A DNA stretch of 64,000 nucleotides, from NCBI GenBank assembly GCA_027919835.1, contig JANVFP010000011.1, forward strand, positions 186,001-250,000, given 5' to 3'. A program made the position numbers and the translations under genes. Origin of the DNA: Lentinula raphanica (taxonomy: Eukaryota > Basidiomycota > Agaricomycetes > Agaricales > Omphalotaceae). A model generated the notes under the pieces. The model did no database searches. It had not been told where the DNA came from and saw only the letters and a program-made list of their open reading frames with translations. Of this stretch, positions 1-64,000 are shown in pieces. Numbering within the stretch: position 1 is the first letter of the stretch; each line of letters begins with the position of its first letter.

Positions 1-84
1 GGAGGCGGCAAGGCTTTCGTAGGCTGTGACTTGCGAGTGTGACACCACATGGAGGGACACGCAATTGATGTATCATAGAATCAG

Positions 85-560
85 GTGCTGCCAGGGTAAC
101 TCACAACGAACTCGAATTTTGATGAACTCGAGTTCAACTTGAGCCCTCGGCAAGGCTTATTTTCCGACTCAAGTCCGATCCTCAATTCGAGTCAGTGATG
201 GACAAGTCATTGACTTAGTCAATCAGTCAGTGACTTGTGACTAGTAGTCAATGTTACTCAGTCAATGACGATGACTTTTGACGGCACCATGGGAATGCTC
301 GGCAATGCTCGGCAACAGGTAGGGAAATTGAAAAAAAGCGTGATTATTTGTGGTGAGACAGCAAGTGTCACAAGATGGAAAACTTGGGTCAGCCGGTAGC
401 TCGGCTGAGTTGAATAACCGGAAGTCAATTGTCAAGTCAATTGACGAATTTTTGACGAGAAGAGTCAAAGTCACAAATTGTGACTTTGACTTTGACTTCT
501 CGTCATTGACTGTCCAACACTGATTCGAGTCGACTCGACTCACGGCAACACTAGAAAAAG
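85..560. repeat. Degenerate MITE-like element rich in TGACT and GACTCGA motifs
   Basis: This stretch is dominated by short reiterations of GTCAATGACT, TGACTTTGACTTTGAC and CGAGTCGACTCGACTC, including local inverted repeats (for example GTCACAAATTGTGAC near 470-485). Loosely similar inverted ends can be proposed: TGCTGCC followed by CTCGAATT near 87-120, and CTCGAATC followed by TGTTGCC, read on the minus strand, near 525-552. No coding capacity is convincing. A decayed non-autonomous DNA transposon is the best guess. Only the internal repetitiveness is certain. Confidence 0.4.
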
Positions 561-998
561 GAGAGAAGAGAGAGGATTACATTAGGTCTTTCTGAGCAGG
601 ACCCCTGAAAATGCGGCCCGATAGCGATGTATGTGGGATTTGACAAAAATAAATCGACAAGGAAATTTTCCAAAAAAGGAAAAAAAAGAAAGGGAGAGAA
701 AAGGATCATTACTCTCGATTCCTCTTTACCAGCTCTATGAAAAGTTGAATTGAGCTGCTATATGCATCAAAGAACTGTTTCAGCTAATCATTGTGTACCC
801 ACCCGTAGCTGTAGAATCTACGCGAAGTACTCCGATAAGTCTCGAGCACAGCTCCGCGAAGTACACCGATACTCTCTCAAAGGGTCAAATTTTGGCTCTG
901 GGGCTATTATTTTTTAATAATATATATATATTAATTGTATTTTCCATTAAAAAAAATAGAAAAAAAATATACAGCTTTGCGAAGCGGTGTGGCAAATG
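561..998. other. AT-rich non-coding flank
   Basis: No gene is visible. A-rich runs (660-700, 945-970) and a TATATATATA stretch (about 918-930) are present. A short imperfect direct repeat, CGCGAAGTAC then CCGATA, occurs at about 820 and 857. Mirror arithmetic places the partner of this stretch just beyond the right edge of the window, so it may still belong to the inverted-repeat arm. Confidence 0.5.
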
Positions 999-2167
999 TC
1001 ACAAATGATGGCATCAGCCAAAATGATGAGATCTGCATCATTGATTTGCCTTTTTGGGAAAAAAAAGATTTATATTGAAACCAGGGGTCATGAGAGTGCA
1101 TATGAGTGTTTAAAAATAGGAAATATCATATAGGAAGCATATAGGGTATCCCAGGCACATCAAAGTTGTCTAAAAAGGAAATTGGTCTAAAATTAGAACT
1201 TGATCTCATCAGGTAGCAAAAAATCTGAAAAAACCATAAAAAATACTCAAAAAATTCAGGGTCGCCTCGTTGGCCCTGAAAACGCAAAATTTTAAAAAAT
1301 ACGCGACAAGTGTAAAAATTTTTATCACTCCAACACTGCATGCAGGGCCTCATAAGTTCCCGTAACATATGGGAAACTTGTCGGAAACAAGCGCGAAAAT
1401 TTGAGCGCATAAGATCTCGGACTTATTGGAAAACATATCCAAAACTTATGTGACATAAGTCCTGAATAAGCGAGAGAGGCTCAGACGAAACTCATTTAAT
1501 AGATATGGAATTTAATTTTCTTATAATCTTCACATAAGACCATTGGTCTTATGTGGTACTTCGATAATAATTTTGAAAAACTAGAAGGAAAAAAGACCAG
1601 ATCAGGGTCACATTTGAATGATTTTTTATTGTGGATTTCTATATTACTCATACGGAAACTCATAAGAACAAATAGAGAACTTATGTGACATGGTCACACA
1701 TAGAGGTCCAACAAGTGGTCCAAGAACGGCTGAACTTATGGAATTCTAATCGGTTGATTGTGATTCATGAGTACTCAAAAAGACCAGCACACCTATACGG
1801 AACTCCTGTAAGACTTATACGTTCCAGATTATAAACCTATGTGACATGGCGTCACAATACGGCCACTGACAAATTTGTATTCGGACCAAAAGTGATGCAG
1901 CGGCACAGCGGCACAGCGGCACAGCGACCGGCGATCGACTTTCCCGCGAATTTTTCTCGCTATATTTTTACATTTTTCGCATTCGCACGTCCTAACTTGC
2001 AGCTTGCGCGTTCATCGCGATTAATATTCGTGAACGTTTGTTCCTTTGTTCAACCATCATGGTCATAGCCTGCTCGGCGTTCGCACTCGCCCTTTGTTAG
2101 CATCTGCAGCTTCATAAGGACGTTAGTCTTGGGCTTCTCTTCTCATTTTCCCCACCTGCCTCTCAAA

Positions 2168-3509
2168 ATGCCTCCTCATCGTTTCGCTGTCATCACCAAG
2201 TTCGAGAATCCGAATACGACTACGCATGTCGTATATCCTGCTTTGCTTGACTCTTCGACTACTCGCAAGACCGCAGATGTGAACAGGTAAGATACTATCA
2301 ATATCCACTCGTCGTCGTTGCTCAAGAGTCCCTAGGACTCCTCATCATATGATCGTTTGTGGCGTTGTTGACCGCGACCCAGTGGCTCCACCCGGATTGA
2401 GAGAGAATGAGCGGACGATGGGCGAAGATCCTATCAATCAGTACGTGTATCAAACTCATGCATCTGCCCTTCGTACCCATACTTTCACAGAGGCACTGTG
2501 CACAACCTCGCTCTTCTGCACCAAGTCCCTATAGCTCGTGGCGAAGCTGAATTGGAATGCCACTTAGGAGATGCCATGGCTCCAAGCTCTCCAATCTCGG
2601 ACGTGGCTCCACATGTGTTGCATCAGAAGGAAAGCCAAACGGACAATGGGTTCATGAATCGGTACGTATATTCTACTCATCCTCTCGAACTTCGTACGAA
2701 AAGGCATCCAATGGTCAGGTATAACGTCGCTCAATCTCCGCGCCATGTCGCTGTCGGCGGATCTGCTTTGCAACCTCACGAGGATGAATCTATTTCTTGG
2801 GCCATCCGGTGAGTTCAGTGATTGCTTACTCTGATTATCCTAGCTCATACCATCTATCAGGACTCGTCGTCGAGTGGTTCGTCACAGTCCGTATCCCACC
2901 CGATCCAAATGTTCCACCCAATCTTCGCATACTTCACCCAATCAGACCTCGGTGTCGACGACTGCCCACTCTGAAGATGAGACTTCACTAACTTCATACG
3001 GACGCAATTCAACTTCGGCGGCGACTCCTTCTTCCGAAAGTCAGACTTCAGCACCATCACCCGCGATCGATACGCACATTGTCCAAGCCACGTTCCTCAC
3101 ACCGAGTGGTTTCGGCTATACCGCGTTTGACTACAATCAACGAAAGGTCCAAAATAAAAATGTCCATACTTCATGGTATACCTATACGACACCCGGCCCA
3201 ATCGACCATCCTCCTGAGCTCCCTCAAAACGCGGTAGGGCTTCAGCATAACGTCATCTTCATGCACATTAACGAAACAGAGAGGGCTAAGTATCAGAATG
3301 GCCACCGGCAGCTCTCTAACTTGCTCAAATACTGTATACGCATGTGGATTTGGGACGGTGTCTCTTCAAAGTGGGAGAAGATCTGTGTCGGGGAACGACG
3401 CGTAGTGGATGGTTACCGGCTTTCCCTCTCTCTTAGATATCTCAAAACCATACACCCGCAATGGGTCATTACCAAATCTCTGAAGAGGCTCATTGCAGAG
3501 AATTCTTGA
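2168..3509 (+). CDS. Arm-encoded hypothetical protein, left copy (377 aa, five exons)
   Basis: Function not recognised. Exons 2168-2286, 2336-2440, 2491-2661, 2719-2808 and 2861-3509 join in phase to 1134 nt with four introns of 49-57 nt, all GT..AG. The start is the ATG opening MPPHRFAVITKFEN. The middle is Ser/Thr/Pro-rich and probably disordered (about residues 165-220, with SPNQTSVSTTAHSEDE). The C-terminal ~150 residues look folded, with aromatic-rich patches such as SGFGYTAFDYNQ, MWIWDGVSSKWE and HPQWVITKSLKRL. No signal peptide or membrane segment is seen. The reading frame and every splice site survive in both arms, with one amino-acid difference noticed (His here, Arg on the right, in the NG-H/R-RQLSN stretch). 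That supports a genuine, recently duplicated or homogenised gene. It could be a lineage-specific orphan or a gene carried by a mobile element. Confidence 0.75.
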
Positions 3510-3958
3510 TTACCTAGTTCATCTAATATTACATCTTTATCACAATTGAATGTGTTTTTGAGGCTGTTCTCAGCTCTCTCCAACAGTAACCAAAAAAGCT
3601 TGACTAGCTATAGCCGTTTTCAAAGTCTACGAACAGTAACTGTGTTTATTGAAGTCCGAGAGAAGCGATAAGGAGCTTCTCTGAGGATAAGATAACGTGA
3701 GCTTCGAGATAACGTGTCGGAAATTTGATTGGGCCTCCATAATCGCTCAGTGATTGTCAGCAGATTAGATCCCGGTTATGACTGGGTTTTGAACCCAACC
3801 GGTAGATTAGATCCAATTATCAGAACAACTCATAGATTAGAGTCCATTCGGCAAACCTTGATATTGAACTTGACGTCGATCTTGATGCGGTAAGCTGTGG
3901 TCCAGTGCCCGAACCAGGATGGCGCAGTCACGTACAGTCACATCTGTGTTACTGTATC

Positions 3959-3998
3959 ACGGCTGTAACCCCATTTTGACGGCTGTAACCCCATTTTG
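3959..3998 (+). repeat. 20 bp tandem duplication present only in the left arm
   Basis: The unit ACGGCTGTAACCCCATTTTG occurs twice head to tail. The mirrored place in the right arm (about 59065-59090) has a single copy. It is one of the few clear indels between the arms and a convenient marker to tell them apart. Confidence 0.9.
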
Positions 3999-4413
3999 TG
4001 ATGCTCTGGAAGGGTCTGGACAACTGTGGAACTAATTTCGGACTTCTCCAACTCTCGGCTGAATATGCACAGCATCAGCTGGCACCAGTCCAAGAAATGG
4101 TCCGCTTTAAACTGCGTCAAGATCGACGTCGAGTCCGACATCAACCTTTGCCGAATGGACTCTTAGATGCGATTATGTATATTTGAACCAGATTATCATT
4201 CAATTATCACACGCTCATCAACTCCCTTCACTACCATCAACTCCCAACCTACCGTTGTTTTCTCTCATCATAGAATCAGCCACAACATACTCTATTTCTA
4301 GCAGACGCCCAGCCCCTCCTTAGGCAAGGTTCTGTTGGCTGCAAGCTAAATCCACACCTCTCTGCATCTGATCCTGGACAGTTTCTACACCACTCTTGCC
4401 TGCACCCATTTCA

Positions 4414-4734
4414 AAGTTAACATGATCATAGGTGACCAGCTCGCTATTGTCAAAGAATCTAGTCGTCGTCTTGGGACTCGATGATCACAGATACCCCGCA
4501 AAGGTTCTCAAGGATGGACCTGCTCACAGTGGCAAATATACTTCCCTCAATGAGATGATCATGGACGCCGCGCGCTCATGCAATGGTTTCGCTGGTGTGT
4601 TCCCAGAACACAGGTACAAGGTTATCAAGTGTCTCCAGGGTCTTGGTCATCCCTGCGCAATGACTGGCAGTGGTGCTAACAATGCTCCTGCTCTCTTGTG
4701 CCAATGTTGGTATCACCATCGAAGGCGCGACTAA
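4414..4734 (+). pseudogene. Plasma-membrane H+-ATPase (PMA1-type) fragment, left copy
   Basis: Translation gives a recognisable part of the cytoplasmic P/N region of a fungal P3A H+-ATPase: MIIGDQLAIVKESSRR, then in another frame GLDDHRYPAKVLKDG, NEMIMDA and FAGVFPEHRY, ending near the hinge motif. The gene is dead. A one-base frameshift lies at about 4465-4475, both Asp residues of the conserved TGDGxNDAPAL hinge are lost (it reads TGSGANNAPAL), and the fragment stops abruptly at 4734 where satellite DNA begins. No transmembrane part remains in this copy. The same frameshift and hinge changes occur in the right arm, so decay preceded the arm duplication or was homogenised. Confidence 0.9.
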
Positions 4735-7700
4735 GTAGGCCATTCCGAGCACATCTGTAACCATGCGGAGAGATAAAGATCAAAAATGACTAAGTAGGCC
4801 ATTCCGAGCACATATGTGACCCTGCAGAGATACCGAGATCGAAAGTGACTAAGTAGGCCATTCCAAGTACATCTGTGACCATGCGGAGAGATAAAGATCA
4901 AAAATGACTAAGTAGGCCATTCCGAGCACATATGGGACCCTGCAGAGATACCGAGATCGAAAGTAACTAAGTAGGCCATTCCAAGTACATCTGTGACCAT
5001 GCGGAGAGATAAAGATCAAAAATGACTAAGTAGGCCATTCCGAGCACATATGTGACCATGCGGAGAGATAAAGATCAAAAATGACTAAGTAGGCCATTCC
5101 GAGCACATATGTGACCCTGCAGAGATACCGAGATCGAAAGTGACTAAGTATGCCATTCCAAGCACATATGTGACCCTGCAGAGATACCGAGATCTAAAGT
5201 GACTAAGTAGGCCATTCCGAGCACATCTGTGACCCTGCAGATATACTGGGATCTAAAGTGACTAAGTAGGCCATTCTGAACACATATGTGACCCTGCAGA
5301 GATACCGAGATTGAAAGTGACTCATGTAGGCCATTCTGAGTACATCTGTGACCATGTGGAGAGATAGTGATCAAAAATAACTAAGTAGGCCATTCCGAGC
5401 ACATATGTGACCCTGCAGAGATACCGAGATCGAAAGTGACTCAGTGGGCCATTCTGAGTAACTGTACATCAGAGATAAAGATCAAAAATGACTAAGTAAG
5501 CCTTTTCGAGTATATATGTGACCCTGCAGATATACTGAGATCTAAAGTGACTAAGTAGGCCATTCCGAGCATATATGTGACCCTGCAGATATACTGAGAT
5601 CTAAAGTGACTAAGTAGGCCATTCCGAGCACATATGTGACCCTGCAGAGATACCAAGATCAAAAATGACTAAGTAGGCCATTCCGAGTACATATGTGACC
5701 CTGTGGAGACCAGGAGATCAGTAATGACTCAGTAGGTCATTCCGAGCACATATGTGACCCTGCAGAGATACTGAGATCGAAAGTGACTAAGTAGGCCATT
5801 CTGAGTACATCTGTAACCATGCAGAGCGATAAAGATCAAAAATAACTAAGTAGGCCATTCCAAGCATATATGTGACCCTGTGGAGATGTAGAGATCAGCA
5901 ATGACTCAGTAGGCCATTCCAAGCACATATGTGACCCAGCAGATATACCAAGATCAAGAATGACTCAGTAGGCCATTCTGAGTACTTATGCACTGCTGCG
6001 GAGATGCAGAGATCAAAAATGACTAAGTAGGCCATTGCAAGTACATCTGTGACCCTGTGGAGACATAGAGATCAGCAATGACTCAGTAGGCCATTCCAAG
6101 CACATATGTGACCCTGCAGAGATACCGAGATCTAAAGTGACTAGTAAGTAGGCCATTCCGAGCACATCTGTAACCATGCGGAGAGATAAAGATCGAAAGT
6201 GACTAAGTAGGCCATTCTGAGTACATCTGTGACCATGCGGAGAGATATAGATCAAAAATAACTAACTAAGCTTTTCCGAGTACAGAGATAAAGATCAAAA
6301 AGAACTAAGTAGGCCATTCTGAGCATATATGTGACCCTGTGGAGACATAGAAATTAGCAATAACTCAGTAGGCCATTCCAAGCACATATGTGACCCTGCA
6401 GAGATACCAAGATTGAAAGTGACTAAGTAGGCCATTCCGAGCACATATGTGACCCTGCAGATATACCAAGATCAAGAATGACTCAGTAGGCCATTCCAAG
6501 TACTTATGCACTGCTTCGGAGATGCAGAGATCAAAAATGACTAAGTAGGCCATTGCAAGTACATCTGTGACCCTGTGGAGACATAGAGATCAGCAATGAC
6601 TCAGTAGGCCATTCTGAGCACATATGTGACCCTGCAGAGATACCAAGATCAAAAATGACTAAGTAGGCCATTCCGAGCACATATGTGATCCTGTGGAGAC
6701 CTAGAGATTGGCCATGACTCAGTAGGCCATTCCGAGCACATTTGTGACCCTGCAGAGATACCAAGATCGAAAGTAACTAAGTAGGCCATTCCAAGTACAT
6801 CTGTGACCATGTGGAGAGATAAAGATCACAAATGACTAAGTAGGCCATTCCGAGCATATATGTGACCCTGTGGAGACATAGAGATCAGCAATGACTCAGT
6901 AGGCCATTCCGAGCACATATGTGACCCTGCAGAGATACCAAGATCGAAAGTGACTAAGTAGGCCATTCTGAGTACATCTGTGACCATGCGGAGAGATAGT
7001 GATCAAAAATGACTAAGTAGGCCATTCCAAGCATATATATGACCCTGCAGATATACTGAGATCTAAAGTGACTAAGTAGGCCATTCTGAGCATATCTGTG
7101 ACCCTGCAGAGATACCAAGATCAAAAATGACTAAGTAGGCTATTCAATAACTAAGTAGGCCATCCCGAGCATTTATGTGACCCTGCAGATATACTGGGAT
7201 CTAAAGTGACTAAATAGGCCATTCCGAACACATATGTGACCCTGCAGAGATACCGAGATAGAAAGTGACTAAGTGGGCCATTCTGAGTACATCTGTGACC
7301 ATGCGGAGAGATAAAGATCAAAAATAACTAAGTAGGCCATTCCAAGCACATATGTGACCCTGCAGAGATACCGAGATCAGCAATGACTCAGTAGGCCATT
7401 CCAAGCACATATGTGATCCTGCAGAGATACCGAGATCAGAAGTGACTAAGTAAGCCATATGCAGAGAGATAGAGGTCAAAAATAACTGAGTAGGCCATTT
7501 CGAGCACATATGTGACCCTGCAGAGGTACCGAGATCGAAAGTGACTCAGTGAGCCATTCTGAGTACATCTGTGATCATGCGGAGAGATAAAGATCAAAAA
7601 TAATGAAGTAGGCCATTCTGAGCATTTATGTGACCCTGCAGATATACTGGGATCTAAAGTGACTAAGTAGGCCATTCTGAACACATATGTGACCCTGCAG

Positions 7701-8590
7701 AGATACCGAGATTGAAAGTGACTCATGTAGGCCATTCTGAGTACATCTGTGACCATGTGGAGAGATAGTGATCAAAAATAACTAAGTAGGTCATTCCAAG
7801 CACATATGTGACCCTGCAGAGATACCGAGATTGAAAGTGACTCAGTGGGCCATTCCGAAAACATCTGTGACCCTGTGGAGACATAGAGATCAGCAATGAC
7901 TCAGTAGGCCATTCAGAGCACATATGTGACCCTGCAGAGATACCGAGATCGAAAGCGACTCAGTACGCCATTCTGGGTACATTTGTGACCATGCAGAGAG
8001 ATAGTGATCAAAAATGACTAAGTAAGCCATTCCAAGCATATATATGACCCTGCAGATATACTGAGATCTAAAGTGACTAAGTAGGCCATTCCGAGCACAT
8101 CTGTGACCATGCGGTCACAATAGAGATCAAAAATAACTAAGTAGGCCATTCCGAACACATATGTGACCCTGCAGAGATACCGAGATTGAAAGTGACTAAG
8201 TGGGCCATTCTGAGTACATCTGTGACCATGCGGAGAGATAAAGATCAAAAATAACTAAGTAGGCCATTCCAAGCACATATGTGACCCTGCAGAGATACCG
8301 AGATCAGCAATGACTCAGTAGGCCATTCCGAGCACATATGTGACCCTGCAGAGATACCGAGATCAAAAGTGACTAAGTAAGCCATTCTGGGTACATTTGT
8401 GACCATGCGGAGAGATAGTGATCAAAAATAACTAAGTAGGCCATTCCAAGCATATATGTGACCCTGCAGATATACTGAGATCTAAAGTGACTAAGTAGGC
8501 CATTCCGAGCACATATGTGACCCTGCAGAGATACCGAGATCAAAAGTGACTAAGTAGGCCATTCTGAGTACATCTGTAACCATGCGAAGA
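4735..8590 (+). repeat. Left ~59 bp satellite array (about 65 units)
   Basis: Tandem units of about 59 bp begin GTAGGCCATTCCGAGCACAT. At least four monomer types interleave, told apart by the part after TGTGACC: type A CTGCAGAGATACCGAGATCG, type B ATGCGGAGAGATAAAGATCA, type C CTGTGGAGACATAGAGATCA, and a rarer type D containing GCTGCGGAGATGCAGAGATC. A/B alternation gives a ~118 bp higher-order unit in places. Type A carries a PstI site (CTGCAG). Because 59 is not a multiple of 3, every frame yields spurious repetitive ORFs; none is a gene. The unit count comes from array length divided by period. Confidence 0.97.
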
Positions 8591-8635
8591 GATAGAAACG
8601 GATAGGGTAGAAAACGTTATCTGCAGCAATATATA

Positions 8636-8873
8636 TACTGTCTTTCTATGTATGGAGGCGACGGTCACGGTCACATTCGACCCGTTGCGTTGCCTATTTT
8701 GCATGATGTGATGACCAAAAAAGGCATGTTGCCTCCCTTTTGGCCATGACATTGGTGGAAAATGGCCCAAAATTGGGTCCGGTTGCCTATGTCACGGTCA
8801 AAAACTTCTCCGTCGCCTATCAAACAACCGTGATGCACACGTGACCGTCACCTCCGTACATAAAAAGACAGTA
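8636..8873. mobile_element. Palindromic MITE, ~238 bp, inner edge of left satellite
   Basis: Terminal inverted repeats of about 35 bp start TACTGTCTTTCTATGTATGG on the left. On the minus strand from the right they start TACTGTCTTTTTATGTACGG. TA dinucleotides flank both ends. The interior keeps partial dyad symmetry (GGCCATGACATTGGTGGAA against GGTTGCCTATGTCACGGTC). A diverged relative of equal length lies at 57750-57988. Mariner/Tc1-like non-autonomous behaviour is an inference from the TA ends. Confidence 0.8.
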
Positions 8874-10612
8874 TATTCTTATCAAACCTGTGCCCAAAAC
8901 TGCAGCTGGATGTCCCGCAACTGCAAAACTCATCGTAGTTGTTCACATGGCCGCTATCTACCACTCCAACAGTACATAGTACTATGTGAATAGCTCCCCA
9001 GTAGACCTGGCACACTCCTACACATTGGGAATTTCTCATATGTCACAGCACCAGCTACCACTAAACCGTCGGCGTGGTGCCGTAGCCTGCTAGCAAGAGA
9101 CTGAGGGACCCCCATGCTCGGATTTTTTAAAGTCCGCCTGGTGTGCTGGTTGCAGCCGGTTATCATGGATAGATAAGATTAGGTGCTACATATATATCAG
9201 TTTGTATTGGAAACGATGAGGTCTGATAACACCAGCATGAGCGACTCTGATTCTGAAGGCTCCGATCTCCACTACAGAGATGACACAATAGCCTTCTGAA
9301 GCTTTACAGTCTACAGATCCCCTGCAACACATAATTATGGATATTGTGGGGTAAACGAGGGCAAATTGAGGTCCAGATTAGATCTTGGAGTTAAGTATTG
9401 AAAGAGAGACTAAGTAGGAGGAGAGCCAGAGTGAAGCCTGTCCCCCATTCACATATCATAAGGCATGAAGTTGAACGAAGGTACTTAGACGATGATTTTG
9501 AAAGACATTGACAACGCAAAAATGTGCGATTGACATTTCACGTGAGGATATCCATGACTCATATGCTCGGAATCCTTCCGGCATCACGTCGGAGTTTCAA
9601 AAATCCAAGCATGGGGGTCCCTCAGTCCCTTGCAACCAGGCTGTTATTCAACGAACGTGTTTACTCTTCGTTGAACTATCTGACTGGCTAGTGAGGCTAG
9701 TTACTTTATCGTGTCACGTGGTGGGGAAACTCAACCCTGTCCAAATCGGTCTTACCGGAATAATTCGGTCAAAAAGGTACCGGTCGGGCGTGGGACCCCT
9801 GCTCATGAAGCCTATCGTCTGGAATTTAATTTTCCGTGTCTCACTTGCACTTCATCCTCAACTCTCATACCGCAGCTCCCATTTATCACCAATCTCACGA
9901 TACTCAGTGACTTTCAGAACTCACACCTTGCGAACACAAGATCCCTACAGCACCGCAGCCAGGACTTATATATGCGAAGATGAAGTTGCGTACACATATC
10001 CTTAAGGTAACACAGTCTGCAATCTACATTATCTTCAGTCTGATTGTGAATTCCTTGATCATCTCAAGCTCTCTGTCTACTGTCTCATGGCTCTCGACAC
10101 CGGGAAAATACTCGCAGGCAATGTGACATCGCAATGGTTATCATCGGACTCTTGTTTTTGTTGTGAGTGACTCCGACTTGGTTTTCCAGATGTCTACGCA
10201 TCCTCAGTTATCTGACAAAGTCCTCACGGTTCGAACGCAGCTTGTGAGATTGATTCATAGTGTGCTGTCAAGCTTTGGAAAGAGATTAGAGACTCGATCA
10301 CCTTCAGTTTCGATTTGGCCAAGGAAAATGTAAACTATGCATGTATTCTTTGAAACCTCTACTCATATTTATGAACACCAGGTGTCCTTCCTATGCCCCG
10401 CATTCACTGATCCTGAAGCGAAACTACCTACGACTTCAACGGCTAAGTTAAAGCCAAGTTCAAGCACGCCCAATGTGACCAATGACACGTGATGAAATTG
10501 CACAAAGGCCTTTCATACTTTCCGCCTCCTGCATCTTCGTTCTCTCTTACTTCCTCGATCTTTTGTTACTCTTCGCTAGCATCCTCTCCACAGATTTTGT
10601 CCGCATCCAGTC
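8874..10612. other. Gene-poor interval with an inverted repeat pair
   Basis: No convincing gene. Stretches at 9080-9134 and 9592-9645 are inverted copies of each other, roughly 85% alike over 50 bp around GCATGGGGGTCCCTCAGTC. They frame ~460 bp with no coding signal and may be the ends of an old non-autonomous element. A 165-codon open frame at 9508-10005 spans the second copy and has no coding-like composition. The remainder up to the F-box gene (10010-10612) is ordinary intergenic DNA with a CT-rich stretch just before the start codon, as often seen in fungal promoters. Confidence 0.5.
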
Positions 10613-13083
10613 ATGAAGAACGGCCGCAAAAACGCCAGTGTTTCTCCCAAACGAAAACCCGTTCAAAGCGATTCTCCCAAACGAAACCCCGTCCAAAGCG
10701 ATTCTCCTACACGAAAACGATCAAGAGTGGCTCAGACAAGTAGTCCAAGAAGTGCCCAATTGGATAGGATACCCCGAGAGTTTGTCAAGGTCCGCGGAAA
10801 ATTCGCATCTCTGCAAGGGATGATGACCAGTCTTCCGTTGGAAATCATCTTGTTGGTGCGTACTTTACTTCATAGTTCAAGTCTCAGCGTATAATGTCCC
10901 TCCAAGATTTTCATTCGGTTAGATCCTCGGGATCTACTCTCTTTGTCCCGTACATCAAAGAACCTCCGAGAGATCCTAATGGACAAGTCCTCGGAAACCA
11001 TCTGGCGCACCGTTTGGATCAATTACGAAGACAGTCTACCTCCGCTTCCGGTAGACCTGAACGAACCTCAATTTGCACGGCTGATATTCGATGCTTATTG
11101 CCATGTATGTAGACACACACAGTTTGATACAAACAGTATCGTCAAAGCTTACGACTTCCTTGAAGGTTTGCAACAAACCATCTCACTGTGATAACGCGCT
11201 GTGGAGGCTTCGATTAAGATGTTGTCGCAGTTGTTTGAAAAGGTTCGAATCGTTCAAAATAGCGGACCGGAGACTAAATAAGTTTGTCTAGCTTTCCTGA
11301 GTGGCCACAGCTTCAAATGCGTCCTGAGCTGTTTGTAATTTCTGACGTTTTCCCAACGGAAAGGATCACCGGTGAGTTCATTTAAACCGATACGATATCT
11401 GTTCTAACGTCCTGTAGTTGGGGACCATGTGCGCACAGTCTACGATCATCGTGTTGTCTCGAAAATGAGTAAACAATACCTGGCTTTGAGTTCTGAAGAA
11501 GATCGTCAGGCATGGGTAGTCCAAAAACAGCAAGATATCCAAGCAATCGAACAGGTATGAGGAATAGCCTTCAACTTGTGACATTGACACCTATAGTCGT
11601 ATTTAGCATGCTCGTCATTGTGAAGCATGGCACACAGCCAAATTAGAACAACATGCACGTGAACTTCAAGACATCCGCGACCAAAGATTGCAAGCGTATG
11701 AATCATTCTTCCGCTATAGTCAACTTGATTACTGACGACCAGTTGTATCAGAATCCTCACTCGTCTGGAAGCGACTGGCTTAAGCGGTGAAGTTCAACGA
11801 ATACTATCGGGCAGTTCCAAGTTCGAGGAAGCTAGTGTGCTCATCAAGCTTTGCTCGTTGAACCAGGCCAAACGTTTGACCAATCACAGTACGGAGCTCT
11901 TTGCATCCCCCGTTCATGAATGACATTGGTTTTAAGGCTGGAATAGTATCGAGTCTGACTTGGTGAAGATGCTTTCCATACACAGAAGCAAACGCCTTCA
12001 AGAAGAGCATCTCGAAGTCTGCCGAAAGCGCAGCTCTCAACTCAAGGTCGTCTATCTCGATATTCTGTCTCAGGAGGATCTGCGCAATCCGTTTCCAGGC
12101 GTGGGCGATATCCTCACTGATCCGATTTTAGAGGCTATGATCTGGGACACCGCGAAAGAGGAAGAGTTGACCCCAGAATTCCTCCGGTCGAGAATCATAG
12201 ATGAACTCCCTCGAATCCTGTGTGCGTGGAGAACCACTCAAACTGAAAAGTTACTCGAAGTCCTCAGAGTCACCCGCCATGACGCTACCCTTTTGGACCT
12301 GCACCTGGCCACCACGATATTCGGATGTACCTTGTGTAGTTCCCTGATGATATACCCCCAGGTTTTCTATCATCGGTGTTGCTACAAAAATCGTGCGTTA
12401 GGTAGTCGAAGTGATGAGAGGATGCGGGCAGTGAATAAGCTCTATGATACAGCTGCCCAAGAGGGTCCTTGGTCGCCTCGTTCGCTTTTCATTCACCACC
12501 CGAGCTCACGACTCGTAGAACGCATCATGGCTGGTGCTTCTCTCGATCCGTCTACCACTACGATCTGCGACTTAACGGCTGCATATCCTCTAATCGAGTG
12601 TACGGGCCATCCAGCAACCTTCTTCCCTGGACGTCTTTTTGTTTCGTGGCCAGCCGCTGTAAGAAAAAATGATCCAATCATCGTTTGATGTTGGTACTGA
12701 CCCACATTCACAGCTGACTCACAACCTTGTCATACAGGATGAAATGTTCTTCAACATCAACCGTTTCGGAGAGGAAAGTATTACGATTCGCGCTCAGGAG
12801 CCCCTCAATATCTTCGCTGTCATCCACTGTGCTCATTGTCATAAAGAAATGACGTTCTATGACCTACTTCGTCATTTACCTTCTGTGTGAGTTTCGTCTA
12901 TAACTCGATTCATAAATGGTCCAAAATGAACATCTTCAATGCAGGCACGATGTCCATGCCGTATCTACAACAAGCACTGTGACCGACATCCATAGGCATT
13001 TCGAGACCCATTGGTATTGGAATCCTCATGATAACTTGAACGTCATTGGTATGGATTTTAGATATGACCCTATCACGCTCTAG
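10613..13083 (+). CDS. F-box protein with Cys-rich segment (copy 1)
   Basis: Multi-exon gene, predicted substrate receptor of an SCF ubiquitin ligase (family knowledge). The N-terminus is basic, with a repeated SPKRxPVQSD segment. The F-box follows across the first intron: MMTSLPLEIILL joined to IFIRLDPRDLLSLSRTSKNL. Next come ETIWRTVW and DLNEPQFARLIFDAYCH, a signature arrangement of agaricomycete F-box proteins, then a Cys/His-rich patch (CHVC, then RLRCCRSCLKR across an intron) that may bind zinc. The C-terminal part has CTLCSSLMIYPQVFYHRCCY and CAHCHKEM, two further Cys pairs. The model joins about ten exons and ends with HWYWNPHDNLNVIGMDF. No lesion was found once introns are removed. 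Exon 1 is 10613-10855 and exon 2 begins at 10907. A homologue with the same exon order lies at 36185-38648. Confidence 0.8.
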
Positions 13084-13306
13084 TGCCCAGACGTGTATAA
13101 TCTTACAGACTTTACTGTCCAATGTATTAGCTATATCATATTGCATCTCAATAATTTTTCAATCGCGATGCCCATCAACCCGCGCAGCTAGTGCCACTTA
13201 GTGGTATGGTGTTCGTTATCGTTCCTACACGTGCGATAACTTAAGCGACGGTCAGAAAGAAATTGAAACATTCCGAATCCTTGATCGATTTTCATACTCC
13301 CCCTCC

Positions 13307-14752
13307 ATGACTAGAGTATCATTTTGTCACCTACCTCATCCCGATTCACAGATGGACGGTGAAAGTATCTCAGCATCAACCATGTCATCAGACATCCTGT
13401 CGCTGATCTTCGAGCAGTCTCTTCTTTTAGCAAGCCGTGACGAACAGTCCGAAATCGTCATTATTTTGGCGTCGGTATGTCACTCATGGAGAGCGGCATG
13501 TATCGACGCACCAAATCTCTGGAGCCATATAGGTCCTTTCGTTCGTTCCTATGATCTGATCTGCCTCTTCTTGCAACGGTCTCGTAACCATCCCCTCCGC
13601 ATTGACTACTACGAAAGTGGCGAGGATCAGCGAATTTTGCCCCTCCTAGCGCAGGAATCGGAGCGCTGGTTAGACGTCCGTTTCGCCATCCCGCCTCCTT
13701 TCTACCGCTTGCTTCTCTCGATTAGAGGCCGACTTCCACTGCTGAGGACGTTAGCTTGGGGGATACCTTTGAGTTGGCAGGATGATATGGGCACCGTCGG
13801 CATGAATAACCCTAACGCAAATCAAGCTCAGGAAGATTTTGCAGGGCTTGAAATCGCACCAGCCCTGTTCCAATTCTCTTCCGACTGGCCCTATCTCGAG
13901 GGATCATTTCCTCTCCCGTGGAACCAACTTACGCGTCTCAATTGTTCCAAGACCCACTTCTCCAAACTGTACTCCATTCTTCTTCTCAATTTGCCGAATC
14001 TTTCTCGACTTCGCCTCTACCAAATCTACAATGATTTGGTAGATTCGGAAGTTCAATTAATGATCCCTGACGGTCATACCTTTGCGCTGGATTCGTTACA
14101 TGTCAGAGACTGCGACTTCCAAATCCTTCAATCTGTCCTCAGGATTTTCCCAAACGTCAAAAGAGTTGAAATCGTGATTTGGGAGAAGGTGAGGATGTGC
14201 AATTGCCCCACACCGATTATGCTCCCCATCCTCGACACGTTATGCATACGGGTGGAAAGATATTTTCCGTATCTCGGCCAATCCTTCAAAATTTGTGCTC
14301 CAATGCTCTCTGAGCTCGAGTTTGAATGCGATAACGCGATGGACGACGATGATGACAATGAAGATGATAGCGACGAGGATCTAATCCCTCTGTGGCTTGT
14401 GGGGGGCTTTGGGTCTTTTATGCTACGCTTTTTGATGGAATTGATCCAAGAGGCAAAGTGCAATCTCGCATCCTTGAAACTCGAATTAGAGGTCGATTTT
14501 GATTCGAGTGATATGGAATCACTTCTGCGTGCCATACCATCCCTCGAACATCTTCATATTGCATTAGTGCAGCAAGAAAGCTATGAGCACGTCCCTTTAC
14601 CAGCCATGACACCTGCTCGATTCACCTTTCCAAAGTTGAAAACTCTCCATCTTCGTCTTCCGAGTTCCGACTTCACTTTCGATGAAGTCAATCAACTTCT
14701 TGCTTTTGTGTCGAGAAGTACAAATCTCGAGGTTAGACTTTTCTGTAAATAA
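13307..14752 (+). CDS. Single-exon F-box protein (481 aa)
   Basis: An F-box-like N-terminus (SSDILSLIFEQSLLLASRDE) is followed by VCHSWRAACIDAPNLWSHI, the common agaricomycete 'cluster of F-box then W-R-x-I/A-A' pattern. The remainder has irregular leucine-rich blocks (LPNLSRLRLYQI, FPNVKRVEIVIW, IPSLEHLHIAL, FPKLKTLHLRLP), which predicts a leucine-rich repeat substrate-binding domain. An acidic run of Asp/Glu lies at about residues 345-365. The open frame has no intron, unlike its upstream neighbour. The first ATG is used, but Met at residue 16 or 26 is equally possible. It lies ~220 bp downstream of the first F-box gene on the same strand. Confidence 0.8.
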   Translation: MTRVSFCHLPHPDSQMDGESISASTMSSDILSLIFEQSLLLASRDEQSEIVIILASVCHSWRAACIDAPNLWSHIGPFVRSYDLICLFLQRSRNHPLRIDYYESGEDQRILPLLAQESERWLDVRFAIPPPFYRLLLSIRGRLPLLRTLAWGIPLSWQDDMGTVGMNNPNANQAQEDFAGLEIAPALFQFSSDWPYLEGSFPLPWNQLTRLNCSKTHFSKLYSILLLNLPNLSRLRLYQIYNDLVDSEVQLMIPDGHTFALDSLHVRDCDFQILQSVLRIFPNVKRVEIVIWEKVRMCNCPTPIMLPILDTLCIRVERYFPYLGQSFKICAPMLSELEFECDNAMDDDDDNEDDSDEDLIPLWLVGGFGSFMLRFLMELIQEAKCNLASLKLELEVDFDSSDMESLLRAIPSLEHLHIALVQQESYEHVPLPAMTPARFTFPKLKTLHLRLPSSDFTFDEVNQLLAFVSRSTNLEVRLFCK

Positions 14753-15425
14753 TGTGCCATGGCACAAAGTTCAACTGTATCATCATCTTTCCTCGGAGTA
14801 GTACGCTACTTCTAGCCTCATGCTTGTACTGTCCATGAGCTCCATTATGCAAATAGATGACTGACTCTTCGAGCATCTTCTACCTTCAACGAACCCTGTT
14901 GAGATCCTAGACTCTAGACTGTGCAGCCTAGGATATGAACTAGAGTACTAGTAGGTTTTTCGTAGCATGCCGGGAGGCTCAGGCTCAGGCCCACTAAAAC
15001 CCCTAGGTTCTACATGCAGCATGTTGGACAGTCGAAGACTGGAACATAGTGGGTCTAAGGACAAATGAGTAGTACTTCTATCGTTTTTCCTGTGTCTCTG
15101 ATTCGCTTTCATCCAGTTTCACCGGCCTTGTTACTGTCAATCCAAACAAAGACATCAAACAAACGGATTTTCGAATGACTACTTAGTACTCGCGAAGCGA
15201 AAAGTGAAGAATGCGGCACAGCCCACTCCCCCGCGCGACACTGAACGCTTGCCAATAGTACAGAACTTACAATACTTCATTATAACCCGTTCAGTCTCGT
15301 ATAGGTTCAGAGAATTCAGAATACCTACGAAAACTACTCATCTTGATGATCTCTGCCTAGAGCTGCCTAGATACCGTAGGTACATAGTAATGTATTTGGA
15401 CAAGAACCCAGACTAACGTGCCTAT
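14753..15425. other. Intergenic interval, nothing recognised
   Basis: This is the 3' side of both the F-box gene (plus strand) and the SUN gene (minus strand). A CTAG-rich patch (ACTAGAGTACTAGTAGG at about 14940-14956) and GGCTCAGGCTCAGGCCC are seen. A 70-codon open frame at 15204 has no supporting features. Confidence 0.5.
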
Positions 15426-16844
15426 TCACGCCTCAACGAACTCCGGCGAGTTGCCTTTGTGACCGTGAAATGAGATTCGATGAATGCATGTCGATCCATC
15501 TCCCCAGTTATCCATGATTTCGATTAGAACAATAGATGTTTGAACCGGAATCTGGGTAGGAAATGTTTGATGACCTCCTTTCGAAGGTGTGTAAAACACT
15601 CTTGCCACATCGATGAAAGCCGAGGAAGAGTTGAACAATGAAGAGTCGAGAAGGTGATCGACAGTAACGAATCGCTCCCAGGATGTGAGTAAGCTGAGAT
15701 TTTCGACCTCTACTTCAGATTTCAGGACAAGAGCCCGCATGATGAGGACTTTGGGCGCCTGTCTGAGCTTGCTGTTACCAGATTCAAGGTAATCCGGGAA
15801 GTGGAGTGTGAAATGAGTCCAAACGATGGTGTCTTCCAAAGACACAGTGATGTGACCATGCGATCCATGGAACTTCCAGCAGTTCGACACCGAAAGTTGC
15901 TCTTCGAGGACAACAAGTGGAGGATTAATATGCATCTGGGTCTTATCGTAGCCCCTAAGAACAGCAAGCAACCCAGCGGCGTAAGAAAGGGAACCTAATC
16001 CTTCGGTAGGAGAAGTGAGCCCCGACACTACTTTGGCACCACCCTCAGCAAGCCCGAAATCGCGTAGGAGATTACGAGGAAGAGCATCTGGTTCGTCCGG
16101 CTTGCGGCTGATCCACATCATAGTATTTGAGGCAGTGGTGGTAGCAGCAGTGGTGGTAGCAGCAGTGGTGGAGGGTACAGCGACGAGTGTATTCGATGTC
16201 GCTGGCATGATGGGAGCAAAACTCAATGCATTGGATGTAGACGGCGATCTGACTTCGTGCCCGTCGCATAAACTATGGTAGTAATCGGCATTGCAGTTGA
16301 TGGCACTCAGCGGAGTGAAAAGATCAGGAAGAGCACAGCTGCAGATGATGCCCATTGAGGTGCACAGCGTGCCAATCAACTTCTGCGGCATGCGCACTGA
16401 AGGAAAGTATTGGCCGATGAGATATGATATGATGAGAGGAAGAGTGATCAAAAAGGTGAATCGACGACAACCCCAAAGCCTCCGCAGCATGAGCGTTGAC
16501 CACAAAGGCTTGCTTTCGGCCCTATCGCAGAGTTGTGTGGATTCTCTGGGAGGCAATTCATGGATGCCGGGCTCGGGTTTAGAATTCACTACTTCAGTTC
16601 GGACGCTGTCGAAGGTTACATTGCCTCTCTTTGAATGCTGATGCAGATTCATTAACTTGGAAAGAAGATGTTCAGCGCAGGAACTTACCTTGTTGAACAG
16701 GTCGGGCTCAGAGGAGTCGGAGAGTGTGAACCGTTGAGCATTGAGCCCTTGGGAGATCATTTTTGTAGAGTACCCGTAGAAGTAATGTAGAAAGAAACAA
16801 CCGGAAATGGACCCAGTGGCACAGGTGACAAAAGACAGTGACAC
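15426..16844 (-). CDS. SUN-domain protein (472 aa, single exon)
   Basis: The C-terminal half, about residues 250-465, reads as a SUN domain. It opens with EGGAKVVSGLTSP and contains NCWKFHGSHGHITVSL (the usual 'C-W-x-F-x-G-x-x-G' core), VWTHFTLHFPDYL, and the closing IVLIEIMDNWGDGSTCIHRISFHG as the usual 'NWG-x-x-x-x-T-C-(L/I)-x-R-x-x-x-(H)G' end, read in two parts. A membrane segment lies at about residues 128-150 (TFLITLPLIISYLIGQYF), and a second hydrophobic stretch is near the N-terminus. Classical SUN proteins sit in the inner nuclear envelope and bind KASH proteins; fungi also have ER/secretory SUN-like forms. A Thr/Ala repeat (residues about 225-240) comes from a GTGGTAGCA-type microsatellite. 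The length is typical of agaricomycete family members. Confidence 0.85.
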   Translation of the reverse strand: MSLSFVTCATGSISGCFFLHYFYGYSTKMISQGLNAQRFTLSDSSEPDLFNKVSSCAEHLLSKLMNLHQHSKRGNVTFDSVRTEVVNSKPEPGIHELPPRESTQLCDRAESKPLWSTLMLRRLWGCRRFTFLITLPLIISYLIGQYFPSVRMPQKLIGTLCTSMGIICSCALPDLFTPLSAINCNADYYHSLCDGHEVRSPSTSNALSFAPIMPATSNTLVAVPSTTAATTTAATTTASNTMMWISRKPDEPDALPRNLLRDFGLAEGGAKVVSGLTSPTEGLGSLSYAAGLLAVLRGYDKTQMHINPPLVVLEEQLSVSNCWKFHGSHGHITVSLEDTIVWTHFTLHFPDYLESGNSKLRQAPKVLIMRALVLKSEVEVENLSLLTSWERFVTVDHLLDSSLFNSSSAFIDVARVFYTPSKGGHQTFPTQIPVQTSIVLIEIMDNWGDGSTCIHRISFHGHKGNSPEFVEA

Positions 16845-16912
16845 TCATGAGACGTGACGATGCAGAACAAAAACAATTAGATATTAGATTAGATTGTTAT
16901 CATACAGGTATC

Positions 16913-19900
16913 TCAATCCAGGAGAGGATGATTCGTAGGTAAAGGTAGGTCTGAGCGAAATCTCACTTGTAAGAAGCGTTTGGCTTCGCTATAACCAAGT
17001 TAGATATATGTACTAACTCCAATGGAGAAGTGCAAACTTACCGTACTATACAGTCAGGCAATTTCAAAGAGACGGCAGGTAAAGGAGACAAGACGTTCTG
17101 TCGTTCCTCATATTCTGCAAGCCATAATGGGTTGTACCAGTTAGTTGGAAGTTGTGAAGTCGCGGCATCGGGTTGCAGGACCCTGTCGATTCGATTCGAG
17201 GAGTATCGCGGTCGCGGGAGCTCTCCAGGTGAATATTTGCCACCACCAAGGTAACGTTCAGCCATATACCAAGCACTGAGTAAGTTCAAGAAATCAGTCA
17301 GTTCCTGTGAGCGCCACTGAACCGGAGTCTTGTAAAATTTCCCGTCCGAACCAGTCTCATCCCCGCTCATGCATTCAAGAGTGAGACGTCGGATAAACTG
17401 GGCCAATTCACCCAACGGTCCTTTATGATAATAATAGATCCTCGTGAACATTTCGATGCGGCGCTGCAAGAGCTAAAGCATGGTCAGCAGCAATTATCGG
17501 GATGAATGAGAAACCCATACTGTTTGTCGCCTAGCCAACCGCCTGGCTCGTTGATCATCCTCCTTTTCTTGTGATGATTTTGCATTTCCTTGTCGCTCAT
17601 ATGCCCTCTTCAATTGTGTGATATGGCTCATGAATGATTCGTAAACGTCCTTCCTCCGATAGCCCTCCATGCCCTCTCTTGATCGAAAATATTTACAGAA
17701 AACTTCGGCAGCTTCTTTGTTCCAACGTGTTCGTTTTCCGCCGTCCAGTTGCAGTATAAATCTCTCTAGGGTAGGTCCCGGATGTATCGAGTTCTTGAAA
17801 TCTTTGAGCGTGCGTTGGGAAACAGTGAATAGTGATTTGTCCGTTGAGACAATCGGCTCTGCGAGTGTTTCGTCTAGGCTCAAAGTTCCTAACAGAAAGC
17901 CGGTTTCGCGGCGAACTAGTTCTGCAAGTCGATTTTTACTCTCAGGCCTGTGTTTGGGTGGTTCATATAACTTCGGACAGGGTCCAGAGTCTGCGGAGAT
18001 ATGGCCGTCATCACTATCATGTGCAGGAGGCGCACCAGAAGGTGTAGTGCGTTTCGGATGAGCACCGACATAGTGATAACATCTCTCTAAGATCCCCTGT
18101 AGTGTGTTGAGATCAACGTTGGGGAGGTCCATCTGGGACCTAAAGTGAGCTTTCTGCAAAGAGGCAGCGAGTGATTCAGTGTCAATACAAATACAAATTA
18201 TACAAAGAATGTTACATACCATAGATGGAGATTTGACACCATTCTGGATTAGGGAGAGTAACTCTCCCTTTAGGTGAGTCAGGGCTTCGTTGATATGAGG
18301 GAAGGTATGCGTCCGAGGTGGTGGAGTGCTCGGGATTTCTGTGAGAGGTGAAAGTCCACGTATATATTCATCCTTGCTGACTTGTGGTTCCGAACGCGCG
18401 CCACTGTTATCAATGTTGAGATACGATGGGTCGTCTCCAGCTGTGCACTCGTCCATTCGGTCGCCATGAACGTCAAAGCTGGAGTAGTTATTGCGAGACA
18501 TTTGAGGATGGTTATCATAATCTTGACCTTCATTGCCTCCCATGTGCACAGTGTCTTCGGTATATCCTGGAGACTCACTCGTATCGGTGACAGGTAGGAG
18601 GATGGGTCCATCAGACGGTAGGTTGTTGAGTGGATCTGGCCGAGCGTCAGGATCGGGGATCTCTTCAATGGTGACACGGTTCTGTCTTTGGCTGACACCC
18701 GCCTTGAGGTTCGAGCGTCCGTAGGTTTTTTGGAATTCATGATGCGAGGAGATCGTGAAATCAGTCTGAGGGGATGGGGAGTGCAGGGGAACAGAAAAAC
18801 ATGTGGCTGGACGATGAGAAGAGAAGTGCCCGGCACCAACATAGTCATGGTTCATTGGGCTACCACTTTCATCTACTCCGAAGCTCTGTTGATAGCTATA
18901 GGGATTGTCGGTGAAATTTGAGTCGCCGATATCCACAAGCATGTCTAGAAGAAGTGTCAATTCTGCCCAATGAAGGGGAGGGAGCACCGCACGATACGAC
19001 TTACCTGAAGGAAGCTCATTATGGTGGACCGTATCTTCAACAAACTGGTCCATGTGGCCCATGGATTCGAGGATAACATCATGATGGCTATGTTCTCCAA
19101 AGCTAGTTTTTGCGGCGTAAGTAGGTTGTGCGATCCCATCGTTCCATCCTTGATATGAGTACGGGTCGATGTCGTTGAATGCACAACCACGGGAATCGTT
19201 CCAGGAAGACGGAAAGATATCTTCGACAGAAGCTGGAGGCAAACCATGCTGCTCGTCATTGTCACCATAGTTAGGTAGAGCGTACGGGTCGATGTCATTG
19301 AATGCACAACCACGGGAATCATTCCAGGAAGACGGAAAGGTATCTTCGACAGAAGCTGAAGGCAAACCATGCTGCTCGTCACTGTTACCATAGTTAGGTA
19401 GAGCGTACGGGTCGATGTCGTTGGATGCATTGTCACGGGAATCATTCCAGGAAGACAGAAAGGTATCTTCGACAGAAGTTGAATGCAAACTATGCTGCTC
19501 GTCATTGTCGCCATAGTGGGGTAGAGCGTATGAGTATGGGTCGACGACATTGAACCCACGGTAAGGGGAATTATTCCAGACAGATGGGAAGGTATTCTCG
19601 ACAGGGTCGGAAGGAAATTGATCTATAAATTGCTCGCCATCCTCAACGTGGTTGGGTAAAGCGTAAGGGTCGTCATTTGTATCCATTACCTCGCCACCGC
19701 GGTCTTCCGATAGTCGAGGTGGAAGTTGAGATTCTGGATGATAACTAGCATGAAGATGATCCTCACGGTTGGATGGGGATATGTGGAAGTGCTCGTCATC
19801 ATCGACGTGGTTGGGTAACGCGTAAGGGTTGTCATTTGTATCCATTACCTCGCCACCGCGGTCTTCCGATAGTCGATGTGGAAGTTGAGATTCCGCGTGA

Positions 19901-22900
19901 TAGCCAGCATGAAGATGATCTTTACAATTGGATGGGATATGTGGAAGAGATGCGAGTCTTCTGAGAGAGGTGGAAGAGGTATTGCAGCAGAGGACATGTC
20001 TGGAAGGACGTGGTCGACATGTACGGCCATATGACCCAAGATTTGAGTCTCAAGCCCGAGTCCTATATTCTGAGCTGCTAAGTATGCCCTCTCTTTCTCT
20101 TCAAGCGTCGAAGCACTCGGCGCAGCACCAGCAGCTTCAGCAATCCCATATGCCCAGCCTTGCTCGTCATTTGTTTTGCATGCTGAGTACGAATGGTTGT
20201 TCTGGAACACATTCAAGAGAGAAGGGGTTGTATCTGCACCAGGACCTGAAAGCATTACATCTGGCGACGGGGAGAAGGAGATTAAGTCCTCATCAGCGTT
20301 GTAGTGACTCGATATAGCGTCCGGGTCGTTGATTGCATCCATTGACTCGTAGGAGTCATGTTCGAGAAGCCCGAGTGTGGGTTGTGATTCTGTGTAATAA
20401 CCATGGCCATACGAATGAGGATTCTCGACATCTTGGGGCATGTCAAAGAGCTGTAGATGCACTGATGGACCCTGTGAAAGAGGTATTGGAGCAGAAGATA
20501 CCTCTGGATACGACTCGTTGGGAACGGTATGATCAGCAACGTATCCATACTGGTTTAGTGCATCATACAAGTCGATTCTGTCAGCGCCGATATTGAGATC
20601 GAAGTCGCCCAATTGACTTGAAGGACTAAAGTTTTCTGCCTCCGAGTTGCTGACAGATCCCATGTCAGAAATTGAGGAAGCTATGATATGACTTTCGTGT
20701 TCGACAGCCACACCACGAAATTCCGGTCCTTCAGTTCCTTTCTCGCGAACTTCATTCACGGCGTTTACAGTCATAGAACAACCCGCGAAGGGTTCATGAG
20801 GCGTCGTCATCTCAAACTCGTCACTAGTTGGCATAGAGGAAACCGGGATGTGAGTCTCGTGTGCGACCCCTATACCTATATCCCGAATCCCGGATTCTCC
20901 CCAATCGTCTTTCCTGTCATCCTCTTCATTAACTGCAGTGAAAAGAGTTGGAGCGGAGTCAACAGCGTCCACAATCCCATATCTCCATCCTTCGTTGCCA
21001 TTCGTAATGCATGGCGAATGCAGGTCGATGTCATTCGAGACACGAGGGGCATCATCAGCGAAATTATCCGCAAAAGAGACGAATGTATTCTCAGTAGGAG
21101 CCGAAGGCGATACATAGTATGGAGACGGGGAAGAGGAAACCAACTGCTCGTCGTAGTCATAATCATGGGTCGGTTCGGCGTCCGGGTCGTCGTTTGTGTC
21201 CGTTGGCTCGTCACTGCGCTCTTTAAACAGTACAGTTGTGGGATGATAACCTGAATCAGCAAGAGTCTCGAAATCTTGGAATTTGGGAAAGAAATGCGAG
21301 TTTTCGACTGAAGATGAATGAGGTGTTGAGGCGGAAGACATATCCCCAAGCTCGTCGCCAATGGTATGATGAGTATCTCCATAATGATCAAGCACATTCT
21401 CCAAATCGATATTCCTTGATTCTTCAGAGCCATTCCCGAGATCGAAGTAGTCCAACCGGTTCGAAGATCCAGAATTTACGGTCGCTGTGTTGCCGCTGTC
21501 AGACCCCATGCTGGTTATTGAGGAGGAAGTCGCGATATCATGTTCGACACCCACACCATGGACCTCTGATCCCTCTGTCCATTCTTCATCAAGTCTATCT
21601 ACGTTCCCGAACGTAGAGTGGTTATCTACGAAAGAATGAGAAAGCACTGTCGTATCCAGCTCTTCCAGTACTCCATCTATACGGCCGGAGCCGATATCTG
21701 CGACCTGACTCTTGCCAACATAGCCGTAATGATATTCATCCGAGGTTGCCATATCATGGCCGCAGAGTGCGCCCTCGAAACCGTCTTCGTCAGCTGCCTG
21801 AGATCCTCCCGGACCATTGGAATGAGTCCCCTCATCGACCGCATCTGCATTCTCAAATGTTGAATGTTCTGTGAGATGAGAAGGGATGATCATCTCCTGC
21901 TCCTCTAGCCCTCCATATCTGTCACTAAAATGGATTCCTTCAGCCTGAATACAACTAGACTGGCCGTAATGATATTCGTCCAAGGTTTCCGTATAAAGGC
22001 CAGCAGGTAAGGCGTGACAACTACCTTCATCTATCACCTGTGATTCAACCAGACCATCCCGAGGCGTTGCAGGTGTAACGAGGGTTTGATATGGTTGATA
22101 TGCCGATCGACCTTGTTCAGCTGGATTGGGAATATCGACAGCGTTACGCTCTGGCCCAAAATGCGAAAACTGGTCGAAAAGAACTTCGGCGTCTGCATGG
22201 CTGACGTCGATTCCGGATCGCTGTAAAACGCCTGCGCCCACAATTTCGGGACAACTGAATTCATCCGTTGGGACATGTGCCACTCCCAAGGCTGACTGGA
22301 TCGAAGATGTAGAACAAGAGGCTGGGGTATGTTCATGGCACGGAATAGGAGGAGCTAAAGGAATCGATGTCGTATCATCTTTTGGACCGAATTCGGGAGA
22401 ATCGAACGGTTGGTCAACAGGAAGAATGATATTGTCGGGGGAGTTTGGTGCCGCGAATTCAGATTGTTGCACATCGCCGTTGTGGGTTGTCGTAGACGTT
22501 TCTTGGCCATAGATGTTACCCATGACCTGACCCTGTTCATGGATAAGACGATATTGGGCATCTAGCAGGTTCGGACCTGAGGTGCTGACCGGGGTATATA
22601 CTTGTTTAGGAGGAGGAGCGAGATAGTAAGGACGATCTACGTCCAATGAGCATTACTGAGAAAGCATATCCGAAATCAGACTCACTATAGCTAGGACGTT
22701 TCGTTCCCTCAAATGATCTCAAATTCTGACGTCGTGCTTGGATCCAACGCTCTGATTTGGTCTTATGTTAAGAGCTGGACGACGAGATCACGGTGCATCA
22801 CTCACTGACGAAAGGTCTTAAACGTTTCGGAGTCGGGAACTGGTCCGTATCGTTCAAACCATTGGCTTCACTGTGCGGGTTGTCTCTGGCGCGCTTCTGG

Positions 22901-22957
22901 CCAGCGAGCACTATTGGAGTATGTTGAGGTCCAGGATCGAGTTCGTGACTATTGTTC
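16913..22957 (-). pseudogene. Very long low-complexity protein gene, split by a 1-base frameshift
   Basis: The start is inferred at the ATG of MNNSHELDPGPQ (22957). After at least two introns the exon set carries NLS-like KRARD and PTPKRLRP, then SERWIQARRQNLRSFEG, then a huge acidic Ser/Asp/Pro region (22646 down to about 18300). Four in-tandem 42-residue repeats (DPYALPNYG, then DEQHGLP, VEDTFPSSWNDSRG) lie at 19140-19560, and a 159 bp tandem duplication lies at 19685-20000. The end (18300-16913) is structured: HRPESKNRLAELVRRETG, SREGMEGYRRKDVYES, LTLECMSGDETGSDG, QWRSQELTDFL and LPTNWYNPLWLAEY. That C-terminal order (a GDE-type acidic motif, then W-R-S-x-E-L, then LPxNWYxxxWL) resembles a repeated agaricomycete family I know only as hypothetical. 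The frame breaks near 19934, where one duplicate has GGG and the other GGGG. Either a recent lesion or a sequencing error would explain it. Confidence 0.65.
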
Positions 22958-23652
22958 ATGGAAGCCTAATCATGAGAGATAAGTTCCAGCAACAGGATGA
23001 TATGTACGAAGATACTGGCCTAATGCGAATGAGAGTTCCACCAAAACGTATGAGTTCAAGTTGAGGGAATTCCATGAGCCACTGAATGCGTATAGGCCTA
23101 GGAATATGCAGGATAAACAAAGGGCTTTGTTGAGAATTTGCATTGAATAGTGACACGCGATGGAGCAGCAACTGGCTGTACAAAGGGAGGTCGTCGAAGT
23201 CGTCTTGTACGACCTGAGATGAGAGGGTAACTTGAACTTGTTGGTATGGAATAGAAACTTTACGGTGGTCTGTGTTGTCCCCTGTACGGACTGCCAGGCA
23301 AGGAATCACGACACATAGATTCTATAGAGCCGTAGGTAGAGCCTGATGGCAAGCGCTGGAATGGTGAGAACGATGATTAAGGAATTCCCGAGTTGTTTGT
23401 ACGGGCGCTAAGACGACACCTGGCGCTGGTCAACTCAAAATCAAAATTTTTGTAGTCCAAAATTGGAAGAAGAACTGCTCATGAGGCCTGAGGGTTAAAT
23501 CATAAAACAACGACATTAAAGATCCAATATGATACAAATTCGCAAGTGGTCTTAAAAGAGAAACATAGCCCGTTCGAATCAATCCTCTTGGCCCAATTTA
23601 CGCTCGCGATCAACAGTCCAGTTGAACGTCTGCTGTATACTCTGACTTCCAC
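22958..23652. other. Intergenic interval between two minus-strand genes
   Basis: This is the upstream region of the long low-complexity gene. A 117-codon minus-strand open frame (22956-23309) is uninterrupted but has no recognisable domain, and its conserved status cannot be judged. From 23400 to 23640 the DNA is AT-rich without signal. Confidence 0.4.
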
Positions 23653-24493
23653 CTAGGATAGTGCTTCGAATAGCTTGAGAATCCAATCGCGGTCCGAGTA
23701 GGACTTGTCCATGAAAGAGAGAGCGCGCTGGTTACGAATCGAGAGCGATACAGATTGTTTGAAACTGAGATATTCAGCTTTGCAGGGAAAGGAGAAGCGA
23801 AGATGTGTTCGGACGGCGGCCTGCGTCTCGGTGAGATCCAACCTCAAGTCTTGGCCGCAACGTTGAATCTCCCACTCCAGAAAAGTCTACAGGGAAATAT
23901 CAGCCGCAAGTAGCCTCCATATATTGTCGCAGGCTTACGTCGTTAAATTCTCCGTGTCCAGGAAGTATGATTCCAGGGTTCTTTTGATCGAGAGCAGCGA
24001 CGAGGACCAGTACTTCAATGAATTCTGTAGTCAGTGATCACTCAGGCTATGAGCATTATATAGGGCGTACCTGAACCTTGCACGTACAGCACCATGACTT
24101 TGACGGGAAGCGCTTTAGCAAAACGCTCTGGTTTTCTTGGGTGACCGGACATAGTGATCTTGGTGGAAGCGAATACGATACCGGCACTGAAGCACGAGAA
24201 ATCATCTGAAGGTATCTCGTCTTCGTTGCTGTCATTCTCATGCTTAGGCTTCGCTTCAATGATACAGTCTACCGCTACATCGTCGAGAGACTGCAATGGC
24301 GAGGGGCAATCAGTGAGAGACTCGACAGATCTCGGCAAACTCGACATACTGGTGCGTTCCGGATGCGAACTAGATCAGAGCACAGAGTTATAGTAAGGTT
24401 AGACCGCACTGTAGGATATCCGAGATGGATGTAAACCTTACTTTGATGTTTCGTCTCGACGAATATTGCAGTGCCTTCTTTAGGGTCTTCCAT
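23653..24493 (-). CDS. Hypothetical protein, multi-exon
   Basis: Not recognised. Open segments on the minus strand chain across short introns: MEDPKEGTAIFVETKHQS, then LTDCPSPLQSLDDVAVDC through PERFAKALPVKVMVLYVQG, then FIEVLVLVAALDQKNPG with ILPGHGEFND, then TFLEWEIQRCGQDLRLDL ending in SDRDWILKLFEALS. Donor-like GTAAGG and AG acceptors are present, but the exact junction after the first exon is uncertain. No membrane segment. It is transcribed divergently from the membrane/coiled-coil gene at 24923. Confidence 0.5.
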
Positions 24494-24922
24494 GAAATCT
24501 GTCTTGGGGGATTTGCGTATGGCTGACCCTTCGAAGTCGTGGTTCTTAAGAATTGTCGATCGCGAGTGGCCACTTGCAGCACTTGATCATGATAAGACGA
24601 AAGGATGCAGACAAAGGAGTTGAGGAGTTGTGGCGCGCAGGAAACAAAGTATCGAATTGAATTAATGCTTCATGTTTGTTCTTGTTTTGGAACTCCGCAA
24701 CATGCTGCTGATTTCTGTCATGATCCAGTAACAGTTCCTTTGTCTAGAGATTGGACCGTTCTGCACATGTGCCCATCTTCGACCCGGAGCAATCCTCAGC
24801 CTGCAAGTTGACATGAACACACAAAGAGCCAAACGTCTCTCGATCGCGAACTTGGGTCATGAGTCATATTTCAGGCTTGCTATAAAAACAGCGTCTGGTC
24901 TATCGCCTTCGCTCAATTTACG

Positions 24923-26244
24923 ATGCCTTCTGCCTCAGCTTTGATACCGTTACTCGGTCTCGTACGCATTGCCACTATCCCTACTTTCCCAACTGCAGTC
25001 ATCCCGATCATGGGCATCATGGTGCTTGCACTCATGTTCTGCCTAGCCCGCACGATTTTCCAAGTCATTTATCGAGTCGTTGGTGGACTAGCTTCGGCTT
25101 GTTGGAAAATCATCCATCTCCTCACCTTCCTGTCACTTGCTGCCCTTCCGCTTCTATCTATGTACGATACTGTCTTGCGTCCTTTCTGTCTTGTCCCAGG
25201 GATCACCAACAGCAGTCTATGCTCCGAGTTTCACTCTTCGGGCCACCAGAGTCGGCCCCTCTGGGCTGACTATCCTCGCTTGATGAACGCACAGAGTTCA
25301 ACGTTTGAACAACTATTGGACAACTCGATTGGGGGCTCAGGCATATCGCTGGACATCAAGAAGGCCGAGATGGCTATGTCCGACCTTGTGGTTCTGGTGA
25401 AGTACAGCAAATTGAGCAGCAAAGACGTTCTAGGTAGGCAGAGGATATTTGACTGTGTACAATACACTAACTTCGAACCTGTAGGAGACGCATTATTGAC
25501 GTTCGCGCATGATGCTCGTCGAACTGGACGTGGCTTGCAAACCTTAGGCTCGAAAGTTGGAGGCGCCGTTGACTTGTGCGTTACCTTCCGAGTTCACGAT
25601 TCTACTTGCTCATTGTTCGTATCAGAATCCTGTCAGTCAATGAATACGCCATCGCAAAACTCGGTTCTATCTCATCATCGCCATCCTTCATCTCACACGC
25701 ATTGATTCCCTTCCAATCGCCATCTTCACTGGAGAAGATGTTCCTGCTCTCTTTTGCTGAATCAATGAACACGCTTTCGACGATCATTCAGCGCCTCGTC
25801 CTACTCGCCGAAGTTGAGCTTTCCAACTTAGACAGGCTCGAAGAGCACCTCTCGTTGATTCACGAAATAGTCTCTCGAGAAAATTCATCGATTGCGCATG
25901 CCAAATCTGAGCTATTGGGAGAAATTTGGACTTGGCTTGGTGGTAACCAACATGAATTGAATGGTCATAACGCCCACCTAGAGCTTCTTCGAGGGATTGG
26001 TGGGTTTCGCAAGCAAGCACTCGCTCATGTGGCTTCCGCTCTACAGATTCTCAGAGCCCTCAGCGACGATATGGAGGACATGAGGGAGCGGATGGTGATG
26101 CCCGAGCTTGTGGGTTCACAGATCCCGTTAGAGGTGCAGATTAGTAGCATCCAACATGGACTGCAACGACTCAGGGATTCCAAGGCGTTGGCTAAAGAAA
26201 GGGAAGATGGAGCGATCAGAAAGGTAATGAGCTTGGAAGGATGA
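24923..26244 (+). CDS. Membrane-anchored coiled-coil protein (406 aa, three exons)
   Basis: Exons 24923-25433, 25485-25575 and 25626-26244 join in phase to 1221 nt. The N-terminus carries two or three membrane segments (TAVIPIMGIMVLALMFCLA at about residues 28-48, ASACWKIIHLLTFLSLAALP at about 68-90). A conserved-looking stretch spans intron 1 and exon 2: KYSKLSSKDVLGDALLTFA, then DARRTGRGLQTLGSKVGGAV, then LSVNEYAIAKL. The C-terminal ~200 residues are helical with heptad-like leucines (LVLLAEVELSNLDRLEEHL), so a coiled coil is expected. I recall similar agaricomycete proteins only as hypothetical. A nuclear-envelope or ER location is a guess from topology. A TATA-like TATAAAAA lies about 40 bp upstream of the start. 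Confidence 0.75.
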
Positions 26245-26887
26245 AGCTGCCGTAGGAACTCGTTGGACGCTAACCTACGCATCCCGCCTCCTGAATTTTC
26301 CTTCCTTCTTTCTTAACCGACATAGTCCCTATTAGATTTTCTTTTGTCTGTGGTTTCCCGTTCCTTATCTTGTCGCATCTCTATAGTACACACTTGACCA
26401 TGTTAATCTCTTGCTGCATGAATTTCATCTCTCTTTATCTGTGTCAACGTTCATGACCATGAATTCGCTGCCCGCCCAACAAGAGCAATACCCTTCATGC
26501 TACTACAATATTTTTGGGCGCATACTCAGCCGTGTAGTGATTCGTGATCACTGGTGATAAATACGCGGAGAGTTTTTACCGCGCGTTCTTCCCTGTTCCA
26601 CTACGACCAACATGAAGGACGGCAGTCATGAATCAACAGTGTTCATCCTGGGCCTGAACGTTAACCCCCGGTCGATGCGATGGTCGTCTACTCCAGAAAA
26701 ATTCACGCTGGTACGCTATATCTTTGGCAGGATGATAGGACGTGAAGTTGTTGAAATTCAACATAAGATGGTGACAATATCGACAAACACCGAACATCGA
26801 TGTATTTCATATATGATATATATAGATCTCGAAAATAGTAACTGTAGCATCGAGCTCACGCTCACACTTACATTGCGAATGCACTTT
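26245..26887. other. Interval between the coiled-coil gene and the CACTA transposase gene
   Basis: This should contain the 3' terminus of the CACTA element, but no clear CACTA end was found. CACTACACGG occurs at about 26530-26540 on the minus strand, facing away from the transposase gene. The 102-codon open frame 26612-26920 overlaps the transposase 3' end antisense and is not credible. Confidence 0.4.
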
Positions 26888-29800
26888 CTAAGTAGTAATT
26901 TCATTCTCCTGGCCAGATGAAATCATGAATACAAAACAAGCACGGTGTGTAATGGAAATCACCTTGTTCAATGGAAGAGCATGCATAGTGGGCTCGTTTG
27001 TGAAAGCCACAAATTGCACCGAATACGCAAAATGACTTTGGATTTGCTCCAGCGGAAGAAGAATGGTGTCCTTCTCAAATGTATCATAGAATAGCCGACC
27101 TCCAGCAAACCCGAATGTACGATAGCTGTCCTGTTGAGCATGTAGAGTTGATAATGGCTTATATGGATAGATTTCTGCGAAGGTTTTGGGAATATGCTTC
27201 CCGTCTGGAGTTTCCCAAGTAGCCGTTAAAATTTCTTTGATGGAGCCGGCAGACCATTCTTCTGCACCTTTTGTAGTGAATACGACCTGTGCATTTGAAA
27301 AGGAGTGATTTTGCGAGGTGAATGTGGCACCGCGTCGTTTGAATCTGTTATGAATCCTAGCAGAGGTAACCCATTTACCGCCTGAAGCATATCGAGCCAA
27401 TTTGGCGAAGAGACTCGGAGATAGTTTGGTCAAAGTCGAGGAGGATCGATTCGGCGGGTACCGGTCGAAGTTTGTGGAATTGTCCAATTCTTCGTCAAAG
27501 GCAAGAGCATCACTGATGCGAGTTCCGCGGGCATCTGTCTTCTCTAAGGTTGTTTGATACAGTGTAGCTAGTTCAAGCGCCTCAGATGGGAAATTCCCTC
27601 CATGGAAAAGAGATTTGAGTTTCTGCATCATGCAGAATCGAGTGAACATAGTTTGCTCCAATTCGCCTGGAGGCATGCAAGAAAAAAATGAGACGCAAGT
27701 AGGCGATATGAGAACAAAGCTTGACACACCGAATCGGCTATTCGTCTTGGTGGTTTGTAGAATGTAATTGAATCGCTCGAACGGAAAGCATCGCCAACTG
27801 TGGACGGGACCGAATCGCCGTAAGAGGTCGCCAAAATGGAGCATCATATGCTGGTAGGGGGTAATACGGGTATGAGGATATAAACCGCCGATGTTTTCCT
27901 TATTCCCGAAGCCAACGAGTGTTGTGACATATGTTCGGTAATGATGCTCGTAAGATTGTATCTGCTCCTCGGTCGTTGCGCGCATATCTGCTAAGCGAAC
28001 AGAAGTGACAAGGTGCATAAAATTCACGAGCATCTTGTGTCTACGATCTTCAGGAGGATGAGAGCCCCATAGACGAATCAGCGTAACAGGGAGGTTGACA
28101 GTGCAAAACGTTCTCCATTGGTCGGCACTAAACTTCCCTTGCGAGGCCTCACCAGGACGACTGGGTGCGGCAGCCATCCAAGATGGTAGGTGAAGTCCCT
28201 CCATATCTTCTCGAATAGCAGCAAGAGTACTTTTCCCCAAAACGGCGGATTTCTTGTTAGCAGCTTTGTTCAAGAGCTGGCCATCTTCGTCAGTGATGCG
28301 GAATCGTTTTCGCTAGAATGAGAGTGGTATATTGAAAAGATTTTGATGATGGCAGGAAAAAGCGACACACCATGTTGTGGATAAGGAGCCGCTTTCCTTT
28401 ATTGTTCATAGGAGTCACCTGCAACCCGTCTTCATCTGAATCAGGAGCTGAGCGGTAACCAGTCGTGTCATAGCCATCTAATTCATGATTGAATGAACCA
28501 TCCGAGCGAGTTTCAAAAAAATCATCCGTATCGTGGCTGTCCAAATTTTCGATGAGGGGCTGGCTACGATTAGCCTGAGCAGTAGTCTCCATCCAAACTC
28601 GGAGAGCGTCGATCATGGCATCCAATATCTTGGCAGGGTAATGATCAATCTGCGACTTTGAGGCATTGAAGAAACGGGCGAGAAATTCATCGCCATCCAG
28701 TTTGTTGAATGGAGAGACCTTAGTAACTCGATCATCAGAATACTTCCTTAAATCTAGCTTAGAATACATACTCGACTGAAAAGGTCATACTCAGGGACCG
28801 ATGAAGCAGAATTTGAAGCTATTGGAAGATCCTACATGACAATATTTGTGTACAACCAGAATACGAATGAACAGATGAATGCACATACCTCGGTATCTGC
28901 GTGAATTCTAGAATCGGCGGCGGGAAATGCAGTTAATTGTGAATCGACGTCAATGGGCAACTACAGCTCGTGAGCAATACTGGCAGTTGCAGGAATAAAA
29001 AGCATACCTGAGCCTTAGTAGCGGGATCCGGTAGAATGTGAGGTTGAGTGCGATCTGTTTTGCTTGCGATTTTCTAATCAAGCCCTCGACAATGAGAAGG
29101 CGGGACGGTCGACGATTGACTTTTAGAAAAGAAAACATGCATACCCATTCAAACAGCTTATCCACAAGCAGGTGTTTAGCGCGGGAGGGCGCACCAGCTG
29201 GGGTGAATGCTTGAACCCCAAGAATCTTTGCCAATCTCCCAATGGTATCGGATGACAGCTTTTTGAAATAGGCTTTGGGTTGTCCAGATAATAATGCTTG
29301 ATGCGCAGCAAGAACGTCTGGGTCAGATAGATTCGTGGTATCTATCGGGATTGGTCCTAGTGCTGAAATCGGGATCTGCAAAGCTTGAGGTTTGTTGACT
29401 GGCATAGGTGTGGCCAGGGCCCTCCATTGTTTGATTACCCGCTTGAGAGTTGTGAAAGCGCGTTACTATCTATGCATATGAATTATAGATCACGTACCAT
29501 TTGTAGGAGAGAATCTGCGAGTGCCCTTCTGCTTCGACGATAGTCGAGGCCTTCTTGAATTGCTAGATAACGAAGAGAATCCACTTTTAATGCTCTGAGG
29601 TTGGCCGCTGACCCATGGTCATATACATCTCTGGCCAGCACCTTCCCTTCCTCCGTTGGAAGTTCAATCTCCCACAACCCATCACAGTCCACAAGATCAA
29701 CGCTCATCCCCCAGATTTGACGACAATGGCGTTGGAATATTCGAAGGTAAAATCCATGCATGGGATCTATGACAGTGTTTTTGATAGGATCGAAATATTC

Positions 29801-31750
29801 CAGTCGCAAGAGTTCAGACCATCTCACACCGTTTCTTCGGTAGAGCACATCTCGTTCTTCCTCAGATTGAGCAGCGAGCCAAGCAAGAGCCCCTTGACGG
29901 TGTTCTTCATTTGTGCGAGGCACGAATGTTTGCGGATCCAAATCATTGATGTTAGAAGTTTTACACATCGAGCAAGCATCGGCATTGCTGCAGTAATGTG
30001 CAAATCCACCCATCAACCGTGCTGCAGGCAGATCACAAACTAGTAAGGCAAGAGCGGCTCGGACAGATCGTCCGCGAGGATGCCGGACAGTTCGCGCCAT
30101 GAAGAAGCCATCCTTCCACAGCTGGTCGAGGTCATTGACCAATGGCCGCAGGATATAGTTAATCTGATGGTTACTAGGTTCCTTGGGACCAGGAATGATC
30201 CCAACCAAAAATATGTTTTCGGGCTTCATACGTATCTCAGGGGGAAGATTGAGACAGACAAGGTACATCCCACACACACTGACTTTCTTTCCGGCCATGC
30301 GATTCCCATAGGGGTTGAAACCATCTACATTCAGATTGAACAGAAGGCGACTCTCGTTGGGATTTTTGGGAGATAGGAACAGGGTTTGGCCGTCAGGACC
30401 AAGAAAGGTTCGAAGATACTGAGATTCCCAAATATCTTTGACCTTTCCATCAGCTGGCTGCTCTGGGTTGAAAGAACGCTCGAAGTGAGGTGCGATATCT
30501 TGTCGGTTGTGCATCCAGGTAATCCATTTCTTCAGATCTTGACAGTGATATGACCTCACTGGACTTGTCTGTGGACGACGTCGATCTGGTTTTGTTGGCG
30601 ACGGGGAGTATGACAGAGGAGAATGTAATGGATCAACAGAGGACCGAAGACGTCGTTTACAGGGAGGACTATTTGGAGCTGGCGTGTTGTTGCAGAATTC
30701 GGGGTAGTTATTGATATCAAACAACTGGAAACATTTGGGACAGCAAACGTAAGACGTATATGACGGCACAAGACTAAGTCTGTCGATGACGGTTCGTATG
30801 TCTGCCGGTATATGTGCATCAATTTGACGAGGCGGATAGAGGCCCGTCAGCTTGAAGACGAGGCGCATAGCTCGGAGCAGGAAATCCGACGGAACGAATG
30901 AAAGATTGCATACAACATGTAGTATGGCAACGACAACGAGTAAGATGAAAAAGACTGTCTTTTCAGGCGATAGATCTCCTACAGGTACATCTAGTGAACG
31001 AGCGGTGAGTAGAGATGCCTGGACATCCATCAAGGACGCACCAGTAACATAGACTGTTTCTTGTTCAGCAGCCCTTTGACTCCTCTCCTCCCACTCGATC
31101 TTCAATCGACGGCTTGTACTTTCCAGCTCTGCTTCGAGAGCGATGGACACAATTTTGTGCTTGCAGCTGAAGGCATGAGACATCCTTCTCACACGCAAAG
31201 TGCTACTGAGGAACCTCTTGTTTTCTCGCAACCAGTCTAGATGTCCCATGAAGATGGAGTTACGCGTATCCTTCGCCAGGTAAGAAGCCAGATCTTCCTC
31301 AACTTGAAAGTCAGTGATGTCGTGTTTGAATTGGATATCGGCAGGATTCCAGAATCGGAGAGGGTTTTCCTTCAGATCGAGCAATTGCATTTGGATTTTC
31401 TCTAGCAGTCCCCACTCGTAGTCAATATTCGTAGCACGTTCGGTCGTGATATCGATGGGGAGCTTCGGACTGATAGGACGCGAGACTGGAAGCGGAGCAA
31501 CGTTCGGAAGGTCTAAGACAATATCCGAGTGTGAAGGATGAGCAGTAAAGGAAAGCTGCGGTGCAGACTGAGTTTTATCTGGTTCAAAGGGGCTGGTCCT
31601 TTTACTAATCCGGTCCAATGCGCGATTCTGAGCTAGGTGGTCACGAAGCGCATATTCACTGTAAAAATATCGTCCAGGATTGGTGACTCCATTGGGTTTC
31701 ACCACTATCTCGCCCGAGTTGATGCATTCATCACAGGAGCAGATATACAT
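26888..31750 (-). mobile_element. CACTA (EnSpm) transposase gene, Tnp2 family
   Basis: The first large exon (31750-29497) encodes the Tnp2 catalytic core. A zinc-knuckle-like CCPKCFQLF precedes the core. Three acidic positions fit the DDD triad: NLNVDGFNPYG (about residue 473), VCDLPAARLMGG (about 572) and TVIDPMHGFYLR (about 660), with HYCSNADACSMCK between them. Introns follow at about 29497-29442 (GTACGT..AAG), 29150, 29010, 28880 and 28340. Downstream exons give RVIKQWRALATPMPVN, KIASKTDRTQPHILPDP, MYSKLDLRKYSDDR and RKRFRITDEDGQLL, then the C-terminal exon with LPSWMAAAPSRPGEASQGKF and HMMLHFGDLLRRFGPVHSWR, the conserved partner region of basidiomycete CACTA transposases. No stop or frameshift was found, so the gene may still be functional. 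The element cuts and pastes DNA in the nucleus. Its terminal repeats were not located. Confidence 0.9.
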
Positions 31751-32179
31751 CGCAGAATTCAGCTCTCTATTTTGTCTATGAAGATATTCGCCGCATTGTT
31801 TGGATTTGGAAACCTTCGTAGTCTTCTAGACAGATATTTCAATGTCTATTACCGGTTATCAGCTGCGCCAAACCTACCTTCATTTCCTCCTTGTGTGACT
31901 TCGAAACGGTTGAGGTGCTAGAGCGCTCAGATCTCTAGGGACTGTTGACCGGGACCCCCCACCAGTAGGAAGTTAAAGAAGAGAGTTTGCGCGCGCTGTT
32001 TTAGGCGCCGGTCTACAATCTATCGACTCGTACTATTTCCGAGCTCAGTATGAAGCGGAGAGTTACCTCGGAAAGACGGTCATTTGACTGCGAGCATTGA
32101 ATACAGAACTGCTTGTCGCCAAGTACGCAAGAGAGAATCTAGAATACTCTCTATAACTAGATGCCGTCTACGTCTACAG
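31751..32179. other. Region upstream of the CACTA transposase start
   Basis: Promoter side of the transposase gene. It should contain the 5' terminus of the element; no CACTA/TAGTG end was recognised. A GC-rich patch (GCGCGCGCTGTTTTAGGCGCC) lies at about 31990-32012. Confidence 0.3.
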
Positions 32180-32770
32180 GATGTGGGAGTAATGAACGGA
32201 ACAAGCGCTCCAGAATCCGCAACGACACCTTCTGAAGGGCAACATAATCATCCATGCGACAATCCCTTTGAGATCTGGATAGAATTTCGCCAAGCTGAGT
32301 CGATGTTTGAGCTGGTTAGAGCGAAACATTTCGAATGAAGAAAGTATTATGTGCACCTGTTCAAAAGTATCATTTTCCGCTTGCCACAAATACTCAGGGA
32401 GCAACGCCCTCATTTCCATAAGACGAAGTATCTCCATTTGAATTCCTGCCCTCATTGAAATCGATGTGGCTTGTGTACGTCTACTGCGAACATGTTCCTC
32501 GAGATCTATGGCAATATCTGTCGGAAATCCCTCTAGCAATTGCTCAATCTTTTCCTGAGTGAGGGAGTCGGAAAAAGGCAGAAAGCTTGGCGAATTGAAC
32601 AAACCAGATTAGCTGACACGGTTTTTTCAATTGCTTCCGTAGAATGAACCGTGGTGAGGACATCAGCGACACCTTCCTGCTTCCAGGCTTGTCGAAAATC
32701 TTTGTAGTCCACAAGAAGGTTGTCAAATCGTTCTATGGCACCCAGCAATAAAGTGCTCGAGTCCTCTTCG
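32180..32770 (-). CDS. Small hypothetical protein, two or three exons
   Basis: Not recognised. Minus-strand segments with coding character: LLGAIERFDNLLVDYKDF and RQAWKQEGVADVLTTVHS, ending EAIEKTVS at about 32625; then FLPFSDSLTQEKIEQLLEGF to LLPEYLWQAENDTFEQ ending near 32357; possibly then DDYVALQKVSLRILERLF at about 32240. It is helix-rich with no membrane segment. Start and final exon are uncertain. It lies head-to-head with nothing and just upstream of the CACTA element. Confidence 0.4.
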
Positions 32771-33880
32771 GATTTGGTCGAAGTCTAGGGCTATCTTAGT
32801 TGTTGAAGGAGGGAAGTGAATAGGATAAAGCATGCCATTCAGATTTTGTCTCAGTTAGAGAATTAAGTACAGGCGTTACAGGGATGGAATTCGAAAGAAA
32901 GTTGGGATGAAGCTGAGAAATTTTTCGAATCTTTGTACTCCTTCCTTGGTCTACCGTCTGACCCACTTTGGAACTCCGACCGATACGAGTGATCCGATTC
33001 CGCTCGCTAATACATATGCCGAGATAGCGGCATCAAAGTAGTACAACCTTCCTGCAATTGACTCAGCTAACGCTCAGCACCCCCTCCAATCTATGATCTA
33101 CTAGGGTTTCTAGTTTTGTCGGGCATCATACTGCAGCGATAGACGAGGCTGGGCGCTGTGCAGGCTTTCCAGGGCTCCGGTACCGGAAACGTCACATTTG
33201 GAGCTCCGGATAAGCGCTTAGTATAGTGTATGTACCTCACTTGTCTATGCCCATGTCGTCGAGCTGGTTCGTGGATTTTTTACAATACACAATCTACTGA
33301 CCAGAATCCATCTGAACCTCAAGGTTTTTCCAAGTTGAACCATCAAAATCACAGTCGATCACATTATCTAGGCCGTTATGTATTTCTACTGCATCAATCG
33401 AAAGAACCACCCTGGTAGAACGAAGTCGGACGACGCTGCAAATCTTGAGTGTTCAAGAAAACGAGTTTGGATTCAAAGTGCTACTTCCTTCAACGACGTG
33501 CCACTTTCTTTCTGCACAGGCAAGGTTCATAGTCTACTCAGGATTCTGAAGACCGTTTCATACGGTGCAGCAGGATACAATCGTTCTAAATTTGAAAGTC
33601 GGAGAAGGGCAAAAATTGACGTTCAAGGTCAACGGTCTTCAGTGAGTATGTGTGAACATGAATATATATATAAGCTAACTGAAGAATTTCCAGTACTGTA
33701 ACGCTTGTTGGCTTCTACATGATGGGTGGTTCTACGTGAAGAGGGAACAATCTTAATAAGATGTCACTGGGTAAAAAGCGTACATAAGGACCATCAGATA
33801 GCAAGGAAACTGGTACAAATATGAAATATGATTTCTTCTCGACATCCTTCTCCAAGTCGTTCCAAGTTTGACTGCGGCTC
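32771..33880. other. Intergenic, no supported gene
   Basis: Palindromic GC-rich patches around CCAGGGCTCCGGTACCGGA and TTTGGAGCTCCGGA (33168-33210) stand out. Open frames at 33230-33418 and 33378-33701 overlap each other and lack recognisable features. Confidence 0.4.
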
Positions 33881-35421
33881 TCAGTGAGAATTGTCGTTGG
33901 AAGGATTTTGCATCGGTTTCTGGTGAGGGTGATTGGCCATAGGAAATCGAAATTGGGAAGGACCGGCCTGATTGACCATGCTCGACATATTCTGGTCGGG
34001 GCGGGTCATTTGAGGAACATAACGCGGTGTGTTGTAAGGCATTGTCGAAGGACGATGATTGGTTGGAGGGCGACCGTCAGTCGACGAGGAACTGGCCATA
34101 TGTGCCACGGGGTAGGTTGTAGCAGGAATAGCACGACTAGAATAATTGGCAGCACCGCTACGATCGGCCGTCGAAGTCTTTTCTGTAGGGTTGACCTCAG
34201 ATGCGATAACCCCATGGCCAGCGACCGCACCGCTTTCGGCGCTCGCTTTCCTTTTGTTGGTGTTGGTTCCGGATACGATAGTTCCATCGTGCTGGCCCAT
34301 TCTGCCATTCTGCTCGCCGTCACTGGCCGCGTACCGGTTCGTGAAAGTACCGTCACCGTTTTTCACTCTCTTGGTTGCATGCGCATGATCATCATCGTTA
34401 GAGGCTGGGGTGTTTGACGATGAGTGGGCAGAACCAGGAGATGGGGATGTGTTGGAAGGGACCTGAGATGGATGGGGAGGAGCCTGAGATGGCTGGGGAG
34501 GAGCCTGAGATGGCTGGGCAGCCGCCTGAGATGGATGGGCAGGAGCTGAGGTTGGGTTGGCATGACGGTAACGCAAGGGTTTCATTGGCCGGGCAGACAT
34601 GGCGTTGGGACCGAAATTTGGCAGAGGATGTCCGTTCTGAGAAGTAATCGGAGATGGATTGTTCGCTCCAGTGGTTCCAGCTAGCGTCGAAGAAGATACA
34701 GTCCCGGCCGGCATCGGCGGAACTCCCCAGACGAAATCGTTAGCGCTGCCGGGGCCTGGAGTAGAGGTCGCCATTCCAGACGCGGGCACTTGAGCAATCT
34801 TGGCGCCTTTATCGTTGATCTGGTTCGTAGAATTCGGATTCATTGGGAAAGAAGTGCGTGAATTGAGAGGCGCCGATTGTCCAATATCTAACCAGTAAAA
34901 GATCAGCCCGAAATCTGCTACAAGACGATATTTACGCACCAGAAGTTTGAATATGATATCCTAAGACAGATAATACACTGGTATATCGCCATGAGTCAGG
35001 GATTCGAGTAACACAGTAGCGAGACTAACTTTGGACCATGAACATTGAGTACATACTTTACACCTTGATCAAGTCTCACGTCAACATGAAGCGTGTTCGA
35101 CTGGCGTAATCCTGTTACTGAGTACTGAGGAATATGAGAATTAGAGAGTGACCCACTTGTCCCGCGATAAGAGTCGCAATCGTGTAGCGAGGAGATGTAC
35201 GCCGGTCGGCAAGAACAACCGAAAGTGTTAAAGACGTGGGAGAAAAAGCATCACGGAAATCGTGCGAGATAGAGACGTTGGTCAAGTGCAAAGGACGAGA
35301 TGGAGTGATCTCAGTCGATGCACCGGAGGCAATATTCCTGGCCCTGTAGTATTCGAGTCATGAGATTGTGTCGCGGGCATCCTGACCAGAGAGATTACTC
35401 TTACCACAATTGAACTTGCAT
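33881..35421 (-). CDS. Nucleoplasmin-like (NPL) domain protein with disordered tail
   Basis: The start is MQVQLW (35421). The second exon, after a GTAAGA..CAG intron, gives TPSRPLHLTNVSISHD, SPTSLTLSVVLADRR and PRYTIATLIAGQ. Further exons give SNTLHVDVRLDQGVKYVLNV and SVLSVLGYHIQTSG. This succession of beta strands matches the NPL domain found at the N-terminus of FKBP39/46-type prolyl isomerases and nucleoplasmins (histone chaperone fold; family knowledge). Instead of an FKBP domain, the last exon (about 34880-33881) encodes a low-complexity tail with repeats PSQAPPQPSQAPPHPSQ, basic ATKRVKNGDG and NKRKASAE (NLS-like) and a Pro/Asn/Met-rich end. The NPL without an isomerase is the odd point. 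Intron 2 boundaries (about 35100-35150) are not certain. Confidence 0.65.
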
Positions 35422-36184
35422 ACTTAGAGCTGGTTGAGATTGATGAAGATGGCGTTGAACGGATGTGCGTATCAGAGAGGGAGTACGGTGTTTGAAGGAA
35501 TCATGTCTGCAGATGTGTCAGTTTTTAAATATCCACGTCGCGAGGTGCAGGTACAGAAAGACCTTCGTTAGAATTACTTCCATGGTCCGACCAGTGGCAC
35601 ATCATGGACAAAGGGCCCGGGGAAAAGGGAATGAGGCTACCCAGCGACAATGATTATGGCCCATATAGAACAAGAACTAGACATCGATAGCGTTTGGGTC
35701 TTTGTACTGCGTTGAGGTCGGGTAAGTAATGTTGGCGTATATAATTTGAAAAATTTGCAGCAATATTGAGTACATGAAAGGCGTGTGACATTGCAAAGAT
35801 CGCCATTCAATATTCATCAGGCGCCCATGACTCCTTTGTCCGCGTCGTCGCCATCAATTCATGCGTTGCGTCTCTTTCTGTTCTCAGCACTTCTACAGGA
35901 AATACTTGAAAGCCCATGAAAGAAATACGCGTACGGAGATTCAGCTGCGTTTTGGCCAACACTTTGAAGGGAACTATGGGAATCATGGTCGTATAACATG
36001 AATCGACCTCAGCTCGCCATTGACAACACGACTTGAAAGGGCCGCTCCACAAAGGCCCTTGCAATCTGTGCAAGGACCTTCGAATAAAGGCTGAAGTTCG
36101 TCTTGATATCGCCTCCCAATCTCTTCGAACTCTACTACCAACGTCTCCATTCTCAAGACTCTCTCACTTGTCCATCTCGATATC
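35422..36184. other. Interval with overlapping short minus-strand frames
   Basis: Two overlapping minus-strand frames (36192-35983 and 36073-35807) run opposite to the second F-box gene. The first contains EEIGRRYQDELQPLFEG and a Cys-pair CTDCKGLC. They could be one small spliced gene, or noise. No domain recognised. Confidence 0.3.
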
Positions 36185-38648
36185 ATGAACACCAGTAATG
36201 CGGATACCGTCCCTAGCCAAGGTGCAAGGACTCTTGAATCCCAAACCCGTGTACTACGTCCAAGGAAACGAGTCAGGCCGAACTACGTGGAGCCTGAAGA
36301 ACCTGTTGTACGGCGCCGGCTTTCGCGAAGGCGGGTGAAGGTCCCAGCGCGTTTTAGGAGAGTCCGCGGCGTATTTGCGTTTCTAGCAAAGATGTTAACG
36401 GATGTCCCTATCGAGGTCATATATGAGGTATGTAGTACCCAGTTCTTCGGTTTCTTCGGTTTCATGACCTGCCTTCGCTCGAATCTACAATATAGATCTT
36501 TTGTTACCTCGATCCTCGAGATCTACTCACTCTGTCTCGTACCTGTAAGCTCCTGAGAGGACATCTCTTGCGCAAAAGCGAATCAGTGCGCATATGGCGC
36601 ATCGCCCTTCTCAATGTCGAGGGGAGTCTGCCTCCACTTCCGAAGGATCTCAATGAACCTCAATATGCTTGTCTGATGTTTGATCTGGATTGCCATGTAT
36701 GTCCTTCGTATAACTTGGAATATCAATCTCATCACCAATCTGACAGCTATGTAACAAATCTTCGAAAGGTAACATCGTTCTGTGGAAATTTCGCCTCAGA
36801 TGCTGTCCAGATTGTGTAACAAGGTGCGTGAGCCCCATGTCATTGCAGCGTCGAGCTAACAAAACCTAACAGCTTCCGCTTCTGACTATACAAATGGCGA
36901 AACTTCTACGAAGAATTGTACCCATTCACGTCGTTCGAAATCATGCCCAGGGAAAGAGTTCGAGGTTGGTTCGTTTCTCTCTCTCCTGAAAGTGTCGCGT
37001 TCCAAATATCAGTAGTCGCAGGAGCGGACCACGATGATATCATCGTTGACTGGGATGTAGCAAAGGAACTGAAAGCACAATTCATGGCTTTGGAATCCGA
37101 GGAAACTCGTCGCTCATGGCTCATACAGAAACGAGAGGAGCACGAAGCAATCGTACAGGTATGTTATGTTTTTGGAGCAGGCGAAATTCCCATTCAGGCC
37201 TCATCCCTGTAGCATGCGCGCCTTTGTGAAGCATGGCATAAGGAGCAATTAGAGCGAAATGCCGCACAATTAATTTCTCTGCGTACGGAGAGGCGCGAAG
37301 CGTGGGTATCGTATACTGCTGATCCCCTATTCATTCCTATTCATGTCTACTTCAGGATCCTGAGTCGCCTCGAAGTGAACGGTCTACGTCGTGAAGCTGA
37401 GCTCATCCTCGAGGGAAGTTCAGACCTTAAGCGTCCCCACGAGCTTGCAGACCTTCCTTGTATCAAGATGCCTAAAGCGTTGACGGATTGCGGTACGTCT
37501 TTTTCTGCATCGTCTCCACGTTCACAATCTGAGAACGCGCCTATGTAGGCTGGGCTCATATCAAGTCTAAATTGATTGCGATGCTCTCCGACCACCGGAC
37601 AAGGCGTTTAGCTCGACAAAACTATATTTCCCTGAGAGATGCGTATTGCGATTACCTGTCTCGTCAAGATCTTCGAGAAATATATCCAGGGTTAGGAGAC
37701 GTCCTTACCGATCCGGTTATCGAGGCTACGTTATGGGATACGGAGGTGGACGAAGCCTTGACGCCCATATCCCTTCAATTGTTGCTGTCGGAATTCCTCT
37801 CTCGAATCCTTGTAGATTGGAGGCTTGCCAAAATCGGAGAACTCCTCGAACTTCTGCGCAAGGCGCGCCCGTGTGCGACCGATGGTGATCTCAATCTAGC
37901 TACCACCGTTTTTGGATGCGCCGCTTGCAACGCTTTGTTGGTATATCCACAAGTGTTCTACCATTCATGTTGCTATAAGAATCGTGTGGCCGGCAATCAC
38001 AGTCACGATAGGATGCGAATTCTGAATGGCCTCTATGATACAGTGGACCCAGAAGGCCCATGGTCATCATCCTCGCTCTTCTTTCATTCACGAACCTCGC
38101 AGCTCGCTCGAAAGATTGTGATTGGCGCAGGCCTCGACCCCGACATAGCCACTATCAACGATTTGACTGTCGCACAGCCGGTGATACAATGCACGAACTT
38201 TGAAGGGGAGGTTGATACCGAACGACTGTTTCTAACATGGCCTGCTGCAGTAAGTCGACCGTAGGTTCTAAACCTTCCACGACCGTTGACCTCTATCCGC
38301 AGTTGACGTATGATCCTGAACATTTCAATGTCTTCAAGATTAATTGTTCTGGAGAGGAGACATCTAGAGTTCGCGCTCGAGAACCCCTGTGCATATTTTC
38401 CGAAATCATCTGTTGCACTCGTTGTCATACAGAGATACCACCTAAAAAGCTATCTCGTCATTTTCATGATGCGTAAGTGTTTCGTATGGTCTCTTGCCAT
38501 TCAAGGGTGTTCTGATCTTCGACATAGACATAATGTGAATCTTCCCTTGATGGACTCCAGGGACTTCTACAAGTTTCATGGTAGCCTTTGGTATTGGAAC
38601 CCACGCGATCACTTGGAGTCAATTGGGACCGTCTTCAGATGGGGTTGA
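36185..38648 (+). CDS. F-box protein with Cys-rich segment (copy 2)
   Basis: Homologue of the gene at 10613, same strand, same exon order. Basic N-terminus (RPRKRVRPNY, RRRLSRRRVKV); the F-box is split by an intron as in copy 1: MLTDVPIEVIYE joined to IFCYLDPRDLLTLSRTCKLL; then VRIWRIALLNVEGSLPPLP and DLNEPQYACLMFDLDCHV. Middle exons hold WDVAKELKAQFMALESEE and RLARQNYISLRDAYCDYL. The C-terminal part has FGCAACNALLVYPQVFYHSC and CTRCHTEIPPKKLSRHFHD, ending SLWYWNPRDHLESIGTVF. The paired cysteines in both copies suggest a zinc site. Probable SCF substrate receptor. Protein identity to copy 1 looks moderate, so the duplication is old and unrelated in age to the arm duplication. Confidence 0.78.
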
Positions 38649-38917
38649 GGACAAGTAGGTAAAATTGTGCTAGTTTACAATCGGATTGTTCGCAAATGAG
38701 ATACATAAGGAATTGATCATATATCTATTTCTGCATGGTGTGAAGCATCTTGCATTCAGACGCGAGAGCCGCTCGACGAATCAATTTTGCCAGTATAGGA
38801 TGTCGGAATTGGCGACGGAATATTGTCGCTCGCTGTTAATCATAAGCGCTTGAGCGCTTATATACGCTTAACTAGGATCTAGTCTTGCTTGCGTAACTTG
38901 AACTTGTGAGCCACACC
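38649..38917. promoter_or_regulatory. Intergenic spacer before the tail-anchored orphan gene
   Basis: About 270 bp between two plus-strand genes. It contains palindromic AAGCGCTTGAGCGCTTATATACGCTT (read here in parts: AAGCGCTTGAGCGCTT, then ATATACGC), a possible TATA-like site about 60 bp before the next ATG. No further motif is claimed. Confidence 0.3.
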
Positions 38918-41916
38918 ATGGCCACTCTCTTCATAGAATTCCTTCGACGCATTGAGGATGGCCTTCGCCTTGCGCAAGATACCTGGAATGGAGAAGTTGA
39001 ACGGAGGGCAGAGTTCATATCAACGGCTCGTGTTTCAACGGAGGAAGATCGAAGTTCTTTTGCACAACTTGCCTCCGAAACGGTTAGATTCCTTGAAGCC
39101 TAATCAAATGGTTACGCTAAACTTGCGAATCACAGCGTAATCTTCTAGACCATGTCAATTCTTTCATACTTTTCTTCAGAAACGATGTCAAGGCTCTCGA
39201 CACTGATGTTCCCTTTGCAAAAAGGCTACCTCGAAATGCCGAAAGTTTGCAGAGAATCATTCTTCAAATGCATAAGATTCATGCTCAGGTAGGAAGAAAT
39301 TTCTGGTGTCATTCCATCAATGAGAAACGCATGTTACGCAGATGAAAGAAGACCCGCTGCTCCAGCAGACGTACATGATCCAAATCGGTGAGTTGCTTGC
39401 TATCCTGATTGGACCTATGCTTGATTCGAATTCAATGATTGGCTACTAGGGGCGGCATACTCAACAAGAGCCTTTCAGCCCAGAGCAAATCCGCAGGCTG
39501 ACGATATACAGTTACTTGCTCTCCCTAAACGTCAAGAAATGCGGCGTGCCTTGACAGCCTCTCTCGAACTCAAGTGTTTCCTGGAGAGTATACCTCTCGC
39601 ACAAGCTTTCTTAACACATACAGTGACTTGTGAAGATGAATTGAAGCCCTCCATTGTTGCAGTTCAATCCTCAACGACCGTCTCACAACATACTGAAGAC
39701 AGTAGGATTGAACAAACTTCGATTGATTTCGACGGATATGTTCCAAGCGTACGTATCGAAATCACTCAGCGTGCTAGGTTCTGGCTGATAAAGTTCCTCA
39801 GCCTTCTTGTGACAATTCCTCTGAGGACCTGATGCCGAATTTCCTTAGTGACGATGAACAAATTTCGGTCGATCTTGAACAACTCGTTCGAGATGTGGGT
39901 ATTGACATGACCTTGCGTGCTGTATTCTGGCTGATTGATGTTTCCAGCTTTCTTGTGACACTCCCTCCGAGGACCTGAAGTCGAACTTCCTCAATGTTAA
40001 AGACCAGAAGCTGCAAATGGTTCGCAAGGTTATAGATCAATTTCGAGCTGATGGAGAGATGGTTGCATCACACTTGAAAAAAGCTCACGAAAACTTACGA
40101 GCTCTCCGAGAAAACCATGGAAATCGCCTAGTGAGGATCCTATATCCTTTCAGGAACGTTGCTAATGAATTACGATAAATAGGATCTCTTGGACAATCTC
40201 TCAGAAAACACAATCGACCGTGTAAACAAGTACCTCGATATTTTGCGTACGAAGCCTACTGGTGAAGCAGATACGTTGAACTCGCTTCAATTTGGTCAAG
40301 CCCAAACAACCGATTACATTGAAGATTTATGGACCATGGCTCTCCGGTTAATTCCTTTGCAGGGTTCAACAAGTCCTGACAATATGAAGACCAAAGTCTT
40401 AGATGAATTGCATCGCTTTGGTGAGGTCTTGGATCGCTTCTTTTTTTCCTGTAGGACTGACATTGGAAAAGATGATAGCACTAGGTGCAAATATAAGGAT
40501 CTTTCCATACACTCTGGATTTATGTCGACAATCGGATTCGATTGTTCAGAAATTCAAGTATTCATGAACCTCATTTGTCCGAATTACCTCTACTCAAACG
40601 TGTTCGTCACAGAATGGAGTCATGTCGTTTACGGATCAATATTCAGAAGGAATGGACAGTTCTGGAGCTGCCTTGAAAACCTTGGAAAGTGGATTCCGAT
40701 AGTTTTCGCGTTTACCAAGTTTTGAATCTATATGCTCACAGGCTGAGGAACTCGCGTTCGCGGGCGAATCACATCTTCCGATTTATGAGGACAATGAACT
40801 GATCTCCGTCGATATCCCCTGGAACGAAGCAAGTATATCACAAGCCAATGTACATCACGAATCCACGCCAGAGCTGTGCGAGTCTATCAAAGCAGTGAGT
40901 ATGAGTGCTAGTTTCCACGCAGAATGATGAGTTGATAGCAGTATGGATAGCTTTCCCGTCTGCCGAGTTCTGAATCTATACACTCACAGATCGACAAACT
41001 CGCGTGCTTAGGCGAAGAAGATACTTCAATTCACAACGATGAAAGGATTTCCGTACAAAGCCATATCCTCACTGAAGAAGCAAGTATATCACCAGCTATA
41101 CATCATGGCTCAATGCCAGAGTTGCGTGAGTCTATCATAGCAGTGAGTATAAATCATACTTTCTCAATAGAATGATGAGCTGATAGCAGAGACATAGGTT
41201 TCCGACGAGAAGACGTTACCGTGGCAAGAGTCTGTCATAACGGTCAGTCAAACTTTCAAACCTGCGCAGAATGTAGATGATTCAGTTCAATTAACTTGTG
41301 AAGAATACTATCATCCTGTGCAAAATTATCCTATCTTGGATCGCATCGCTCGCCTGCTCATCCCGTGTGCAAATTATACTCATTGCGACTGAGCTCAGTG
41401 GGGTATTTGAACGTCAGTGGTTTACTCGAAGTCGTCTGGTTCATGTCTTTGGTGAGCCCCGAATTATCAACAAAAGTCATCGGTCTTGATGATAGTCATA
41501 TGCATTCTTTGTAGCGTTTCCTCCTAAGTATTCAGCTATCGTCCACAAAATTATTTTCTCTTGGATCACACCGTTCGTCTGCTCGTCCCGTGCGCAAATT
41601 ATACTCATTGCAACTGAGTTCGGTCCCCTATTTGAACGTCAGTGGAAATTTTGGTTCGATCGAAGTGGTCTGGTTCATGTCTTTGGTGAGCCCCGGAATA
41701 TCAGCAGAAGTGATCGGTCTTGATCCATTCTTAATAGCGTTTACTCCTAAGTATTCAACTATCGTCCGCGTCTTCCTCCTCTTTGCTGGGGTTATCCTCT
41801 TGCTGAAATTGAAATTAGTTGTGGATCGTCTTATACTAGACGTTTCACATCATTACCTTGCTTCTGAATTTCGTCAGATGTTAAGGCATGATGCGGAAAG
41901 GTGGATTGCTCTGTAG
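38918..41916 (+). CDS. Modular orphan protein with duplicated exons and C-terminal membrane segment
   Basis: Not recognised. Many small exons: MATLFIEFLRRIEDGLRLAQ, DHVNSFILFFRNDVKAL, RRALTASLELKCFLESIPLA, SDDEQISVDLEQLVRDV, KLQMVRKVIDQFRADGE, DLLDNLSENTIDRVNKYLDI and further. At least three exon/intron modules are duplicated in tandem: about 39770-39900 and 39905-40010; 40742-40895 and 40990-41150 (both with EASIS and PEL.ESI); 41320-41490 and 41540-41730. The last module contains a hydrophobic segment (TIVRVFLLFAGVILLLKLKL) about 40 residues before the stop, which suggests a tail anchor. Helical, possibly coiled-coil. Splice choices in the duplicated part are uncertain, and some duplicated modules may be decaying. 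Confidence 0.5.
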
Positions 41917-42072
41917 AGTCTTGTAATTAATCACACAGGATTTAAACCACATACATATGTCGCTGCTTGTGGTTGAAGGACGAGATTGATGAGATACAGT
42001 TGATTGGTTGAACTTGCCAGCTTGAGCGCTGAGGCAGAACTATTGTAATGGACGCCTTCGGACTGCCTGCAG
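41917..42072. other. Presumed original upstream region of the WD40 gene
   Basis: Lies directly before the left copy of the ~100 bp direct repeat. If the 6.5 kb pseudogene block was inserted into the WD40 promoter, this stretch would be the displaced 5' flank (inference). No gene seen. Confidence 0.3.
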
Positions 42073-42171
42073 CGAGAAACAACCGGCGCCTATGAATTAT
42101 ACACCCTTGATCCACTTGATCCAAGCAAGTCTTCTAAGTACTTGGCGCCAGGAAAAGCGCTTCACAGTCAG
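42073..42171 (+). repeat. Left copy of ~100 bp direct repeat (5' end of WD40 gene)
   Basis: Matches 48695-48799 from CGAGAAACAACCGGCGCCTA to AAAAGCGCTTCACAGTCAG, with small indels (a 13-base gap that removes the ATG context, and an extra TACT). The right copy contains the start codon and first 13 or so codons of the WD40-like gene. This copy is non-functional. Confidence 0.9.
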
Positions 42172-42298
42172 TGCATCTGAGAAAAAGGGCCAAAAATGGG
42201 TATCCTCGGCACTGAACCTCTAACAGGGGTCCTCGTTCAAGTTGAATCTGACAAACGTGACTATTTTACCACGGCGTCTTATACCAAGACCACTTTGA

Positions 42299-44040
<1,742 letters not shown>

Positions 44041-44162
44041 TGTTGTATGACCCTTGTATAACCCTCTCGTCTTGCTATCGTGGTTTCTCTGGTTTGAAAT
44101 GTTGTATTCCCTCAGATAATCAGTGTATTTTGGCAGATCTAGGCGCATTGATATTGCTATGA

Positions 44163-46110
44163 TCATTCCCTCCGCCTCAATATCCTTCCTACCTCTTCCC
44201 GGTTCAACTCACTCGAGCCAACGACCTCTGATATCACATTCTCCCATTCCTCCTCATCCATCCCGCCAAATGTGGCATCCACAACCTTCTCTCTTGCTTC
44301 TCCGTCCGCATCGACCAACGCTCCTGCTTCTATCAATCTCAACCACGGGGCTTCCACGCGACTTCGACTACCGCCAAAGGCCTGCAAAAGAGTGGCACGA
44401 CATGTCTCGACCCAAAGACTGCACTCTGCATGAATAGTTCTTCCTTCTGTCGACGTAAAGCTACCGCGATATAAGATCTGTCGTTGTAGAAGATGTTCTG
44501 CAAGACGTGATGCAATCCTTCGGTAAAGTTGTATCAGGGTTTGTTGAGGAAGGATTGCACGCATATACGTGAGATGGGTAGCTAGAGTAATGCTATGGGT
44601 GCGAGTAAGGTCTGAGATATTGCGAAGTCATCAGTGCTCGGAGGAGACCCAGGATTAGGTCTACGAAAGATAGACACAAGGTAGACGTTAGCCTCTGAAT
44701 AGCTTGAGAGCTGCAGACGCACGAGGTAGTGGTGGCAGAAAGATGAGCTTTCAGGCTCGACTCGACCTCTGCGCAAACTTGTTGGACAATAATGTCCTCG
44801 CTGCGACGGCAGACCTTGTCATATCTAGCGATCAAGTTTTCGAAGATTGTTTCCTGTGACTCGTCGTCGCCATCGTTCGTTGAAGACGGTAATGCAGAGT
44901 TTGCTTGTGCGAGAGCGCGTAGACTTGCGCGCTGTTTGATCTTGGTCCAAAGTTCCAAGAAGAACTGACAAACGAGAAGACCATGGTTAGTTATGTGCTA
45001 CGATGACTCGACATGGATGCTATTGTCACTTACCAGATCTTCTCCCCAACCTTTCATCGCAGCCTCAACAAAACTCGAACTCAAAAGTGCTTTGCAAAGC
45101 CTTTGCACGCCTTCGACACCGGATGTAAGTCTGCCAGTCTCCACGTTGACACCAGACGGGTGATCTTCTTTCATACCCAGAGTAACACCTAGCGCTCCTG
45201 GAACTGCACGAACAAGTGCAGAAGAAAGTGTCTCGTATGCGTCTAGGGATGATGCTAATCTGCCCAGGTAATGTTCCAATAACGGTAGCTGGATGGAGAG
45301 GAGGAAGCGTGTACGGTGCAGGGGATCCGGCAGTGGGGAATATCGTTCTAGAATCAATGATATGAGAAATGTGGATATGAGGAATAAGAAAATAGCTTTC
45401 ACCAGTAATTTGTTCTACAAGAGCTTTCATTCGTCGCGCAGAGTTCGTGCTCCTTAGTTCGGACCTGACAAGCTCGTCGTCTGGCTCGTCATCAGCAATC
45501 TGCCAAGCATCGGAAGCGCTGATAATTTCGTGATATTGGTTATCAGCGACTACACAAACAGGTATTGTCAGAATTGAAGTGACAGAATAGAACAAGGATA
45601 ATCACATCGCTTTTCGCCCTCTAACCAGGCATCGAACCACTCTTTCTTCCCAAGAATAATCTCGCTGATCCCCGTCCAAGGTTCCGACACATCTCCACCT
45701 GTTTTGGTGACGCTCGATGTTCCCTCTAGTTCGAAACCTTCTTCTTTCAAGGCGGCGTCGAACTGAAGAGCTTGGTAGATGGTATGTGCGAGTAAGGAAG
45801 GATGCGGTAACAGCGACGGGACAGTCCTCTTGAGCTTGTTTGTCAGAATAGGAAGCAAAAGGCGGGTGAACTCTCTCTAGACGGATCGATGAAGATGGAA
45901 TCGGCGAGAACTACACTAACGAGCTCACCCAGGCATTGATATTACTATATCCTGCTGAATCCAACAAGAGCTGAACGACATGTTCCATGAAGGCACGCTG
46001 GTCGTGAGCAGCATTGAGAATATGGGTGCCCTGTATCCGCAACTCGCTGCCTCGGAGGATCGTTCAAACGCAGAAGGAATAAAAGAAGCTTCCAGCTTGT
46101 GCTGCAATCT
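44163..46110 (-). pseudogene. RINT1/TIP20 family (Golgi-ER tethering) fragment, disabled
   Basis: Reading the minus strand gives GSELRIQGTHILNAAHDQRA, FMEHVVQLLLDSAGY, HPSLLAHTIYQALQFDAALK, GKKEWFDAWLEGEKR, RFLLSIQLPLLEHYLGRL, KVCRRSEDIIVQQVCAEVES, ISQTLLAPIALL, and MRAILPQQTLIQLYRRIASR to SELNREEVGRILRRRE, the ordered blocks of the RINT1_TIP1 domain (ER-Golgi vesicle tethering, Dsl1/NRZ complex). Introns are retained. The N-terminal part is missing beyond about 46110. A frameshift with stop lies at about 44585, between APIALL and the expected THLTYMRAIL. Its 3' end faces the 3' end of the MCM3 piece, 120 bp apart, as expected for a segment copied with native neighbour order. Confidence 0.88.
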
Positions 46111-46464
46111 TCTCTTGGATTCTGTGATGTCTTCAAATTCTACTATATACTTTCCATCGCTTTATGACTTTCCTTTCACTGTCGAAGTTGCTAACGTTCG
46201 TTTGTCAGCGCCTTATCCCGTTCAATGCAGTCCTTGAACGTTGGCACTCGTACCGATCAGAACAATCAAGACAGTGCTCTCGACAACTCAGACGACCCAA
46301 GTGAATCGGAATACGAGTCCGAAGTGTATTCAGATATCGAACCTCAAGCAGGACGAGCCACCCAGGGCCAAGGATCCAACAGTCATAACATACCAGGAGT
46401 GACAGGGACGGTATCCCCACCTGCGACGACCAAGCCAAAGAAATTCATGACCGATCTCAAGAGA
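46111..46464 (+). pseudogene. Unidentified exon fragment(s)
   Basis: After a branch-point-like TTGCTAAC and acceptor TTTGTCAG at about 46187-46208, an open stretch reads MQSLNVGTRTDQNNQDSALD then SEYESEVYSDIEPQ and runs into the POLR1C piece. Low complexity, acidic, source gene not recognised. It appears to be another captured piece on the plus strand. Confidence 0.4.
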
Positions 46465-47056
46465 AGTTGGTGATTGACGTAGCGTTCGTCGTCTGTAGGC
46501 GTCGCTGAGGTTAATTTCCCTTTGCTATCCTTCCACGAGCATTCCAGATTAATTCTAAACTCTAGTGTATTCCTATCTGTGGACGAGTCCCCATCTTCTA
46601 GAGTGTCCATCTGGGTAGGATCGACGTTGAGAGGAATCAGACCTAGCCGATGAGCGAGGATTTCATCGTGGATGACTGTGGTGTTGTTGAAGACGTAAAC
46701 ATCGTCAATAGCAATTGTAGGCACTTCTGCTATCATTATTCGACGGAAAGCGTTTGCGATGCTTGCATCTACGCCTATGAGATCGAATTCGATGGACCTT
46801 TGGGAGAGACGGTGAATTCGGACTGTGAGGTCCTGTCCTGGCGGAATAAATCAGTATGCATCCAGGAGGATATGATCATAGAAGGTTGACAATGTGGAAA
46901 ATTGGAGTTCCAGAGTCCATAAAAGCGCACCTGCTCGAATAATTCTAAATTCCAGCTATGATCTTCGTTAGGATAATGACCAGGAAATTCAGTGTTTGAG
47001 ACGTGAGAGACGCGTTCAGCGCCAATCCTGACGAGTCGACGAGGGTTCACATCCAT
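46465..47056 (-). pseudogene. POLR1C / RPC40 (RNA polymerase I and III subunit AC40) 5' fragment
   Basis: Start MDVNPRRLVRIGAERVSHVS (47056), followed by NTEFPGHYPNEDHSWNLELF, an intron, then PPGQDLTVRIHRLSQRSIEF, DLIGVDASIANAFRRIMIAE, VPTIAIDDVYVFNN and HDEILAHRLGLIPLNVDPTQ. These are the alpha-like dimerisation motifs of RPAC1. Homology ends near SWKDSKGKLTSATPTDDER, so the C-terminal two-thirds is absent. The N-terminal exons look undamaged, but a complete subunit cannot be made. It is head-to-head with the MMtag fragment (about 140 bp between starts), a plausible native divergent pair. Confidence 0.9.
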
Positions 47057-47197
47057 TGTATGTGGATAGGATATGACTATTGGAACACGCAGCCAGCGGT
47101 AGCCTGTAGGATGAGTTGAGTCTAGAAAAAAAATTAGCGCGTGAACGGTGAAATTGAATCGTAACCTTAACCCTACCAACTTCTCTCCTGGAACACC

Positions 47198-48318
47198 ATG
47201 TTCGAACCAATTCGTGGAGGCACAAGAGGTGGGCAAGCTGAATTCAAATGGTCAGACGTATCCGCCGATAAAGACAGAGAGGTGAGGCTGTCTCTTGCTA
47301 TCAAAGTAATTCAAAGTTCTGATGAACGTCCAACCTCATTTATCCTAACCACCAATTCTTCTGACATGCACACGCTGACGTTCCGACTATTCTCTGAATT
47401 TACCGTCATGATGTCTCCTCGTTGATAGAACTAGCTGGGACATAGTATCAACGCTCCGACGGGTCGTTGGCAGAAGAACAAGGACGTTCATTGGTATAAT
47501 CGGGACTTGAAGGATTCTGAGCTTCAAAGGCAGGAAGAGATACGAAAGATTAAAGAGGCAGAAGCGGATGCGCTTGCTGTTACTTTGTATGTCTGTTTAT
47601 TCTACTCCCATCTATCCTTCTTCCCTTCAACGTTCCAATTCTCAATCCTTGGTTTCTTTGATCCATACTCATATATCTTTCCATAGAGGGTTCACACCCG
47701 AACCAAAAACATCCAAGACCGAGCCCGGAACCGGAACAGGCCCTACAAACAACTCAGAATCGCCAACTGACACATCGAGGATTCAGTGAGTGGATCCTCA
47801 GCGAGTTATTGAAAAAGAGGAAAAGCGGAAACGAAAGGAGGAAAAACGTTTGAGGAAGGAGGAGAAGCGCGCTTGAAAGGAAGAGAAAGACAGAGAGAGG
47901 GAATATGATCACGCAGACCGTCATCGTGATGGTCGTTCATATCGTTCAGAACGACGGGAGCCACTCGGTCGATCCGAACGAATACACGAGCGAGAGAGAG
48001 ACAGGGACAGCCGTAGTCGGTCACCTACTCCTCGGCGCACATCCAGGCTTCCCCCGAGACGCTCTCCCAGTACTTCCTCATCTCGAAACCATTCCCCCTC
48101 TCGAGTACCCACAGCGAGAGTCAGAGGAAACAGCCTTTCTCGAACACCACCAATGTCACCACATCGGCATCGCGCTCGGGACCAGGACCAGGACGAGGAT
48201 AGGGACATGATGGAGAGAACGAGGTCGGGCGAATATGATTCTCATGAACGCGAAAGGGAGAGGGATAGAGATAGACGAAGGTGGGCATCTAATGGAAGGA
48301 GGAATGGGCCTAGGAGAT
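47198..48318 (+). pseudogene. MMtag-domain protein (C1orf35-like), with premature stops
   Basis: MFEPIRGGTRGGQAEFKWSD then VSADKDRE is the hallmark start of the MMtag domain. After an intron the expected N-Y-L-G-H-S motif reads N-stop-LGHS (TAG at 47432-47434), followed by APTGRWQKNKDVHWYNRD and RQEEIRKIKEAEADALAV. After a second intron come GFTPEPKTSK, a KEEKRKRKEEKRLRKEEKR tract and an RS/RE-rich tail ending WASNGRRNGPRR. Two more in-frame TGA codons lie at about 47786 and at 47874; both could come from CGA by C-to-T change. Introns kept, so copied from DNA. The domain's role is poorly known; RS-rich tails hint at RNA processing. Confidence 0.9.
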
Positions 48319-48694
48319 AATAGCGATCTGTCAATATCAAGCATGCTATTCTTGCGAACAGAGCCTCTTTTGAATACCTCATCGAAGACCATTATGCATC
48401 ACTTTCGAGCTCAGGAAAGCGCCATTCATCCCGTTGCTCAAGAAATTGAGATTGTGAATCTCATCCTCGATTCTGGGATCCAGGGGGGATCGGGTTCTTG
48501 CCACAGTATATTGTCTTTCCGTGAAAAAGACGTGAATTACTATGTCTGGTCTGTCTTCCTTAGCTGATTTGTGGTCGTGCTGCCAAGCATCCTTATTGAC
48601 CTATTTTAATGACTACAAGACCCTCCTGTAAAGAGTCGGAGATGAGGCTTGAGCTCATTCTTCGGATCATCGATCAGCGCCTGAATTGTCTATA
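48319..48694 (+). pseudogene. Unidentified tail of the captured block
   Basis: One open stretch, VNIKHAILANRASFEYLIED then HYASLSSSGKRHSS, looks coding-like but ends at a stop, and no family is recognised. It may be a fifth captured fragment. It ends where the right copy of the ~100 bp direct repeat begins. Confidence 0.35.
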
Positions 48695-48799
48695 CGAGAA
48701 ACAACCGGCGCCTATGAATATACACCCTTGATCCACTTGATCCAAGCAAGTTGACCAAATGCCTTCTAAGTGGCGCCAGGAAAAGCGCTTCACAGTCAG
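48695..48799 (+). repeat. Right copy of ~100 bp direct repeat
   Basis: Counterpart of 42073-42171, 6622 bp away start to start. This copy runs into the intact coding sequence of the WD40-like gene and contains its ATG at 48759. Confidence 0.9.
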
Positions 48800-50056
48800 A
48801 GAAGCACCTTCTGTCGACTATATGGCACTCTCAAGTGACGCCCATTATCTCGCTGTTGCATATGGAATATGTGTGAACATCTGGGATATCAAAAACACCA
48901 CCAACACTGCTCCCTTAGCACATTACAAACCTGATTCGGAGATTCGTCCGATTTCCTTTCTCGTATGGTCGCTACAAAGTCACAGGCTAGCTGTGTGCTT
49001 TGAAGGGGGATTAGTGTGTGTCATCGCAATGAACGCTGGTGCACTGGCAGAATCGTCCTCATTGGCCGTCGGTTTCCGTCTTTCCGACCAAGTCCAACAA
49101 GGCAAAGTGTTTTCTGCCTTCTTACGCGAGGATGTTTTGGCAGTCGCAACGGGGAAGAATGTAGAAATACGTCGTTTCTTCAACGATGGTGAGTTGATTG
49201 TAATTCCGCAAGTTGCTGCTGAGGATGAAACTTTGCAAAGGTGACCCTCGTTGGGATCCAATAAAATCGCTACCAGCATCTTCCACAACATTTACCACCA
49301 GCGGTGATGGCAATATTCAATCGATTCATTCTTTTACCCAGGACCAAATTCTTGTCTCATATGAGACTGGGATTGCTAAGTAAGTCGTGTTCATACTCGA
49401 GACAAATGACTCATGTGGAGATTTGAGGAAAGATTATGGAGGTTCGAACGACTGGATGAGGTATCCGTCATTTATTCACATGAGGCTACAATATCCTTTC
49501 CGGGTGTGATGTGAGTAATCCAAATTCTTCTCAGTAGCTTTAAAACTCATGAGGTTCTAGAAACGATGTGTCCTCAGCAAAAGGTACAATCCTGGTGGCT
49601 GCAGCAGGAACGTATCAGGTCCTGCTCTTAGGTTCTACCACTGCTCAGACTATTCTCATTCCCCGCGACCCGATAACAAAATACCCACAAATCGTCACAT
49701 GCGCCAAATATGTTTCAGATGATTTAGTCATTGGCGCAGGGGCAGGGCAGCTTGTTCTCTGGAATGCAGACCTCGGAAACCGGCTACAAAGTCTTTCATT
49801 TGGGGACGAAGGTGGGATGTATCTAGAACTTATAAGTCACACATGATTCTTTTCTGATTGACTGGTGGTAGATTTCGATGATGCTCCGATCACCCACCAT
49901 ATCTGTGTGAGTAATCGATAGTCATTGACATGGATATTTTCTCTGAGTATCCCGCAGACTGCCTACAGAGCAGATGAAGATTCTGGCTGGATTGTCACTG
50001 CCCATGATGGTGGCAAAATCATATGTTGGAAGACAATAGAGTATACGGGAAACTAG
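48759..50056 (+). CDS. WD40-repeat-like protein (343 aa, six exons)
   Basis: Exons 48759-49188, 49241-49379, 49433-49510, 49561-49811, 49872-49906 and 49958-50056 join in phase to 1032 nt. Beta-propeller-like blocks: VDYMALSSDAHYLAVAYGIC then VNIWDI; ISFLVWSLQSHRLAVCFEGG; VFSAFLREDVLAVATGKNVE; TGIAKLWRFERLDEV; GTILVAAAGTYQVLLLG; DDLVIGAGAGQLVLWNADLG; SGWIVTAHDGGKIICWKTIE. I cannot assign an orthologue. The coding region is open through all junctions, so it appears functional, yet its 5' side was displaced by the 6.5 kb pseudogene block. Whether it still has a promoter is unknown. It is the last gene before the right satellite. Confidence 0.75.
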
Positions 50057-50559
50057 TGTCAGAATGAATGTGGAGACTGGCAAATGCATTGTTTAATATC
50101 ATTGGGGACTTCATATATTTGAGCATGCAGTGAAAGCTGGTGAGAGGCGGTGAGGCTTGAGAGATGCTCAATTCTGCCCGCGAGGGTATTGGCAGCCCTT
50201 GGATAAAAACTGAGTCCCAGTGGAAACCGGACATGCACATTTCGGTACAAATTAGCCCAAAAAGGCTTGAATCGGCTGAGATTGGCTTGTTTCGGCTGAC
50301 TTCATTCTGGCCTCCATTTTCACTTGCATCTGTACAACCAGAGTCTTGAAAAAGCAAAGAATCAATCACAGTCAGCCCACGATGCTCACGAGTGAGCCGG
50401 TGAGTCCAGATATCATCTTACACTCATCCCAACCTCATTAATGATATGGTACACTACAGAAACATGACAATCAAATCTAATTAAAAGGAATGGGTGGAAG
50501 CCCAGGTTACAAATGACGGAAAGCAAAACAATGATGTGAGCAATACTGCAGAGTCAGTG
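50057..50559. other. Spacer between the WD40-like gene and the right satellite
   Basis: About 500 bp without a gene. A short triplicated motif GGCTTGAATCGGCTGAGATTG / GGCTTGTTTCGGCTGA is at 50265-50300. No inverted similarity to the left inner border was noticed, so satellite DNA is the innermost part of each arm. Confidence 0.5.
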
Positions 50560-53500
50560 TTGATCTCTATGTCTCCACAGGGTCACAGATGTACTCAGAA
50601 TGGCCTACTAAGTCACTTTTGACCTCTGTGTCTCCGCAGCACATACATACTCGGAATGTTGTACTTGTTTGTTTTGTATCTCTGTATCTCTGCAGGGTCA
50701 CATATGTACTCGGAATAGCCTAGTTAGTTATTTTTGATCTATATCTCTCCACATGGTCACAGATGTACTCAGAATGGCCTACTTAGTCACTTTCGATCTC
50801 GGTATCTCTGCAGGGTCACATATGTGCTCGGAATGGCCTACTGAGTCATTGCTGATCTCTATGTCTCCACAGGGTCACAGATGTACTCGCAATGGACTAC
50901 TTAGTCATTTTTGATCTCTGCATCTCCGCAGCAGTGCATAAGTACTCGGAATGGCCTACTGAGTCATTCTTGATCTCGGTATATCTGCAGGGTCACATAT
51001 GTGCTCGGAATGGCCTACTTAGTGACTTTCGATCTTGGTATCTCTGCAGGGTCACATATGTGCTTGAAATGGCCTACTGAGTCATTGCTGATTTCTATGT
51101 CTCCACAGGGTCACATATATGCTCAGAATGGCCTACTTAGTTTTTTTTGATCTTTATCTCTGTACTCAGAATAGCTTAGTTAGTTATTTTTGATCTATAT
51201 CTCTCCGCATGGTCACAGATGTACTCAGAATGGCTTACTTAGTCACTTTCGATCTTGGTATCTCTGCAGGGTCACATATCTGCTCAGAATGGCCTACTTA
51301 GTCATTTTTGATCTTTATCTCTCCGCATGGTCACAGATGTGCTCGGAATGGCCTACTTAGTCACTTTAGATCTCAGTATATCTGCATGGTCACAGATGTA
51401 CTTGGAATGGCCCACTGAGTCACTTTCGATCTCGGTATCTCTGCAGGGTCACATATGTGCTCGGAATGGCCTACTAAGTTATTTTTGACCTCTATCTCTC
51501 CGCATGGTTACAGATGTACTCAGAATGGCCTACTTAGTCACTTTTGATCTCGGTATATCTGCAGGGTCACATATGTGCTTGGAATGGCCTACTGAGTCGT
51601 TGCTGATCTCTATGTCTCCACAGGGTCACAGATGTACTTGCAATGGCCTACTTAGTTATTTTTGATCTCTGCATCTCCGCAGCAGTGCATAAGTACTCGG
51701 AATGGCCTACTGAGTCATTCTTGATCTTGGTATATCTGCAGGGTCACATATGTGCTCGGAATGGCCTACTTAGTCACTTTCAATCTTGGTATCTCTGCAG
51801 GGTCACATATGTGCTCGGAATGGCCTACTGAGTTATTTCTGATTTCTATGTCTCCACAGGGTCACATATATGCTCGGAATGGCCTGCTTAGTTCTTTTTG
51901 ATCTTTATCTCTGTACTCAGAATAGCTTAGTTAGTTATTTTTGATCTATTTCTCTCCGCATGCTCACAGATGTACTCAGAATGGCCTACTTAGTTACTTT
52001 CGATCTCGGTATCTCTGCAGGGTCACATATGTGCTCAGAATGGCCTACTGAGTTATTTCTGATCTCTATGTCTCCACAGGGTCACATATATGCTTGGAAT
52101 GGCCTACTTAGTTCTTTTTGATCTTTATCTCTGTACTCGGAATAGCTTAGTTAGTTATTTTTGATCTATATCTCTCCGCATGGTCACAGATGTACTCAGA
52201 ATGGCCTACTTAGTCACTTTCGATCTTGGTATCTCTGCAGGGTCACATATGTGCTCGGAATGGCGTACTGAGTTATTTCTGATATCTATGTCTCCACAGG
52301 GTCACATATGTGCTCAGAAGGGCCTACTTAGTCACTTTAGATCTCAGTATATCTGCAGGGTCACATATATGCTCGGAATGGCCTACTTAGTCATTTTTGA
52401 TCTTTATCTCTCCGCATGGTCACAGATGTGCTCGGAATGGCCTACTTAGTCACTTTCGATCTCGGTATCTCTGCAGGGTCACATATATGCTCAGAATGGC
52501 CTACTTAGTCATTTTTGATCTTTATCTCTCCGCATGGTCACAGATGTGCTCAGAATGGCCTACTTAGTCACTTTCGATCTCGGTATCTCTGCAGGGTCAC
52601 ATATATGCTCGGAATGGCTTACTTAGTCATTTTTGATCTTTATCTCTCCGCATGGTTACAGATGTACTTGGAATGGCCTACTTAGTCACTTTCGATCTCG
52701 GTATCTCTGCAGGGTCACATATATGCTCGGAATGGCCTACTTAGTCACTTTAGATCTCAGTATATCTGCAGGGTCACATATATGCTCGGAATGGCCTACT
52801 TAGACATTTTTTATCTTTATCTCTCCGCATGGTCACAGATGTGCTCAGAATGGCCTACTTAGTCACTTTCGATCTTGGTATCTCTGCAGGGTCACATATG
52901 TGCTCGGAATGGCCTACTTAGACATTTTTTTATCTTTATCTCTCCGCATGGTCACAGATGTACTTGGAATGGCCTACTTACTCACTTTTGATCTTGGTAT
53001 CTCTGCAGGGTCACATATATGCTCGGCTACTTAGTCATTTTTGATCTTTATCTCTCCGCATGGTCACAGATGTGCTCGGAATGGCCTACTTAGTCATTTT
53101 TGATCTTTATCTCTCCGCATGGTCACAGATGTACTTGGAATGGCCTACTTAGTCACTTTCGATCTTGGTATCTCTGCAGGGTCACATATGTGCTCGGAAT
53201 GGCCTACTTAGACATTTTTTTATCTTTATCTCTCCGCATGGTCACAGATGTGCTCGGAATGGCCTACTTAGTCACTTTCGATCTTGGTATCTCTGCAGGG
53301 TCACATATCTGCTCAGAATGGCCTACTTAGTCATTTTTGATCTTTATCTCTCCGCATGGTTACAGATGTACTTGGAATGGCCTACTTAGTCACTTTCGAT
53401 CTCGGTATCTCTGCAGGGTCACATATATGCTCGGAATGGCCTACTTAGTCACTTTAGATCTCAGTATATCTGCAGGGTCACATATATGCTCAGAATGGCC

Positions 53501-56500
53501 TACTTAGTCATTTTTGATCTTTATCTCTCTGCATGGTCACAGATGTACTCGTAATGGCTTACTTAGTCACTTTCGATCTTGGTATCTCTGCAGGGTCACA
53601 TATGTGCTCGGAATGGCCTACTTAGACATTTTTTTATCTTTATCTCTCCGCATGGTCACAGATGTACTTGGAATGGCCTACTTACTCACTTTTGATCTCG
53701 GTATCTCTGCAGGGTCACATATATGCTCGGCTACTTAGTCATTTTTTATCTTTATCTCTCCGCATGGTCACAGATGTGCTCGGAATGGCCTACTTAGTCA
53801 CTTTCGATCTCGGTATCTCTGCAGGGTCACATATATGCTCAGAATGGCCTACTTAGTCATTTTTGATCTTTATCTCTCCGCATGGTCACAGATGTATTTG
53901 GAATGGCCTACTTAGTCACTTTCGATCTCGGTATCTCTGCAGGGTCACATATATGCTCGGAATGGCCTACTTAGTCACTTTAGATCTCAGTATATCTGCA
54001 GGGTCACATATATGCTCAGAATGGCCTACTTAGTCATTTTTGATCTTTATCTCTCCGCATGGTCACAGATGTACTCGTAATGGCTTACTTAGTGACTTTC
54101 GATCTTGGTATCTCTGCAGGGTCACATATGTGCTCGGAATGGCCTACTTAGTCATTTTTGATCTTTATCTCTCCGCATGGTCACATATATGCTCGGAATG
54201 GCCTACTTAGTCACTTTTGATCTCGGTATCTCTGCAGGGTCACATATATGCTGGGCTACTTAGTCATTTTTGATCTTTATCTCTCCGCATGGTCACAGAT
54301 GTATTTGGAATGGCCTACTTAGTCACTTTTGATCTCAGTATATCTGCAGGGTCACATATATGCTCGGAATGGCCTACTTAGTCACTTTTGATCTCGGTAT
54401 CTCTGCAGGGTCACATATATGCTGGGCTACTTAGTCATTTTTGATCTTTATCTCTCCGCATGGTCACAGATGTATTTGGAATGGCCTACTTAGTCACTTT
54501 TGATCTCAGTATATCTGCAGGGTCACATATATGCTCGGAATGGCCTACTTAGTCACTTTAGATCTCAGTATATCTGCAGGGTTACATATATGCTCAGAAT
54601 GGCCTACTTAGTCACTTTAGATCTCAGTATCTCTGCAGGGTCACATATATGCTTGGAATGGCTTACTTAGTCATTTTTGATCTTTATCTCTCCGCATGGT
54701 CACAGATGTACTTGGAATGGCCTACTTAGTCACTTTCAATCTCGGTATCTCTGCAGGGTCACATATATGCTCGGAATGGCCTACTTAGTCACTTTAGATC
54801 TCAGTATCTCTGCAGGGTCACATATATGCTTGGAATGGCTTACTTAGTCATTTTTGATCTTTATCTCTCCGCATGGTCACATATATGCTCGGAATGGCCT
54901 ACTTAGTCACTTTAGATCTCAGTATCTCTGCAGGGTCACATATATGCTTGGAATGGCTTACTTAGTCATTTTTGATCTTTATCTCTCCGCATGGTCACAG
55001 ATGTATTTGGAATGGCCTACTTAGTCACTTTTGATCTCAGTATATCTGCAGGGTCACATATATGCTCGGAATGGCCTACTTAGTCACTTTCAATCTCGGT
55101 ATCTCTGCAGGGTCACATATATGCTCGGAATGGCCTACTTAGTCACTTTAGATCTCAGTATATCTGCAGGGTCACATATATGCTCAGAATGGCCTACTTA
55201 GTCATTTTTGATCTTTATCTCTCCGCATGGTCACATATATGCTCGGAATGGCCTACTTAGTCACTTTTGATCTCGGTATCTCTGCAGGGTCACATATATG
55301 CTCGGCTACTTAGTCATTTTTGATCTTTATCTCTCCGCATGGTCACAGATGTACTTGGAATGGCCTACTTAGTCACTTTCGATCTTGGTATCTCTGCAGG
55401 GTCACATATATGCTCGGAATGGCCTACTTAGTCATTTTTGATCTTTATCTCTCCGCATGGTCACCATTTTTGATCTTTATCTCCGCATGGTCACATATAT
55501 GCTTGGAATGGCCTACTTAGTCACTTTTGATCTCGGTATCTCTGCAGGGTCACATATATGCTCGGAATGGCTTACTTAGTCATTTTTGATCTTTATCTCT
55601 CCGCATGGTCACAGATGTACTTGGAATGGCCTACTTAGTCACTTTCGATCTCAGTATATCTGCAGGGTCACATATATGCTCAGAATGGCCTACTTAGTCA
55701 TTTTTGATCTTTATCTCTCCGCATGGTCACAGATGTACTTGGAATGGCCTACTTAGTCACTTTCGATCTTGGTATCTCTGCAGGGTCACATATATGCTCG
55801 GAATGGCCTGCTTAGTCATTTTTGATCTTTATCTCTCCGCATGGTCACCATTTTTGATCTTTATCTCCGCATAGTCACATATATGCTTGGAATGGCCTAC
55901 TTAGTCACTTTTGATCTCGGTATCTCTGCAGGGTCACATATATGCTCGGAATGGCTTACTTAGTCATTTTTGATCTTTATCTCTCCGCATGGTCACAGAT
56001 GTACTTGGAATGGCCTACTTAGTCACTTTCGATCTCAGTATATCTGCAGGGTCACATATATGCTCAGAATGGCCTACTTAGTCATTTTTGATCTTTATCT
56101 CTCCGCATGGTCACAGATGTACTTGGAATGGCCTACTTAGTCACTTTCGATCTTGGTATCTCTGCAGGGTCACATATATGCTCGGAATGGCCTACTTAGT
56201 CATTTTTGATCTTTATCTCTCCGCATGGTCACAGATGTACTTGGAATGGCCTACTTAGTCACTTTCGATCTTGGTATCTCTGCAGGGTCACATATATGCT
56301 CGGAATGGCCTACTTAGTCATTTTTGATCTTTATCTCTCCGCATGGTCACAGATGTGCTCGGAATGGCCTACTTAGTCATTTTTGATCTTTATCTCCGCA
56401 TGGTCACATATATGCTTGGAATGGCCTACTTAGTCACTTTTGATCTCGGTATCTCTGCAGGGTCACATATATGCTCGGAATGGCTTACTTAGTCATTTTT

Positions 56501-57745
56501 GATCTTTATCTCTCCGCATGGTCACAGATGTACTTGGAATGGCCTACTTAGTCACTTTCGATCTCAGTATATCTGCAGGGTCACATATATGCTCAGAATG
56601 GCCTACTTAGTCATTTTTGATCTTTATCTCTCCGCATGGTCACAGATGTACTCGTAATGGCTTACTTAGTGACTTTCGATCTTGGTATCTCTGCAGGGTC
56701 ACATATGTGCTCGGAATGGCCTACTTAGTCATTTTTGATCTTTATCTCTCCGCATGGTCACATATATGCTCGGAATGGCCTACTTAGTCACTTTTGATCT
56801 CGGTATCTCTGCAGGGTCACATATATGCTCGGCTACTTAGTTATTTTTGATCTTTATCTCTCCGCATGGTCACAGATGTACTTGGAATGGCCTACTTAGT
56901 CACTTTCGATCTCAGTATATCTGCAGGGTCACATATATGCTCAGAATGGCCTACTTAGTCATTTTTGATCTTTATCTCTCCGCATGGTCACAGATGTGCT
57001 CGGAATGGCCTACTTAGTCACTTTAGATCTCAGTATATCTGCAGGGTCACATATATGCTCGGAATGGCCTACTTAGTCATTTTTTATCTTTATCTCTCCG
57101 CATGGTCACAGATGTACTTGGAATGGCCTACTTAGTCACTTTCAATCTCGCTATCTCTGCAGGGTCACATATATGCTCGGAATGGCCTACTTAGTCACTT
57201 TAGATCTCAGTATATCTGCAGGGTCACATATATACTTGGAAAGGCTTACTTAGTCATTTTTGATCTTTATCTCTGATGTACTCAGAATGGCCCACTGAGT
57301 CACTTTCGATCTCAGTATCTCTGCAGGGTCACATATGTGCTTGGAATGGCCTACTTAGTCATTTTTGATCACTATCTCTCCGCATGGTCACAGATGTACT
57401 TGGAATGGCCTACTTAGTCACTTTCAATCTTGGTATCTCTGCAGGGTCACATATGTGCTCGGAATGGCCTACTTAGTCATTTTTGATCACTATCTCTTCG
57501 CAGGGTTACAGATGTACTCAGAATGGCCTACTGAGTCACTTTCAATCTTGGTATCTCTGCAGGGTCACAGATGTACTCGGAATGGCATACTTAGCCACTT
57601 TTGACCTCTGCATCTCTGCAGCAGCACATACTATGTACTTGGAATGTTGTACATCATCATTTTGTATCTCTGTGTCTCCACAAGGTCGCAGATGTACTCA
57701 GAATGGCTTACATAGTCACTTTTGACCTCTGTGTCTCTGCTGTAG
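50560..57745 (-). repeat. Right ~59 bp satellite array (about 120 units), inverted
   Basis: Same monomers as the left array but in reverse orientation (read on the plus strand as TCTGCAGGGTCACATATGTG and CTCGGAATGGCCTACTTAGT). The inner third (50.56-52.3 kb) mixes types A, B, C and D like the left array. From 52.3 to 57.3 kb it is mostly alternating A/B with strong homogenisation. Several longer higher-order blocks recur, for example segments with the truncated unit CATGGTCACCATTTTTGATC at about 55460 and 55843 (~383 bp apart), and units with the deletion GCTCGGCTACTTAG or GCTGGGCTACTTAG at least six times. All ORFs here are satellite artefacts. Confidence 0.97.
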
Positions 57746-57749
57746 CACA

Positions 57750-57988
57750 TGCTGTCCCTCTGTGTATGGACGCAATGATCACATGCATGTTACAATTGAT
57801 TAATAGGCAACGGAGAAAATTTTGGCCATGACATAGGTGACCGGAACCAATTTTGGCTCATTTTCTCCTTATGTCATGGCCAGAAGGGAAGCTACCAGCC
57901 ATTTTTGGACTGTGACATCACACAAAATAGTCACCACAACAGGTCAATTGTGGCTGTAACCATTGCCTCCATTCACAAAAGGACAGTA
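57750..57988. mobile_element. Palindromic MITE, ~239 bp, outer edge of right satellite
   Basis: Ends TGCTGTCCCTCTGTGTATGG on the left and, on the minus strand from the right, TACTGTCCTTTTGTGAATGG, both followed by a GCAATG block. The interior contains GGCCATGACATAGGTGACCG, matching the MITE at 8636-8873. One partial satellite unit (about 58000-58018) lies outside it, so it was inserted into, or recombined within, the array. Confidence 0.75.
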
Positions 57989-58018
57989 TGTCCTCAGCGG
58001 AATGGCCTACTTAGTCAA

Positions 58019-58640
58019 TGGGTGGGATACACACAGTACATGGAAACCAAAACTGGAATGTCTGCAAAAACAAACATGGTGGTACCGCTATTGAGAATAG
58101 CGATGATAAGAACCATGAAGGGAGAGAAGTTGAATTGGTAGACCCAGGGTGAGAATGGCAAAGCAGACGACAATACAGATGGTGACCGCACAAGCATAGA
58201 TAGGCTATTTTCTCATACATTGGAAGATGATATGAGAACCATAAACAGCATGCACAATGGTTGAAAGACCAGTTTCAGTAAGGACAATGTCAGCAGCCCA
58301 CGAACAATGTCAGTGGCGCCTTCGATGGTGATACCAACATTGGCACAAGAGAGCAGGAGCATTGTTAGCACCACTGCCAGTCATTGCGCAGGGATGACCA
58401 AGACCCTGGAGACACTTGACAACCTCGTACCTGTGTTCTGGGAACACACCAGCGAAACCATTGCATGAGCGTGTGGCGTCCATGATCATCTCATTGAGGG
58501 AAGTATATTTGCCACTGTGAGCAGGTCCATCCTTGAGAACCTTTGCGGGGTATCTGTGGTCACCGAGTCCCAAGACGACGACTAGATTCTTTGACAATAG
58601 CGAGCTGGTCACCTGTGATCATGTTAACTTCGAAATGGGT
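58019..58640 (-). pseudogene. Plasma-membrane H+-ATPase (PMA1-type) fragment, right copy
   Basis: Mirror copy of 4414-4734 but longer at its 3' side. After the damaged hinge it continues with DIVLTETGLSTIVHAVYG and then SHIIFQCMRK, and, past an in-frame stop where the N-Y-S of NYSIYAC is expected, PIYACAVTICIVVCFAIL and FSPFMVLIIAILNSGTT (transmembrane helices M5-M6). It shares the frameshift and TGSGANNAPAL changes of the left copy. It ends at about 58019 in a single satellite unit. The left copy lacks the ~300 bp downstream of the hinge, so the left arm probably suffered a deletion joining GGCGC-ACT to a satellite GACTAAGTAGG. Confidence 0.9.
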
Positions 58641-59536
58641 GCAGGCAAGAGTGGTGTAGAAACTGTCCAGGATCAGATGCAGAGAGGTGTGGAATGAGAT
58701 TGCAGCCAACAGAACCTTGCCTAAGGAGGGGCTGGGCGTCTGCTAACTGCTTCAAAGAATGTGATTAGAAATAGAGTATGTTGTGGCTGATTCTATGATG
58801 AGAGAAAACAACGGTAGGTTGGGAGTTGATGGTAGCGGAGGGAGTTGATGAGCGTGTGATAATTGAATGATAATCTGGTTCAAATATACATAATCGCATC
58901 TAAGAGTCCGTTCGGCAAAGGTTGATGTTGGACTCGACGTCGATCTTGACGCAGTTTAAAGCGGACCGTTTCTTGGACTGGTGCCAGCCAATGCTGTGCA
59001 TATTCAGCCGAGAGTCGGAGAAGTCCGAAATTAGTTCCACAGTTGTCCAGACCCTTCCAGAGCATCACAAAATGGGGTTACAGCCGTGATACAGTAACAC
59101 AGATGTGACTGTACGTGACCGCGCCATCCCGGTTCGGGCACTGGACCACAGCTTACCGCATCAAGATCGACGTCAAGTTCAATATCAAGGTTTGCCGAAC
59201 GGACTCTAATCTATGAGTTGTTCTGATGATTGGATCTAATCTACTGGTTGGGTTCAAAACCCGGTCATAACCGGGATCTAATCTGCTGACAATCACTGAG
59301 CGATTATGGAGGCCCAATCAAATTTCCGACACATTATCTCGAAGCTCACGTTATCTTATCCTCAGAGAAGCTCCTTATCGCTTCTCTCGGACTTCAATAA
59401 ACACAGTTACTGTTCGTAGACTTTGAAAACGGCTATAGCTAGTCAAGCTTTTTTGGTTACTGTTGGAGAGAGCTGAGAACAGCCTCAAAAACACATTCAA
59501 TTGTGATAAAGATGTAATATTAGATGAACTAGGTAA

Positions 59537-60878
59537 TCAAGAATTCTCTGCAATGAGCCTCTTCAGAGATTTGGTAATGACCCATTGCGGGTGTATGGTT
59601 TTGAGATATCTAAGAGAGAGAGAAAGCCGGTAACCATCCACTACGCGTCGTTCCCCGACACAGATCTTCTCCCACTTTGAAGAGACACCGTCCCAAATCC
59701 ACATGCGTATACAGTATTTGAGCAAGTTAGAGAGCTGCCGGCGGCCATTCTGATACTTAGCCCTCTCTGTTTCGTTAATGTGCATGAAGATGACGTTATG
59801 CTGAAGCCCTACCGCGTTTTGAGGGAGCTCAGGAGGATGGTCGATTGGGCCGGGTGTCGTATAGGTATACCATGAAGTATGGACATTTTTATTTTGGACC
59901 TTTCGTTGATTGTAGTCAAACGCGGTATAGCCGAAACCACTCGGTGTGAGGAACGTGGCTTGGACAATGTGCGTATCGATCGCGGGTGATGGTGCTGAAG
60001 TCTGACTTTCGGAAGAAGGAGTCGCCGCCGAAGTTGAATTGCGTCCGTATGAAGTTAGTGAAGTCTCATCTTCAGAGTGGGCAGTCGTCGACACCGAGGT
60101 CTGATTGGGTGAAGTATGCGAAGATTGGGTGGAACATTTGGATCGGGTGGGATACGGACTGTGACGAACCACTCGACGACGAGTCCTGATAGATGGTATG
60201 AGCTAGGATAATCAGAGTAAGCAATCACTGAACTCACCGGATGGCCCAAGAAATAGATTCATCCTCGTGAGGTTGCAAAGCAGATCCGCCGACAGCGACA
60301 TGGCGCGGAGATTGAGCGACGTTATACCTGACCATTGGATGCCTTTTCGTACGAAGTTCGAGAGGATGAGTAGAATATACGTACCGATTCATGAACCCAT
60401 TGTCCGTTTGGCTTTCCTTCTGATGCAACACATGTGGAGCCACGTCCGAGATTGGAGAGCTTGGAGCCATGGCATCTCCTAAGTGGCATTCCAATTCAGC
60501 TTCGCCACGAGCTATAGGGACTTGGTGCAGAAGAGCGAGGTTGTGCACAGTGCCTCTGTGAAAGTATGGGTACGAAGGGCAGATGCATGAGTTTGATACA
60601 CGTACTGATTGATAGGATCTTCGCCCATCGTCCGCTCATTCTCTCTCAATCCGGGTGGAGCCACTGGGTCGCGGTCAACAACGCCACAAACGATCATATG
60701 ATGAGGAGTCCTAGGGACTCTTGAGCAACGATGACGAGTGGATATTGATAGTATCTTACCTGTTCACATCTGCGGTCTTGCGAGTAGTCGAAGAGTCAAG
60801 CAAAGCAGGATATACGACATGCGTAGTCGTATTCGGATTCTCGAACTTGGTGATGACAGCGAAACGATGAGGAGGCAT
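59537..60878 (-). CDS. Arm-encoded hypothetical protein, right copy (377 aa, five exons)
   Basis: Mirror of 2168-3509. Predicted exons 60878-60760, 60710-60606, 60555-60385, 60327-60238 and 60185-59537, same 1134 nt and identical splice motifs. One amino-acid difference was noticed (NGRRQLSN here). No lesion. Function not recognised; see the left copy for the domain description. Two intact, nearly identical, oppositely oriented copies about 56 kb apart argue for recent duplication, gene conversion, or selection on the protein. Confidence 0.75.
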
Positions 60879-61712
60879 TTTGAGAGGCAGGTGGGGAAAA
60901 TGAGAAGAGAAGCCCAAGACTAACGTCCTTATGAAGCTGCAGATGCTAACAAAGGGCGAGTGCGAACGCCGAGCAGGCTATGACCATGATGGTTGAACAA
61001 AGGAACAAACGTTCACGAATATTAATCGCGATGAACGCGCAAGCTGCAAGTTAGGACGTGCGAATGCGAAAAATGTAAAAATATAGCGAGAAAAATTCGC
61101 GGGAAAGTCGATCGCCGGTCGCTGTGCCGCTGTGCCGCTGTGCCGCTGCATCACTTTTGGTCCGAATACAAATTTGTCAGTGGCCGTATTGTGACGCCAT
61201 GTCACATAGGTTTATAATCTGGAACGTATAAGTCTTACAGGAGTTCCGTATAGGTGTGCTGGTCTTTTTGAGTACTCATGAATCACAATCAACCGATTAG
61301 AATTCCATAAGTTCAGCCGTTCTTGGACCACTTGTTGGACCTCTATGTGTGACCATGTCACATAAGTTCTCTATTTGTTCTTATGAGTTTCCGTATGAGT
61401 AATATAGAAATCCACAATAAAAAATCATTCAAATGTGACCCTGATCTGGTCTTTTTTCCTTCTAGTTTTTCAAAATTATTATCGAAGTACCACATAAGAC
61501 CAATGGTCTTATGTGAAGATTATAAGAAAATTAAATTCCATATCTATTAAATGAGTTTCGTCTGAGCCTCTCTCGCTTATTCAGGACTTATGTCACATAA
61601 GTTTTGGATATGTTTTCCAATAAGTCCGAGATCTTATGCGCTCAAATTTTCGCGCTTGTTTCCGACAAGTTTCCCATATGTTACGGGAACTTATGAGGCC
61701 CTGCATGCAGTG

Positions 61713-63668
61713 CAAATCATACCAGATCCTCTATACATTGAGTATATATGATGTACATGCTATTTTTAGCACCCCTAGTACACTCAGACACTCAGAATGG
61801 CTTATATCATTCAATATATTCAGTACACTCAATGCTTATTATACTTAACACACTTAACAATGAAAAAACTCGGAATAGTAGTAATGCATATTATACTCAA
61901 CACACTCAACAATGAAAAACCTCAAAACAGTGTTCATGTGTATTATACTTAACACACATAACACACTTAACAATGAAAAAACTCGGAATAGTAGTAATGT
62001 ATATCATACTCAACACACTCAACAATGAAAAACCTCGAAACAGTGTTCATGTGTGTTATACTCAACACACATAATGCACTTAACAATGAAAACTCTCAGA
62101 ACAGTGTCCATGTGTATTATACTTAACATACTCAACACACTTAACAATGAAAAAACTCAGAACAGTGTTCATGTGTGTTATAACACACTTCATCAATCAA
62201 TATAACATACTTAACAATCAAAACTCGGAGTAGTGTTATCACAAATTATACTTAACACACTTCATCAGTAAGTATAACATACCTTCAATAGGACATTGTT
62301 ATACTATAACACACTTATAACAATGAGTTTTGGGCGCTTATGGGCGCTTATTTGGGGTTTTTGAGTCGAAATTCATTAATAGTACACTCAATAATTTTTG
62401 TATGGGCTCTATATTGTGTCAGGATGTTGTCTATATCATATTCCTCTAGATATAATTCAGAGAACTCAAAAATACAACCTGTGTGGCTAGCTATACTATA
62501 ATCTTTTGGAATATAACAGTGTGTCATGTAAATGACAGTGCATACACCCATGTTATGAAGTCAAACTGCTGCTGGGTCATGAAAAGAGTCATCCTACAAC
62601 CTATTTGATGCTAACTCTATGTGATACAGCCAAGAGATCTGTAATGGGGGTTATTGAATATGACATCTATTGTTACATGTAAGTGTAGACATCTATAGTG
62701 TACATGAAACATGTACATGTGTATCACAGAGTCCAACCTTTATGATAGCTATCTGAATCATGTACAGACACTGCCAGTAGACTGTAGGAGTGCTTTCTTG
62801 ATGGACCAGCATCAGTATACTTGCATTACATGGACATATGCATTGGCATTTACATAAAACACTGTTATATGACAAAAGATTATAGTATAGCTAGCCACAC
62901 AGGTTGTATTTTTGAGTTCTCCGAATTATATCTAGAGGAATATGATATAGACAACATCCTGACACAATATAGAGCCCATACAAAAATTATTGAGTGTACT
63001 ATTAATGAATTTCGACTCAAAAACCCCAAATAAGCGCCCATAAGCGCCCAAAACTCATTGTTATAAGTGTGTTATAGTATAACAATGTCCTATTGAAGGT
63101 ATGTTATACTTACTGATGAAGTGTGTTAAGTATAATTTGTGATAACACTACTCCGAGTTTTGATTGTTAAGTATGTTATATTGATTGATGAAGTGTGTTA
63201 TAACACACATGAACACTGTTCTGAGTTTTTTCATTGTTAAGTGTGTTGAGTATGTTAAGTATAATACACATGGACACTGTTCTGAGAGTTTTCATTGTTA
63301 AGTGCATTATGTGTGTTGAGTATAACACACATGAACACTGTTTCGAGGTTTTTCATTGTTGAGTGTGTTGAGTATGATATACATTACTACTATTCCGAGT
63401 TTTTTCATTGTTAAGTGTGTTATGTGTGTTAAGTATAATACACATGAACACTGTTTTGAGGTTTTTCATTGTTGAGTGTGTTGAGTATAATATGCATTAC
63501 TACTATTCCGAGTTTTTTCATTGTTAAGTGTGTTAAGTATAATAAGCATTGAGTGTACTGAATATATTGAATGATATAAGCCATTCTGAGTGTCTGAGTG
63601 TACTAGGGGTGCTAAAAATAGCATGTACATCATATATACTCAATGTATAGAGGATCTGGTATGATTTG
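61713..63668. mobile_element. Full-length fold-back (hairpin) element, ~1.95 kb
   Basis: The element is one long palindrome. Ends CAAATCATACCAGATCCTCT and its reverse complement; every landmark mirrors about 62690.5 (for example 62348 with 63033). Outer arms (61713-62550 and 62830-63668) are nearly perfect; the inner ~250 bp is a diverged palindrome. Each arm carries six or so ~60 bp sub-repeats (AACACACTTAACAATGAAAA, ACTCGGAATAGTAGTAATG or CAGTGTTCATGTGTATTATA) and a 67-70 codon open frame ending CTINEFRLKNPK, in both orientations. The empty site in the left arm (at about 1331) reads CTGCATGCAGTG-TTG-GAGTG on the minus strand, so the net insertion is 1953 bp with no target-site duplication seen. 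No transposase. Confidence 0.92.
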
Positions 63669-64000
63669 GAGTGATAAAAATTTTTACACTTGTCGCGTAT
63701 TTTTTAAAATTTTGCGTTTTCAGGGCCAACGAGGCGACCCTGAATTTTTTGAGTATTTTTTATGGTTTTTTCAGATTTTTTGCTACCTGATGAGATCAAG
63801 TTCTAATTTTAGACCAATTTCCTTTTTAGGCAACTTTGATGTGCCTGGGATACCCTATATGCTTCCTATATGATATTTCCTATTTTTAAACACTCATATG
63901 CACTCTCATGACCCCTGGTTTCAATATAAATCTTTTTTTTCCCAAAAAGGCAAATCAATGATGCAGATCTCATCATTTTGGCTGATGCCATCATTTGTGA

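What the first reader, a model, noticed from the sequence alone, without database searches (positions are those of the whole stretch)
999..64000. A ~63 kb island bounded by giant inverted repeats, each ending internally in an inverted satellite array
Both flanks carry the same modules in mirror order (AT-rich DNA, intact 377-aa gene, dead H+-ATPase fragment, 59 bp satellite) around ~42 kb of unique DNA. Mirrored coordinates are constant (sum 63046) over ~2.2 kb. Such arms could drive inversion polymorphism of the interior, form stem-loops or isochromosome-like rearrangements, or be the termini of a very large mobile or subtelomeric unit. I know of no described fungal element with this arm plan.
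Basis: partly seen in the sequence, partly recalled or inferred. Interest (0 to 1): 0.9.

Follow-up and report, generated by a model that had tools for sequence, protein, structure and literature searches.

The report
Giant gene-carrying CACTA transposon in mushroom
The mirror-image arms are the two ends of a 60-kilobase jumping gene in a probable relative of shiitake; it carries around ten gene-like stretches, has two sister copies elsewhere in the same genome, and is three to four times larger than the members of its transposon superfamily named in the papers I could see.

Summary
The arms are real, but the island is two nested things. Window 1334-61712 (60,379 bp) is a DNA transposon of the EnSpm/CACTA superfamily: CACTG...CAGTG ends, a 3-bp target-site duplication (CAA), and a tnp2 (Transposase_21) gene with D-D-E, C(2)C and H(3)H motifs. 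Its ~3.4-kb terminal inverted repeats (TIRs) each hold a 377-aa gene. Outside lies a separate dispersed palindrome into which it jumped; the palindrome's undamaged mirror arm keeps the exact empty site (120/120 bases, one CAA). Two more copies (65,368 and 64,147 bp) sit at unrelated sites of the same 49-Mb genome, each with its own 3-bp duplication; the 27-bp terminus occurs six times, all at these ends. The genome is very probably Lentinula raphanica. The interior carries ORFs shared by the copies (SUN, F-box, WD-like, unnamed; lowest dN/dS 0.10-0.19) and a ~6-kb patchwork of truncated host genes (MCM, RINT1, Rpb3-like). The inverted satellites are element-specific and look like oversized transposase-binding subterminal repeats (inferred). 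Verdict: CACTA by every feature tested with a clear result, but 3-4 times the largest EnSpm named in the papers seen; a new variant of a known kind.

The parts
1334..61712 (.). complete giant EnSpm/CACTA element, 60,379 bp
   Evidence: CACTG...CAGTG ends, 3-bp TSD, empty site, two further full-length copies
1331..1333 (.). left target-site duplication CAA
61713..61715 (.). right target-site duplication CAA
1334..4732 (+). left terminal inverted repeat
58312..61712 (-). right terminal inverted repeat
2168..3509 (+). TIR gene, left copy: 5 exons, 377 aa; homologues found only in Lentinula
59537..60878 (-). TIR gene, right copy (mirror coordinates; last exon seen open)
4432..4731 (+). plasma-membrane H+-ATPase gene fragment, left
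58313..58618 (-). plasma-membrane H+-ATPase gene fragment, right (by arm match)
4729..8594 (+). left subterminal satellite, 59-bp unit
50552..57740 (-). right subterminal satellite, 59-bp unit, inverted
26891..31825 (-). tnp2 transposase gene region (Transposase_21 in ORF 29486-31825; H(3)H and E motifs in ORF 26891-28312; exons not modelled)
10580..12887 (+). F-box gene region with counterparts in all 3 copies
13202..14749 (+). weakly F-box-like ORF with counterparts in all 3 copies
15429..16844 (-). SUN (Sad1/UNC)-domain ORF, also in the C19 copy and a C21 relic, not in C4
17041..22652 (-). three unnamed ORFs (144, 851, 935 aa) with counterparts in all 3 copies
24863..26241 (+). unnamed gene region with counterparts in all 3 copies (one in-frame stop in C19 and C4)
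32177..41913 (.). block shared mainly with the C19 copy; contains a second F-box gene region (36107-38645 +) and partly decayed ORFs
42235..48348 (.). captured host DNA: MCM and RINT1 fragments (42344-46028, from C18) between C31-derived pieces with an Rpb3/Rpb11-domain fragment
48741..49843 (+). WD-like (weak) gene region with counterparts in 3 copies and a C21 relative
791..1333 (.). outer part of left arm of the host palindrome (target of insertion, not part of the element)
61713..64000 (.). rest of host palindrome, continuing ~0.2 kb beyond window; 63606-63725 holds the intact empty-site sequence

Best explanation
Window 1334-61712 is a full-length EnSpm/CACTA cut-and-paste transposon. Shown: it was inserted here with a 3-bp duplication, and two sister copies with the same ends sit elsewhere. 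Inferred: a DDE transposase of the tnp2 family (gene region 26891-31825) cuts at the CACTG/CAGTG ends and inserts the element. The ~3.4-kb inverted arms are its terminal inverted repeats, each carrying the same 377-aa gene read inward, and they are kept alike by homogenisation within each element. The inverted 59-bp (or 108-bp) satellites are its subterminal repeats; I infer that they are binding-site arrays used to bring ends 60 kb apart together, with the TIR-encoded protein the first candidate for binding them. The interior is the element's own gene set plus cargo, including a patchwork of truncated host genes of the kind attributed to faulty gap repair.
For: Same termini and plan at three sites: C11 60,379 bp, C4 65,368 bp, C19 64,147 bp. 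No match at E 1e-10 between the fetched outer flanks of C4 (8.4 and 6.2 kb) and C19 (6.3 and 9.6 kb). 3-bp TSD in 3 of 3: CAA, AAA (in an A-run), GTC. Terminal 27-mer found 6 times in 49 Mb with up to 3 mismatches, all at these ends, control 0. Mirror arm of the palindrome equals left flank + right flank minus one CAA, 120/120. Transposase_21 E 2.6e-19; VDGF, CDLPA, CSMC (C(2)C), then HMMLH (H(3)H) and PFERFN in a further large ORF on the same strand, in that order. dN/dS C11 v C19: transposase residues 270-780 0.10; ORF 17041 0.10; 25573 0.11; 11936 0.15; SUN residues 256-472 0.19. In C4/C19 arms 12 substitutions separate the elements with both arms concordant, 0 separate left from right across elements, 13 are private to one arm. 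The satellite core has 135 matches in the genome and 135 in this window. C18 holds MCM N-terminal/OB domains and the start of the RINT1 match, missing from the element.
Against: No transposition was observed and one assembly was examined; activity is inferred. The C11 copy may be defective: I built no full transposase gene model, so the H(3)H and E motifs are placed in the same gene only by strand and order; DUF4218 (recalled as a usual partner of tnp2) matched at E 0.027, below its cut-off. Satellite binding is inference: the 59- and 108-bp units share a 19-column core whose score 11 of 1000 base-composition shuffles reached. dN/dS near 0.3 is not diagnostic, because antisense ORFs overlapping other ORFs gave 0.30-0.48, and some short ORFs exceed 1 (23674-23910: 1.76); so the TIR gene (0.29 for its last exon), F-box-like ORF (0.34) and the 851/935-aa ORFs (0.39-0.51) are weakly supported by this test. 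Several ORFs, 25573-26241 among them, have in-frame stops in C19/C4. The model of the TIR protein was poor (pLDDT 40.7).
Confidence: 0.93

Rival explanations
1. Segmental duplication or assembly palindrome: the arms are a duplicated host segment in inverted orientation, or an artefact.
For: Mirror similarity also exists outside 1334/61712, and palindromes of that kind are dispersed in this genome. No reads were available.
Against: Three copies with identical termini, unrelated flanks (C4 v C19), TSDs and an intact empty site; arms differ in bases and satellite length.
Confidence: 0.02
2. Composite transposon: two small elements (the arms) in inverted orientation came to mobilise the DNA between them, so the unit is an accident and not an element in its own right.
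For: Each arm has an outer terminus and its own gene; a single arm gene lies near a tnp2 gene at C21:471942-483649.
Against: No extra terminus in the genome (6 of 6 belong to the three elements). Besides the six arms, one search lists four pieces on C21, eight short pieces (at most 127 bp) elsewhere and two within the C11 arms, none a whole arm. The transposase is in the interior, not the arms, and interior blocks are shared between C11 and C19/C4 at 67-85% DNA identity, so the whole looks inherited as one unit.
Confidence: 0.04
3. A Starship-like tyrosine-recombinase element or an integrated virus that happens to have long inverted ends.
For: Size and cargo resemble Starships (eight of 42-606 kb are reported from the basidiomycete Tremella fuciformis, PMC13066641, passages seen).
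Against: The only DUF3435 match found in the genome is on C3, not in any copy; none of 48 distinct window ORFs scanned (of 120 listed) matches a viral capsid, polymerase or packaging family; the ends and TSD are CACTA-type.
Confidence: 0.02

Closest known systems
EnSpm/CACTA DNA transposons (fungal EnSpm: 5'-CAC..GTG-3' ends, 3-bp TSD; PMC12730594, outline and passages seen)
   Same: Terminal motif, 3-bp TSD, tnp2/Transposase_21 DDE transposase with C(2)C and H(3-4)H motifs, subterminal repeats
   Different: 60-65 kb; TIRs of ~3.4 kb or more that each encode a gene (subterminal repeats of CACTA elements are put at several hundred nucleotides in PMC8978399, passage); kilobase satellites; a large shared gene set
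Enlarged EnSpm of the red alga Chondrus crispus, 16-20 kb with 4-5 ORFs (PMC6431247, passage) and of Ectocarpus, up to 15.2 kb (PMC12477816, passages)
   Same: EnSpm superfamily, oversized, extra genes
   Different: About one quarter to one third of the size; no gene-bearing TIRs or inverted satellites mentioned in the passages seen
[quoted passage not shown] part of the abstract)
   Same: Capture of host gene fragments; satellite inside the element near an end
   Different: There the satDNA array was close to the 3' end; here inverted arrays lie at both ends of all three copies, with an inward-pointing motif
[quoted passage not shown]
   Same: Large DNA transposons with accessory genes
   Different: Different superfamily; about half the size
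Teratorn, 41-182 kb, a herpesvirus joined to a piggyBac-like transposase, in fish (PMC6431247, passage)
   Same: Giant element moved by a transposase; [quoted passage not shown]
   Different: piggyBac-like, 18-bp TIRs, viral gene content; none of that found here
Starships (tyrosine-recombinase giant elements of fungi; PMC13066641, passages)
   Same: Tens to hundreds of kb, many carried genes
   Different: No DUF3435 recombinase here; tnp2 transposase, long TIRs and 3-bp TSD instead

Membership tests
EnSpm/CACTA | CAC...GTG (CACTA/CACTG) termini | tested here: met
   CACTGCATGCAGGGCC... at 6 of 6 ends
EnSpm/CACTA | 3-bp target-site duplication | tested here: met
   CAA, AAA (in an A-run), GTC in 3 of 3 copies; empty site for C11
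EnSpm/CACTA | tnp2-type transposase | tested here: met
   PF02992 E 2.6e-19, 69.7 bits over cut-off 28.6
EnSpm/CACTA | C(2)C and H(3-4)H motifs between second D and last E (CMC group) | tested here: met
   CSMC; HMMLH then PFERFN; read by eye, across two ORFs without a spliced gene model
EnSpm/CACTA | subterminal repeats bound by transposase proteins | tested here: inconclusive
   inverted arrays present in 3 of 3 copies with inward CCATT[AC]CGA motif; binding not testable
EnSpm/CACTA | placement in a transposase tree beside EnSpm rather than Plavaka/ESTA | not tested
   no tree built; Transposase_21 was the only profile listed for that ORF at E 0.01
Starship | DUF3435 tyrosine recombinase captain | tested here: not met
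   1 match in genome, on C3, none in the copies
TET/JBP-bearing fungal transposons | TET/JBP dioxygenase gene inside the element | tested here: not met
   28 matches in genome, 0 within the three copies

The most novel reading that the evidence does not exclude
Lentinula harbours an autonomous lineage of 60-kb-class DDE 'mega-CACTA' elements, a basidiomycete counterpart of Starships. Their TIR-encoded protein reads the satellite arrays to synapse ends 60 kb apart, and their shared SUN, F-box and WD-like genes serve the element itself, for example by placing it at the nuclear envelope or altering protein turnover during dikaryon or meiotic nuclear events so that it is transmitted, while host genes are picked up as cargo.
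Probability: 0.25. Interest if true: 0.9.

Novelty: new variant of a known kind. Interest (0 to 1): 0.74.

Why it matters
PMC6431247 (passage) states that DNA transposition drops significantly above 6 kb of cargo, though 100-200 kb cargoes have been moved in artificial constructs. Here three 60-65-kb CACTA copies with matching ends and target-site duplications sit in one fungal genome. They offer a natural case for asking how ends 60 kb apart are paired, what a gene duplicated inside both TIRs does, and how blocks of host genes can move in fungi without a Starship recombinase. Such TIRs may be collapsed in less contiguous assemblies (one close homologue of the TIR gene is known only from a 2.2-kb contig), so the class could be widely missed.

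Tried and rejected
Inversion polymorphism between copies: rejected, since whole elements C4 and C19 simply point opposite ways on arbitrarily oriented contigs. Allelic haplotypes C4/C19: rejected, no flank match. Starship: rejected. TET/JBP-type element: rejected. Virus: no hallmark family among 48 scanned ORFs of 120. Fold of the TIR protein: pLDDT 40.7, so no fold search was run. PDB sequence searches with the transposase exon and with ORF 11936-12685 gave nothing useful. Homologue searches with the 935-aa ORF gave 1 protein and with the transposase exon 2, all Lentinula; in both only the ~8,000 candidates sharing most words were scored. The replaced block of the C4 copy: 6.9 kb of its ~10.9 kb was searched (C4:1710001-1716900); most of it matches repeats on C27/C28 at 98-100% and more copies at 66-75%, so it looks like a nested repeat rather than captured genes.
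Full report
Where it lies. The window is C11:186001-250000 of a 49.06-Mb, 75-contig assembly. A homologue of the arm gene named C8R42DRAFT_644439 [Lentinula raphanica] is recorded with a longest contig of 1,110,691 bases, exactly the length of contig C19 here. The genome is therefore very probably that L. raphanica strain (Agaricales, Omphalotaceae); this rests on one length match and is an inference.

The observation. The arms at 1334-3978 and 59068-61712 match gaplessly with 10 mismatches in 2,645 bases and extend with two length differences to 1334-4732 / 58312-61712. 61713-63668 has no counterpart on the left, and when 1334-61712 is left out the flanks form one 3.05-kb palindrome, which belongs to a dispersed repeat: 40 of 569 candidate places were scored, giving 100 matches, both strands and the window itself included.

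The three copies. Searching the genome with the arm gave two further inverted pairs, on C4 and C19. Of the other 14 of 20 rows, four are on C21, eight are short pieces of at most 127 bp elsewhere and two lie in the C11 arms. Comparison of fetched regions shows three elements of 60,379, 65,368 and 64,147 bp whose similarity ends at the same terminal base. C4 and C19 are 94.5-99.3% identical in the three long interior blocks that they share; C11 shares blocks with them at 67-84%, and one 773-bp block with C19 at 85%. At E 1e-10 no C4 flank matches a C19 flank; C11's outer flanks have two short matches (37 and 311 columns) to the interiors of C4 and C19. All six ends read CACTGCATGCAGGGCC inward, and each copy is bordered by the same three bases on both sides: CAA, AAA, GTC. 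The AAA case lies in an A-run, so its length is ambiguous. The 27-bp end pattern occurs six times in the genome with up to 3 mismatches; the reversed-pattern control gives 0.

The empty site. Because the C11 copy jumped into one arm of a palindrome, the other arm keeps the sequence from before the insertion. Left flank plus right flank minus one CAA equals the mirror arm over 120 of 120 bases; keeping both CAA forces a 3-base gap. This shows insertion with duplication of CAA.

The enzyme. The ORF 29486-31825 (-) matches Transposase_21 (tnp2), E 2.6e-19. It reads VDGF, CDLPA and CSMC, and the ORF 26891-28312 further along the same strand reads HMMLH and PFERFN. These fit the D, D, C(2)C, H(3-4)H, E order that PMC12730594 gives for EnSpm and relatives (passages). 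I read the motifs by eye, modelled no exons and built no tree. In the genome the C4 and C19 copies match the first ORF at 92% over their longer piece and 72-78% over the rest; C21 matches at 62% and 37% in one place, and at 57-60% in two short pieces of another, which carry stops. The remaining matches of the 49 listed are 39% or less.

The gene in the arms. Spliced across four introns it gives 377 aa. All 15 homologues found (E up to 1e-3) are from Lentinula species, 35-93% identical. Fourteen of them (the much longer P0016 left out) align with a conserved C-terminal part that has invariant tryptophans and glycines. dN/dS between C11 and C19 for its last exon is 0.29. The structure prediction was poor.

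The satellites. C11 has 59-bp units, C4 and C19 mainly 108-bp units whose two halves align locally (no control). The two kinds share TAGG-CCATT-CGA-CACA, a score that 11 of 1000 base-composition shuffles reached. The short motif CCATT[AC]CGA points inward from both ends in all three copies: counts left/right are 22/50, 41/51 and 41/28, including two stray matches in C4 and one in C19. A 31-bp core has 135 matches with up to 3 mismatches in the genome (100 listed, all on C11) and 135 in this window, so it is confined to this copy. Subterminal repeats are a normal part of CACTA elements (PMC8978399, passage), so I read these as an enlarged form; binding is not shown.

How the arms stay alike. 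In the C4 and C19 arms, counting substitutions only, 12 columns distinguish the elements with left and right concordant, 13 are private to one arm, and 0 are shared by the same side of both elements. So left and right arms appear to have been homogenised within each element lineage; gene conversion is the usual explanation (recalled).

The interior. Of the ORFs compared with C19 and C4, strongly constrained ones are the transposase (0.10), 17041-17472 (0.10), 25573-26241 (0.11), 11936-12685 (0.15) and the SUN ORF (0.19). The 851- and 935-aa ORFs gave 0.39-0.51. Antisense ORFs overlapping another ORF gave 0.30-0.48, and a few short ORFs exceeded 1 (23674-23910: 1.76), so values near 0.3 carry little weight. 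Named families are F-box (10895-11188, 36496-36816), weak F-box-like (13202-14749), SUN (supported by solved SUN2 structures) and weak WD-like hits below cut-offs (48741-49843). The SUN ORF matches only C11, C19 and a place on C21. Some shared ORFs contain in-frame stops in C19 and C4, which may be introns or decay.

Captured host genes. Window 42344-46028 is 97.7-99.1% identical to C18:814245-817827, and 46085-48348 is 94.8-96.2% identical to pieces of C31:483519-486746, with small C31-like pieces (91% and 95%) on either side of the C18 part. C18 keeps the MCM N-terminal and OB domains and the start of the RINT1 match that the element lacks, so C18 is the likely donor; completeness of the C18 and C31 genes was not tested further. 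The element copy is truncated, has a 101-bp duplication, and lacks 887 and 68 bp that are present at C31. Such patchwork fits filler DNA from gap repair (recalled; PMC8978399 cites a described mechanism for captures without naming it in the passage seen); here it is inference.

A fourth relative. C21:471942-483649 carries diverged transposase, arm-gene, WD-like and other ORFs in one cluster, with a single arm gene; further pieces lie at C21:558-563, 574 and 592-595 kb. I could not fetch the rest.

Against the literature. The listings (top rows only, e.g. 20 of 98 and 12 of 1,380) showed no paper on such elements in Lentinula or on a CACTA element of this size; they cover open-licence PMC papers only. 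I saw passages of five papers and one outline, none whole. The largest EnSpm named there are 16-20 kb (Chondrus, PMC6431247) and 15.2 kb (Ectocarpus, PMC12477816); KDZ elements of 30-32 kb are called among the largest DNA transposons, while Teratorn, a virus-transposon fusion, reaches 182 kb (PMC6431247). Repbase and subscription papers were not searchable, so the size claim is limited to these sources.

Verdict. The structure is an EnSpm/CACTA transposon by every feature tested with a clear result. Size, gene-bearing TIRs, paired satellites and the multi-gene interior make it a new variant. Insertion is shown; transposase activity, satellite function and the roles of the carried genes are inferred.

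Noticed in passing
window 61713-64000 and C11:186791-250208 minus the element: A 3-kb near-perfect palindrome with internal 52/61/113-bp tandem repeats is a dispersed repeat family (100 matches with 40 of 569 candidates scored); no coding domain was looked for.
   Followed up: partly
C21:470000-600000 (L037, L038, L007): Cluster of diverged relatives of the giant element, with two arm genes in the same orientation ~114 kb apart, transposase pieces, SUN gene and inverted 31-bp repeat arrays at 483891-484216 and 489410-489688.
   Followed up: partly
C4:1706082-1717005: An ~11-kb block replaces the C19 block; most of the searched part (C4:1710001-1716900) is 98-100% identical to repeats on C27 and C28, apparently another large repeat nested in the giant element.
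   Followed up: partly
C3:1683013-1683561: Single DUF3435 (Starship-captain-type) match in this genome, E 4.9e-12.
   Followed up: no
C29:171815-172474: A 48% identical relative of the element gene at window 25573-26241, outside the three copies; may be a host gene or part of another element.
   Followed up: no
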